From assembly GCA_029266035.1 (NCBI GenBank), contig JAJUFH010000024.1:1-45514 (forward strand): a DNA stretch of 45,514 nucleotides, written 5' to 3'. The translations under genes and the position numbers were made by a program. The notes below the pieces were generated by a model, which had not been told where the DNA came from, did no database searches, and worked only from the letters and a program-made list of their open reading frames with translations. This document shows positions 1 through 45,514 of this stretch, one piece after another (the stretch's first letter is position 1; every line of letters starts with the position of its first letter). Source of the DNA: Sinomicrobium sp. (GTDB taxonomy: Bacteria > Bacteroidota > Bacteroidia > Flavobacteriales > Flavobacteriaceae).

Positions 1-630
1 GAATTTGATATTCAAGTAAACTCCGTAACCCGTTGCGCGGTCACGACCTTCCGAACCACCAGCGCCTACAGGCTTTCCGGTAACCACGTGAAGATTGCTA
101 GAACGCTCGTTGGGAGACTTGGTAGACATATAGGTGTCCAAAATCCAAGCCATCGTTTGAGGGTTAGTATTCACATCAGGAGCAGGAATATCCAACTCGG
201 GCCCGATGTTATCCCCAAGTGCATAAGTGAAACGTCGGGTGATACGCTCCAGTTCGGATGCTGAATACTTAGACGGGTCTAACTGTATCCCTCCTTTGGC
301 GCCTCCTAAGGGAAGTCCTGCCAATGAGGTCTTCCAAGTCATCCACATCGCCAAAGCTCGCGCTGCGTCGATGTCTACCGTAGGGTGATAACGAAGCCCT
401 CCCTTGTACGGTCCTAAGGCATTGTTGTGCTGTACACGATAGCCTGTAAATACCTCGACCTCTCCATTGTCCATCTTTACAGGAAAGTGAACCACCAACT
501 CGTTGTTGGTGATACCAAGTATCTTGCGAATGTTAGAGTTCAACCCGATGATATCGGAGGCGTGATTAAACTGACGCATCACATTATCGAGCATACTCTG
601 CTTCTTTTGTTGTTCTTCTTTTGCAATCAT
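1..630 (-). CDS. gdhA: Glutamate dehydrogenase, N-terminal 210 residues (gene runs off the left edge)
   Basis: Oxidatively deaminates L-glutamate to 2-oxoglutarate and ammonium, or the reverse, in the cytoplasm. The reading frame is open from the ATG at 630 to the window edge and lacks the C-terminal Rossmann half. The active-site residues show the spacing of the clostridial hexameric enzyme: K76 in GPYKGGLR, K100 in MTWK, K112 in GGAKGG (catalytic lysine) and D152 in PAPD, at intervals of 24, 12 and 40. K76 binds the substrate gamma-carboxylate in glutamate dehydrogenases and is replaced in leucine dehydrogenases, so glutamate is the likely substrate. NAD or NADP preference cannot be judged because the cofactor domain is missing. 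It is divergent from a MocR-type regulator and lies at the end of a locus full of glutamate-related amidases, which suggests a catabolic role. Confidence 0.93.
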   Translation of the reverse strand, partial: MIAKEEQQKKQSMLDNVMRQFNHASDIIGLNSNIRKILGITNNELVVHFPVKMDNGEVEVFTGYRVQHNNALGPYKGGLRYHPTVDIDAARALAMWMTWKTSLAGLPLGGAKGGIQLDPSKYSASELERITRRFTYALGDNIGPELDIPAPDVNTNPQTMAWILDTYMSTKSPNERSSNLHVVTGKPVGAGGSEGRDRATGYGVYLNIKF

Positions 631-668
631 CGTTTTGTGTGTTGTGTAATATTTAATAGATTAATTTT

Positions 669-698
669 TCAACTTATAATCTTTTAATCAAACCCAAA
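669..698 (-). promoter_or_regulatory. Possible Bacteroidota-type promoter for gdhA
   Basis: On the minus strand a TTTG (-33 type, 695-698) is followed 18 bases later by TAAGTTGA (669-676), which resembles the Bacteroidota -7 consensus TAnnTTTG. It would place the start of transcription a few tens of bases before the gdhA ATG at 630. The -7 match is imperfect. Confidence 0.35.
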
Positions 699-738
699 TC
701 AGGTCTTAGATCAACTACAAAATAATTTAAATATTATC

Positions 739-746
739 TATATTTG
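739..746 (+). promoter_or_regulatory. -7 element (TATATTTG) before the MocR regulator
   Basis: TATATTTG fits the Bacteroidota -7 consensus TAnnTTTG exactly and lies 34 bases before the ATG at 781. I see no clear TTTG about 19 bases upstream. The 150-base gap between the divergent gdhA and regulator genes is the natural place for the regulator's operator. Confidence 0.45.
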
Positions 747-780
747 ACATTCCAATTCTTTTTTTAGAGACATACCAATC

Positions 781-2277
781 ATGTATTATAATTTCAAAAA
801 TCTGCTTTTTAAAGACGGTTTTACAGAGCCCAATGGCAAAAGTGTCTACTACAACCTCTACAGCGCATTGAAAAATGCTATAATGAGTAAAGAAATACCT
901 GATAATTTTAAGTTACCTCCTTCCCGAGTACTGGCAAACGATTTGAATTTATCTAGGAGTACTGTAATCAAGGCTTATGAGCTACTTGTATTAGAGCATC
1001 TGATTGTCTCTAGGCAAGGATCGGGTTATTACACCAACAAACTTCAGGACAATCTCGATCATAGAGAGGGAATAAGGCTTCAAAAAAAAAGCCCTAAGGT
1101 ATATCCTAAAATTTCCAAACTCGGCAAATCCTTTATTCAGCATTCGGAATTCAATGTGGGAGAAACTTATTTGGAACCGGTTTGTTTCAGACCCGGCCTA
1201 CCTCCTTTAGACCTGTTTCCCACAACGGTATGGCAAAAACTGACCAACGAATACTGGAAACACGTAAAATACTCCGATTTATCTTATTCCGATTCCCTCG
1301 GAATGGAGCCGCTCCGAACCAATATTGCAAAGTACTTAAAAATTTACAGAAACATCACCTGCGACCCCGATCAAATTGTAATAACTACCGGCTCTTTGCA
1401 CTCGCTCTACTTGATTTCTACAGCCCTGCTAAACGCCAACGATCCGGTGATACTCGAAAACCCGACATACAAAAAAGCCTACAACCTCTTCAAGAGCTTA
1501 AAGGCCAATGTTCAAACTGCAGGTTTGAGTGACGACGATTTTGACATCTCTTCGCTAAACGAAATAGCCGCTAAGCTGTTGTACGTTATACCCTCTAACC
1601 AATATCCTTCCGGAAAGAGAATGTCGCTACACCGCAGAAGTGAATTGTTGGATTTTGCGACGAAAAAAAACATTCTCATAGTAGAAGATGACTACGACCA
1701 CGAATTTAGCAACTGGGACAACCCTATTTCATCCATATTCAGTCTAGACATCAACGACAGCGTGGTTTACCTCGGAACTTTCAACAAATTGCTACACCCT
1801 TCACTGCGTTTGGGTTATATGATTATTCCCAAATTCCTGATTAGCCCTATAACCGCAATAAGCAAACAGACGTTTCGGTTTGTACCACCAAGTCTACAGA
1901 ATGTAATGGCAGAGTTTATCTCACACGACTACCTAAACAAACACCTCAGAAAAGTAATCAAAACCTCCAACCAGAGAAAACAGGTATTTATCAATCACTT
2001 CGAGACCTTGTTTAAAGACGAGATAAGCCTAGAAGTAAACAATACCGGACTACATGTTATCGCCATACTAAAAGACGAGGTCAAAGATTTCGAATTCTGT
2101 AATTACCTGTTGAAGAACAACATTATCACCTTCCCTTTGAGCAGTTATTACGTAAGCGAAAACTACCGTAGAAACGGACTGGTAATGGGGTATTGTTCGG
2201 TAAATAAGACCTGGATAAAGAGAAACTTAGACAAGATGCACACCCTTTATTTTCAATACTTATCAGAAAATACCTGA
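781..2277 (+). CDS. MocR/GabR-type regulator (GntR winged helix fused to a PLP aminotransferase-like domain)
   Basis: Transcription factor of 498 residues. Residues about 20-85 form a GntR-type winged helix (LPPSRVLANDLNLSRSTV core). Residues about 135-490 have the fold-type I aminotransferase layout: the NPTY segment near 227-230, EDDYDHEF near 302-309 and the PLP lysine K336 in GTFNK, followed by R343 in SLRLGY. In this family PLP plus an amino-acid or amine ligand acts as effector (GabR with GABA, PdxR with PLP). The gene diverges from gdhA and converges with the acidic-amino-acid symporter 27 bases downstream. Control of gdhA or of the symporter by glutamate or a derivative is therefore a reasonable inference. 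A catalytic aminotransferase role is unlikely because of the DNA-binding domain. Confidence 0.9.
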   Translation: MYYNFKNLLFKDGFTEPNGKSVYYNLYSALKNAIMSKEIPDNFKLPPSRVLANDLNLSRSTVIKAYELLVLEHLIVSRQGSGYYTNKLQDNLDHREGIRLQKKSPKVYPKISKLGKSFIQHSEFNVGETYLEPVCFRPGLPPLDLFPTTVWQKLTNEYWKHVKYSDLSYSDSLGMEPLRTNIAKYLKIYRNITCDPDQIVITTGSLHSLYLISTALLNANDPVILENPTYKKAYNLFKSLKANVQTAGLSDDDFDISSLNEIAAKLLYVIPSNQYPSGKRMSLHRRSELLDFATKKNILIVEDDYDHEFSNWDNPISSIFSLDINDSVVYLGTFNKLLHPSLRLGYMIIPKFLISPITAISKQTFRFVPPSLQNVMAEFISHDYLNKHLRKVIKTSNQRKQVFINHFETLFKDEISLEVNNTGLHVIAILKDEVKDFEFCNYLLKNNIITFPLSSYYVSENYRRNGLVMGYCSVNKTWIKRNLDKMHTLYFQYLSENT

Positions 2278-2304
2278 GCACAGGCGTACAATACAAGCTT
2301 GTTG

Positions 2305-3606
2305 TTAATCTTCGGAGACCTTAGGGTCGTTCAGTTTCCCTACCGACTTAGCCACTACAGTAGCTACGGCGGCATCACCGGTAATATTAATGGTAGTTCT
2401 GCACATATCCAATATACGATCTACCGACAGTATCAACGCAATACCCACAGGAAGTTTTTCCGGAGGAAAATTGATGGATTGCAACACGATAATAAGCATA
2501 ATCATTCCCACTCCCGGTACACCAGCAGTACCAATAGACGCCAGTAATGCTGTAAATACTATGGTCAGCTGATCGCCAAAAGTGATGTCAAAATGCAGGG
2601 CTTCGCAAATAAAGATGGTAGCCACGGCTTGGTAAAGACTGGTACCGTCCATGTTTATAGTAGCCCCTACGGGAAGTACAAAGCTACTCACCTCTTCATC
2701 CACACCTATATGTTCGTGTACCCTTTCCATATTTACCGGAAGGGCCGCTGCACTCGAACTGGTGGAAAAAGCGAGAAGTTGTACAGGACTCATCTTTTTC
2801 AAAAACCAGATGGGGTTCTTTTTAGCATACAGGCTTACCATAAGCATATACACCACCACCATCAATGCCAAACCGGCAAGTACTGTAAACGAATACTTGA
2901 GTAGTGCCAGCAATACATCTACGTCGTCGGTGCCTACCACCACATTGGCGAGCAGGGCAAATACAGCAATAGGTGCTATTTTGATAATCAGATCTACCAT
3001 TTTCAACACCGCATCGTTAAGACTGTCGAAAAAGCGCTTAAGAGGAGCTGCCTTCTCATCCCCTATAATCAACAGGCTAATCCCGAGCAGCATCGTAAAG
3101 AAGATGACTTGCAGCATTTGGTTGTTGTCTCCCAAAGCCGAAAAAATATTATCCGGCACTATACTCACAAGGTATTCTACAAAGTTGGTGTCTTGAGCTT
3201 CACTGTCGCTTATCCTTTGGCTTACTATACTAGTGGTCTCCGCATCGCTAGTAAGCTGTGCGATAGTCTCTTCTGATATTCCAGAGCCCGGTTTTACTAT
3301 ATTGGCAATAGTTAAACCTATCACTATGGCACAGGTTGTAGTAAAGATGTACAACGCCATAGTGCGTATCCCAATACTAGACAGCTTGGAGATATCTTGC
3401 ATATCGCAAATCCCCTTGATAAGTGAAGCTACTATAAGTGGGATGGCTATCAGTTTCAACAAATTGATAAACAACTCACCAAAAGGATAAATCCAGTTTT
3501 CTATAAAGGGTTTTCCCCAATCAAAATTTGCTAAGAGGGCACCAAACACACCTCCTAAAACCATTCCTATAATAATCTGCCAATGTAGTGCTAATTTAAT
3601 TTTCAT
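2305..3606 (-). CDS. Dicarboxylate/amino acid:cation symporter (DAACS family, glutamate/aspartate type)
   Basis: Inner-membrane secondary transporter of 433 residues with the GltPh/GltT layout. It has a serine-rich hairpin tip (STSSSAAALP, 281-290), the NMDGT motif at 318-322 and the substrate segment DMCRTTIN at 400-407. D400, R403, T404 and N407 align with GltPh D394, R397, T398 and N401. The arginine pairs with the side-chain carboxylate in glutamate/aspartate carriers and is replaced in neutral amino-acid relatives, so glutamate or aspartate is the expected cargo. It is the last gene of the long minus-strand array and fits as the uptake step for glutamate released outside or in the periplasm. 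A hairpin (3643-3672) separates it from the S9 peptidase gene, so it may have its own promoter or depend on read-through. Confidence 0.93.
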   Translation of the reverse strand: MKIKLALHWQIIIGMVLGGVFGALLANFDWGKPFIENWIYPFGELFINLLKLIAIPLIVASLIKGICDMQDISKLSSIGIRTMALYIFTTTCAIVIGLTIANIVKPGSGISEETIAQLTSDAETTSIVSQRISDSEAQDTNFVEYLVSIVPDNIFSALGDNNQMLQVIFFTMLLGISLLIIGDEKAAPLKRFFDSLNDAVLKMVDLIIKIAPIAVFALLANVVVGTDDVDVLLALLKYSFTVLAGLALMVVVYMLMVSLYAKKNPIWFLKKMSPVQLLAFSTSSSAAALPVNMERVHEHIGVDEEVSSFVLPVGATINMDGTSLYQAVATIFICEALHFDITFGDQLTIVFTALLASIGTAGVPGVGMIMLIIVLQSINFPPEKLPVGIALILSVDRILDMCRTTINITGDAAVATVVAKSVGKLNDPKVSED

Positions 3607-3642
3607 GTTGTTTTGATATTGCTATTTATTCCAAAAACTTAC

Positions 3643-3672
3643 CCCTGCTTTTCCCATTTGTAAAAAGCAGGG
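3643..3672 (-). terminator. Hairpin between the S9 peptidase and symporter genes, possible terminator
   Basis: Perfect 10-base arms CCCTGCTTTT (3643-3652) and AAAAGCAGGG (3663-3672) with a 10-base loop. On the minus strand the stem is followed, after a short GGTAAG spacer, by five T residues, which is weaker than a classical U-tract. Confidence 0.5.
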
Positions 3673-3704
3673 ATAAGCGGAATTCCACAAAGATAATATT
3701 ATCT

Positions 3705-5771
3705 TTATTTCTTTAACTGCTTGTTAAAAAAATCTACAGTCGCCTTACTTATTTTTAACAAATTTTCATGTCGCATCCAGTGGTGAGTGTCGTTGGGAAT
3801 AATCAGGCTTTCGAAATATACTCCTTTTCTTTTCAGTCGCTGCGAGAGATCTACACTGTGTGAAAACCCTACATTGCGGTCTTCATCGGCGTGAATCAAG
3901 AGCACCGGAGAAGTCCAGTCTTTCACATATGCATTGGGAGAAGACTTCCAAGAAACGCGATCTACGAGTTCTTTATCGGGTGTACTTTTATAAACAGATT
4001 TCGGCACCCTGTTATGCACTCCGTGTATGTCTACTCCGGCAGCAAACAAATCTGAATTTTTACCGAGAGCCAGTGCGGTCAGGTATCCACCATAAGACCC
4101 ACCATAAACTCCTATTTTTTTAGCATCTACGTCTTTTTGTTCCGCCAACCACTCTCCTGCAGCCTGTATATCCTGATATTCGGATGCTCCGTATCTACCG
4201 GCTTTTTTAGGGTTGTCGAAGTCGTAACCATATCCTATACCGAGCCTGTAGTTTACAGAGAGTACCACATAACCTTGATTTGCCAGATACTGGTTTAGGG
4301 CATAGGTGTGTGCGTAATACCCGCGATGATCCCAAGCCAGGAACATCTGTCGCGAAGGTCCGCCATGTATAAACAGTATAGCAGGTTTTTTACCACTGCT
4401 GTTTTTACTTTTAAACAACTGCCCGTGTACCTTTGTCCCATCTTTAGATATGATAATTACCTGCTCTGGTGTCACCATCTTGTCCTGAGGCAGTGTAGCT
4501 GGTATATTTTCGGCAGCTATAAGCGTTATTTTGCCGTCTTTTAAATATGCAGGCACTGCAGGACGGCTGGTGGTTGAGCTCAGGAAGGCAACGGTATTCT
4601 CCAGAAAAACCGGACTTGATTCCACACCCTCTCCTTCGGTCAGGAGAGTCATATCGGCCTTGTTTACAGATACTATACCGATATGCCTTCTATCTATATC
4701 TTTCTCATCTTTACCGGTATTTGTACTAAATATCAGCTTATCTCCTTTTGCATTCAGGCTCACCTCTTCTACCATAAAATTTCCGGGAGTGAGCAATAGC
4801 TCTTTCCCTCCACTTGCAGGCACCGAGTACAAATGTTGTCTGCCGTCTAAATAAGATCGGAATACTATACTGTTGTTGGCTGCCCACTGTATTGAGTTTC
4901 CTACAGCATTTTTAAACCCAGCTTTACGTGTTTTTGGAGCCTTCCAAATCACCTTAGACCCTTCCCCGGAAAGATCGGCAACCCTCAGTTCCCAAACATA
5001 GGAGCTGTACTTCAACTTCACATTCCCCGGTCTTCGTACAAAGACCAGCGATTTGCCGTCGGGAGACCATTTGGGGAACATATCTCTTGAAAAATCGGGA
5101 GAAACCCACTTGAGCGAACGCGCCCCAAATTCGTATACCCCGATAAAAGAATGCGTCCCTCTGTGGGAAGTAAATGCTATTTTTTTACCGTCTGGCGACC
5201 AGCTCAAATGCCTTACATTTCCGTTATCTGCAAAGAGTTTTCTCGCCTCTCCACTGCCATCGATATTCACTACCCATCTTTCGCCCAATTTAGTAAAGAC
5301 AACCTTGTCGCTATTGGGTGACACTGAGATAAAGCTTCCTCTTTCCGACAGTAGCTTTGGCTCACCTCCGGCAAAAGGCACGCTCCACACCTGTACTGCA
5401 GCTCCATCTACATCGGAGGTCGCATTTACCGGTTGCGAGCCCGACCAGTTACCCCCGTGGTCTCCACCTCTTACGTATACCACCCATTTTCCGTCGTTGG
5501 AAATAGATAGTTGAGTGATTTCCTGCCCGTCGTCTTCGAGATAGGGAGTCAATCGCCTCGGCTTAAAATCGGGTGCTTCAGCCACATATACATTTCGCTT
5601 CCCTTCTTCGTTGAAAGTCCAAGCGAGCTTGTTGTTACTACTAGTCAGGTTTCCCGGCTCCGGATAGCTCAAAAAAGCATCTAGGTCAGTCTGCCCAAAC
5701 AGGCAGCTTATTCCCATAAACAGGAATACGCTAAAGAGCATCTGCCTTAGGTGTAAACTGTGATTGTTCAT
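3705..5771 (-). CDS. S9 family peptidase (prolyl oligopeptidase / acylaminoacyl peptidase-like), secreted
   Basis: Serine peptidase of 688 residues. A signal peptide (hydrophobic run ending near SCLFGQ) precedes a TolB-like beta-propeller (about 40-400) with repeated SPDGK motifs, then an alpha/beta-hydrolase domain. The catalytic triad is visible: S559 in GGSYGGY, an aspartate in HADEDRNVG (about 631) and a histidine in NDTHHW (about 663). Members of this family cut short peptides or remove N-acylated residues, with the propeller limiting substrate size. It follows the transhydrogenase genes by about 57 bases in the same direction. A role in trimming small peptides from the locus substrate is inferred; the exact specificity cannot be read from sequence. 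Confidence 0.9.
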   Translation of the reverse strand: MNNHSLHLRQMLFSVFLFMGISCLFGQTDLDAFLSYPEPGNLTSSNNKLAWTFNEEGKRNVYVAEAPDFKPRRLTPYLEDDGQEITQLSISNDGKWVVYVRGGDHGGNWSGSQPVNATSDVDGAAVQVWSVPFAGGEPKLLSERGSFISVSPNSDKVVFTKLGERWVVNIDGSGEARKLFADNGNVRHLSWSPDGKKIAFTSHRGTHSFIGVYEFGARSLKWVSPDFSRDMFPKWSPDGKSLVFVRRPGNVKLKYSSYVWELRVADLSGEGSKVIWKAPKTRKAGFKNAVGNSIQWAANNSIVFRSYLDGRQHLYSVPASGGKELLLTPGNFMVEEVSLNAKGDKLIFSTNTGKDEKDIDRRHIGIVSVNKADMTLLTEGEGVESSPVFLENTVAFLSSTTSRPAVPAYLKDGKITLIAAENIPATLPQDKMVTPEQVIIISKDGTKVHGQLFKSKNSSGKKPAILFIHGGPSRQMFLAWDHRGYYAHTYALNQYLANQGYVVLSVNYRLGIGYGYDFDNPKKAGRYGASEYQDIQAAGEWLAEQKDVDAKKIGVYGGSYGGYLTALALGKNSDLFAAGVDIHGVHNRVPKSVYKSTPDKELVDRVSWKSSPNAYVKDWTSPVLLIHADEDRNVGFSHSVDLSQRLKRKGVYFESLIIPNDTHHWMRHENLLKISKATVDFFNKQLKK

Positions 5772-5828
5772 TTTTTAAATTTTGGTTTAATGTTACTTTT
5801 ATTACTTATTTAAAGAAACTCCCTTCTT

Positions 5829-7217
5829 TTAAATCAACTTGAGCTGATTTATAATATTCTGGAGGGAATCTTTGGCATCTCCAAACAGCAGGCTACAGTT
5901 GTCCATACCAAAAAGATCATTGGAGACCCCTGCATAGCCCTTACTCATTCCTCTTTTCATAACCACTACCTGTTTGCTTTGATAAGCTTTTACAATTGGC
6001 ATCCCGAATATCGGACTGTCGGGGTTATTTTCTGCAGCCGGATTTACCACGTCGTTTGCCCCGATAATCAGCACTGTATCGTAATGAGCCATATCGCTAT
6101 TTACCTCGTCCATTTCTTTCAGGTGCTCGTAATCTATATTAGCTTCTGCCAGCAAGACGTTCATATGTCCGGGCATTCGTCCAGCAACGGGGTGAATGAT
6201 AAAATCTACTTGGGTCTCTCTCTTTGCCAGCAATTGCTGCAATTGTCCGCAGAGGTGTTGTGCTTGCGCCACTGCTAGTCCATAACCAGGAATTATGGCT
6301 ATCTTACTGGCAAAAGACAGCTGCATGGCAGTTTCGGAAACAGTGATTTCCTTGATATTTTGAACTTCGGTATCGGCGCTTGCCTTAGTCTTTTTAAACT
6401 TCCCTGCAAGTACTTTTATCAGAGATCTGTTCATCGCCTTACACATCAAGAGGGTAAGCAAAATACCCGCTGCACCTACAAATATACCCCCTGAAATCAT
6501 CGCCTTGTTTCCGTAAACAAAACCTGCAAGCGCTGTAGCTATACCGGTTATAGAGTTTAAGAGTGAGATTACCACCGGCATATCGGCACCGCCTATAGGT
6601 AGAACAAATACCACCCCGTATACCAGAGCGATAATCGCCAACGCGTAGGCAGTAGACTCAAAAGAAATAGGTAACAGCCCTACAAAATACAGAAGGGGTA
6701 ACAACAAAATAAGCCCTAAGAGTATTCTAGAACCGAATACAACGGCAGCTCCTTTGTTGTCTTTGGTTTTCCCTGCGAGTTTGCCGTAAGCTATCGCACT
6801 CCCGGAAGCGGCAACAGCCCCGGTAACCAATCCTAAGAGCAATAAGAGTTGCATTCCGATGTTCGGATCGCCTATTCCCTGTTGTTTGGCTTCTACAACG
6901 CCCAGTAACACGGCACATCCACCTCCGGCACCGTTAAACAGCGATATCAATTGCGGCATAGCAGTCATTTCCACCTTGTCGGCCATCAACTTCCCTATCA
7001 CAGTTCCCAGTACAATGGCCACAGCAATAACGATGATATTTGTGGTCGGTACGGTTTGTGTTTTAAGGGCGATAAACGTACATAAAACAGCGAGTATCAT
7101 TCCTATAGCTGCCACGCTATTACCCAGTCTAGCACTCTTTGGAGAACTCATAAACTTCAATCCACCCAAAAAGGAAACAGTGGCTATCAAATAGCCTACA
7201 TCAACTAATACGTTCAT
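5829..7217 (-). CDS. pntB: Proton-translocating NAD(P) transhydrogenase, beta subunit
   Basis: Membrane subunit of 462 residues. Residues 1 to about 265 hold the transmembrane helices of the proton channel (domain II). Residues about 285-462 form the NADP(H)-binding domain III, recognisable by IIPGYGLAVAQAQ, HPVAGRMPGHMNVLLAEA, GANDVVNPAAE and KRGMSKGYAGV. With the two alpha-type subunits upstream it couples hydride transfer between NADH and NADP+ to proton flow. The three genes are almost contiguous (6 and 2 bases apart), in the split arrangement seen in many bacteria. In this locus it may supply NADPH during growth on amino acids, where glutamate dehydrogenase is the main source of reducing power; that link is inference. 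Confidence 0.95.
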   Translation of the reverse strand: MNVLVDVGYLIATVSFLGGLKFMSSPKSARLGNSVAAIGMILAVLCTFIALKTQTVPTTNIIVIAVAIVLGTVIGKLMADKVEMTAMPQLISLFNGAGGGCAVLLGVVEAKQQGIGDPNIGMQLLLLLGLVTGAVAASGSAIAYGKLAGKTKDNKGAAVVFGSRILLGLILLLPLLYFVGLLPISFESTAYALAIIALVYGVVFVLPIGGADMPVVISLLNSITGIATALAGFVYGNKAMISGGIFVGAAGILLTLLMCKAMNRSLIKVLAGKFKKTKASADTEVQNIKEITVSETAMQLSFASKIAIIPGYGLAVAQAQHLCGQLQQLLAKRETQVDFIIHPVAGRMPGHMNVLLAEANIDYEHLKEMDEVNSDMAHYDTVLIIGANDVVNPAAENNPDSPIFGMPIVKAYQSKQVVVMKRGMSKGYAGVSNDLFGMDNCSLLFGDAKDSLQNIINQLKLI

Positions 7218-7223
7218 CCTTGC

Positions 7224-7520
7224 CTATTTTTTGGTATTGAACATTTTTAACATTCTTCCGGTGACAAAAAAGCCTCCGGAAATATTCAGTGCACCGAAAA
7301 ATACGGCAATTCCGCCCAAAGCGAGAGTGACGTAATTGGTGGGAGGAACCTGAGATATCATAATCACAGCACCTACCATGATGATTCCGCTAATCGCATT
7401 AGCTCCCGACATCAAGGGAGTGTGAAGAATAGCCGGAACATTGGCGATTACTTCTATACCGATAAAGACACAAAAGATCACAAAATATATGATCTCAAGA
7501 TTATTGTGGATAAATTCCAT
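7224..7520 (-). CDS. pntAB: NAD(P) transhydrogenase, small membrane alpha subunit (PntAB type)
   Basis: Protein of 98 residues with about three transmembrane helices, the size and character of the separate C-terminal part of the alpha subunit (the Rhodospirillum PntAB type). Motifs such as HTPLMSGANAISGI and GGFFVTGRMLKMF are typical. It completes the channel with PntB. It starts 2 bases after the pntAA stop and ends 6 bases before pntB, so the three are surely cotranscribed. Confidence 0.94.
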   Translation of the reverse strand: MEFIHNNLEIIYFVIFCVFIGIEVIANVPAILHTPLMSGANAISGIIMVGAVIMISQVPPTNYVTLALGGIAVFFGALNISGGFFVTGRMLKMFNTKK

Positions 7521-7522
7521 AA

Positions 7523-8638
7523 TTAAACACGTTCTGGTTTGTCAGTTAATAAAGGGTTAGTTATAACTCCGTTGCCAATCACCCTGCTCTTATCCAATAA
7601 GAGGTCTTCTTCTTTGGTCGATTGAACTAGGTATTTCAAAAAGTTAAAATAATTGGCAGACAGTAACTGTGAGGCGGCTTGCGACACCTCTCTCGCCAAA
7701 TGCGAATCGCCTACCACGGTCAATTCGTTGTAGGTAATTGTTTTTCCGGCTTCAGTCACCTCGCAATTTCCTCCCTGTTCGGCGGCCATATCTACAATCA
7801 CCGATCCGGGATTCATAGCATCAACGGTTGCCTTTGCGAGTAACAAGGGGGCTTTTTTTCCCGGAATATTTGCGGTACAAATCACAATATTGGCATTGCG
7901 TGCGCGATCGTGAATGAGTTCCTTTTGCTTTTTCAAGAACTCTTCAGATTGTGCAATGGCATATCCACCTGCATCTTTTGCCTCCTGCGCTCCTTCTACC
8001 TCAACAAATTTAGCTCCGAGACTTCTCACCTCTTCTTTGGTAGACGACCTGACATCGAAGGCCTCTACTACAGCACCCAGTCTTCTTGCGGTTGCTATAG
8101 CCTGCAAGCCTGCTACACCTGCCCCTAACACCAGTACTTTGGCCGGGGTAAGTGTTCCGGCCGCAGTGGTAAACATAGGGAAGGAGTTTTCGTAATAACC
8201 CGCCGCCTTGAGTACTGCCCTATAACCAGCAATAGATGCCATAGACGATAATACGTCCATTGATTGTGCCAGAGTAGTACGGGGCAACAGATCTAAGCTG
8301 TATACCGTTGTATTTTTACCGAGATACTTTTCGGTTCGCTCGGGGTAAAACAACATATTGAATATCCCGATCAATACTCGCTGCTCTTCACCAGGAGTAA
8401 AGCCTTCAATCTCGTTAATAGTCAAAAGTGTATCTGCAGTACTTAAAACCTCCGCTCGAGATTGCATTTTAACTCCTGCATCTACATAGGCACTATCCGA
8501 GATTCCCAAATGCTTCGCATAGCCTTCTTCTATCAAGACCTCCAGCGACAATTGCTTAATAAGGAGTGAAGCTTCTTTGGGTAAAAGACATACCCTAGTT
8601 TCAAATTCCGGTTCCTTTACCAGTCCTATAGTTTTCAC
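7523..8638 (-). CDS. pntAA: NAD(P) transhydrogenase, soluble NAD(H)-binding alpha subunit (PntAA type)
   Basis: Cytoplasmic domain I subunit of 371 residues related to alanine dehydrogenase. The N-terminus reads TIGLVKEPEFETRVCLLP; the dinucleotide fold carries VLVLGAGVAGLQAIATARRLGA and the later GSVIVDMAAEQGGN segment. It binds NAD(H) and passes hydride to domain III of PntB. It is the first gene of the pnt group; the preceding D-aminoacylase gene ends 87 bases upstream. That gap holds a small hairpin but no convincing terminator, so pnt could still be read from the upstream genes. Confidence 0.95.
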   Translation of the reverse strand: MKTIGLVKEPEFETRVCLLPKEASLLIKQLSLEVLIEEGYAKHLGISDSAYVDAGVKMQSRAEVLSTADTLLTINEIEGFTPGEEQRVLIGIFNMLFYPERTEKYLGKNTTVYSLDLLPRTTLAQSMDVLSSMASIAGYRAVLKAAGYYENSFPMFTTAAGTLTPAKVLVLGAGVAGLQAIATARRLGAVVEAFDVRSSTKEEVRSLGAKFVEVEGAQEAKDAGGYAIAQSEEFLKKQKELIHDRARNANIVICTANIPGKKAPLLLAKATVDAMNPGSVIVDMAAEQGGNCEVTEAGKTITYNELTVVGDSHLAREVSQAASQLLSANYFNFLKYLVQSTKEEDLLLDKSRVIGNGVITNPLLTDKPERV

Positions 8639-8695
8639 TTGATATTGGTTAATTTGGTTTGTGGTTTTTAGTTCTTAGTTCGGAGTTCTTAGTTA

Positions 8696-8717
8696 GTAGT
8701 TTGTGGTTTCAAACTAC
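8696..8717. repeat. Small inverted repeat in the pntAA leader
   Basis: Perfect 8-base arms GTAGTTTG and CAAACTAC around TGGTTT. It sits among degenerate repeats of GTTCTTAGTT and GTTTGTGGTTT between the D-aminoacylase and pntAA genes. No T-run follows on the minus strand, so it is not an obvious terminator. Confidence 0.45.
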
Positions 8718-8725
8718 AAATTCAT

Positions 8726-10309
8726 CTACTTTTCGTTTAATTTCAGTGCTTTTCCGGGTAAATTGCCCTGCCATTGGCCGTCTTTTATAACCAGTTTCCC
8801 GTTTACAATAACATAAGGAACTCCTGAGGCGAGCACTTCTCCGTTGTCGTAGTTGCTGTTGTCTTTGATGGTGTTGGGATCAAACAATACAACATCGGCA
8901 TAATACCCTTCCTCTATGGCTCCCCTGTCTTTTATATTCAGTGTTTTTGCCGTGAGATAAGACGATTTGTAAATGGCTTGAGAAACAGACAACACTTTGT
9001 CGTCTAAGGCGTATTTTCTGATTTTTCTGGCAAAGGTTCCAAAGCCTCTAGGGTGGCCACTACCTCCGTCAGAGCCTGTCATCACCCAGGGTTGAACCAT
9101 AAAGTTGTTGATATCTTCGTCTTTCATCATAAACGAATGTACCGAAGGCAGACTGGTAGAACACACTTTAATCACCACTTCTTCGGGCGATATATTCCAC
9201 TGTTCAGACAGATCTTGAAGCGATTTTCCGTGTAATTCCTTATTTTTTTTACTGGCCAAAACCAACTTAGAAGGATCGGCAGTTCTCGCCTCGATATTTT
9301 TGGCAATTCCTTTTAGTATGGAATCTCTCAACTCCGGTTGTAGAAATCTTGCTCGCATGGCCTTAATCCCCCCGTCTCTTACCCAGGGTGGCACCAAGGC
9401 CGAGCTAAGTCCGGTTCTCGACGCCTCATAAGGATACTGATTGGCAGTTACTTTAAGTCCTTTGGCCTGCGCTTTCTCGATCATATCGATCAATACATCA
9501 CTTTTACCCCAGGTTTTTGGCCCAGACACTTTGATATGCGAAATATGGGCGGGAATTCCGGCCTCTTCAGCTATTTTCAACACCTCTTCGGTAGAGGCTA
9601 CCACCCCTATGCTTTGCGAACCCTCATCTCGTTGGTGGGTGTCGTAGATACCACCGTGTGAAGCTGCCACCTTAGCAAGGGCCACAACCTCATCCAGCTC
9701 TGCGTAGTTCCCGGGAGTGTAGAAAAGTCCTGTAGAAAGTCCGAATGCTCCTTCCTTCATCGCGCGATCTACCATATTTTCCATGGTCTTTAATTCGTTT
9801 GCTGTAGGCTGTACATCTTCATCACCCAGCACATTTCGCCTTACAGTATTATGCCCAACAAACAATGCGGCATTGGGGCCTATCCCGGTTTCTTTCCATT
9901 TGTGCAGGGTTTCCCCTATAGGCCAAGGGCTACCTCCGTCGTTACCTTCAAAAACGGTAGTTACTCCTTGCATTAGTGCTCGGAGAAGCGCGCGTTCTTT
10001 CTCATCCTTGTTATTTAGCTGACGTTTGTAATGTGTGTGCGGATCGATAAATCCCGGCGATAAGTATAGCCCAGTACCGTCGATAAGTGTTTTAGCTTTA
10101 AACGATTTCGTCGGCTCGCCGACATAAACAATGCGTTCTCCTTTTATCCCTACATCATACAGTACCGAATCTTTTCCGGTACCGTCGAAGACATAGGCTC
10201 CCTTGATCAGGATATCAAGCTTTTTAGGTTTGTTGTCTTGAGCCCGTACCGACAGCGACAGCAGACAGACTGCCATCGATGCCAATAAGTGCATGGTAAT
10301 ACGTTTCAT
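8726..10309 (-). CDS. N-acyl-D-amino-acid deacylase (D-aminoacylase family), secreted, copy 1
   Basis: Amidohydrolase-superfamily enzyme of 527 residues with a signal peptide ending near VRAQ. Family features are IDPHTH (metal pair H91/H93), HISHIKVSGPKTWG, NQYPYEASRTG and GSDGGSGHPR (late metal aspartate). Relatives release D-amino acids from N-acyl-D-amino acids, including N-acyl-D-glutamate. An odd point is that the position usually occupied by the metal-binding cysteine of GNCG is aspartate here (GNDGG, D124). The second copy at 27226 shares the change, so it is not a sequencing error. Export suggests action on periplasmic D-amino-acid amides. The gene follows an FGase-like gene, with four 13-bp repeats in the leader. 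Family is sure; substrate is inferred. Confidence 0.9.
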   Translation of the reverse strand: MKRITMHLLASMAVCLLSLSVRAQDNKPKKLDILIKGAYVFDGTGKDSVLYDVGIKGERIVYVGEPTKSFKAKTLIDGTGLYLSPGFIDPHTHYKRQLNNKDEKERALLRALMQGVTTVFEGNDGGSPWPIGETLHKWKETGIGPNAALFVGHNTVRRNVLGDEDVQPTANELKTMENMVDRAMKEGAFGLSTGLFYTPGNYAELDEVVALAKVAASHGGIYDTHQRDEGSQSIGVVASTEEVLKIAEEAGIPAHISHIKVSGPKTWGKSDVLIDMIEKAQAKGLKVTANQYPYEASRTGLSSALVPPWVRDGGIKAMRARFLQPELRDSILKGIAKNIEARTADPSKLVLASKKNKELHGKSLQDLSEQWNISPEEVVIKVCSTSLPSVHSFMMKDEDINNFMVQPWVMTGSDGGSGHPRGFGTFARKIRKYALDDKVLSVSQAIYKSSYLTAKTLNIKDRGAIEEGYYADVVLFDPNTIKDNSNYDNGEVLASGVPYVIVNGKLVIKDGQWQGNLPGKALKLNEK

Positions 10310-10317
10310 GTTTGTTA

Positions 10318-10369
10318 GTTTGTGTTTAGTGTTTGTGTTTAGTGTTTGTGTTTAGTGTTTGTGTTTAGT
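10318..10369. repeat. Four perfect 13-bp tandem repeats in the D-aminoacylase leader
   Basis: The unit GTTTGTGTTTAGT occurs four times without change at 10318, 10331, 10344 and 10357, starting 9 bases upstream of the D-aminoacylase start codon. On the transcribed strand it is an A/C-rich ACTAAACACAAAC array lying in the 5' untranslated region. Copy number could vary by slippage. Confidence 0.9.
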
Positions 10370-10399
10370 GTGAGTTTGTGTGTTTGTTATTAATTATTG

Positions 10400-10413
10400 A
10401 ATTAGTACTAATT
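10400..10413. promoter_or_regulatory. 14-bp perfect palindrome upstream of the D-aminoacylase gene
   Basis: AATTAGTACTAATT is self-complementary and lies between the FGase-like gene and the repeat array of the next leader. It could be a protein-binding site. It is AT-rich and short, so chance is also possible. Confidence 0.25.
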
Positions 10414-10456
10414 AGTATCTGGACTATCACCTATATCGTGTGATATTTACACTAAA

Positions 10457-11407
10457 TTACAACTTCAGCTTTTCTACAAAATCGAAATAAGCTTTGGCCA
10501 CAGATTCAGCAAATATAGTAGTATTTGCTCGTGAATCCCTAGCTTTTCTATAATGCATTTCTATTTGAAACCCAAATACATTAGGATTGTCGGCCGAGGT
10601 GTACCTTCTGGTGTTGTATCCTCCGTTAAAAAAAGCCTCTCCCGCCACCGGATGAGGGTCTTGTTTGGCCGGGGTAGCAGGAACACCTTGGTTGTTTACT
10701 AAAGTTCCAAAGGCATTTTCACCAAAGAGCAACTCCCAGATATCTGCATCGGGGTTCTTTTTTAGGTAATTTGCCATAGAAGATTTAGCGGCATATTTTT
10801 CGAGATCTTCTTTTTTATAGGCCTTTTCCAAATCCTTTCTCCCGAGAGAATATCCGAGCTCTAAGCGCTGATTGAGGTGGCCGTGCCCATGCAAATCGAT
10901 ATAGAGGGCGTAACCGAATTGCTTTTCGGCGTGATCTAAAGCAGCATCGGCGGCATCGTGAAAGTTATACCATGCCTCCTCTCCCTTGGGATCTCCACAA
11001 ACATATTTAAGCGCCCTGTTTTGGTCTACCTTACGGCGAGCCACGTGATTGATAACCATATAGGGCCGCTTATTGTATTTTTTCACAAAAGCATCCTGAA
11101 TATAATGGGCTACTTCTACGGTATAGCTGTCAGTTCCTCTTACGATCCGCCCTGCATTATCCTTACAAGTACGGTCGGCCATTCCCTTGGGTCTTTTTGT
11201 ACCTCCGTGTGGAACCGTGATAACCAGCGGAATGTCTCCTACTATAACCTCTGTCCATTCCCCATCGTCGAAGTGAACCTCTCCCACTACCCACTTGGAA
11301 GTGTCCAAATTCATAGTACTCTTCTGCGCCCGAACGGTTGTTAAACTCAACAGGCCTATCATCAACATCAGTATCGATCCGATTTTTATATGCTGTAATG
11401 TTTTCAT
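10457..11407 (-). CDS. N-formylglutamate amidohydrolase-like metallohydrolase, secreted (module copy A)
   Basis: Protein of 316 residues with a signal peptide ending near TVRAQ. The rest resembles the FGase family, related to zinc carboxypeptidases and to the fold class of the phage poly-gamma-glutamate hydrolase PghP. Key residues are H67 in VPHGG, D93/E98 in TDSYTVEVA, the RRKVDQNR segment (R125-R131), H173 in YIDLHGHGH and E283 in GFQIEMH. These are conserved in four of the five other paralogues here, which supports metal binding and catalysis. No other histidine-utilisation gene is present, so a HutG role is unlikely. The export signal points to hydrolysis of a periplasmic glutamyl substrate. 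It ends the four-gene module 10457-15707. Confidence 0.82.
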   Translation of the reverse strand: MKTLQHIKIGSILMLMIGLLSLTTVRAQKSTMNLDTSKWVVGEVHFDDGEWTEVIVGDIPLVITVPHGGTKRPKGMADRTCKDNAGRIVRGTDSYTVEVAHYIQDAFVKKYNKRPYMVINHVARRKVDQNRALKYVCGDPKGEEAWYNFHDAADAALDHAEKQFGYALYIDLHGHGHLNQRLELGYSLGRKDLEKAYKKEDLEKYAAKSSMANYLKKNPDADIWELLFGENAFGTLVNNQGVPATPAKQDPHPVAGEAFFNGGYNTRRYTSADNPNVFGFQIEMHYRKARDSRANTTIFAESVAKAYFDFVEKLKL

Positions 11408-11455
11408 TCTCTATTTAAATTGGTGACAATTGTCTTGTTTTTTTATCTGGTTTCT

Positions 11456-12094
11456 CTATTCTCCTACTGTAATCAGGTCGAGTTTTATATAGCCTCGATA
11501 ACCTTCTTTAACTTCAATCACCTTAAAGGCGGCATAAAGGCCTTCCCGGTATCTCGATTTAAAATAGATCAGTTCGTTTTCCTTTAGGCGTCGCAGACGA
11601 TTACTACTCGGTCCGTGCGATGTCAGTTTGTAATCGGCTCTGTCTTTTACTACTTTCAAACCAGTTTCATAAGCTTCTTTAAGCTCGCCCACCGTCTTTA
11701 TTTTTTTAAAGGTTTTTTGGTTTTCCTTAGTATCCGGAAGAGCGATAAAGGTTCCTCTGTTAAGTTCGGTCCACTTGTGGAGACTCTCTCGATATGTCTT
11801 TCCGAAATAGTCTCTTTGGCGTGAAGATACTGATATAACATTCGATTTGGTGTTTTTTCCATAACCGTAAAGCATATCTATTTGCTCCTGAATATCTGTA
11901 GCTTCGTCTAGGGTATACACCTTCCCTTTTTGAAGGTCTACAAAACCGCCATAAGGTGCAGCGCCACTCTTGGCACCCTGTGCTCCTACCATTATCTTTT
12001 TTCTGTGCACCGGCTGATCGTCTTGCGCCAAAGCCGGCAAAGACAATAAACAAGTGGTCACAAAGGCTATAATACTGTTGTTTAATAGTTTCAT
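11456..12094 (-). CDS. Secreted single-copy repeat-domain protein (module copy A)
   Basis: Protein of 212 residues: signal peptide (cleavage near PALAQ), then one copy of the locus repeat domain from about 33 to 211. Diagnostic points of the domain are seen: GAQG at the start, GGFVDLQKGKVY, IDMLYGYGKNT, a central W followed by LNRGTFIAL, the stretch IKTVGELKEAY, a HGPSSNRLRRLKE segment and a final YRGYIKLDL. There are no obvious catalytic residues. I do not recognise the family. Secretion without a lipobox and presence beside enzymes carrying the same domain suggest a soluble periplasmic binding or accessory protein. It starts 20 bases after the upstream serine hydrolase stop, so the two are cotranscribed. 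Confidence 0.85.
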   Translation of the reverse strand: MKLLNNSIIAFVTTCLLSLPALAQDDQPVHRKKIMVGAQGAKSGAAPYGGFVDLQKGKVYTLDEATDIQEQIDMLYGYGKNTKSNVISVSSRQRDYFGKTYRESLHKWTELNRGTFIALPDTKENQKTFKKIKTVGELKEAYETGLKVVKDRADYKLTSHGPSSNRLRRLKENELIYFKSRYREGLYAAFKVIEVKEGYRGYIKLDLITVGE

Positions 12095-12114
12095 TATTGT
12101 TTGTTGTTTGTGGT

Positions 12115-13878
12115 TTAGTTACTCGCGGCTACTTTAAATTCTATTTTAACCTGACCGGCATATCCTTTGGTGATACTGCTTATACGTCCTATGGCGAGAA
12201 TTTCCTGCTCCTCCGAATCTACCATAGACAGTATTCCCTTTTCTCTCGAATTGATGAGGAGGAATACAATATCACCTTCTTTAAAGCCGTAAACTCGTGA
12301 ATTTGGGCCGTGAACGGTGCGCTTGTAGCCTTCTCTGTTTCTCACCTCTTTCAGTGCCTGTTTGTAAGCTTTTCTAAGGTCGATATTGGTTTTGATACCT
12401 TTAAACCTCTTGCTGTTGTCGCTGTTCCCTTCCAACAGTAACAATGCACCGTAATTTTTGTGAGCCCAGTCTTCAAAAACTTTCTCTTTGTAAGTCTTTC
12501 CAAAAAACTTCAGTCCACTACTGGCCGGAACCATCAAGTTTCCTCCTGTCTTACTGCCGTAGGTATACACTAGATCGGCTTCTTGTTGATGAGCAGAAGC
12601 CTCCTCTAAGTCCATCACTTTTTCAGCTTTCAAATCGGCAAAATTGCCTTTGGTCGCCTTTATGCCATGTGCACCCAATACCAAGGTAAAGCTGTTGACA
12701 TCTGCTTTTTCAGCTGAAGGGGCTTTAGCAGGAGTTTGGCCTATAAAGTGATCGTACAGTATGGCAGTAATACGAGATCTGAAATCGGGATCAGACAACT
12801 CAAATCCACTAGCCATCATTACCATACCGAATTTTTTTTCAGGGTCAAACATCATAGCACTCCTCATACCATAGGCGGTACCTCCGTGCCCTATGAGGTC
12901 TACTCCCGGCACAATTACCTTGTCGTGCCTCAGGGCAAAGCCGTAGTGCCTGAGACTGTCCATACGAGCGTGAGGTTGCTGCATCAGCTTGGCGCTCTCT
13001 TCAGAGATGATTTGCACACCGTCTAGACTACCGTAGTTCATATGCATCATCATATACTTGGCCAAGTCGGGAGCAGAAATCTTCATATTTCCGGTGGGCG
13101 ACAATTTGGCTGCGCTATAACCCATTTTGTAGTTTTCAAGCCGACTTCTAAGCGAACGATAGGCCGCGGTAGATTTTTTGTTTTTACCGGTTTTAGTGTC
13201 ATAACGGTAGAGTTGTGCAAATTTACTGGCATCCATCTCTCCTGGAAGATAGCCCCCGTAGAGTTTTAGAGGATCTAAAATATGTTCTTTGATATACAAG
13301 TCAAAACGCTGACCCGACACCTTTTCTACGATAGCTCCTATGGTATTGTAACCCAGGTTGCAGTATCTGTATTTTGTTCCAGGAGCGTAATCGGCATAGC
13401 TCTTTGCCCAATCGGGATTGGTCTCGGGATTGATGATGTCGAGACTGCTGTACTTCTGTTTATCGGTAAGCGAAGAGGTGTGAGACAACAACATCTTCAA
13501 GGTAATCGGCGTATCGGGAAAATTGGGGTTGCGATAGGGAAATCCTATAAGATCGCTCACCTCATCGTCTAACGACAATTTTCCCTGCTCTACCAACTGC
13601 ATAACTGCGGTAGCTGCAAAAGACTTTGAAAGCGAAGCAATACGGAACACATCGTCCTTCTCCAAAGGTATTTTTGCTTCCAGATCCTTCCATCCAAATT
13701 GATTGGCATAGATTATCTCATTGTCTTTTACCACAGCCACCGCAAGGTTTACCGCGTGGTAATCTTCCATTTCTCTTTGGAGTTGCTCTTCAATGCTCTG
13801 GGCGTATGTGGCTGTTTGAAAAGCGTATGCCACAGTCATACAAAGCAGCCATTTTCCTGTTTTTTTTAATATGCTCAT
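12115..13878 (-). CDS. Beta-lactamase-fold serine hydrolase with C-terminal locus repeat domain (1 of 4)
   Basis: Protein of 587 residues. Signal peptide to about AQ27, serine beta-lactamase/DD-peptidase domain about 30-380, then one repeat domain from about 399 to 587. The catalytic motifs are intact: S82-L-S-K85, YCN in YRYCNLGYN, and HGG in GHGGTAYG in place of KTG. Relatives include D-aminopeptidases, DD-carboxypeptidases and esterases, so cleavage next to a D-residue is plausible. The appended domain may hold the polymer. It is closest to the neighbour at 13944: both have YHAVNLAVAVV where the other pair has AVGLAVAVV. It is not likely a resistance enzyme. Confidence 0.88.
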   Translation of the reverse strand: MSILKKTGKWLLCMTVAYAFQTATYAQSIEEQLQREMEDYHAVNLAVAVVKDNEIIYANQFGWKDLEAKIPLEKDDVFRIASLSKSFAATAVMQLVEQGKLSLDDEVSDLIGFPYRNPNFPDTPITLKMLLSHTSSLTDKQKYSSLDIINPETNPDWAKSYADYAPGTKYRYCNLGYNTIGAIVEKVSGQRFDLYIKEHILDPLKLYGGYLPGEMDASKFAQLYRYDTKTGKNKKSTAAYRSLRSRLENYKMGYSAAKLSPTGNMKISAPDLAKYMMMHMNYGSLDGVQIISEESAKLMQQPHARMDSLRHYGFALRHDKVIVPGVDLIGHGGTAYGMRSAMMFDPEKKFGMVMMASGFELSDPDFRSRITAILYDHFIGQTPAKAPSAEKADVNSFTLVLGAHGIKATKGNFADLKAEKVMDLEEASAHQQEADLVYTYGSKTGGNLMVPASSGLKFFGKTYKEKVFEDWAHKNYGALLLLEGNSDNSKRFKGIKTNIDLRKAYKQALKEVRNREGYKRTVHGPNSRVYGFKEGDIVFLLINSREKGILSMVDSEEQEILAIGRISSITKGYAGQVKIEFKVAASN

Positions 13879-13906
13879 TTTATCAATATGTTGGTTTTAT
13901 TCTGTG

Positions 13907-13934
13907 AATCGCAAATTGTAGACAATTTGCGATT
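13907..13934. repeat. Inverted repeat between two serine hydrolase genes
   Basis: Perfect 12-base arms AATCGCAAATTG (13907-13918) and CAATTTGCGATT (13923-13934) around TAGA. On the minus strand it follows the stop of the 13944-15707 gene but lacks a T-run. One arm lies in a leader block (TGTGAATYGCAAATTGTAG) also present upstream of the 13944-15707 gene near 15731-15750, so the leader was duplicated with the gene. Confidence 0.6.
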
Positions 13935-13943
13935 AGAATTAAT

Positions 13944-15707
13944 TTATGGTTCTACCGCAGTTTTAAAATCGATAGTTATTTCTCCACCGAAGCCTTCTTT
14001 TAAATTAACTACGCGCCCTACAGCGAGAATTTCCTGCGATTCCGGGCTAGTGATAGACAGTATTCCGTTGTCTCTTGAATTTACGAGCATGAATACGATA
14101 TCCCCTTCTTGCAAACCGTAAATCCGAGAATTAGGACCGTGTTTTACGCGCCTATAACCTTCTCTGTTTTTCACATCTTTTAAGGTCTGTGCATAAGCTT
14201 TCCTCAGGTCGAGATTAGTTTTTACCTTTTTAAACAACTTGTTGTTCTCTTCACTTCCCTCAAGAGCCATCAGCGATCCAAAATTTTTGTGATACCAGTC
14301 TTCATATAAGTTCTCTCTGAGTTTCTTTCCAAAAAGTCGCACACTCTCGCTGGAGGGAAGCATCAGGTTGGCAGCTGTTGTCTTTCCGTAGGCATACAAC
14401 AAATCTGTTTGCTGTTGATGAGCTGAGGCTTCTTTTAAGGTCATCACCTCTTCCTTCTTCAAATCGGCAAAATTACCTTTGGTTGCTTTGGCACCATGGG
14501 CACCCAAGATCAAAGTAAACTCATTGACTCTAGCTTTTTTAGCCGAAGGAGCTTGAGCAGGAGTATGCCCTATAAAGTGATCGTACAGTACTGTAGTAAT
14601 ACGCGATCTGAAATCAGGGTTCGACCCCTCAAAACCACTTGCCAACATAACCATTCCGAATTTCTTTTCAGGATCGAACATAAAAGCTCCTTGAAAACCG
14701 TAGAGGGTTCCGCTGTGTCCTACCACCTCTACCCCTGGCACTATAATCTTGTCGTGACGCAAGGCAAAGCCATAATGTCTTAAACTATCCATACGGGCAT
14801 GGGGGTACTGCATCTGCTTGGCACTTTCCTCAGAGATAATTTGCACACCGTCTAGATTGCCGTAGTTCATGTGCATCATCATGTATTTAGTAAGGTCGGA
14901 GACCGAAAGTTTCATATTTGCAGTGGGCGACAGTGTAGAGGCGCTGTATCCCATCTTATAATTTTCAAACTTGGGTTTGAGCGAGCGGTATGCTGCCTTA
15001 GCTTTTTTATGTGTTTTAGTCTTGCTGTTATAGCGGTAGAACTGTGCAAAGCGAGTGGCGTCGAGCTCGTCGGGAAGATACCCTCCGTACAAGCCGAGAA
15101 GATCTAAAATGTGTTTTTTGACGTATTTATCAAAACGCTCACCAGACACCTTTTCTATGATGGCTCCCATGGTGTTGTAACCCAGGTTGCTGTAATAATA
15201 CTTTGTACCCGGAGCGTATTTGCCAAATCCTTTTGCCCAATCCGGATTGGTCTCAGGGTTGATAATATCCAAGCCTTTAAAAACAGAGGTGACCACCAAT
15301 GAAGAGGTATGCGTAAGCAACATTTTTACGGTGATGGGAATATCGGGAAATTTAGGGTTGCGAAAAGGAATCCCAAGCAAATCGCTCACATCGTCGTCTA
15401 AAGACAGTTTCCCCTGCTCTACCAATTGCATAACCGCAGTAGCCGCAAAAGATTTAGACATAGAAGCAATCACAAAAAGATCGTCTTTCTCCAGCGGAAT
15501 CTCCTTCTCTTTATCCTTCCATCCAAAACTGTTGGTATAGATAATTTCATTGTCTTTTACAACAGCTACTGCAAGGTTTACCGCGTGGTATTCTTCCATT
15601 TCCTTTTGGAGGTGTTCTTCAATGCTCTGTGCATTTACAGCGGTTTGAAAAACACATAGGGCAGCTGTACACAGTAGGCCTTTTAGTATTTTTTTAAATA
15701 TTTTCAT
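13944..15707 (-). CDS. Beta-lactamase-fold serine hydrolase with C-terminal locus repeat domain (2 of 4)
   Basis: Protein of 587 residues with the same layout as its downstream neighbour: signal peptide to about residue 27, hydrolase domain with S82-M-S-K85, YSN in YYYSNLGYN and HSG in VGHSGTLYG, then one repeat domain over about the last 190 residues (GAHGAKATKGNFADLKKE onward). The two genes share most residues and parts of their leaders, which suggests a local duplication. It is the first gene of module copy A. Likely a periplasmic D-aminopeptidase or DD-peptidase-like enzyme; the substrate is not provable from sequence. Confidence 0.88.
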   Translation of the reverse strand: MKIFKKILKGLLCTAALCVFQTAVNAQSIEEHLQKEMEEYHAVNLAVAVVKDNEIIYTNSFGWKDKEKEIPLEKDDLFVIASMSKSFAATAVMQLVEQGKLSLDDDVSDLLGIPFRNPKFPDIPITVKMLLTHTSSLVVTSVFKGLDIINPETNPDWAKGFGKYAPGTKYYYSNLGYNTMGAIIEKVSGERFDKYVKKHILDLLGLYGGYLPDELDATRFAQFYRYNSKTKTHKKAKAAYRSLKPKFENYKMGYSASTLSPTANMKLSVSDLTKYMMMHMNYGNLDGVQIISEESAKQMQYPHARMDSLRHYGFALRHDKIIVPGVEVVGHSGTLYGFQGAFMFDPEKKFGMVMLASGFEGSNPDFRSRITTVLYDHFIGHTPAQAPSAKKARVNEFTLILGAHGAKATKGNFADLKKEEVMTLKEASAHQQQTDLLYAYGKTTAANLMLPSSESVRLFGKKLRENLYEDWYHKNFGSLMALEGSEENNKLFKKVKTNLDLRKAYAQTLKDVKNREGYRRVKHGPNSRIYGLQEGDIVFMLVNSRDNGILSITSPESQEILAVGRVVNLKEGFGGEITIDFKTAVEP

Positions 15708-15751
15708 TCTATCAATTTTTTGGTTTTATCCTGTGAATTGCAAATTGTAGT

Positions 15752-15787
15752 ACAATGGCAATGCAACGTCTCTACAATGGCATTGCA
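15752..15787. repeat. Near-identical 14-bp direct repeats with a TGCAACGTCTCTAC core, at the junction of the two modules
   Basis: ACAATGGCAATGCA (15752-15765) and ACAATGGCATTGCA (15774-15787) flank ACGTCTCT. The core TGCAACGTCTCTAC (15762-15775) matches a palindromic family also seen at 19295-19315. This lies exactly between the tandem modules 10457-15707 and 15807-21130 and could be a dispersed palindromic element that took part in, or invaded after, the duplication. Confidence 0.55.
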
Positions 15788-15806
15788 TTTGTTTGGCGGG
15801 GTTTTA

Positions 15807-16748
15807 TCACAGTCCCAGGGTATTGGCAAAATTATAATAGGCTCTACCAAAGGCCTCGGCAAAAAGCTTCATATTGGCTTTGGAATCTCGTACCTTTCTG
15901 TAATTTGATTCAATCTGAAAACCAAAAACATTGGGATGCTCAGACGAAGTATATCTCCTAGTGTTGTAGCCTCCACTAAAAAAGCGCTCATCACCTACCG
16001 GATGCGGGTCTTGCATGGCCGGAGTGGCGGGAAGTCCTTCTTTACTTATAAATGCTCCAAAACCCTGTGCTCCAAAAAGCAATTCCCATATATCCGTATC
16101 GGGATTTTTCGCGATGTAGTTGGACATAGAAGACTTAGCAGCATACTTCTTCAAATCTTCTTTTTTAAAGGCTTTCTGCAATTCCTCTTTAGTGAGATTG
16201 TAGCCCAATTCCAGTCGCTGATTCTCATGTCCGTGGGCGTGAAGATCGATATAGAGTGTATGCCCAAATTTCCTCAAGACATCGGCTATGGCCGAATCGG
16301 CAGCAATATGGAAATTATTCCAGGCTTCTTCTCCTTTTTCATCGCCACACACGGCTACGATATCTCTGTTCTGATCTACCTTGCGACGGTGTACGTGATT
16401 AATTACAAAATAGGGGCTCTTATTGTATTTTTCCAAAAATGCATTTCTTATTGCATGCGCCATATCTGCGGTATACCTATCCCATCCTCTCACCAAACGT
16501 CCTTGCTCGTCTTTACAAGTGCGATCGGCCATCTCTTTGGGTTTTTTAGTACCCGAATGTGGCACGGTGATTACCAGCGGAATATCTCCCGCAATCACCT
16601 CTGTCCACTCATGTTCGTCAAAATGTGATTCTCCGGCTTTCCAGTTCGGAAAATCAAGTGTAATAGATGTATTTTGCGCTCCGGCAACCGCAACGCTCAA
16701 CACGGCCAGCAGCGACATTATTACTAAACTTTTTATCTTGTGTTTCAT
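15807..16748 (-). CDS. N-formylglutamate amidohydrolase-like metallohydrolase, secreted (module copy B)
   Basis: Protein of 313 residues, signal peptide ending near AVAGAQ. It is a clear paralogue of the 10457 gene, with long identical stretches such as WTEVIAGDIPLVITVPHSG. The key residues are present: the histidine of VPHSG, DRYTADMAHAI (here an alanine-aspartate sequence replaces the VE of the other paralogues), RRKVDQNR, the histidine of YIDLHAHGH and the glutamate of GFQIESN. Export and family point to hydrolysis of a glutamyl amide in the periplasm. It ends module copy B in the same relative position as its paralogue in copy A. Confidence 0.82.
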   Translation of the reverse strand: MKHKIKSLVIMSLLAVLSVAVAGAQNTSITLDFPNWKAGESHFDEHEWTEVIAGDIPLVITVPHSGTKKPKEMADRTCKDEQGRLVRGWDRYTADMAHAIRNAFLEKYNKSPYFVINHVHRRKVDQNRDIVAVCGDEKGEEAWNNFHIAADSAIADVLRKFGHTLYIDLHAHGHENQRLELGYNLTKEELQKAFKKEDLKKYAAKSSMSNYIAKNPDTDIWELLFGAQGFGAFISKEGLPATPAMQDPHPVGDERFFSGGYNTRRYTSSEHPNVFGFQIESNYRKVRDSKANMKLFAEAFGRAYYNFANTLGL

Positions 16749-16799
16749 TATTTTAGTTGTTTAAAGATTGGCTGAATGTTCTAAAAGGCCGTCTTATAT

Positions 16800-17435
16800 T
16801 TAATTACTCTCGCTAATCAAATCGATTTTTATATAGCCGTTATAGCCCTCCTCAACTTCGAGAATCTCAAAAGCAGCATACATATCCTCATCCCTACCGT
16901 AAATAGACTTAAAATAGATGATATCACCTACCTTTACGGTTCTCAAACGGTTTATAGACGGTCCGTGAAGGGTACTTTTGTAACCCGGTCTGTCTTTTAC
17001 CGTTTTAGCGGCCTGGACATACGCCTCTTTCAATTGCTCGGCTGTCTTTATTTTTTTGAACTGTTTGCGCAATTCTTTATCAGCCGGAAGCGCCACAAAC
17101 GACCCTCGATTGAGCTCTGTCCATTCATGCATTCTTTTGGTGTAACGAGGACTGAAATAGTTTCTGGTATACGAAGAAAGAGAGATGATATTTCCCTTGG
17201 TTTTTTTTCCGTATGAATAGAGCATGTCGATCTGATTTTGAATTCCAGAAGCCTCGTCTATACCGTATACTTTTCCTTTCTTCAAATCTACAAAACTACC
17301 GTGCTCTGAACGCGTACCTTGCCCGCCTACAGTTATTGTCTTCCGGTGAACAGGCTGTTTGTCTTGTGCCGAACTAGGTAGGGAAGACAAACAGATCAGT
17401 GAAAAACACAGTACATTGATAAATAGCGTTTTCAT
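16800..17435 (-). CDS. Secreted single-copy repeat-domain protein (module copy B)
   Basis: Protein of 211 residues: signal peptide (cleavage near PSSAQ), then one locus repeat domain from about 34 to the end. The processed N-terminus DKQPVHRKTITVGGQG closely matches the module A paralogue at 11456. Domain landmarks are GSFVDLKKGKVYGIDEA, IDMLYSYGKKT, WTELNRGSFVALP, IKTAEQLKEAY, HGPSINRLRTVK and NGYIKIDL. No catalytic motif is visible. The function is unknown; a soluble ligand-binding partner of the neighbouring hydrolases is an inference. Confidence 0.85.
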   Translation of the reverse strand: MKTLFINVLCFSLICLSSLPSSAQDKQPVHRKTITVGGQGTRSEHGSFVDLKKGKVYGIDEASGIQNQIDMLYSYGKKTKGNIISLSSYTRNYFSPRYTKRMHEWTELNRGSFVALPADKELRKQFKKIKTAEQLKEAYVQAAKTVKDRPGYKSTLHGPSINRLRTVKVGDIIYFKSIYGRDEDMYAAFEILEVEEGYNGYIKIDLISESN

Positions 17436-17484
17436 AATTGTTGTGTTGTTAATAGTTTAAGTCGGCAAATATTTATACTGCCCA

Positions 17485-19251
17485 TTAGGGCTCTACTGCT
17501 GTTTTAAAATCTATGGTAATCGTACCCCTATAGCCTTCGTCAATACTCCTCACACGTCCAACAGCGAGAACTTCCTGTTCTTCCGAACTGATATACGACA
17601 GTATCTTTTCATCTCTGGAATTGATGAGTAGGAATACGATATCTCCCGGCTGTAATTTGTAAATACGGGTATTGGGTCCGTGAATAGAACGCCGATACCC
17701 TTCTCTTTTATCAACCTCTTTCAAGGCTTGGGCATAGGCTTCTCTCAGGTCGATATTGGTTTTGATATCCTTAAACAATTTGCTGCTTTCCCGGCCGCTT
17801 TCCAAGGTGAGTAGTTCTCCCAAATTTTTGTGATCCCAAGCTGAATACACTTTCTCCCTATTGGCTTTGCCGTAAAATCGTAAGGATCCACTAGCGGGAA
17901 CCATCAGAGTAGATCCGGTCGATTTTCCAAAGGCGTATACCAAATCTGTTTCCAACTGATGTGCGGTGGCTTCTTTTAGGTTCATCACCTCCTCTTTTTT
18001 TAAGTCGGCAAAGCTCCCTACACCATTCTTGGCACTTTGAGCAGACAGGGTCAATGAAAATTCGTTCACCGGCACTTTTTCGGCTGTGGGTGCCTTGGCC
18101 GGAGTTTTCTTGATAAAGTGATTGTACAGTATAACATTAACTCTAAATCTAAAAGTAGGATCAGCGGGAATAAAGCCATTGGTAATCACTACTATCCCAT
18201 ACTTTTCTTCGGGATTGAACATCATACTGCTGTTGAGTCCGTGAGCCGAACCAGTATGCCCTACTATATGAGCACCGGGAATTACAGTTCCGTCGTATAT
18301 CCCCAAAGCAAAACCGTAGTCGGAGTTTTTGCGTATAGGAGTCTGAGGCTGTTGCATTTGCTTAGAGCTCTCTTCTTTTAGGATTTGTACACTATCTAAA
18401 CTACCGTAGTTCATGTGCATCATCATATATTTGGCCAAGTCGGTAGCCGACAGCTTCATACCTCCGGTAGGAGAAAGTGCAGCGGCGCTATAACCAATTT
18501 TATAATTCTTTAGCACCTCGGCATAACTTTTATAGGCCGCAGCTTGCTTCTTGTACTTTCTGGTCTTCCAGTTATAGCGATACAACTGTGCAAAACGGCC
18601 AGCATCGAGCTTCTCAGGCAAATAACCTCCATAAAGTCCGAGAGGATCTAAGATATGCTCTTTGATATACAAATCAAAACGCTGACCGGACACCGCTTCT
18701 ATAATAGCTCCAACGGTATTGTAGCCTAAGTTGCTGTATTTGTACTGCGTCCCCGGAGCGTAATCGGCATAGCTCTTTGCCCAATCTTCATTGGTTTCTG
18801 GATTGATAATATCTAGACTCCCGTAACGCTGTTTGTCGGTAACCGAAGACGTATGTGTGAGCAGCATTCTCAAGGTGATGGGCACATTTGGAAATTTAGG
18901 ATTGGAATAAGGAATCCCCAACAAATCGCTCACCTTGTCGTCGAGCGACACTTTTCCCTGCTCTATCAGCTGCATAATGGCTGTAGCCGAAAAGGATTTA
19001 GAAATAGAGGCGATGCGAAAAACGTCGTCCTTTTCTAGCGGTATTTTTGCCTCAAGATCCTTCCAACCGAATTGGTTGGTATAGATAATCTCGTTGTCTT
19101 TTACCACGGCCACAGCCAACCCTACGGCTTCAAATTTTTCCATCTCTTCCTTGAGCCGCTCTTCGATGCTCTGCGCGTAAACCGCAGTTTGAAAAACACA
19201 TAGGCCTGCTGTATACAACAGCCCTTTTCCTATTTTTTTTAAAATTTTCAT
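17485..19251 (-). CDS. Beta-lactamase-fold serine hydrolase with C-terminal locus repeat domain (3 of 4)
   Basis: Protein of 588 residues using the ATG at 19251. The frame stays open upstream to 19335, but the three paralogues begin with the same MK-L-KK type signal peptide, and the upstream part would run through a palindromic repeat. Motifs are S82-I-S-K85, YSN in YKYSNLGYN and HTG in VGHTGSAHG. The repeat domain covers about the last 190 residues (SAQSAKNGVGSFADLKKE onward). It is closest to the 19343 gene (both have AVGLAVAVV and GFI/FLP-DP-FR stretches). Probably a periplasmic peptidase or amidase acting near D-residues, with a polymer-binding tail. Confidence 0.87.
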   Translation of the reverse strand: MKILKKIGKGLLYTAGLCVFQTAVYAQSIEERLKEEMEKFEAVGLAVAVVKDNEIIYTNQFGWKDLEAKIPLEKDDVFRIASISKSFSATAIMQLIEQGKVSLDDKVSDLLGIPYSNPKFPNVPITLRMLLTHTSSVTDKQRYGSLDIINPETNEDWAKSYADYAPGTQYKYSNLGYNTVGAIIEAVSGQRFDLYIKEHILDPLGLYGGYLPEKLDAGRFAQLYRYNWKTRKYKKQAAAYKSYAEVLKNYKIGYSAAALSPTGGMKLSATDLAKYMMMHMNYGSLDSVQILKEESSKQMQQPQTPIRKNSDYGFALGIYDGTVIPGAHIVGHTGSAHGLNSSMMFNPEEKYGIVVITNGFIPADPTFRFRVNVILYNHFIKKTPAKAPTAEKVPVNEFSLTLSAQSAKNGVGSFADLKKEEVMNLKEATAHQLETDLVYAFGKSTGSTLMVPASGSLRFYGKANREKVYSAWDHKNLGELLTLESGRESSKLFKDIKTNIDLREAYAQALKEVDKREGYRRSIHGPNTRIYKLQPGDIVFLLINSRDEKILSYISSEEQEVLAVGRVRSIDEGYRGTITIDFKTAVEP

Positions 19252-19294
19252 CATTTCAGTTTGTTGGTTGTATTCTGTGGATGCCGAACCGTAG

Positions 19295-19315
19295 AGACGT
19301 TGCAGTGCAACGTCT
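19295..19315. repeat. 21-bp palindrome in the leader between two serine hydrolase genes
   Basis: Perfect 10-base arms AGACGTTGCA and TGCAACGTCT around a single G, followed closely by a partial second copy (TGCAACGCCTGTAC, 19321-19334). It shares its core with the element at 15762-15775. Its position in a short intergenic gap suggests a dispersed palindromic element rather than an operator specific to one gene. Confidence 0.7.
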
Positions 19316-19342
19316 GTACTGCAACGCCTGTACATCCAAAAT

Positions 19343-21130
19343 TTAGGGTGTTATTGCAATTTTAAAATCTATTGCGATTTCACCGTTAAAGCCCTCGGTA
19401 ATACTGGTTATTTCACCTACCGCGAGAATTTCCTGTTCTTCAGAACCGATAAGTGAAAGTATGCCCTTCTCTCTCGAGTTGATAAGCACAAATACAATAT
19501 CACCTTCTTTCAATTTGTTCAAACGCGCGTTGGGACCGTGGTCGGCACGGTAGTAATCTTCCCTTTGCTTCACCGCTGTCAAAGCTTTTTCATAAGCTGC
19601 CTTCAGCTGCTTGTTAGTCTTGATATCTTTATACAACTGCCTGTTCTCCTTATTGCCTTCCAAGGCTATCAATTTACCCCAGTTTTTATGACTCCAACCT
19701 TCGTACACCTGTTCTCTCAGCTTCTTTCCAAAGAAATTCAAGCCTGTACTTATAGGCAGCATCAAGTCGGCCTTTGTACTCTTTCCCCAAGTGTATACAA
19801 GATCTACGTCCTTTTGGTTGGCAGAAGCTTCTTTCAGACTCATCACTCTTCCCTTTTTCAGATCGGCAAAACCGCCATGTGTTGCCTGCGAACCCTGTGC
19901 TCCCAACACCAGTGAAATCTTATTCACATTTACCTCCTCTTTTGCAGGAATTTCAACAGGGGTTTTTTCGATAAAGTGATCGTAGAGTATGCCCAACACA
20001 TGGGTTCTAAAGCTGGGATCTCCGGGAAGAAATCCGCTGCTTATCGCTACTAGTCCGAATTTCTTTTCCGGATCAAACATAATAGCACTGTTGAGTCCCG
20101 AAGCAGAACCAGTATGTCCTACGAGATCTACACCTGGAATCATTCCTCCCCCATTGTATATTCTCAGCGCATATCCGTAACTGGTCTTTGCATCTATTTT
20201 GGCATGTGGCGTTTGCATCTCTTTAGCGCTCTTTTCACTGAGGATTTGCACATCACCTAATCTACCGTAATTCATGTGCAACATCATGTATTTGGCCAAA
20301 TCGGTTACCGATATTTTCATACCTCCAGTAGGTGAGAGACGTGCACCGTCGTAGCCCAATTTATAGTCTTTAAGTCGGTCGTTGAGCAGACGATATGCTT
20401 GGGTCGACTTTTTGTATTTTCCTGCCTTTCTGTTGTAGCGATACAGCTGCGCAAAACGGCTGGCGTCGAGTTCGTCGGGTAGGTAGCCCCCGTACAAACC
20501 AAGGGGGTCGAGGATGTGTTCTTTGATATACAAATCAAAACGCTGACCCGAAGCAGCTTCTATAATAGCTCCTATGGTATTGAATCCGAGATTACAATAT
20601 TGATATTTGGTACCCGGAGCATAATTGGCATAGCTCTTTACCCAGTCGTCATTGGTTTTCGGATTGATGATGTCCAGACTGTAATAACGCTGTTTATCGG
20701 TAAGTGAAGAGGTGTGAGTCAGCAACATCTCCAAAGTGATGGGCTTGTCGGGAAACTTTGGGTTTCGTATAGGAAAGCCCACCAAATCGCTCACATCATC
20801 ATCGAGGGATAATTTTCCCTGTTCTATCAATTGCATAATGGCTATAGCCGAAAAAGACTTGGAAATGGAGGCGATGCGAAACACATCGCCCTTTTCCAAA
20901 GGAATTTTTGCCTCCAAGTCTTTCCACCCAAATTGGTTGGTGTAGATAATCTCGTTGTCTTTTACCACGGCTACCGCCAGACCAACCGCATCAAACTCTT
21001 CAATTTCTTTCTGCAGTCGCTCTTCAATACTTTGCGCATGGAGTGTTGTATGAGCGACAAATAGCGCAATTGCACTGCAAGCCACAGCTATCCGGAGCAG
21101 TGGTTGCACAAGATTCTTTAGTGTTTTCAT
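19343..21130 (-). CDS. Beta-lactamase-fold serine hydrolase with C-terminal locus repeat domain (4 of 4)
   Basis: Protein of 595 residues with a longer signal peptide (to about HAQ33). Motifs are S88-I-S-K91, YCN in YQYCNLGFN and HTG in VGHTGSASG. The repeat domain covers about the last 190 residues, with GAQGSQATHGGFADLKKG at its start and GEIAIDFK near its end. Its start codon overlaps the stop of the racemase gene in an ATGA arrangement (21127-21130), which indicates translational coupling and ties this enzyme to D/L-glutamate interconversion. It is the first gene of module copy B. Confidence 0.89.
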   Translation of the reverse strand: MKTLKNLVQPLLRIAVACSAIALFVAHTTLHAQSIEERLQKEIEEFDAVGLAVAVVKDNEIIYTNQFGWKDLEAKIPLEKGDVFRIASISKSFSAIAIMQLIEQGKLSLDDDVSDLVGFPIRNPKFPDKPITLEMLLTHTSSLTDKQRYYSLDIINPKTNDDWVKSYANYAPGTKYQYCNLGFNTIGAIIEAASGQRFDLYIKEHILDPLGLYGGYLPDELDASRFAQLYRYNRKAGKYKKSTQAYRLLNDRLKDYKLGYDGARLSPTGGMKISVTDLAKYMMLHMNYGRLGDVQILSEKSAKEMQTPHAKIDAKTSYGYALRIYNGGGMIPGVDLVGHTGSASGLNSAIMFDPEKKFGLVAISSGFLPGDPSFRTHVLGILYDHFIEKTPVEIPAKEEVNVNKISLVLGAQGSQATHGGFADLKKGRVMSLKEASANQKDVDLVYTWGKSTKADLMLPISTGLNFFGKKLREQVYEGWSHKNWGKLIALEGNKENRQLYKDIKTNKQLKAAYEKALTAVKQREDYYRADHGPNARLNKLKEGDIVFVLINSREKGILSLIGSEEQEILAVGEITSITEGFNGEIAIDFKIAITP

Positions 21131-22704
21131 TGGATTTTATCGCTGGCCGGAACCTCTTTCATTTTTGGGTTGTGGCTGTTAAATTCTGTGATCATTTTAA
21201 AGGTGGAAGGAATAGAAGTCTTCAACCTTTCTACGATATCATCAGGAATATTTTGTTTAGTAAATGGCACTCTTTTTACGTACTCCTGAATGTTTCCAGC
21301 ATCCCTTCCGTATTTGTAATCGTAAGTGAATTTCCCTACTTGGTCGAGAGCTGTATTTGGGTTGTCTATATTGGGTACTGAGATATAAAATTCGCTATCT
21401 GCAAACATATCGGCACTGTCGTTTACCAAATCTCTTTCTTTCAGTACATCATAAAGCTCTTTTGCCACATAAACGGCTGGGTCAATAATTTTTACATCCT
21501 CGGTCATATAATCGCGGTACACGTAATCGTCGCCATTTCCTTTGTAGTTGTACAACTCGTTGAACACCTCTTTTATAGTTTTGGTCATATAAGGATAGTG
21601 TGTACACCCGAGCACCAAAGCTTTAAGCGGTTGTGGATTTTCAGACTTTCTGATTTTTTCCATCAGGCTCACCAGGTGATAGCGTATATAATTTTCCGTA
21701 TCGTTGATTTGCATGATCTGGCAATCGTCGGTGTTTTCGCTGTCACACAACATTTTGCTGTGATCAAAATCAAAATTGTACACATCGAGTAGAGTACGAT
21801 CTATGGCGTATTCTTTACTGTTCAGTCCGGGTCCTCTATAGTTGTCTCTAGGCGCTGTTGCCTTTCTGTCTATAAAATCAGGTTCTCCGTCTATAGCTTC
21901 GGCTACACCGTGTCCACCCTGATTAAACACCTGAATATTCCCGGTATATCCCAGCGCTTCTTTTTGTCTGATAATGGTATTCTCATAACCTTCAGAAGCA
22001 ATGGTTCCCACAGTAGCAAATACCCCTATGGCTCCAGCCTCATCTTTTTCAAATTCGGCCAATACTCCTCTGGCTCCCGCATCGATAACCCCTATTACAG
22101 GAATACCGAGATCCGTCTTTTTAAGAAAGGCTTCTATCTCTTTCATTCCGTAGGCAGTCGCTGTATTACAAGCTACTACTACAGCTTTAATTTTCGACTT
22201 GTCCTCGCTTCGTTCTTTCTTCTCTGCTGTGGTGTAATAACTATCAGACAACAAGAACTGTACATCTTTGATAATATGCTCCTTTAACAGATCAGATTTG
22301 TCGGCACTGAAATAATTCCCGTAGGGCATATTGGCCTGATCTGCCAGATAGATAAATTTTTCGTTGGTAAAGTCGAGAGTTCCGTCTTTGCCCTTCTCTC
22401 CCGATTCGTTGTTGTTTTCGTCATATCTCACCAATGCGTCCAACACGGTAAGTCCCCCCGTACCAGAATCGAAAACACCGATGGGCAGGTTTTTATCTAT
22501 ATCCCCGTAATTTTCTACATCGATATAGAACGGACTCTGTTTGTCGTTCAAGATTGCCAGCTCTATGGGCATATTTTCTGTCTGAGCCGACTGTTCTGTA
22601 GAAGTCTGTTGTTCACTGTTTTGCTCCTGTTTTTCTCCCGGTTTGTCCTTGCATCCAACAACCAGCAAAAGCAGGCAGACAAAGAGAGATGATAATTTTT
22701 TCAT
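21127..22704 (-). CDS. Glutamate/aspartate racemase family protein as an exported lipoprotein
   Basis: Protein of 525 residues counted from the ATG at 22704, where MKKLSSLFVCLLLLVVGC forms a lipoprotein signal with C18 as the lipidated residue; an in-frame ATG 12 codons earlier would spoil the signal. The MurI-type core is intact: IGVFDSGTGG (D79, S80), ADQANMPYGNYF, first catalytic cysteine C179 in VVACNTATAYG, GVIDAGARG and second cysteine C367 in VLGCTHYPY. It is about twice the usual length of roughly 270 residues because of a linker, an insertion at about 265-360 and a C-terminal extension. MurI enzymes are cytoplasmic, so an envelope location is unusual and suggests catabolic conversion of released D-Glu. 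Only one acidic residue follows the cysteine, so a periplasm-facing anchor is likelier than surface display. Confidence 0.88.
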   Translation of the reverse strand: MKKLSSLFVCLLLLVVGCKDKPGEKQEQNSEQQTSTEQSAQTENMPIELAILNDKQSPFYIDVENYGDIDKNLPIGVFDSGTGGLTVLDALVRYDENNNESGEKGKDGTLDFTNEKFIYLADQANMPYGNYFSADKSDLLKEHIIKDVQFLLSDSYYTTAEKKERSEDKSKIKAVVVACNTATAYGMKEIEAFLKKTDLGIPVIGVIDAGARGVLAEFEKDEAGAIGVFATVGTIASEGYENTIIRQKEALGYTGNIQVFNQGGHGVAEAIDGEPDFIDRKATAPRDNYRGPGLNSKEYAIDRTLLDVYNFDFDHSKMLCDSENTDDCQIMQINDTENYIRYHLVSLMEKIRKSENPQPLKALVLGCTHYPYMTKTIKEVFNELYNYKGNGDDYVYRDYMTEDVKIIDPAVYVAKELYDVLKERDLVNDSADMFADSEFYISVPNIDNPNTALDQVGKFTYDYKYGRDAGNIQEYVKRVPFTKQNIPDDIVERLKTSIPSTFKMITEFNSHNPKMKEVPASDKIQ

Positions 22705-22729
22705 GGCTATGTAATTTATTGTGTTATAC

Positions 22730-23125
22730 TCAATATTCAACAGGCAAGATAAGGGTTCTTCCGATCAGGTAAAAGCACAAGCACAATCCTTTTTCAACAG
22801 GTATTGTTCCCGATATCCATTCCTTTTTCAAAACTTCGCCGTTTCGCTTACAAAATTCCAAGGCGTTGATTTCTTCTGTCTGTCTGTACAAACGAATTGT
22901 GACAAAACTCTCTTCTTTAAGCGATCTAGAGGCATTTATTACCTTTTCCAGAAACATCTTTCCACTATTGAGAAACGACATCACGTATTGTACGCCCTCT
23001 GAATAGTAAAAACATTCTGAAAAGACTGGATAGGTATGCAATTTTCCTGAACTCTTAAATACTTCCATTCTTTCCTTAAAGGCAGCGATATAATCTTCCG
23101 GCTCCCTGTGTGCAATAGCTTCCAT
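22730..23125 (-). CDS. Hypothetical protein of 131 residues
   Basis: I do not recognise this protein. It has no signal peptide and no clear transmembrane segment, so it should be cytoplasmic. It is mixed alpha/beta in appearance, with three cysteines in the C-terminal half. The closing ISGTIPVEKGLCLCFYLIGR stretch is hydrophobic. It lies between the penicillin-acylase gene (84 bases upstream) and the racemase gene (25 bases downstream), same strand, so it is probably cotranscribed. It is the only enzyme-free cytoplasmic protein in the array. Confidence 0.65.
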   Translation of the reverse strand: MEAIAHREPEDYIAAFKERMEVFKSSGKLHTYPVFSECFYYSEGVQYVMSFLNSGKMFLEKVINASRSLKEESFVTIRLYRQTEEINALEFCKRNGEVLKKEWISGTIPVEKGLCLCFYLIGRTLILPVEY

Positions 23126-23208
23126 AATTTTAACGGTTTTGGTGGGTGGTTAATAAAATTGCGGGGTAGCTTGGATTATATTATGTCAATACATTACTGT
23201 TACTATTT

Positions 23209-25461
23209 TTATGGGCGATACGTGCGCACCGCATTTTTTATTACTTCTTCCTTTTTGTAGATCACCGGTTTCATCTTGTTTTCGGTAAACATTTCCAGTT
23301 GGTCGGCATAATAAGGAGAGTCTTCTTTATTGCTGTTCCCGTAAGGCAGTACAGAATAAGCTCTTGGTGTCTCCCCAAATTCCACAGCGAGAATCCAACC
23401 ATCGCCTCCATAGGCTTGGCTTTTCTTTCTGTCTTCTGTATGTCGTTTAAACCACATCACTCTAAAGGTTCCCATATCTCCGGTGGCCCCACCTACCGGA
23501 AAATCGTAATCTCCTATATGTGCTCGATTCACCTCTCCTTGTTTTACATCCCAGGCGCCATAGCGTTTTTTAGTGTGCTTAATCGCCCATTCAAAGGCCT
23601 CCACAGCTAGATCCTTACTCGCCAGCCCATAAGGGGTGTTTGTAGGGTCTGAGGGTGTCCAAGGCTGTGTAAACAACTTTTCGGCAGGAGCGTTATAACC
23701 GGCAGATTCCGGCGTACCAGGAATTTCTTTTTTTGTACCTCTCACCAGTCGCACATATCGCTTCCACCACTGTTGGAACAGTATGCCACCGCGACTCTCC
23801 CGAGCTACGGTATTGTCCCATTTATCAATCATATCAATGGCGTCGAGCACTTCTCCGGTGGGATTTGTAGCCCTAACAGCCTTTACCAAATCAGGTTTCA
23901 CCCGATCGCCGAGAATAGCGCGCATACTGTGCTTGCGCTTCACCACCTCTTCCAATGACAGTTTGTCGTCACCGCCTATCAGCTGCAGCGACAACTGGCT
24001 TCGAAGTCGCAAGCGCGCTTTAGGAAAATTACTCGGAAAATCCTTTTCATCGAACACCTCGTTGAGGTTGGTGTAGTGAAAGGGATCGTTCTCGTTGTGT
24101 AAATACCCTCCTTTCGGATTGAGCAGCTGCGGCAGCTTGTCGAAAGGTATCAGATCCTTCCATATCTGGTCGCTACGCTTTACATATAGAGCTGTAGTAT
24201 CGTTACCTGAAGCATGTGGCAACTTTGGCACACTTCCGTTCCACACATAAAAAATATTACCGTCGGCATCGGCATAGGTGAAATTAGAGCGCCCACGTCC
24301 GCGAAGGCTCATAGCCGCCTTCCACTCGTCCAAATTTTTGGCCATCATCATAGACAAAAACTGCTGATTTCGGATATAGGAATACCTACCCTCTTCTCCC
24401 GATCGGATGATATAGATATACTTATCTGTCCGTTTTATCACATCGCCAAAAGGTGTAGACCATATCGTATGTGAGCGGGAAGCTATGGTATTGTCTTCTG
24501 TGATATAGCTCACTGGGATTTCATCTTTAAGCATGGGGTGCGACTTCCCGTCTATTATATAACGGGTTTTGTCGTTCGGATCGCGTTCTAAAGCGTACAC
24601 CTCATCAACATCGGGGTAATTGTTGGTGGTAGACCAGCCCAAGTGACGGTTGAACCCACCTACAATGCCCAAAGGTCCTCCAACTCTAAAATCACCGTAA
24701 AAATCGAGGGTGTCGGGAACTACTATATGAGCTTCATAATATCCGCCCTTCCAGTTTAAGTGGGGATTTCTCATCAAAATAGCATGACCAGAAGTAGTGC
24801 GCTCCGGAGCCAATGCCCAAACATTTGAACCCGTATCGGGATGAGGAATTTCTTCTATAGATGCCAGTCCTCGCCACATCTCCTCTATTTCGTCCACAGA
24901 AGCGGTAATCACGGGATTTTTTCCATTTCCTGTCTTTTCCCATTCTTTCAATCTGTCGAGAAACTTTTTTGCAGTAATCGGACTCACCTTACCTATGGCT
25001 CCAGCATGTACATCGGCGGCAGTAAAATCGGGTTCTAACCAATCGGGAAATTCGTCGGGATGCTGCTCGATATAGCGGTTTACCCCGGCTGCAAATCCCT
25101 CCATCATGTCTTTGGTCTGTTGGTTCAGCAGGTAATAACTTTCTAAAGACTGCTTATAACGGCGTCTGGCACGAGCATCAATCCACAAATAGAGATTTTG
25201 TTTAGAAGCCTCTTGCTTGTTGTGCAGCGTCCATTCTCCTCTCGACTTTAACAAGGTCCTGGGTGTACGCATACCGTAATCTTCCAGCTGTAGGTATCCC
25301 ATAGCGTAAAAGGCCGCTTTAATATTATCAGCCATAATATGAGGAACTCCTTTTTCAGTGCGGTGAATCACCACCTGATCAGAAAGAGACTGAGCCGATA
25401 CCGGCAGCACCCACGCCGTCATTAGCATTGCTACAATTCCGATCTTTAGTTTAGTTTTCAT
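23209..25461 (-). CDS. Penicillin acylase family Ntn hydrolase, periplasmic
   Basis: Precursor of 750 residues: signal peptide (PVSAQ, 24), alpha region to G211, then the beta chain starting with the nucleophile S212 in DTGSNVWALAP, exposed by self-cleavage. RNPHLNW soon after is typical of the family. Relatives hydrolyse N-acyl bonds in penicillins, glutaryl-cephalosporins and acyl-homoserine lactones. In this locus an N-acylated or gamma-linked amino-acid amide is a better guess than an antibiotic or signal molecule. It starts 59 bases after the repeat-domain/FGase fusion gene stop. Family is clear, substrate unknown. Confidence 0.9.
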   Translation of the reverse strand: MKTKLKIGIVAMLMTAWVLPVSAQSLSDQVVIHRTEKGVPHIMADNIKAAFYAMGYLQLEDYGMRTPRTLLKSRGEWTLHNKQEASKQNLYLWIDARARRRYKQSLESYYLLNQQTKDMMEGFAAGVNRYIEQHPDEFPDWLEPDFTAADVHAGAIGKVSPITAKKFLDRLKEWEKTGNGKNPVITASVDEIEEMWRGLASIEEIPHPDTGSNVWALAPERTTSGHAILMRNPHLNWKGGYYEAHIVVPDTLDFYGDFRVGGPLGIVGGFNRHLGWSTTNNYPDVDEVYALERDPNDKTRYIIDGKSHPMLKDEIPVSYITEDNTIASRSHTIWSTPFGDVIKRTDKYIYIIRSGEEGRYSYIRNQQFLSMMMAKNLDEWKAAMSLRGRGRSNFTYADADGNIFYVWNGSVPKLPHASGNDTTALYVKRSDQIWKDLIPFDKLPQLLNPKGGYLHNENDPFHYTNLNEVFDEKDFPSNFPKARLRLRSQLSLQLIGGDDKLSLEEVVKRKHSMRAILGDRVKPDLVKAVRATNPTGEVLDAIDMIDKWDNTVARESRGGILFQQWWKRYVRLVRGTKKEIPGTPESAGYNAPAEKLFTQPWTPSDPTNTPYGLASKDLAVEAFEWAIKHTKKRYGAWDVKQGEVNRAHIGDYDFPVGGATGDMGTFRVMWFKRHTEDRKKSQAYGGDGWILAVEFGETPRAYSVLPYGNSNKEDSPYYADQLEMFTENKMKPVIYKKEEVIKNAVRTYRP

Positions 25462-25520
25462 TTTAGTTGTTTAGTTTGTGGTTTGTAGTTTGTGATTATG
25501 GTTTTACTAACATCTAACAT

Positions 25521-27026
25521 CTATTCCACCAAGCCTTTTAACCTCATGTATTCCACTATGGTCTTAGCCATTTTTCCGGCGTATTTTTTACGGCCCTCAT
25601 CGCTTCTCACTTCTCTGTTGATCTCTACTTGAATACCGTGTACTTTCGGGTAGTCGGGGGTGGTATAGTGTTGGGTGATATAGCCTCTGCTCAAATATCG
25701 CTCTCCTTCTTTGGGGTGAGGATCTTGTTTACTGGGCACTGATCGCACACCGTTATTCTCTGCCAGTGTTCCAAAGGCATTTTCTCCGAAGAGCAATTCT
25801 TGCAACTTTTGTTCTTCACCAATTGGAATGAGATTCTGCACCGACGATTTTCTGGCCAATTCTTGTAGCTCGTTGCCTTTATAGGCCTCAGCTATTTTTT
25901 CTCCACCGATAAGGTATCCCAACTGAAGTCTTTCAATGCGAATAGCATGTCCGTGCATATCGAGCAGCAGGGCATTTTTGTGTTTTTTCAGAACTTCTTT
26001 AAGGGCGGTATCTACGTAGTTGTGATATTGTTGCCAGGCGGGTTTTGCCTCTTCATTGCCGCAGGTTCCGCGTTCTATAGCTCTGTTGAGGTCTACTTTT
26101 CTCCTCGAAAGATTACTCACCACTACATGAGGTTTAACACCGTATTCTTCCACCAGTATTTTTTGGATTTCACGGGTGAGCTCTATGGTATGAGTATCTC
26201 TCCCCAACACGGCTCCTTTGCAACTTCTATCCGGAATATCTAGGGGATTCATAGTTCCTCCGTGCGGAACACTGAGGACGAGAGGAGCATCTCCTACCAG
26301 GTATTCACTTTGATAATGCTTGTCGGCATAGGTGACATCCACCTGCCAGTCTTGTTGTGCGTTTGGACTTTTTTCGACAAAGCCGTCGCTCGCTGCAGTA
26401 GCGTTTTTGTCGTATTTTATATCGAAGGTTATACTTCCATCGGCACCAGGAGTGAGATTTCTTACCCTTATGGCTACAAATGTTTCCTGACCGAATAAAT
26501 GCAGGAGTATCACATCGCCTTCACTTATCTTTTGAAGGGCATCTGCGGGACCTTGCTCCGACACCTCATAGCCCACTTTCTCATATACCTTGTTTCGATA
26601 CTGTCCATAGGCTTTACTGATGTCAGAAAGCGAATTAAACCCCAAAAAAAGCTCGTGAGCATCGCCTATATTGATCATCTGCCCTTCCTGCCGATGGCTC
26701 CAGGCGTTAATTCTCTCCTGAGCGGATTTTGCATACCTCCGAATGGCACTACTTCCAGGCAAAAAGAAATTGGCCTTAGAGTTTTTGCCGTACACATACA
26801 TCAACTGTACATCCTCCGCATTGCGGGCAGCTTGAGCGTTCTGATATATTTCAGATGAAAATATATCGAGATAATTGCCGCGATCGGAAGATTGACCTCC
26901 CAACCAAATCGAGGCAGAAGACAGGGTTTGTTTCTTGTCTTTTTCTCCACCTCGCAATACATGGCAAGTTGCCGAAGTGCTCCACACTGCTATCAACAAT
27001 ACAGTAAACCTAAGCCTTAATTTCAT
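25521..27026 (-). CDS. Fusion of the locus repeat domain (N-terminal) with an FGase-like metallohydrolase (C-terminal)
   Basis: Protein of 501 residues from the ATG at 27026; an in-frame ATG at 27104 would put 26 extra residues before the signal peptide MKLRLRFTVLLIAVW. Residues about 38-210 are a divergent repeat domain (GGQSSDRGNYLDIF, QLMYVYGKNS, QGPADALQKISEGDVILLHL, GSITFDIKYDK). Residues about 225-500 are an FGase-like enzyme with the histidine of SVPHGG, TIELTREI, SRRKVDLNR, the histidine of LLLDMHGHA and the glutamate of GIQVEIN. This is direct physical evidence that the repeat domain works with FGase-like enzymes as it does with the serine hydrolases. A cysteine at 21 is not in a good lipobox. 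Confidence 0.85.
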   Translation of the reverse strand: MKLRLRFTVLLIAVWSTSATCHVLRGGEKDKKQTLSSASIWLGGQSSDRGNYLDIFSSEIYQNAQAARNAEDVQLMYVYGKNSKANFFLPGSSAIRRYAKSAQERINAWSHRQEGQMINIGDAHELFLGFNSLSDISKAYGQYRNKVYEKVGYEVSEQGPADALQKISEGDVILLHLFGQETFVAIRVRNLTPGADGSITFDIKYDKNATAASDGFVEKSPNAQQDWQVDVTYADKHYQSEYLVGDAPLVLSVPHGGTMNPLDIPDRSCKGAVLGRDTHTIELTREIQKILVEEYGVKPHVVVSNLSRRKVDLNRAIERGTCGNEEAKPAWQQYHNYVDTALKEVLKKHKNALLLDMHGHAIRIERLQLGYLIGGEKIAEAYKGNELQELARKSSVQNLIPIGEEQKLQELLFGENAFGTLAENNGVRSVPSKQDPHPKEGERYLSRGYITQHYTTPDYPKVHGIQVEINREVRSDEGRKKYAGKMAKTIVEYMRLKGLVE

Positions 27027-27145
27027 TTTTAGTTTGTTGTTTGTTGTTGTTAGGTAAAAGCCCAAGACATTGATAAAAACCAAATGTTTGGGATAAAGCG
27101 CCAAGGATTGCGCTGGTCAGAACCCTCTACCCTCGCTGCGCTTGG

Positions 27146-27171
27146 CACCTCCTTTCGTCTAAAGGGAGGTG
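27146..27171. repeat. Imperfect hairpin in the 199-base gap before the fusion gene
   Basis: CACCTCCTTT and AAAGGGAGGTG pair with one bulged G, followed by TTTTT on the plus strand only, the wrong side for terminating the minus-strand genes. The surrounding 27090-27180 looks like a dispersed intergenic repeat (the sequence CCCTCGCTGCGCTTGGCACC). The rest of the gap holds an A/C-rich leader for the fusion gene and no other gene. Confidence 0.4.
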
Positions 27172-27225
27172 TTTTTCACTTATTATTCAATACCTCAATA
27201 CTAAAATCTCAGTACTAATACCTCA

Positions 27226-28824
27226 TCACTCTCCACCCTGTCTCTTCAAGGCTTTACCGGCCAATACGCCTGTATAGCTACCATTTTCTATGGCGAGTTT
27301 TCCGTTTACCAATACGTACTTCATCCCTTTGGAATAGGCCGCGGGATCTTTAAAGGTAGATTCAGCTTTTAGCGTATTGGGGTCGAAAACGATAATATCG
27401 GCATAACGACCTTCTTCTATGAGCCCTCGGTCTTTGAGGTTAAATACTTCTGCGGTGAGTCCTGTAGCGCGGTGTATACCCCAAGCCATAGAAAACAACT
27501 TTTTCTCCAGCACGTATTCCTCCAATATGGTAGTAAAAGTAGCATAGGTTCTAGGATGGGCGCCACCACCGTCTGATCCTGTCATCACCCAGGGCTCTTT
27601 CATAAAGTTAGAGATGTCTTCTTCAGACATAGAAAATGAGATGGCGCTCAATCCGGGATACATAATGAGAAGACGTCTTACGGTCTCACCGTAATCGGTA
27701 TCCCATTCCTGACCGATATCGTAGAGCGACCTTCCGTTAAAATCTTCTAATCCTGCTACTCTTGAAGAAGAGATAATCACATTTTTACCTGATTCCGGGT
27801 CTCTTTTGTTCAGCTCGTCCATGATCTTTTGCGAGAGCTCCGGATCTTTCAATCGCTTCACCATAGCTTTCGTTCCTCCCGACTGTCCCCATCCGGGTAC
27901 TGTATTGGCGCGAAGGCTGGTCATGGAAGCTTCAAACGGATATTGATTGGCGGTAATATTCACCCCTTCTTTTCGAGCTTTTTCGATCAATTCGATCGCA
28001 TTGTCCGAATTACCCCAATTACTTTTTCCGGCCGATTTGATATGGGAAACATGTACCGGCATTCCGGCTTCCCTTCCAATTCTTATGGTTTCTTCAATAC
28101 TGTTGAGCAGCTTAGAGGTCTCCGATCTCATATGAGTGTCGTACATACTCCCTTTGTACTTTGCCGCTACCTTAGCCATCTCTATGACTTCTTCGGTTTC
28201 AGCATATCGCTGAGGAGCGTAGAGCAAGCCTGTAGAAAAACCTATGGCTCCTTCTTTCATTCCTTGGTCTACCAAGGCTCTCATCGCTTCCAGTTGTTCT
28301 TCGTTCGGATCTACATCCTTACTTCCCAGCACTGCCCTTCTTACAGACGACAGCCCTACATACAGGTAAAAGTTTGCTCCGAGGCCAATTTTTTCGTACT
28401 CTTTGAGCTTTTCGCCCACTTTATACGTACCAAAACCGTCGTTTCCAGCAAAGAGGGTAGTAACACCCTGATACAACCAGGGCAATACAGCATTGGTACG
28501 CGTTGCCGGGGTTACCGGTCCCATATTTTGCACCACCCATTTATCGGCATGAGTATGAGTATCGATAAATCCCGGAGCGAGGTACAGTCCTTCGGCATCC
28601 AAAACCTTTTTGGCCTTTACGGCATCGGAAGTTCCGATATAGCTAATTTTTTCACCGGTTACCCCAACATTGGTACGCACCGAGTCTTTTCCGGAACCGT
28701 CAAATACCCAGGCTCCTTTGATCAGCAGATCAACTTCTCCGGGCTGTTCCTGTGCTGTGACGGCCATAACCGTACACAGCGCAAGAAATAGCACCGGAAT
28801 ATATTGTTTTATCATTCCTTTCAT
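27226..28824 (-). CDS. N-acyl-D-amino-acid deacylase (D-aminoacylase family), secreted, copy 2
   Basis: Protein of 532 residues from the ATG at 28824; that start gives a normal signal peptide (ending near VTAQ) and clears the GGT stop codon by 10 bases, whereas an in-frame ATG at 28860 would overlap it. Family marks are IDTHTH (H90, H92), VSHIKSAGKSNWG, NQYPFEAS and GSDGGGAHPR. As in the 8726 copy, the usual metal-site cysteine of GNCG is aspartate (GNDG, D129). The pair probably acts on different N-acyl or gamma-linked D-residues. Immediate linkage to gamma-glutamyltransferase suggests consecutive steps in taking apart short D-glutamyl oligomers. Confidence 0.9.
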   Translation of the reverse strand: MKGMIKQYIPVLFLALCTVMAVTAQEQPGEVDLLIKGAWVFDGSGKDSVRTNVGVTGEKISYIGTSDAVKAKKVLDAEGLYLAPGFIDTHTHADKWVVQNMGPVTPATRTNAVLPWLYQGVTTLFAGNDGFGTYKVGEKLKEYEKIGLGANFYLYVGLSSVRRAVLGSKDVDPNEEQLEAMRALVDQGMKEGAIGFSTGLLYAPQRYAETEEVIEMAKVAAKYKGSMYDTHMRSETSKLLNSIEETIRIGREAGMPVHVSHIKSAGKSNWGNSDNAIELIEKARKEGVNITANQYPFEASMTSLRANTVPGWGQSGGTKAMVKRLKDPELSQKIMDELNKRDPESGKNVIISSSRVAGLEDFNGRSLYDIGQEWDTDYGETVRRLLIMYPGLSAISFSMSEEDISNFMKEPWVMTGSDGGGAHPRTYATFTTILEEYVLEKKLFSMAWGIHRATGLTAEVFNLKDRGLIEEGRYADIIVFDPNTLKAESTFKDPAAYSKGMKYVLVNGKLAIENGSYTGVLAGKALKRQGGE

Positions 28825-28834
28825 CCAATTGTTT

Positions 28835-30544
28835 TTAGTATCCTGCGGCACTGTCGTCACCTCTCTTATCGGCTACTCCTTCTATGCCATTTTCGGTAAT
28901 CTTGATCACTTCAGTTCTACCGATAGGTCTTCTTTCTTCAATGGTGTATCCCATAGCTTTCAAACTATCTCTTACCGCCATAGGGAAGTCTTTCTCTACA
29001 TAGATAAGATCTGGCTGCCACTGGTGGTGAAACTTAGGCGCGTTTACCGCCTGTTCTACAGGTAGGTCGAATTCTAAAATATTGACCAGTGTTTGGAACA
29101 CTGAAGTGATGATGGTAGACCCACCCGGTGTTCCCAACACCAAATAAGGCTTGTCGTCTTTCAGTACTACAGTAGGTGTCATTGCGCTCAGCATTCTTTT
29201 TGAAGGCTGAATCGAATTGGCCTCTGTACCGAGCAGTCCGAATTTGTTGGGCGCTCCCGGCTTGGCGCTAAAGTCGTCCATCTCGTTGTTCAGGAAAAAT
29301 CCGGCACCACCTACTACTACTCTACTTCCGTACACTCCATTGATGGTAGTGGTTAGCGATACGGCATTCCCCTCTGCATCGATTACAGAAAAGTGTGTAG
29401 TTTCTTCTTTTTCTACGGCAGCTTTAAGTCCGGGACCTACTTTATCACTCGGCGTAGGAACCCCCGGAGTAAAGTCGGCCATACGTGCTCTTACATAGGC
29501 GCTGTCTACCAACTCTGCTACGGGAACATCTACAAAGTCAGGATCTCCCATATACTCTGTACGGTCGGCAAAGGCACGTCTCTCTATTTCGGTCATCAGT
29601 TGTATTGCCTTAGCACTGTGAAAACCGTATTCACTAATCGGATAAGGCTCCAACATGGCGAGCATTTGCTGTTGCATAATTCCCCCACTTGAAGGAAGTC
29701 CCATCGAGATAATGGTGTAATCTTTGTATTTAAAGCTAACGGGGGTACGCTCTTGTGCCTCATATTGCTTGAGGTCTTCTTTAGAGATTATCCCTCCGCC
29801 TCTTTCCATTTCAGCTACGATCAAGTCAGCTGTTTCACCTTCGTAAAAACCGGCTTGACCATTCTCTACAATGCGCTTCATGGTCTCTGCCAAATCTTTT
29901 TGCACCAGTATATCGCCAGCTTTCCACTCTCCTTCTTTTTGGAAGGCGGTAGGCTGAGTGTTGTATTTTGCAAAATCATCGGCATAGTTATTCAACGCTC
30001 GAGCTTCTCTTTCGGTAATAGCAAATCCTCGTTCGGCAAGAGCTATTGCCGGGCGGATAAGCTGCTCCATAGGTAGTTTTCCAAATTTGCGGTGTGCCAA
30101 GAAGGTACCTGCTACCGTCCCTGGAACCCCAGCTGCGAGGTGACCGTTTCTACTCCAGTCGGGCACGGCATTGCCCAGACTGTCTAGGTACATATCTTTA
30201 TGCGCTTTTAAAGGCGCTTTTTCCCTGAAATCTATGCTGTAATTTTCCCCTTGTTTGGTGTGAAAGACCATAAAGCCTCCTCCACCGAGGTTTCCTGCAT
30301 TGGGATACACCACTGCGAGTGCATATTGAACGGCAATAGCAGCATCTACCGCATTTCCTCCCTGTTGGAGTATATCTCTTCCCACCTCACTAGCCAGCGG
30401 GTGAGCACTCACCACAGCACCGTTGTCGGCTTCGATTTTTTTAGTAATGGCATATCCTTCAAAAGGTGATGTTTCAGCCTGTTTGCTTTCTTTACACGAA
30501 TTCAGTAAAAAAAGAATAGATACAGAAAACAGTATTTTTTTCAT
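28835..30544 (-). CDS. ggt: Gamma-glutamyltransferase / gamma-glutamyl hydrolase, lipoprotein
   Basis: Ntn-fold enzyme of 569 residues that removes terminal gamma-glutamyl groups by hydrolysis or transfer. MKKILFSVSILFLLNSC is a lipoprotein signal with C17 lipidated. The proenzyme should self-cleave before T382 in ETTHFSVIDAEGN. Substrate-loop motifs are present (GNLGGGGFMVF, LPSSGG, NEMDDFS, GTPGGSTI). The lid-loop region seen in the E. coli enzyme is kept (PGAPNKFGLLGT), unlike the Bacillus enzymes known to nibble poly-gamma-glutamate, so it probably favours short oligomers. Glutathione use is the usual alternative role. It is the first gene after a strong terminator, so its level may be lower than that of the SusCD end. 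Confidence 0.94.
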   Translation of the reverse strand: MKKILFSVSILFLLNSCKESKQAETSPFEGYAITKKIEADNGAVVSAHPLASEVGRDILQQGGNAVDAAIAVQYALAVVYPNAGNLGGGGFMVFHTKQGENYSIDFREKAPLKAHKDMYLDSLGNAVPDWSRNGHLAAGVPGTVAGTFLAHRKFGKLPMEQLIRPAIALAERGFAITEREARALNNYADDFAKYNTQPTAFQKEGEWKAGDILVQKDLAETMKRIVENGQAGFYEGETADLIVAEMERGGGIISKEDLKQYEAQERTPVSFKYKDYTIISMGLPSSGGIMQQQMLAMLEPYPISEYGFHSAKAIQLMTEIERRAFADRTEYMGDPDFVDVPVAELVDSAYVRARMADFTPGVPTPSDKVGPGLKAAVEKEETTHFSVIDAEGNAVSLTTTINGVYGSRVVVGGAGFFLNNEMDDFSAKPGAPNKFGLLGTEANSIQPSKRMLSAMTPTVVLKDDKPYLVLGTPGGSTIITSVFQTLVNILEFDLPVEQAVNAPKFHHQWQPDLIYVEKDFPMAVRDSLKAMGYTIEERRPIGRTEVIKITENGIEGVADKRGDDSAAGY

Positions 30545-30589
30545 AGCAGTTTTTTGTAATAGGGTATTTTAAAAATCAGTTTTATAATC

Positions 30590-30629
30590 AAAAAAAACGA
30601 CCTCGGCTGTATGTCTCAGGCCGAGGTCG
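30590..30629 (-). terminator. Strong intrinsic terminator between an FGase-like lipoprotein gene and ggt
   Basis: Perfect GC-rich arms CGACCTCGGC (30598-30607) and GCCGAGGTCG (30620-30629) with a 12-base loop; on the minus strand the stem is followed directly by eight T residues. It lies 11 bases after the stop codon of the 30641 gene. It should split the array into a SusCD/binding-protein/FGase unit upstream and the GGT-to-symporter unit downstream. Confidence 0.88.
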
Positions 30630-30640
30630 CCAATAATGTT

Positions 30641-31633
30641 TTACGGATAGAAGGCCTCGACAAACTCAAAGTAAGACTCGCAGAAGGCCTTAGCTGTCGC
30701 TGCTCGACTTTCATCGCTATTTCGGAAATTTATTGTAGATTCTATCTGCCAACCGGATACATCAGGATAGTTTGCATTGGTATACTCCCTGCTGATATAG
30801 CCACCGGTAAAATAGGGTTCTCCGGCAGCGGCATAAGGGTCTTGCTTGCTCGGCACCGAAGCCATCCCCTTATCGCCCATTATAGTTCCGAAGGCATTGT
30901 CGCCCATAAGGAGATCATGTATGTTGTAGTCTATGTCGTCTATCAGGTTTTTTAGACTTGATCTATTGGCGTTCAGGTTTAAATTTTTTCCCTCATAAAC
31001 CTCTTGCAACTGTGCGGTGGTAAGGGCATACCCTATTTCCAGTCTGTGTTTGGTATGCGCAGTAGCGTGTAAGTCTACTAATAGAGTTCTACCATAGTTT
31101 TTAGAAGCAAGCTTTACCGAGGTATCTAAGAAATTGTGGTAATCTTCATAAACCTTGTTTCCAGCGGCGTTATTACAAGTAGCCTCTGGGAGATCTCTGT
31201 TGAAGTCTACCTTAGTACGGCGGAGATGGGAGAAAACAATATAAGGGGTTTTGCCGTATTTCTCTTTCATCTCCTTTTGTATAGCTCTGGCGAGCTCAAT
31301 AGTATAAGTGTCTTTTACAGTAGTAATCCCTGAACAAGATCTGTCGGGAATTTCAGTAGGTTCGATACCTCCACCGTGAGGTACGCTAAGCACCAAAGGC
31401 ATATCACCTACCACACATTCCACCCAATTATTTTCGTCAAAGAAAACGTCACCTACCTTCCAATCGGGCAGGGGTTCTTCGTCTTCAGGGTCAGTTTCAT
31501 CATCATCACCTGGATCGGTAGGATTTACAATATAACCATCGTCGTCGGTTGTTTCTGCAGGGCCGTCGTCACTACCACAACTGTAGAAGCAAAAAACCCC
31601 AAATAACAGAAGGTATAAACTTTTAATTTTCAC
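30641..31633 (-). CDS. FGase-like metallohydrolase, probable surface lipoprotein
   Basis: Protein of 330 residues. MKIKSLYLLLFGVFCFYSC is a lipoprotein signal with C19 lipidated, followed by a long acidic linker (SDDGPAE, then a D/E/T-rich run to about residue 54). Acidic residues right after the cysteine are typical of Bacteroidota surface-exported lipoproteins. The enzyme domain keeps the expected residues: histidine of SVPHGG, DTYTIELARAI, RRTKVDFNR, histidine of LLVDLHATAH and glutamate of GWQIEST. It may be the surface endo-acting enzyme that cuts polymer before SusCD import, by analogy with surface glycanases of polysaccharide loci. That role is inference. Confidence 0.84.
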   Translation of the reverse strand: MKIKSLYLLLFGVFCFYSCGSDDGPAETTDDDGYIVNPTDPGDDDETDPEDEEPLPDWKVGDVFFDENNWVECVVGDMPLVLSVPHGGGIEPTEIPDRSCSGITTVKDTYTIELARAIQKEMKEKYGKTPYIVFSHLRRTKVDFNRDLPEATCNNAAGNKVYEDYHNFLDTSVKLASKNYGRTLLVDLHATAHTKHRLEIGYALTTAQLQEVYEGKNLNLNANRSSLKNLIDDIDYNIHDLLMGDNAFGTIMGDKGMASVPSKQDPYAAAGEPYFTGGYISREYTNANYPDVSGWQIESTINFRNSDESRAATAKAFCESYFEFVEAFYP

Positions 31634-31718
31634 GTTTAACTTTTTTAATTTATAACTCTATTTACTCTTTTTAATTCATTGTTAATTATACTTTTCGACA
31701 GTACAACTCAAACCTGAG

Positions 31719-31851
31719 ATTCCTTCCTTCCTCCTACGGCGGACAGGCTCTATCGTCGGAATGACATTACGACTCTACAGTACTATCAAGAAGAGATTCC
31801 TCCTACCGTCGGAATGACAAGTTTGTCATTCAGAGCGTAGCGAGGAATCTC
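31719..31851. repeat. Two adjacent copies of a dispersed palindromic intergenic repeat
   Basis: The gap 31634-31881 contains GAGATTCCTTCC to CGTCGGAATGACA (about 31719-31766) and a fuller copy (31793-31851). In the fuller copy GAGATTCCTC and CGGAATGACAA pair with TTGTCATTC and GAGGAATCTC across a short loop, giving arms of about 28 bases with a mismatched middle. It looks like a REP-type element common in Flavobacteriia. The rest of the gap is AT-rich leader for the 30641 gene. Confidence 0.7.
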
Positions 31852-31881
31852 CCCTTAGATCAAAAAATCCCTCGCCAGCAA

Positions 31882-32823
31882 TTATTGCTGTATAGCTCCG
31901 GGATAGAAGGCGTCGTAAAATTCAAAGAACGACTCACAAAAAGCCTGAGCTGTAGTCAATCGTTCAGCATCGGTATCGTTGCTGGCTCTATGAAAGAATC
32001 CCATTACACCCGATACGTGAGGGTATTCAGGTACCGCATATCTATTCAAGGTAGTAGTACTAGTGGTATAAGACTGTCCTAAAGTAGGATACTGATCTTG
32101 CTTGCTAGGTACAGAGGCAATCTCTCTATCGGCCATAAGAGTACCGAAGGCATTATCGCCGATTACTACATCCTGAATATCAAACTTTCCTTCGTTATCC
32201 TCCAAGAGGTTAATCATACTAGACAATGGTGCTATATCTTCCAGTTCGTGCCCTGTAGAAATCTTACCGATCTGGTTTCTGGTCACGCTATACGCCAATT
32301 CCAGTCTTCCGGTTACTCGAGCATGGGTGAGCACATCGATAAAAAATGCACTTCCAAAGTCTCTTACTGCCATTTTCAGGGAGGTGTCTATAAAATCGTG
32401 ATATGCCTCATAAGCCGGAATCACCTCTGGATTGTAACAAGTACCCTGATCGATTTCGCGGTTTACGTCCAACTTGGTACGTTTCAAGTGATTGATCACT
32501 ACAAAAGGAGTTTTTCCGTAGGTATCTTTCATTTCCTGCTGAATAGCTCTTGCAATTTCCAAACTCTGAGGATAAGCTGCCGTGCTTATACTCGGACAAT
32601 CCCTATCCGGAACTTCTTCGGGTTCAAGGCTCCCTCCTGCAGGTACGGTAATCACGAGCGGAATATCGCCCACAACGAGCTCTACATACTCATTTTCGCT
32701 ATAAACTACATCCCCGGCCTTCCAGTCGGGCAGTGTAATATTATCTCCGGAGTTGTCGTCGTCACTACAGCTATACGTAAACAGTACTCCAAATAATACG
32801 ATTAATGTGGTTCTTATTTTCAT
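31882..32823 (-). CDS. Catalytically degenerate FGase-like surface lipoprotein (probable pseudoenzyme)
   Basis: Protein of 313 residues with a lipoprotein signal (C19 in LFTYSC) and SDDD directly after the cysteine, a surface-export type signal. It aligns end to end with the 30641 protein, but core residues are replaced. The histidine of VPHGG is alanine (VPAGG, A62), the histidine of VDLHATAH is leucine (IDVLTHAR, L165), and the glutamate of GWQIEST falls on FF in GVMGFFH. The pocket segment KRTKLDVNRE is kept, as is the whole frame without a stop, so this is not a decaying gene. A non-catalytic substrate-binding protein at the cell surface is the likeliest role. Confidence 0.83.
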   Translation of the reverse strand: MKIRTTLIVLFGVLFTYSCSDDDNSGDNITLPDWKAGDVVYSENEYVELVVGDIPLVITVPAGGSLEPEEVPDRDCPSISTAAYPQSLEIARAIQQEMKDTYGKTPFVVINHLKRTKLDVNREIDQGTCYNPEVIPAYEAYHDFIDTSLKMAVRDFGSAFFIDVLTHARVTGRLELAYSVTRNQIGKISTGHELEDIAPLSSMINLLEDNEGKFDIQDVVIGDNAFGTLMADREIASVPSKQDQYPTLGQSYTTSTTTLNRYAVPEYPHVSGVMGFFHRASNDTDAERLTTAQAFCESFFEFYDAFYPGAIQQ

Positions 32824-32845
32824 GTGTTTATTTTTTGATTGGTTT

Positions 32846-33805
32846 TTATAACGCTAATTTGCTAATGTACTCCATATAAGAGGCTGCGAAGGCTTCGCCA
32901 AACCGCACCCGGCTGGCATCGCTATTTCTCACTCCTTTGTAGTTACACTCTATCTGCCATCCGAACACCTTAGGATATTCGGAAGAGGTATACATTCGGG
33001 TATTATCACCTCCGGAAAAGAACTTTTCTCCTTCAACGGGATGAGGATCCTGCATGGCTGGTGTGGCTGCTATACCCCTATTTTGCATCAGCGTACCGAA
33101 AGCATCTGCCCCGAACAACAAGCTGTGAAAATCGGTTCCTTTTTCAGACACCAAATTTCGCAGAGAAGATTTCTGAGTCAACTTTTTCAAACCGTCTTTT
33201 TTATAGGCTTTCTCCAGTTCTTCACTAGTCATATTATACCCGATTTCGAGACGTTGATTTTTATGTCCGTGCCCGTGAAGGTCGATATAAAGTACCCATT
33301 CAGAATCTTTTTGGGCGTATTTTATCGCCCGGTCTACCGCATTGTGAAAGTTATTCCACGCCTGTATGCCCAAGGCATTGCCACAAGTGGCTAAGTCGAC
33401 CTCTCTGTTCTGATCTACTTTTCGACGCGAAAGACGAGATATAACGATATAAGGCGTTTTGTTGTAGCGCTCGCGAAACACTTGTTGTACAGCCCTAGCT
33501 GTAGCTATAGTATTGGCATCGCTCACCGTTACCACACGTCCTTTGTCGCTGCATTCCCGATCGGGAATGTTTTCGTCTTCAAAGTAACCTCCGTGAGGAA
33601 CGCTTATCACCAGGGGCATATCGCCTACGATAACTTCAGTCCATTTTTGAGTGTCAAAAAGCACTTCTCCCGCTTTCCAGTCTGTAGCCTCGATGGTTCG
33701 CTCTTGAGCAAATACTGTATTTACGGCAAGCAGTACAAACAACAATAGTGTAGTAGGGAGCGATTTTAACCCATGTCCTCTGCGATATGACAGCTTATAG
33801 CTCAT
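32846..33805 (-). CDS. FGase-like metallohydrolase, secreted
   Basis: Protein of 319 residues from the ATG at 33805; the open frame extends to 33952, but that part crosses into a foldback repeat and would bury the signal peptide (hydrophobic run ending AVNTVFAQ). Active residues are present: histidine of SVPHGG, ANTIATARAVQ (no glutamate at the usual TVE position), SRRKVDQNRE, histidine of YIDLHGHGH and glutamate of GWQIECN. It is closest in sequence to the module FGase-like proteins (HGHGHKNQRLEIGYN). It starts the three-gene FGase row (32846, 31882, 30641), which follows the repeat-domain protein gene at 34064. Confidence 0.82.
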   Translation of the reverse strand: MSYKLSYRRGHGLKSLPTTLLLFVLLAVNTVFAQERTIEATDWKAGEVLFDTQKWTEVIVGDMPLVISVPHGGYFEDENIPDRECSDKGRVVTVSDANTIATARAVQQVFRERYNKTPYIVISRLSRRKVDQNREVDLATCGNALGIQAWNNFHNAVDRAIKYAQKDSEWVLYIDLHGHGHKNQRLEIGYNMTSEELEKAYKKDGLKKLTQKSSLRNLVSEKGTDFHSLLFGADAFGTLMQNRGIAATPAMQDPHPVEGEKFFSGGDNTRMYTSSEYPKVFGWQIECNYKGVRNSDASRVRFGEAFAASYMEYISKLAL

Positions 33806-33866
33806 TAGTAAAAATGTTTTATACAATCTGGTATTATTATTTCTGTTGATCACCGTTGGTTTTATC

Positions 33867-34047
33867 AAAAAGCGGTTATAAGTTCTTTTGGTTGGCGTTT
33901 GCTCGAGCCGGGGCTTCGATACACTCCCGATGAATCGGGAGCACTCAGCCACCTTCGCTTTGGCTTTTCGGTTTCAATCCGAAAAAGACGCCCCTGAGGT
34001 GGCTGAGTTCCGGAGCGAAAAGAACTTACAACCTCAAAACGCTTTTT
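33867..34047. repeat. Foldback (MITE-like) element of about 181 bp
   Basis: The ends AAAAAGCG (33867-33874) and CGCTTTTT (34040-34047) are inverted. Further in, TAAGTTCTTTT near 33878-33888 pairs with AAAAGAACTTA near 34018-34028. Inner hairpins are CTCCCGAT/ATCGGGAG near 33928-33946, CTCAGCCACCT/AGGTGGCTGAG across 33945-34008 and TTTTCGG/CCGAAAA near 33966-33987. A short frame across it is an artefact of the repeat. No transposase is present. It separates the 34064 and 32846 genes. Confidence 0.7.
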
Positions 34048-34063
34048 ACAGACTAGCTATCAA

Positions 34064-34681
34064 CTATTTAGCAGATATTTTCCAGTCTACAGTGATGGTA
34101 CCGCTATAGCCTTTGGCGTGATTTACAATCTGACCTACGGCATAGAGATCCTTTTCAACAGATCGGAACACGATAAGGTCTCCTATTTCCATTCTGGTAA
34201 GGCGTACTCCAGGTCCGTGACGAAGTCTTTCGTAATCATCTCTCAGTGTTACAGCTCCGGCAGCTTTTTTGTACACCTCTTCAAGAGCTTCGCGGTTTTT
34301 AGCTTTGCGGAAGGCTTTCTTTACATCCTTTTCTTTGCTGGAAACAGCAATGAGTATTCCTTTGTTTTTGGTGTCCCAACCTTCGTATATCTTCTCCCTC
34401 ATATTCTTTCCAAAATGTCTGATACTGCTGCTGGATGGTGTCATGATATTCACGCCCGTCTTGCTTCCGTAACCGTAAACGATATCTATATCTCCCTGGT
34501 GTAAGGTAGCAAAATTCATATCGTAAATCTTGCCGTTGGTCAGGTCTACACAGTTGCCTTCTTTAGCATTGGTGCCGTGAGCCCCAATTATCATAGACTC
34601 CTTTTTTAACTTTTGAGCATGAGTTTGCGATACTCCTACAAAACAGCATACTGCCACACTCAACATCACTTTTTTCAACAT
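34064..34681 (-). CDS. Secreted single-copy repeat-domain protein
   Basis: Protein of 205 residues from the ATG at 34681, which follows a purine-rich AAAGGGGA at good spacing and opens a compact signal peptide (MLKKVMLSVAVCC to THAQ); an ATG 10 codons earlier (34711) is also possible. The mature protein is one repeat domain (GAHGTNAKEGNCVDLTNGKIY, IDIVYGYGSKTG, WDTKNKGILIAV, ALEEVYKKAAGAV, HGPGVRLTRMEIGDLIVF, SGTITVDWK). Sequence is nearest to the C-terminal domains of the serine hydrolases. No catalytic motif is visible; function unknown, probably a binding protein in the periplasm. Confidence 0.83.
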   Translation of the reverse strand: MLKKVMLSVAVCCFVGVSQTHAQKLKKESMIIGAHGTNAKEGNCVDLTNGKIYDMNFATLHQGDIDIVYGYGSKTGVNIMTPSSSSIRHFGKNMREKIYEGWDTKNKGILIAVSSKEKDVKKAFRKAKNREALEEVYKKAAGAVTLRDDYERLRHGPGVRLTRMEIGDLIVFRSVEKDLYAVGQIVNHAKGYSGTITVDWKISAK

Positions 34682-34733
34682 ACTTCCCCTTTCACTTTTT
34701 ACACATTTCATACTTTGACTTTTTTAGTTTGCC

Positions 34734-34790
34734 GTTTGTGGTTTATGGTTTGTAGTTAAAACGATAAACTACAAACCACAAACCATAAAC
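34734..34790. repeat. Long hairpin of GTTTGTGGTTT repeats
   Basis: Two 24-base arms (34734-34757 and 34767-34790) are inverted copies with two mismatches around a 9-base loop. The motif is an amplified form of the A/C-rich leader sequence (ACAAACCACAAAC on the coding strand) seen before many genes here. It lies downstream of the triple-domain lipoprotein gene; no T-run follows. Confidence 0.75.
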
Positions 34791-34827
34791 TGACAATAGT
34801 TAATACTTAAATTATTCCTCTTAACAA

Positions 34828-36618
34828 TTACTCTGCGGGAGATAATTTATATCGTATAGTCATTCCTCCATCATTATCCGCTGCCATAACTCTTACAGCT
34901 ACATATCTCACTCCTTCCAGACGGAATATCTTCATTATGACAATATCTCCGGCAGCCAATTGTGTCAAACGGCCGTCATCGTCATCGTCATGTAATACAG
35001 GAGCTCCAACCCCAGACTCAAAGGCATCTATATAGTCTTGGCGATTGTTCTGATCTAAATCTTTCCAAGTCGTTGTTGCAACATCTCCAAGGTTGACCAT
35101 TTCCGCCTTATTATTCGTAGGGAAATCCTCAATACGCTGTCTGAATGCCACAGACCAAGCTCCAAAACCATTGTCTCCTTGAGCAATCGATATAAAATTG
35201 TGGTTAGTATTTGAACCTCTCAAATGAGCTACATCAATATTTTCAGATTCCAACTCAGCTTCTCCTACTAACAAAATTCTACCTGTAGAGAAATCGATAA
35301 AATCAGCTGTTGATGTTCCTACCCCATTGAGTTCGAGATACCTTTTAGGTGGAGCTGGGATAACGACTTCTTCAGATTTATCTACTTTGACTTCAAAAGC
35401 TAATTTTCCTGCTCCTCCACTGGTAACTTCGGTAAGAAGCATCATACCATAGGTATTTCTATCTACTGATTTAAATAAAATCAAATCTCCTGCATTTTCT
35501 ATCGTCCTAATACGAGTCCCTGGACCATCGGCGGCCTGGCTGTAATCTTCCTGTTCGGTTACCGCCTGAGTCGCGTAATCATAAGCCTTCCTCATCAGTT
35601 CTTTATTATAGGTATACATATATAAAGAATCTGTTATTTCAGATGCTTTGAGACGTATAAATTCGGTGGCATTTCTTTGCAACCATCCGGTTGCAACATA
35701 GTCTCCTGAATCCCAACCCGTCACAGACGATTCACTAGGACTCATAATAGTATATCCGGTTGAAGAAGCATTATAGAACAGCATATCTATCTTTTCTTGG
35801 AAGAGGAAACCATCATTTTCCAGGGGAGCGACAATACTCGAACCAAATTGATAGGTATTTCCGGTAGAAAAATCTATATACCGTTGTGCATTGGCATAAC
35901 CCGGGCGGCTGAGTTCTGCCTCATAAGCAAAGAGTCGATTCACCTCGTCAACCGGAGTAACCGGAGTTTCCTCCCTATTGTCCAATCTTATGGAAAGCGT
36001 TATACTTCCCGTAGAGCTCGCCACTACAGTACTTAGTTGTAAAGCACCATAAACCCCATCGCTGGTTTTAGCAAGTACTAGATCTCCTTCTTCCAACATT
36101 CGCAATGAGATTGAGGGACCGTAGACACGCTCGTCATTCGCTTCATCAGCTTCCAATTCTTGCAATGTACTCTCGTACAAGGCTTTTACCTGATCTTGAC
36201 TGATCAAGCCCTCGTAAAGGGCATCAGTTTCAGCTGACGCCCCAATTTTTACAAAGGTCGTTTCGTTTTTAGTCAGATAAGTTTCATTCATGGTTCGCCC
36301 CGATGCCCATTCCGACAGGCGCCCAATATCGCTGGGTGAAATAAAATTCAGGCCTGAAGAACTTCCCCACAACATGATAAAATCCATCTTTTCCGGAATC
36401 GACTCGGCATCGGCAGAGGTAAAGACCTCCCCTGTGCTTATGTCTATCAAGCGGTTGCCGGCTACGGCACCGGGACGGGTGAGCTCTGCTGCAAACATCG
36501 GCAGGTCTCTCCCGGTATTAAATTCATCAGATTCACCGGTCACCCCATCGTTATCACAAGCTTGAAACAGCGATATTCCCATTAAGAAAAACGCAAGCTT
36601 TTTTATATTTCTATTCAT
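34828..36618 (-). CDS. Lipoprotein with three tandem copies of the locus repeat domain (SusE/SusF-position protein)
   Basis: Protein of 596 residues from the ATG at 36618 (a frame extension to 36657 would displace the lipoprotein signal). C21 in SLFQAC is lipidated and followed by DNDG. Three divergent repeat domains follow, about 37-220, 222-415 and 420-595. The first two begin AELTRPG and AELSRPG; copies carry IDISTGEVF, IDFSTGNTY and IDFSTGRIL; all end in a beta-strand near SIRLDN, EVKVDK or IRYKLSP. There is no enzyme motif. Its place after susD, its anchor and its modular build match SusE/SusF-type surface ligand-binding proteins. The ligand of the domain is unknown. Confidence 0.85.
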   Translation of the reverse strand: MNRNIKKLAFFLMGISLFQACDNDGVTGESDEFNTGRDLPMFAAELTRPGAVAGNRLIDISTGEVFTSADAESIPEKMDFIMLWGSSSGLNFISPSDIGRLSEWASGRTMNETYLTKNETTFVKIGASAETDALYEGLISQDQVKALYESTLQELEADEANDERVYGPSISLRMLEEGDLVLAKTSDGVYGALQLSTVVASSTGSITLSIRLDNREETPVTPVDEVNRLFAYEAELSRPGYANAQRYIDFSTGNTYQFGSSIVAPLENDGFLFQEKIDMLFYNASSTGYTIMSPSESSVTGWDSGDYVATGWLQRNATEFIRLKASEITDSLYMYTYNKELMRKAYDYATQAVTEQEDYSQAADGPGTRIRTIENAGDLILFKSVDRNTYGMMLLTEVTSGGAGKLAFEVKVDKSEEVVIPAPPKRYLELNGVGTSTADFIDFSTGRILLVGEAELESENIDVAHLRGSNTNHNFISIAQGDNGFGAWSVAFRQRIEDFPTNNKAEMVNLGDVATTTWKDLDQNNRQDYIDAFESGVGAPVLHDDDDDGRLTQLAAGDIVIMKIFRLEGVRYVAVRVMAADNDGGMTIRYKLSPAE

Positions 36619-36664
36619 CTTCTGGTTTTTTAAGTTTTGGTCCTTTCCTATCTTCAATAAGAAT

Positions 36665-38251
36665 CTACGGTTCAGACACCTTATACTCTATAGTTATGTG
36701 CCCGTCAATTTCGACATCGACAACTTTTATAGCTATGATAAGTCCTCGATCTTCAGAATGGAGAATAATGATATCGTCACCTTCTCCTACATGCTGTAGG
36801 CGTCCGTTAGTACTAATAGTTCCATTAGTTTCTGCGTCCGCGAGCGCTGCCTCCATGGCGGCACGATCGTTTTGATCGAGGGCGTCATACATATCGATTG
36901 CCGCTTGATCAGAACCCATAGAGATTACTGTAGCCTTGTTCTGTACGGGCCAAGCCAATACACGATCTTCTAAAGATTGAGCCCAAGCGGAAAGAGTAAG
37001 CGCCCCATTGTCGATAGAAATAAAGTTGTGCTTACTTCCACTACCTCCAAGATGTATAGCATCTATATTTTCAGGCTCCCTAGCAGCAACACTTTCTTCC
37101 AGAACAACTCCCCTCTTAAAATCTATAAAACTCGCAACTCCTGAAGCTCTTCCTGTCAGTGTCAGCTCTTGCCGTCTATCCTCGGGAACCAGACCGGTTT
37201 TCATTTCACCACTGATATATCCGGTAGAAGAATCCAAATGGTCTTCAATCCTCATAATGCTGAAGTGATGTCGATCTACACCCTGTGATTTGAACAACAA
37301 TAAATCTCCCCCACTTGCATGCCTAGTTCTTGTAGAAGGACCTTGTTCAGACCAGCTGTATCCTCCTGTGCTACTTACATTTGTTATAAGCCTATCGTAA
37401 AGCGCCCACAAATCTTCTGGCGATTCTGCATCGTTAAATTCCTGTATATCTTCTGCCATGGCACCAGTTATACGGGTGATAACACCATTGTTACGGACAG
37501 TCCACTCTTCTGCAATATGACCAGCGTCGCTAGGCCAAGCCGTAACAGCGCTATTACTAGGAGTAAGCAGGTTCAGTCCACTACCAGCTCCTGAGCGCAA
37601 TATGACAAAATCTATCTTATCCTGATTATTTCCAGCTCCAACTTTACCATAAGCCCTTCCGGTCTCCATATCGACATAGTTTCCTACATTATCATTGTCA
37701 TGAGCCCCGAAGGTAATATCTTTAAAGTAGGTAATACCGTTCAGCTCCTCTACAGTAGAAGGATCGGGAGCAGTAAACGGAAAGCGTATCTGTACTCCGA
37801 GTTGGTGATATCGGTCCAACACTCCTATATCACCAGTCTCCACCAACTGTACCACCAATACGGGGCTACCTCCACCGGTATCGTTAAGAATCTCTATTTC
37901 CAACCAGCCAAAACTGTCGTTGGCGGGGATAGTCACTTTCTTACCGTGGGGGAACCTGTAATCGATGCCCTCTCTTGCCGTGGTTTCTTCCACCACTATC
38001 CTGACCTCTACTTCGCGGTCTACATCCGCCTGTTCGCCGGTCATATTAACCCTGTATTTCAGGGTTCCCACCTCAGAGTCAATAGGCCCTAAAATAGGGA
38101 ATGTTTTACTCCCCGTATTCGAATTGATTACGGCATCTTCAAACTCCACCCTGTTATCTGTAAACAGATAGCGCTCTTCATAGTCCTTAAAACAACCGGT
38201 AAAAGCTGTTATACACAAACAGTAGAGCAGTATTATAGAAAATTTTTTCAT
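36665..38251 (-). CDS. Lipoprotein with an N-terminal beta-sandwich and two repeat domains
   Basis: Protein of 528 residues. C20 in TAFTGC is lipidated, followed by FKDYEE. Residues about 28-165 look like the N-terminal beta-sandwich often found in Bacteroidota surface binding lipoproteins (VNMTGEQADVDREVEVRIVV, then GIDYRFPHGKKVTIPAND). Two repeat domains follow, about 178-350 (GAHDNDNVGNYVDMETGRAY, IDFVILRSG, GPSTRTRHASGGDLLLF) and 355-528 (SFIDFKRGVVLEE, IDAIHLGGSG, ending ITIEYKVSEP). It lies 39 bases after susD, the SusE position. A surface substrate-capture protein is the likely role. Confidence 0.85.
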   Translation of the reverse strand: MKKFSIILLYCLCITAFTGCFKDYEERYLFTDNRVEFEDAVINSNTGSKTFPILGPIDSEVGTLKYRVNMTGEQADVDREVEVRIVVEETTAREGIDYRFPHGKKVTIPANDSFGWLEIEILNDTGGGSPVLVVQLVETGDIGVLDRYHQLGVQIRFPFTAPDPSTVEELNGITYFKDITFGAHDNDNVGNYVDMETGRAYGKVGAGNNQDKIDFVILRSGAGSGLNLLTPSNSAVTAWPSDAGHIAEEWTVRNNGVITRITGAMAEDIQEFNDAESPEDLWALYDRLITNVSSTGGYSWSEQGPSTRTRHASGGDLLLFKSQGVDRHHFSIMRIEDHLDSSTGYISGEMKTGLVPEDRRQELTLTGRASGVASFIDFKRGVVLEESVAAREPENIDAIHLGGSGSKHNFISIDNGALTLSAWAQSLEDRVLAWPVQNKATVISMGSDQAAIDMYDALDQNDRAAMEAALADAETNGTISTNGRLQHVGEGDDIIILHSEDRGLIIAIKVVDVEIDGHITIEYKVSEP

Positions 38252-38290
38252 TGTGTTCTTTTTTTGGTTTGGTATCGCTTATTACCCCTT

Positions 38291-39712
38291 TTAGTATCCT
38301 CTGTTTTGCTGTAAAGCAGCATTGGCATTAATTTCTCTCCACGGAATTATAGACAGTATTCTGTAATCGCTCCACAAGAAAGTAGTTCCATTGGGTTTTT
38401 CGATATCCTGTCCCAGCCTTTTATAGTCAAACCAGCTATGCCCTTCGAAAGCGAGTTCCAATTTTCGCTGTTTTGCAATTTCGTCAAGCAAAAGTTCTTC
38501 AACAAGTCCTGTAACAGGAGTAAGTCCAGCTCTCTCCCTAATCAGATTGACATCAGCTATGGCTTCGGCTTCCATTCCACCAACTTTGGCGTAAGCTTCG
38601 GCTCTGTTTAGATATACTTCCGAAAGGCGTATTACCGGAACATTGTCTAAGTTGGGTGCCCCACCACGGCTAAAGAATTTAGTCATCTCGTTCGCATCAG
38701 AAGCGGTACCTAGTCCTTTCATAATAAGCTGCTTGCGCACATCGTCATCTTCGTATAGCTCAAACAACTGATCGCTTACCACAGCATCTCCATTTCCGTT
38801 TTGTACAGTTCCTTCTTCATTCACTCTAGTGGTAAAGGCCGAACGAATAGAGTTGGTAATACCAATGTTCTGGTCTACCTTAAACTCTACTTCAAAAAGA
38901 GATTCCGGATGAGTTTCAGCTCTCCAGTCTGAGATATAACTGTCATGCGTTGAAAAACGAGCTACTCCAGACTCTATAGCCTTATCGGCCCACTCAATTA
39001 CTGTAGGATAATCTCCGTTGTATAGTGCTACTCTGGTCATCAATGCCGCAGCGCCACCGCTGGTGGCAAAGTGAGGCCCGGCACTGGTAGGAGTGCCTTG
39101 TAAAAGCTCGTAAGCTTTTTCCAGATCTTCATACAATTGAGCGTACATCTCTTCTTGAGTGGCCCTTGGTGTAGGCACAATTTCAGAATAGGTCTTGATA
39201 CTGGTCAAAACCAACGGTACAGTACCTCTATTAGTTGCCCCTATAGCGGTAGGATCGTAACCATAAATACGAGCTAAGTTGTGGTAGTACAGTGCTCTTA
39301 GAAAATAGAGCTGTCCGGCTATACCGTCTTTCCACTCCTGGCTACCCTCAAAATCTTCAAGAGCTTCCAGTATTTCGTTGGCAGCAGTAATGGCTTCATA
39401 GGCCAATTGCCAACCTCCCATATGAGTACCTCTGGCGTTGTTGGCTACTGTTTGGTTATTAGACCTCCTACCAGAATGGGCAGCCGTATTTCCCATCAGC
39501 TCAGGGTAAACGATATATTGTCTACCGTAAAGACTGGTACTTCTCAGCTGAGAATAACAACCCACCGTAGCAGCTTCTATAGATTCTACAGAACTCAAGG
39601 CGGTCTCAGAATCTACAGAAAGCATAGGGTCTGTTTCCAGCAGTGATTCACACGAAGTCAGGAAAAGTGAAAAGATCCCGACAAACGCTATTGTTTTAAA
39701 TGAACATGTCAT
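38291..39712 (-). CDS. susD: SusD/RagB-type outer-membrane substrate-binding lipoprotein
   Basis: Protein of 473 residues, the usual size for the family. C20 in SLFLTSC is lipidated. Typical features are an N-terminal TPR-like helical part (LYYHNLARIYGYDP), an EEMYAQLYEDLEKAYELL segment and the C-terminal LNRAEAYAKVGGMEAEAI plus ELAFEGHSWFDYKRLG motifs. It forms the lid on the SusC channel and binds the ligand at the surface. It starts 21 bases after susC stops. The family is mostly linked to glycans but also includes the RagB peptide-binding protein, which is the better model here because the locus lacks glycan enzymes. Confidence 0.95.
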   Translation of the reverse strand: MTCSFKTIAFVGIFSLFLTSCESLLETDPMLSVDSETALSSVESIEAATVGCYSQLRSTSLYGRQYIVYPELMGNTAAHSGRRSNNQTVANNARGTHMGGWQLAYEAITAANEILEALEDFEGSQEWKDGIAGQLYFLRALYYHNLARIYGYDPTAIGATNRGTVPLVLTSIKTYSEIVPTPRATQEEMYAQLYEDLEKAYELLQGTPTSAGPHFATSGGAAALMTRVALYNGDYPTVIEWADKAIESGVARFSTHDSYISDWRAETHPESLFEVEFKVDQNIGITNSIRSAFTTRVNEEGTVQNGNGDAVVSDQLFELYEDDDVRKQLIMKGLGTASDANEMTKFFSRGGAPNLDNVPVIRLSEVYLNRAEAYAKVGGMEAEAIADVNLIRERAGLTPVTGLVEELLLDEIAKQRKLELAFEGHSWFDYKRLGQDIEKPNGTTFLWSDYRILSIIPWREINANAALQQNRGY

Positions 39713-39733
39713 AGCTGTATATTTTTTTATTAA

Positions 39734-42700
39734 TTAAAAAGAGAGATCTACACCGAATATAAAGTTCCTCGTCTGCGGTATCTGACCGGTATTTGAGGTA
39801 AAGTTACTATCCTCTATATAGAACTCTGGGTCTAATCCTGTCCACTTAGTCCAAGTAATCAGGTTGGTAGCTGTAGCATAGATACTAAGAGAGCTAAGCC
39901 CTTTTATCATATACTTTTTAGGCAGGTTGTATTTCAACATCACCTGTTTAAGTCTGATATACGACGCATCTTCCAGGAATCTGTTTGAAGATCTGTAATG
40001 ACTTTGAGAAAGCTCTTCTATACCACCGTCGATAAATCTCGGGAAGGCAGTAATTTGCCCTGGCTCTCTCCAGGTCTGTTCGTAAGCTCTAAGCGAAGAG
40101 TTTGCCTGCTGTGAACCATTCCGATAAATTCTGGTATTGGTGCTGTTGTACAACTCCCTACCCATATCGTATTGGAAGAAGATATCCAAGGTAAAGTCTT
40201 TATAGGTAAAGGTATTGCTCAGCCCTCCCCAATAATCAGAGAGACGGCTTCCTCTTCCATGAGGGGTATAACTACCTCCACCCTGTGCACCGGGAGCATA
40301 AGAGATTCTGTCTACTCCAGACCACCACATAGGCTTACCGGTAGCTGCGTTGACCCCGGCATATTGGTGACGGAAGTTGGTTTGCAACGGCCATCCTACT
40401 CTAATACCTGGAGCACCGGGAAGAGACACTACAGCCTCTGTTAATTGCTCTCCTGTTTCATCTTCAGACTCCACCACTCCTTCGTAGAGCTTAGTTACTT
40501 CATTTTCTAAGAAGGCGATATTGAAATTGGCACTCCATTTGAAATTCTTAGTATTTATAATATCAGAATTCAAATCGATTTCCAAACCTTCGTTTTTAAC
40601 TTCTCCTACGTTTCTGTAGATGCTTGCAAAACCACTGTGCCAAGCCAAAGGAGTCTGAATCAAGAGGTCTTTACTCAACCTTCGGTATACATCTATAGAA
40701 CCGTACAGTATCTTTTTACGCAGTGTAAAATCGAGTCCTAAGTTATAACTCACGTTTCTTTCCCAACGCAAGTCGTCGTTTGCCAATTGTGTTTTTACAG
40801 TTCCAGGCAAACCTCCGTACGAACCACTGCCGTCCCACAAAGCTCTACTAGCAAAGTCTCCAATCGAGCTGTTACCAGTTTCCCCGTAACTTGCACGGAA
40901 TTTTAATTGGTTGATGATGTTTTGCCCATCCATAAAGTTTTCTCTCGCCACATCCCATCCGGCAGAGATAGAAGGAAATAATCCGTAGCGGTTATCTGCA
41001 CCAAACCTAGAAGAACCGTCGTAGCGCAATACTGCACTCAACATATATTTCTTTCTGTAGTTGTAGTTCACCTGACTAAATACACCAGCTCTTTTATTAT
41101 CAGTTCCGTTTTCGTAGGCATTCAATATCGTTGAAGCTGAAGACATATAGCGGAATTGATAGGTAGGAAATCCTTCTGAACTGGCTCCTACTCTTTGTCT
41201 GTGATAGCTTCTGTACTCCGCACCTAATAAGGCATTTAACTGATGACCTCCGGTAAAATCGGTATTGTAGGTCAAAGTAGTAGAGTTGGTAAAAATGGTA
41301 GAGTTTTGGTAACGGAAAGATTTATACCCAGCTCTGTTACCTCCTTCTTGTGAACGAGGATCTATATAAAACTCGGTATCGTAGTTTCTGTAGTTCAGAC
41401 CAAACCTAGACTGAAACTGCAGCTTATCACTTATTTTATACGTAAGTCGGAACACGCCAAAAAGGGTACGGGTTCTAGCGAGCTGCGTATTGTATTCCGC
41501 TGCTTGAATGGCGTTGTAAGGGTGATCGCCCGGCAAACGAGGCGGAGCATTCCAAGAGCCATCCTCATTTTTAAAAGGTATAAAAGGCGCTATAAGCGGA
41601 GCCATATACTGAGGAGATGAGTGGTAAGCATAGGAACCGTAAGAACGATATCCCGCATTACGAGTCACCTGACTCAAAGAAGTGCTCAACCACAAATTCA
41701 ACTTATCGTTGACATCGTGATTAAGCCTTACATAAAGTGATCCCCTTGTAAAGTCGTTGGGAGCAATAGCAGCTTCAGCTTTCTCATAAGAACCGGATAC
41801 TCGGAACTTGGTTCGATCTGATCCTCCAGTCATAGCTACATTTACCTTGTCGGAAAATGCAGGCTTAAAAGCTTCTGCCTGCCAATCGTAAGTAGGCAGG
41901 GCTGCAATTTGAGCATCGGTAAGGTTAAGCGGCAACAAACTCTGACGCAACACTTCACTACGCGCCTGCTCATAAGTCCAGCTAGGATTTAGATTGGCAA
42001 CAGCCTCCATACGACCGTGCAGATATTGCTGCGTGTTTTGCATCTCCAGAAATTCGAGAGGTGTCACCACTCCTTTTTTATAACCTACGGTAAATCTTGT
42101 AGGCCCAGATTTTGCACTTTTGGTAGTAATAAGTATTACCCCATTTGCCGCCTGAGCTCCGTAGATAGAAGCGGCAGCAGCATCTTTCAGTACTTCAATA
42201 GATTCGATATCGTTGGGATCCATAAAGTCGAGCGGGTTGGATGCCGAAACGTTATTCGCAGAGTCTTCAGAGTTAACTTCCACACCGTCCACAATATAAA
42301 GAGGGGAGTTTCCAGCACTTATAGAACCTTGTCCCCTAACCATAACACTCATTGGCCCTCCGGGAACACCAGAAGCACTTTGAATTAAAACCCCTGCAAC
42401 TCGACCTTGCATAGCCTGGTCGAAAGACTGTACAGGTATATTTTGAATAACTTCAGATTTCAATGAAGACATCGCTCCTGTAATGGTTCTTTTTTCTTGA
42501 ACCTGATATCCGGTAAGTACAACCTCATCCAATTCAGTTGCAGCTTCTCTCATCGTGATGTTCAAGGGGCTGGAATCTTTCACAGTAACCTCTTGATCGA
42601 GCATTCCGAGATAGGTAAAAACGAGAACATCACCCTGAGCGGCGTCGATACTAAAGTTACCGTCAAAATCGGTCACTACACCTTTGGTAGTACCTTTAAT

Positions 42701-43162
42701 CAAAACACTTACTCCGGGTAGAGGACCTCCATCGAGATCTTTTACAGTTCCTCTTATTTCAGACTGAACTGCACTAACAGAAGAAAGATCGTCGTTTTTT
42801 GACATGGAAACGACAATCTGTTTGTTGACAATTTTAAAGGCATAATCCGGACTCAATACTTCCCGAAGGATTTCGACTACCGATTTATTTTTGGCATTGA
42901 TAGACACTTTGCGATTGCTGTGCTCTACCATATCGGTATAAAAGAACACATAGTCTGTCTTGCTTTCTATGTTCTCAAAAACCTCTTTCAGATCGGCATT
43001 CCGAACTTCAATATCAATTTTTGTTTGTGAACGGGAGTCTTCTGCATACACACTACTCAATCCGAAACAAACACATAAAACAAAGATTCTGATCATGTGC
43101 CATAATAATCTTTCTACGCTTTTTTTAAAGGGATAAAAAAAGGACAATAGTAATTTATTCAT
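39734..43162 (-). CDS. susC: SusC/RagA-type TonB-dependent transporter with an N-terminal STN domain
   Basis: Outer-membrane importer of 1142 residues. After the signal peptide (ends near SSVYAE) comes an STN signalling domain (about 52-118), a carboxypeptidase-regulatory-like domain (about 130-205, IRGTVKDLDGGPLPGVSVLIK as core), the plug (about 212-340, with MVRGQGSISAGNSPLYIVDG) and the barrel ending in FIFGVDLSF. The STN domain couples substrate transport to the FecR/sigma pair upstream, so the locus should be induced by its own substrate. By analogy with RagAB, peptide or polyamide import is feasible. A hairpin lies in the 146-base gap after fecR. Confidence 0.96.
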   Translation of the reverse strand: MNKLLLSFFYPFKKSVERLLWHMIRIFVLCVCFGLSSVYAEDSRSQTKIDIEVRNADLKEVFENIESKTDYVFFYTDMVEHSNRKVSINAKNKSVVEILREVLSPDYAFKIVNKQIVVSMSKNDDLSSVSAVQSEIRGTVKDLDGGPLPGVSVLIKGTTKGVVTDFDGNFSIDAAQGDVLVFTYLGMLDQEVTVKDSSPLNITMREAATELDEVVLTGYQVQEKRTITGAMSSLKSEVIQNIPVQSFDQAMQGRVAGVLIQSASGVPGGPMSVMVRGQGSISAGNSPLYIVDGVEVNSEDSANNVSASNPLDFMDPNDIESIEVLKDAAAASIYGAQAANGVILITTKSAKSGPTRFTVGYKKGVVTPLEFLEMQNTQQYLHGRMEAVANLNPSWTYEQARSEVLRQSLLPLNLTDAQIAALPTYDWQAEAFKPAFSDKVNVAMTGGSDRTKFRVSGSYEKAEAAIAPNDFTRGSLYVRLNHDVNDKLNLWLSTSLSQVTRNAGYRSYGSYAYHSSPQYMAPLIAPFIPFKNEDGSWNAPPRLPGDHPYNAIQAAEYNTQLARTRTLFGVFRLTYKISDKLQFQSRFGLNYRNYDTEFYIDPRSQEGGNRAGYKSFRYQNSTIFTNSTTLTYNTDFTGGHQLNALLGAEYRSYHRQRVGASSEGFPTYQFRYMSSASTILNAYENGTDNKRAGVFSQVNYNYRKKYMLSAVLRYDGSSRFGADNRYGLFPSISAGWDVARENFMDGQNIINQLKFRASYGETGNSSIGDFASRALWDGSGSYGGLPGTVKTQLANDDLRWERNVSYNLGLDFTLRKKILYGSIDVYRRLSKDLLIQTPLAWHSGFASIYRNVGEVKNEGLEIDLNSDIINTKNFKWSANFNIAFLENEVTKLYEGVVESEDETGEQLTEAVVSLPGAPGIRVGWPLQTNFRHQYAGVNAATGKPMWWSGVDRISYAPGAQGGGSYTPHGRGSRLSDYWGGLSNTFTYKDFTLDIFFQYDMGRELYNSTNTRIYRNGSQQANSSLRAYEQTWREPGQITAFPRFIDGGIEELSQSHYRSSNRFLEDASYIRLKQVMLKYNLPKKYMIKGLSSLSIYATATNLITWTKWTGLDPEFYIEDSNFTSNTGQIPQTRNFIFGVDLSF

Positions 43163-43213
43163 AATTTTGTTTTGTGTTAATGGTTGGCGAACCGTTAAAC
43201 TGTAATTAAACGA

Positions 43214-43247
43214 TCAGGGGATGCAGCAACATCTCCTGATTTTTTTT
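43214..43247 (+). terminator. Hairpin plus T-run in the fecR-susC gap (plus-strand terminator or susC leader structure)
   Basis: TCAGGGGATG (43214-43223) and CATCTCCTGA (43230-43239) pair with one mismatch across a 6-base loop and are followed by eight T residues on the plus strand. On the minus strand the hairpin sits in the leader of susC, about 50 bases before its ATG, with only a weak TCGTTT after it. It could block antisense transcription or act as a partial attenuator after fecR. Confidence 0.5.
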
Positions 43248-43308
43248 GATTTACCCTGAAGTCTAATCTTTCATACTTTTCCCATACTTTAGTTTTAATT
43301 GTTATTTG

Positions 43309-44580
43309 TCAGTTAGTTAGTAATATTTTACCCCCCTCTCTCTCATAACTGAAATAGAGTGGATCTTTTATCAAATCGAGTACATCCTCTACAGAAGGCT
43401 GCATATTGAGACGTCCGGAATAGGTCGTTACATTTTGAAAATCCCCATCCAATTCAATCTCCACTCCGTAGTAATCGGACAATACTTTCGAAATTTCTTT
43501 CACATTCTCATTTTCAAACACGAAAATCCCCTTCCTCCAGGTCATATAAGTTTCGGCATCCACATCCATTCTCGTCACCTCTTCACTTCCCTTATCCAAC
43601 ATCACAAGTGTATTGGGCTTTATCCGAACATTCTTGGAGGCTTTAGGATAATCGACTTCCACACTTCCTGTTTTCAACACAGTTCGAGAAAAATTTTCTT
43701 TGGGATAAGCTCGAACGTCGAAAACCGTACCCAATACTTTCACCACCTGATCCGGACTCAATACATAAAAAGGTTTCTTTGCGTCGTGAGATACATCAAA
43801 AATAGCCTGCCCCTCGAGGTAGACTTCCCTTCTGTTTTTTGAAAATCGAGAAGGATACATCAATGTAGACCCTGCATTGAGCCAAACCCTAGTTCCATCT
43901 GCCAATCTCACGGTAGAACGTTTACCGTAAGGCACTATCACGGTGTTGTAATCACTTTCACCTTCCACTTCCTGATGTACCGCCTTGCGCTCGTTAATAT
44001 CGATGCGCTCTCCCGACTCCGAATAGGAGATTACAGGAGCTTCTTCTTCTATAGCAATCTCTTCACCATCTACAACCAACTGCACACTCTTTTCGCGATA
44101 GGTAGGCTGCACATTCCCTTTGAGGTTGGAATACTTCTCCACAGAAGGCGGCATCTGAGCGGTGTAATCAAAAAATCTCAATCCCAACGCAACTACCAAA
44201 CAAGCCGCAAGACCATAAAGCACCTTCATCCTCCTTCTGCGTACTGCCCGGTATTGACCAAGCTTCGTGTCACCAGTTCCGTCATCCGGAGCAACACCCT
44301 CCTCTCTAAAGCCATCTATATCACCCCTTAACTCTATAACCCGACCTTCTCCAGAACGAATTTTTTTCATAATCGACTGAAACAAAGCCGCTCTCCTCTT
44401 ATTTCCTTTTGGAGTATAAGACAAGCCCGACAATTTGTGATGCAACCTCACATAGGTTTCAAATTCTTTTTTCGAAACCTTATCCGTCTTTAACAGCCGA
44501 TCTAACTTTAACATCTCCTCATCAGTAATCTCATTAGAGAAGAACCGACGTAATAAATATGACAAATAAGGGCGAGACAT
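43309..44580 (-). CDS. FecR-family anti-sigma factor
   Basis: Inner-membrane regulator of 423 residues. A cytoplasmic N-terminal anti-sigma region (LLRRFFSNEITDEEMLKLDRLL) is followed by a transmembrane helix near 119-136 (YGLAACLVVALGLRFF). The periplasmic part has a FecR domain (VPYGKRSTVRLADGTRVWLN, LEGQAIFDVSHDAKKPF, VLGTVFDVRAY) and a C-terminal domain of the type often called DUF4974 (GIFVFENENVKEISKVLSDYY, then LNMQPSVEDVLDLI). It should contact the STN domain of the SusC protein and control the divergent sigma factor. It lies directly upstream of susC. Confidence 0.95.
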   Translation of the reverse strand: MSRPYLSYLLRRFFSNEITDEEMLKLDRLLKTDKVSKKEFETYVRLHHKLSGLSYTPKGNKRRAALFQSIMKKIRSGEGRVIELRGDIDGFREEGVAPDDGTGDTKLGQYRAVRRRRMKVLYGLAACLVVALGLRFFDYTAQMPPSVEKYSNLKGNVQPTYREKSVQLVVDGEEIAIEEEAPVISYSESGERIDINERKAVHQEVEGESDYNTVIVPYGKRSTVRLADGTRVWLNAGSTLMYPSRFSKNRREVYLEGQAIFDVSHDAKKPFYVLSPDQVVKVLGTVFDVRAYPKENFSRTVLKTGSVEVDYPKASKNVRIKPNTLVMLDKGSEEVTRMDVDAETYMTWRKGIFVFENENVKEISKVLSDYYGVEIELDGDFQNVTTYSGRLNMQPSVEDVLDLIKDPLYFSYEREGGKILLTN

Positions 44581-44703
44581 TTTGCTTTTTTATATGTTTG
44601 TACCCTCAAGACGTAATTATTTCCGAAAACCCCTATTCGAAATTAATTTTTTTTCAATTTTTGCATATGAAAAGTTATCATAACTATTCATTCAGTTAAA
44701 AAA

Positions 44704-45249
44704 ATGAGATACTCACTCCAAAATAGCGTGGATTTAGTGAAGGATTTGCAATCTGGAGATGAAAGGGCTTTCGAGTATCTCTTTAATTCTCTATATGACG
44801 ATCTCACCTATTTTATTCTCGGTTTTTGTAATGATGTACAAACCGCAGAAGACATAGTGCAAGCAACCTTTATTCGCCTTTGGGAAAAAAAGGAGAGTAT
44901 TTCATTTCACACCTCCCTTAAAAGTTATATGTACAGCGCCTGCTACAATCAGTTTGTAGACCATTTCAGGAAAAACAAGAATATAACAAGCGTAGCCATC
45001 GACCTCTATCAGGAAATCCTCGTGTCGGAAGACGAAAATCAAGAGCATCGCGAGGCCATGCAACAAAAGTTAAAAAACGCCATCAACACCCTACCCGACA
45101 AATGCAAGGAAATAGTTATTCTTCACAAACTGAAAGGCTACAAATACCAAGAAATAGCCGAAATGCTGAATATTTCAAAAAAAACCGTCGAAAACCAATT
45201 GTGGAAAGCTTATAAGATATTGAGATCCTTTATAAATAGCAAAGACTAA
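44704..45249 (+). CDS. ECF sigma factor (RpoE-like, partner of the FecR protein)
   Basis: Sigma factor of 181 residues. Region 2 covers about 20-85 (AFEYLFNSLYDDLTYFI, then AEDIVQATFIRLWEKKES). Region 4 covers about 120-175 (LPDKCKEIVILHKLKGYKYQ, EIAEMLNISKKTVENQLWKA). It is divergent from fecR with a 123-base gap. This arrangement and the STN-bearing SusC define a trans-envelope signalling system, so the sigma factor probably drives susC and the genes after it. A TATGTTTG at 44593-44600 fits the -7 consensus about 100 bases before the ATG but lacks a partner box. Confidence 0.95.
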   Translation: MRYSLQNSVDLVKDLQSGDERAFEYLFNSLYDDLTYFILGFCNDVQTAEDIVQATFIRLWEKKESISFHTSLKSYMYSACYNQFVDHFRKNKNITSVAIDLYQEILVSEDENQEHREAMQQKLKNAINTLPDKCKEIVILHKLKGYKYQEIAEMLNISKKTVENQLWKAYKILRSFINSKD

Positions 45250-45250
45250 A

Positions 45251-45291
45251 GGGACGCGGTGAAGTGGTGATGCTCCTCACCTCCGTGTCCC
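45251..45291. repeat. Inverted repeat after the sigma gene, possible terminator; rest of the right end empty
   Basis: GGGACGCGG (45251-45259) pairs with CCGTGTCCC (45283-45291) with one G-T pair, and GTGG/CCTCAC extend it inside. No T-run follows, so termination is uncertain. The sequence after it (45292-45514) is AT-rich and I see no gene or clear signal there. Confidence 0.45.
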
Positions 45292-45514
45292 CCCATCTCC
45301 GCGTCTCCTCAATATTTTCCCAACAACTGTTGACACAGGGTTGTCACAATGTGGGTTTAGCTTTGTATTAAACTTTATTGAGTTATGTATTTAAGTTCTG
45401 TGTAATTTGATATTGATATATGGGTTGATGTTTTACCATCCTTTCAATAGCTTTATGAAAAATGGTCTGTTTGGATTGTGAACGATTTAACCTAAAAGCA
45501 AACTCGTTGAGGTA

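Follow-up and report, generated by a model that had tools for sequence, protein, structure and literature searches.

The window analysed here is a 45,514-nucleotide stretch of contig JAJUFH010000024.1 from Sinomicrobium sp.; according to our ORF calls, it contains between positions 2305 and 45249 a series of 29 genes on the minus strand, separated by gaps of -26 to 248 bp (features below lie on the minus strand unless stated otherwise). Pfam analysis showed that the run is headed by a divergent ECF sigma factor (g30, 44704..45249, plus strand; Sigma70 r2/r4_2), a FecR-type anti-sigma gene (g29, 43309..44580; FecR, FecR_C) and SusC/SusD. An earlier note on this DNA had described a one-strand layout, which holds for the 29-gene run but not for the sigma factor or the GntR/MocR-type regulator g1 (781..2277; Pfam), both on the plus strand. 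The regulator also lies beside g2 in Sinomicrobium sp. N-1-3-6. Gene content was checked by ORFs, Pfam, NCBIfam and alignments, and the inventory proposed earlier (SusCD, hydrolases, racemase, S9 peptidase, transhydrogenase and symporter) was borne out. The Pfam scan covered 30 window proteins, the gdhA piece being scanned only with NCBIfam. One 131-aa orphan, g16 (22730..23125), resembles DUF6876 below the Pfam cut-off.

The TonB-dependent transporter SusC (g28, 39734..43162; Pfam, tree placements) carries CarbopepD_reg and an STN domain which, announced earlier without reserve, is weak (24.6 bits against a Pfam cut-off of 28.4). It is followed by a SusD lipoprotein (g27, 38291..39712; SusD_RagB and SusD-like_3 in Pfam, lipobox pattern). 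The neighbouring SusC and SusD genes, which carry TonB-receptor and SusD domains, together with a sigma/FecR regulator and co-directional secreted hydrolases, make this a SusCD utilisation locus. Such loci are generally taken as sugar-eating systems, and the window resembles the Bacteroidota polysaccharide loci in that a single gene run joins ECF sigma/FecR and SusC/SusD to surface lipoproteins and secreted hydrolases; instead of glycan enzymes, however, it has amide hydrolases, a racemase and an amino-acid symporter. As claimed before, no glycoside hydrolase, lyase or sulfatase matched among the 30 scanned window proteins (Pfam), so it falls outside the strict definition of a polysaccharide utilisation locus, which calls for one of these. 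Motifs point to 14 active-looking amide-type hydrolases versus zero glycan enzymes in the same 30 proteins, and this gene content supports the view that the window is not a glycan locus. That it is an ordinary glycan locus with its enzymes elsewhere is extremely improbable in view of this count, although g28 is about as near to the SusC homolog 5t3r (315 bits), which we take to be a levan transporter, as to RagA (295 bits), a module of the window occurs in polysaccharide loci, and amino-sugar-type deacetylases belong to the D-aminoacylase family. RagAB of Porphyromonas gingivalis is described as a SusCD relative importing peptides (PMC11817032). The window shares with it the SusCD build for a peptide-type substrate, and adds a hydrolase set with D-glutamate handling in the same locus.

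Two surface lipoproteins with lipobox patterns come next. The first (g26, 36665..38251; Pfam, alignments) has a DUF4843-like N-terminus (29.5 bits, cut-off 34.5) and two copies of a module of about 180 aa, while the second (g25, 34828..36657; alignments) has three copies and no Pfam match. The DUF4843 resemblance and the module were both absent from the earlier note. The module is present in 13 copies in the window, some fused to hydrolases, and sequence comparison identified three that stand alone: the secreted g24 (34064..34711; model pLDDT 96.5), g12 (16800..17435) and g8 (11456..12094). These lone modules gave no Pfam match in the window protein scan, and comparison with PDB sequences gave no convincing match (best E 0.03, a signal peptidase). 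In fold, the predicted model best matches the DUF4466 protein 4ei0 (E 1.9e-5, TM 0.54, rmsd 8.1) and reaches HmuY with only E 0.04; the likeness to these proteins lies in the fold and not in a Pfam or convincing PDB sequence match. The module was also found in polysaccharide loci with a GH78-type rhamnosidase, sulfatases and GH127 (L037) and with GH2/GH3 (L048).

Four of the six FGase-type copies in the window pass the curated PF05013 cut-off of 28.9 bits: g7 (10457..11407; 44.9 bits; model pLDDT 91.6), g11 (15807..16748; 52.1 bits), g18 (25521..27104; 50.9 bits), in which alignment reveals a fusion to the module, and g21 (30641..31633; 35.5 bits). A fifth, g23 (32846..33952), scores 22.4 bits, under the cut-off, keeps the catalytic-type residues and is 50% identical to g7. 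The sixth, g22 (31882..32823), has no Pfam match at E 0.001 and is the only one of 21 aligned rows (partial L010 excluded) without the PHGG His, the D-x-H His and the Q-x-E Glu, which points to a pseudoenzyme. The His, His and Glu, whose catalytic roles are putative and assigned by analogy, are kept in 5 of the 6 window copies and 20 of the 21 rows. The five FGase-like hydrolases and one inactive relative announced earlier were thus recovered, the latter as far as its sequence tells. The g7 model best matches N-formylglutamate amidohydrolases (2q7s, E 2e-6), and the FGase fold also matches 2odf; a further match is the amidase AmiA (E 4e-4). According to PMC6506827, the FGase-type structures 2odf and 2q7s are the folds closest to PghL after PghP. 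Compared with the gamma-PGA enzymes described for bacilli and phages, namely PghP/PghL (PF05908), PgdS and GGT (PMC4497714, PMC6506827), the window shares GGT and has FGases, a fold type that PMC6506827 places next after PghP in nearness to PghL. It differs in that its FGases keep a D-x-N-R motif, no NlpC/P60 was matched, and no PF05908 (PghP-type) hydrolase was matched in this genome, while the B. subtilis control matched.

The gamma-glutamyltransferase g20 (28835..30544) combines PF01019 (562 bits) with the Thr expected of an N-terminal nucleophile (TTHFS at 382), and its best solved relative is the classical GGT 2e0w (526 bits). The GGT of B. subtilis is described in PMC4497714 as taking single units off the amino end of gamma-PGA. 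Two D-aminoacylase-type amidohydrolases, g6 (8726..10309; Pfam, NCBIfam, solved relatives) and g19 (27226..28860; Pfam, NCBIfam), match Amidohydro_3 (68 and 77 bits). The nearest relatives of g6 are D-aminoacylase (233 bits), N-acyl-D-glutamate deacylase (200) and the carbohydrate de-N-acetylase-type PpOngB (197). The D-aminoacylase family also includes enzymes of the amino-sugar deacetylase type. A penicillin-amidase-type Ntn hydrolase, g17 (23209..25461; PF01804, 347 bits; GSNVW motif), is near PvdQ with 173 bits, under the NCBIfam cut-off of 950. Four PF00144 hydrolases (192-215 bits in Pfam) carry the module by alignment, g14 (19343..21130) at its C-terminus, together with g13 (17485..19335), g10 (13944..15707) and g9 (12115..13878); in NCBIfam, g9 comes closest to AmpH (74 bits, under the cut-off of 266). 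An S9 peptidase with a signal-like start, g3 (3705..5771; Pfam, 123 bits), was also found.

The racemase g15 (21127..22740, likely start 22704) has a lipobox pattern and matches Asp_Glu_race (PF01177) with 35 bits (cut-off 31) and TIGR00067, in pieces, with 103.1 bits, under the curated cut-off of 146.65. Glutamate racemases are marked by two catalytic Cys motifs and a DSG-GG motif. All of these are kept in g15 (FDSGTGG, ACNTA, GCTHYP), as in 10 of 10 relatives. It shares the FDSG-GG, ACNT and CTHY motifs with MurI and differs by its lipoprotein-type start, its length of about 500-540 aa with insertions and its being a second copy, an ordinary MurI lying on another contig of this genome. The exported racemase proposed earlier corresponds to this motif-complete gene. 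Among seven other genomes, relatives of g15 lie near a GH3-PF00144 fusion and MFS permease and BadF-type kinase genes in two, the fusion directly adjoining the relative in L102 and lying four ORFs off in L101; in a third, the relative is beside MFS and BadF.

At the distal end lies a glutamate/dicarboxylate symporter, g2 (2305..3606; SDF, 420 bits in Pfam), whose best NCBIfam match is GltP (275 bits, under the cut-off of 638). The transhydrogenase is represented by PntB (g4, 5829..7217; PNTB, 531 bits), PntAa (g5, 7523..8638; AlaDh_PNT, 201 bits; NCBIfam PntA 323 versus alanine dehydrogenase 90) and a 98-aa membrane ORF in the PntAb place (7224..7520), named from its place only. A glutamate dehydrogenase (gdhA) fragment, g0 (1..630; ORF, NCBIfam), is cut by the contig end. 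Although gdhA and PntAB are present as first reported, both are absent from the matching place in Sinomicrobium sp. N-1-3-6, the closest relative seen, where the gdhA neighbourhood is not conserved, and the arguments drawn from them for a glutamate substrate are weakened.

A search of genomes for the same gene set, suggested earlier, found the set or part of it in Sinomicrobium sp. N-1-3-6, two Parapedobacter, Rufibacter and two more Parapedobacter-family genomes. Order and content of the genes recur across genera, and the locus thus exceeds chance. Seven loci (the window, L004, L001, L002, L003, L125 and L126) combine related SusCD, modules, FGase and D-aminoacylase; GGT and a g15-type racemase are each present in 6 of the 7, and L001 carries an amino acid racemase of another kind. 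In the locus L096, SusCD, racemase, D-aminoacylase and PF00144 occur without FGase, GGT or module. N-acyl amino acids are substrates of D-aminoacylases, FGases and penicillin acylase, and together with this small locus they could speak for a locus that scavenges small peptides and free N-acyl amino acids in general, without a dedicated polymer; we consider this very unlikely, since SusCD, surface lipoproteins and 13 binding-like modules suggest a large ligand.

Glutamate, specifically D-glutamate, is supported as the common theme of the locus because the exported second racemase, the D-aminoacylases and the glutamate-type symporter all fit it. Release of D-Glu from an amide-linked substrate is well supported, since the lipoprotein racemase and D-aminoacylases recur across loci and L096 keeps them with PF00144 and SusCD. 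Some kind of amide or peptide that contains D-Glu is the probable substrate. We read the window as a locus of SusCD type that captures, as a nutrient, an amide-linked substrate rich in D-Glu, with poly-gamma-glutamate, perhaps from the slime of other bacteria, as the best single guess (probability about 0.4). In favour of gamma-PGA stand the lack of matched glycan enzymes, the five active-looking FGases, the GGT, the second racemase, the relatives of g6, the GltP-like symporter and the seven loci of shared content described above. The polymer would be held by g25/g26 and the module-bearing hydrolases and cut, in the periplasm or extracellularly, by the FGase-type metallo-hydrolases, PF00144, S9 and Ntn enzymes. 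Oligomers would be imported by SusC/SusD, GGT may trim their amino end, and the D-aminoacylases may release D-Glu from N-acyl-D-Glu ends such as gamma-glutamyl-D-Glu. The racemase would convert D-Glu to L-Glu, to be taken up by the GltP-like symporter. Of this scheme, the sequence itself shows which genes are present, their export signals and catalytic motifs, and how the set recurs. A dedicated Bacteroidota gamma-PGA SusCD locus, with the racemase outside the cytoplasm and the DUF4466-like module holding polymer on hydrolases, is offered tentatively.

Of the earlier proposal of poly-gamma-glutamate or a related D-Glu polymer, the D-Glu theme stands; gamma-PGA specifically, or any polymer, does not follow. 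Several points speak against gamma-PGA: the hydrolases are of more kinds than a homopolymer needs, no PF05908 match turned up in the genome, L096 does without FGase, GGT and module, and the locus of the closest relative lacks gdhA and PntAB as neighbours. The amino-sugar deacetylases of the D-aminoacylase family count against it too, as does an extra beta-aspartyl-peptidase-like enzyme with a signal-like start in Parapedobacter SGR-10 (L082; 319 bits, under the cut-off of 567). Moreover, among 395 phylum genomes FGase was found in 13, the g15-type racemase in 8 and the module in 8, all three together only in this genome, and 15 of 19 new loci picked by SusC relatedness alone lack racemase, epimerase and D-aminoacylase.

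Peptidoglycan stem peptide (L-Ala-gamma-D-Glu-DAP-D-Ala) freed by other organisms would be attacked by PF00144 enzymes as DD-peptidases and by D-aminoacylases splitting L-Ala-D-Glu, with the racemase salvaging D-Glu. The earlier note had this as the weaker alternative, a ranking that loses ground with the neighbours of the g15 relatives and with sister SusCD loci (L083, L115, L143) bearing DgcA / L-Ala-D/L-Glu-epimerase-like enzymes and PF00144-type hydrolases (in L143, the epimerase-like call is by similarity to the L083 protein). The AmpH match of g9 and the AmiA match of the FGase model point the same way, as does P. composti, where an S66 LD-carboxypeptidase and an M14 gene lie a few genes on, past an Amidohydro_1 gene. 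Murein-peptide recycling employs AmpG, NagZ, LdcA and the L-Ala-D/L-Glu epimerase. Its D-Glu theme is shared, and such genes lie near g15 relatives elsewhere, but neither these nor an amidase were matched in the window (Pfam). Muramidase and NlpC/P60, rightly reported as lacking, were likewise not matched among the 30 scanned proteins, nor were LD-carboxypeptidase, alanine racemase or a sugar-handling gene in the window, and five FGases with GGT would be atypical of wall-peptide use. L115, a separate SusCD locus of this same genome with PF00144-type and epimerase-like genes (Parapedobacter SGR-10 has a similar separate one), fits wall peptides better and could serve them, leaving another substrate to the window locus. 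We regard wall peptides as a rather unlikely substrate.

Another D-Glu or iso-acidic peptide, such as non-ribosomal (lipo)peptides, polyglutamylated compounds or cyanophycin-like amide polymers, is distinctly unlikely. The nearness of g17 to PvdQ would suit it, as would the L082 gene, the cyanophycinase-like protein with S9 in the related SusCD locus L142, and L068, where an FGase lies beside SusCD, M81 and PF00144. However, we noticed each of the beta-aspartyl, cyanophycinase-like and M81 genes in a single compared locus, and the glutamate racemase and the symporter indicate that glutamate is the main product.

If our reading of an amide-linked D-Glu-rich substrate is true, this recurring amide-hydrolase locus widens the scope of SusCD to D-amino-acid polymers and offers a genetic handle on the natural recycling of gamma-PGA or wall D-Glu. 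The lipoprotein racemase family and the repeated module can each be tested alone. In an unrelated setting, which also counts in favour of gamma-PGA, FGase, GGT-like and AstE/AspA-like genes are repeated together in 3 genomes; in two of them a MurI-like racemase lies no more than about 14 kb away.

The window covers all of contig C27 (45514 bases) from a 3.05-Mb draft genome. Its 29 minus-strand genes run from 44580 to 2305 with intergenic spacing of -26 to 248 bp, and lie between two plus-strand genes, one for an ECF sigma factor and one for a GntR/MocR regulator, at opposite ends of the run. According to gene-family scores, the earlier note had described the gene content correctly but had overlooked a module of ~180 aa that is repeated 13 times. 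Assignment of g5 as an alanine dehydrogenase was ruled out because PntA scores higher, and a comparison with PHROGs gave nothing useful.

The earlier note also proposed a genome search for the same gene set. Ten loci were reached through FGase similarity, and four of them (Parapedobacter composti, Parapedobacter SGR-10, Rufibacter ruber, and Sinomicrobium N-1-3-6) unite SusCD, modules, FGase, and D-aminoacylase; this combination was not found within the stretch examined in the other six. The set recurs in two further full loci of the Parapedobacter family (L125 and L126), added by a SusC-only search, each with three FGase-like genes (one weak), two D-aminoacylases, GGT, a g15-type racemase, and six modules. 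Gene calling in the loci was automatic, and labels came from phmmer comparison with the window genes and a few others, only some genes being scanned with Pfam or NCBIfam. Sinomicrobium N-1-3-6 has almost the same gene order as the window, but PntAB is absent, no gdhA follows the regulator, and a different type of racemase-like gene is present instead. Glutamate dehydrogenase and transhydrogenase were ruled out as core parts, as neither adjoins the locus in the closest relative. In the window, pntAB lies at 5829-8638 between D-aminoacylase and S9 genes, a position where Sinomicrobium N-1-3-6 lacks it. A 131-aa orphan, DUF6876-like but below cut-off, lies between the racemase and acylase genes (22730-23125), where Sinomicrobium N-1-3-6 has a PF00144 gene. 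In the P. composti locus, another dipeptide-epimerase-like gene (L144:9141-10175), identified by eye, follows susC at a distance of ~29 kb downstream.

Among 395 genomes of the phylum, this one included, the FGase subfamily was found in at least 13, the g15-type lipoprotein glutamate racemase in at least 8 (E 1e-35 or better; reading frames of 507-546 aa), and the module in at least 8; these, like the other counts from large draws, are lower bounds, since only up to 2 to 8 candidates per genome were scored there, and the three counts apparently come from one and the same draw. Among the candidates scored, only this genome holds more than one of the three.

SusC similarity gave no verdict on the substrate, as the levan SusC homolog 5t3r and RagA score alike. 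In two trees, a glutamate-type inverting enzyme was present in the loci of 7/7 and then 8/8 SusC rows of the window's clade and in 0/11 loci outside it, a match that is biased because FGase similarity had led to four of the eight loci and the racemase to one. When the Parapedobacter family was searched with SusC only, 22 matches turned up in 16 of 341 genomes, three already known and 19 in new loci; a racemase or epimerase occurs in three of the latter (L125, L126, and L143), D-aminoacylases with modules in one more (L127), and neither in the remaining 15. In a larger tree, from which the partial L001 row was omitted, the inverting enzyme is found in 8 of 11 rows of the window's clade (support 92/98, not starred) and is missing from L127, L132, and L142, while L115 and L143 fall outside. 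The clean split of the two earlier trees did not persist. What unites the loci nearest to the window, in our reading, is that D-glutamate is freed from an amide-linked substrate and inverted, at or outside the inner membrane.

A single module copy used as query recovers all ten module proteins of the window (E 1.6e-17 or better). The module stands alone in g8, g12, and g24 and is C-terminal in all four PF00144 hydrolases and N-terminal in FGase g18; lipoproteins g25 and g26 hold three and two copies, respectively. A Pfam scan gave no match for the stand-alone proteins or g25. In the 13-row alignment A2, the remaining rows are 16-37% identical to the first, and the predicted structure, which is confident (pLDDT 96.5), matches the DUF4466 protein 4ei0 and, weakly, HmuY. 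This genome has 18 module matches, five of them outside the window; an FGase carries two modules in L034, and a module adjoins a D-aminoacylase in L035. The module also occurs in glycan PULs of the same genus, L037 (rhamnosidase, sulfatases, GH127) and L048 (GH2/GH3), where it forms a secreted protein by itself or part of a lipoprotein. In 7 other genomes of the 395, weak matches (E 6e-4 to 2e-15) were found in different settings, one adjoining ABC-transporter and PEGA genes. Because of these occurrences, the claim of a binder specific for poly-gamma-glutamate (gamma-PGA) was dropped; the module reads as a broad-use surface module, for which we infer binding.

Concerning the substrate itself, we tentatively favor gamma-PGA (probability about 0.4), because the locus has several FGases and a GGT, and because glutamate alone is provided for by racemase and symporter. 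The PHGG-type His, the D-x-H His, and the Q-x-E Glu are kept in 20 of 21 rows of the FGase alignment, g22 being the sole row without all three. All four PF00144 enzymes of the window keep S-x-x-K, Y-x-N, and H-x-G; the S-x-x-K of g13 lies outside the pattern-search range and was taken directly from its sequence. The g6 protein is nearest to D-aminoacylase, then to N-acyl-D-glutamate deacylase, and its substrate was left unassigned because PpOngB and a 'carbohydrate de-N-acetylated protein' are almost level with the latter. Points against gamma-PGA are that the hydrolases are so varied and that no PghP-type enzyme was found in this genome. Peptidoglycan wall peptides are held to be somewhat less likely than gamma-PGA. 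The predicted structure of g7 best matches the FGase-family structures 2q7s and 2odf, then AmiA and CCP5, PghP being absent among the best 50 matches listed; PMC6506827 gives 2odf and 2q7s as the folds nearest to PghL after PghP.

It also counts against gamma-PGA that some relatives of g15 lie near wall-recycling-type genes. The g15 protein keeps both Cys motifs and is a lipoprotein by its lipobox pattern, and this genome has a separate, ordinary MurI (214.8 bits, over cut-off). All ten relatives read carry the three racemase motifs and, by eye, a lipobox-type start. One of the seven other racemase-bearing genomes has the gene in a small SusCD locus (L096 in G273, with a short g26-like protein, PF00144, and D-aminoacylase). 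In two, it lies near a BadF-type kinase, an MFS permease, and a GH3-PF00144 fusion, which it adjoins directly in L102 and from which four ORFs separate it in L101; in another it adjoins MFS and BadF at a contig end (L099). No such neighbor was seen around the racemase in the remaining three (L097, L098, and L100). The arrangement in L099, L101, and L102 looks like an exported route for recovering D-Glu in wall recycling. The racemase thus looks linked to D-Glu recovery in general, the cell wall being one source.

Against wall peptides, and in favor of gamma-PGA, another SusCD locus of this genome appears suited to them. SusCD is combined with PF00144-type and enolase-superfamily-type enzymes in L083 (Parapedobacter SGR-10), L115 (this genome), and L143 (P. 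composti). The latter enzyme is nearest to the N-acetyl-D-Glu racemase DgcA in L083 (210 bits) and L115 (214 bits), below the cut-off of 400, and next to L-Ala-D/L-Glu epimerase (142 and 141 bits); in L143 it was labelled through similarity to the L083 protein. L115 lies on contig C13 as a second, related SusCD locus and holds two PF00144-type hydrolases. Among the open-licence literature matches listed, no SusCD locus for gamma-PGA is described. Flavobacterium polyglutamicum is a degrader of gamma-glutamyl polymer; the open-licence match names it for pterin deaminase only.

Other relatives point to different settings. In L142 (6093-9773), which may serve a cyanophycin-like polymer, SusCD is accompanied by a protein resembling cyanophycinase (57 bits to 7uqv) and by an S9 enzyme that matches g3 at 611 bits. 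Other close SusC relatives have metallophosphatase-like or unrelated neighbors, according to a visual check that covered part of them. FGase, GGT-like, and AstE/AspA-like genes occur together in G156, G093, and G243, with no SusC related to that of the window alongside; in the first two, a MurI-like racemase below the TIGR00067 cut-off lies within ~14 kb, and in the G093 copy a pattern search did not find the second Cys motif in its exact form. Such clusters (L073/L074, L075/L076, and L078) include a DUF6305-like gene and partly a MurI-like racemase and a DctM-like transporter, and some neighbors carry a Por_Secre_tail (T9SS) domain. In L068 (5999-15170), SusCD adjoins FGase, M81 (MlrC-like), and PF00144 enzymes, contents reminiscent of microcystin-type D-peptide breakdown.
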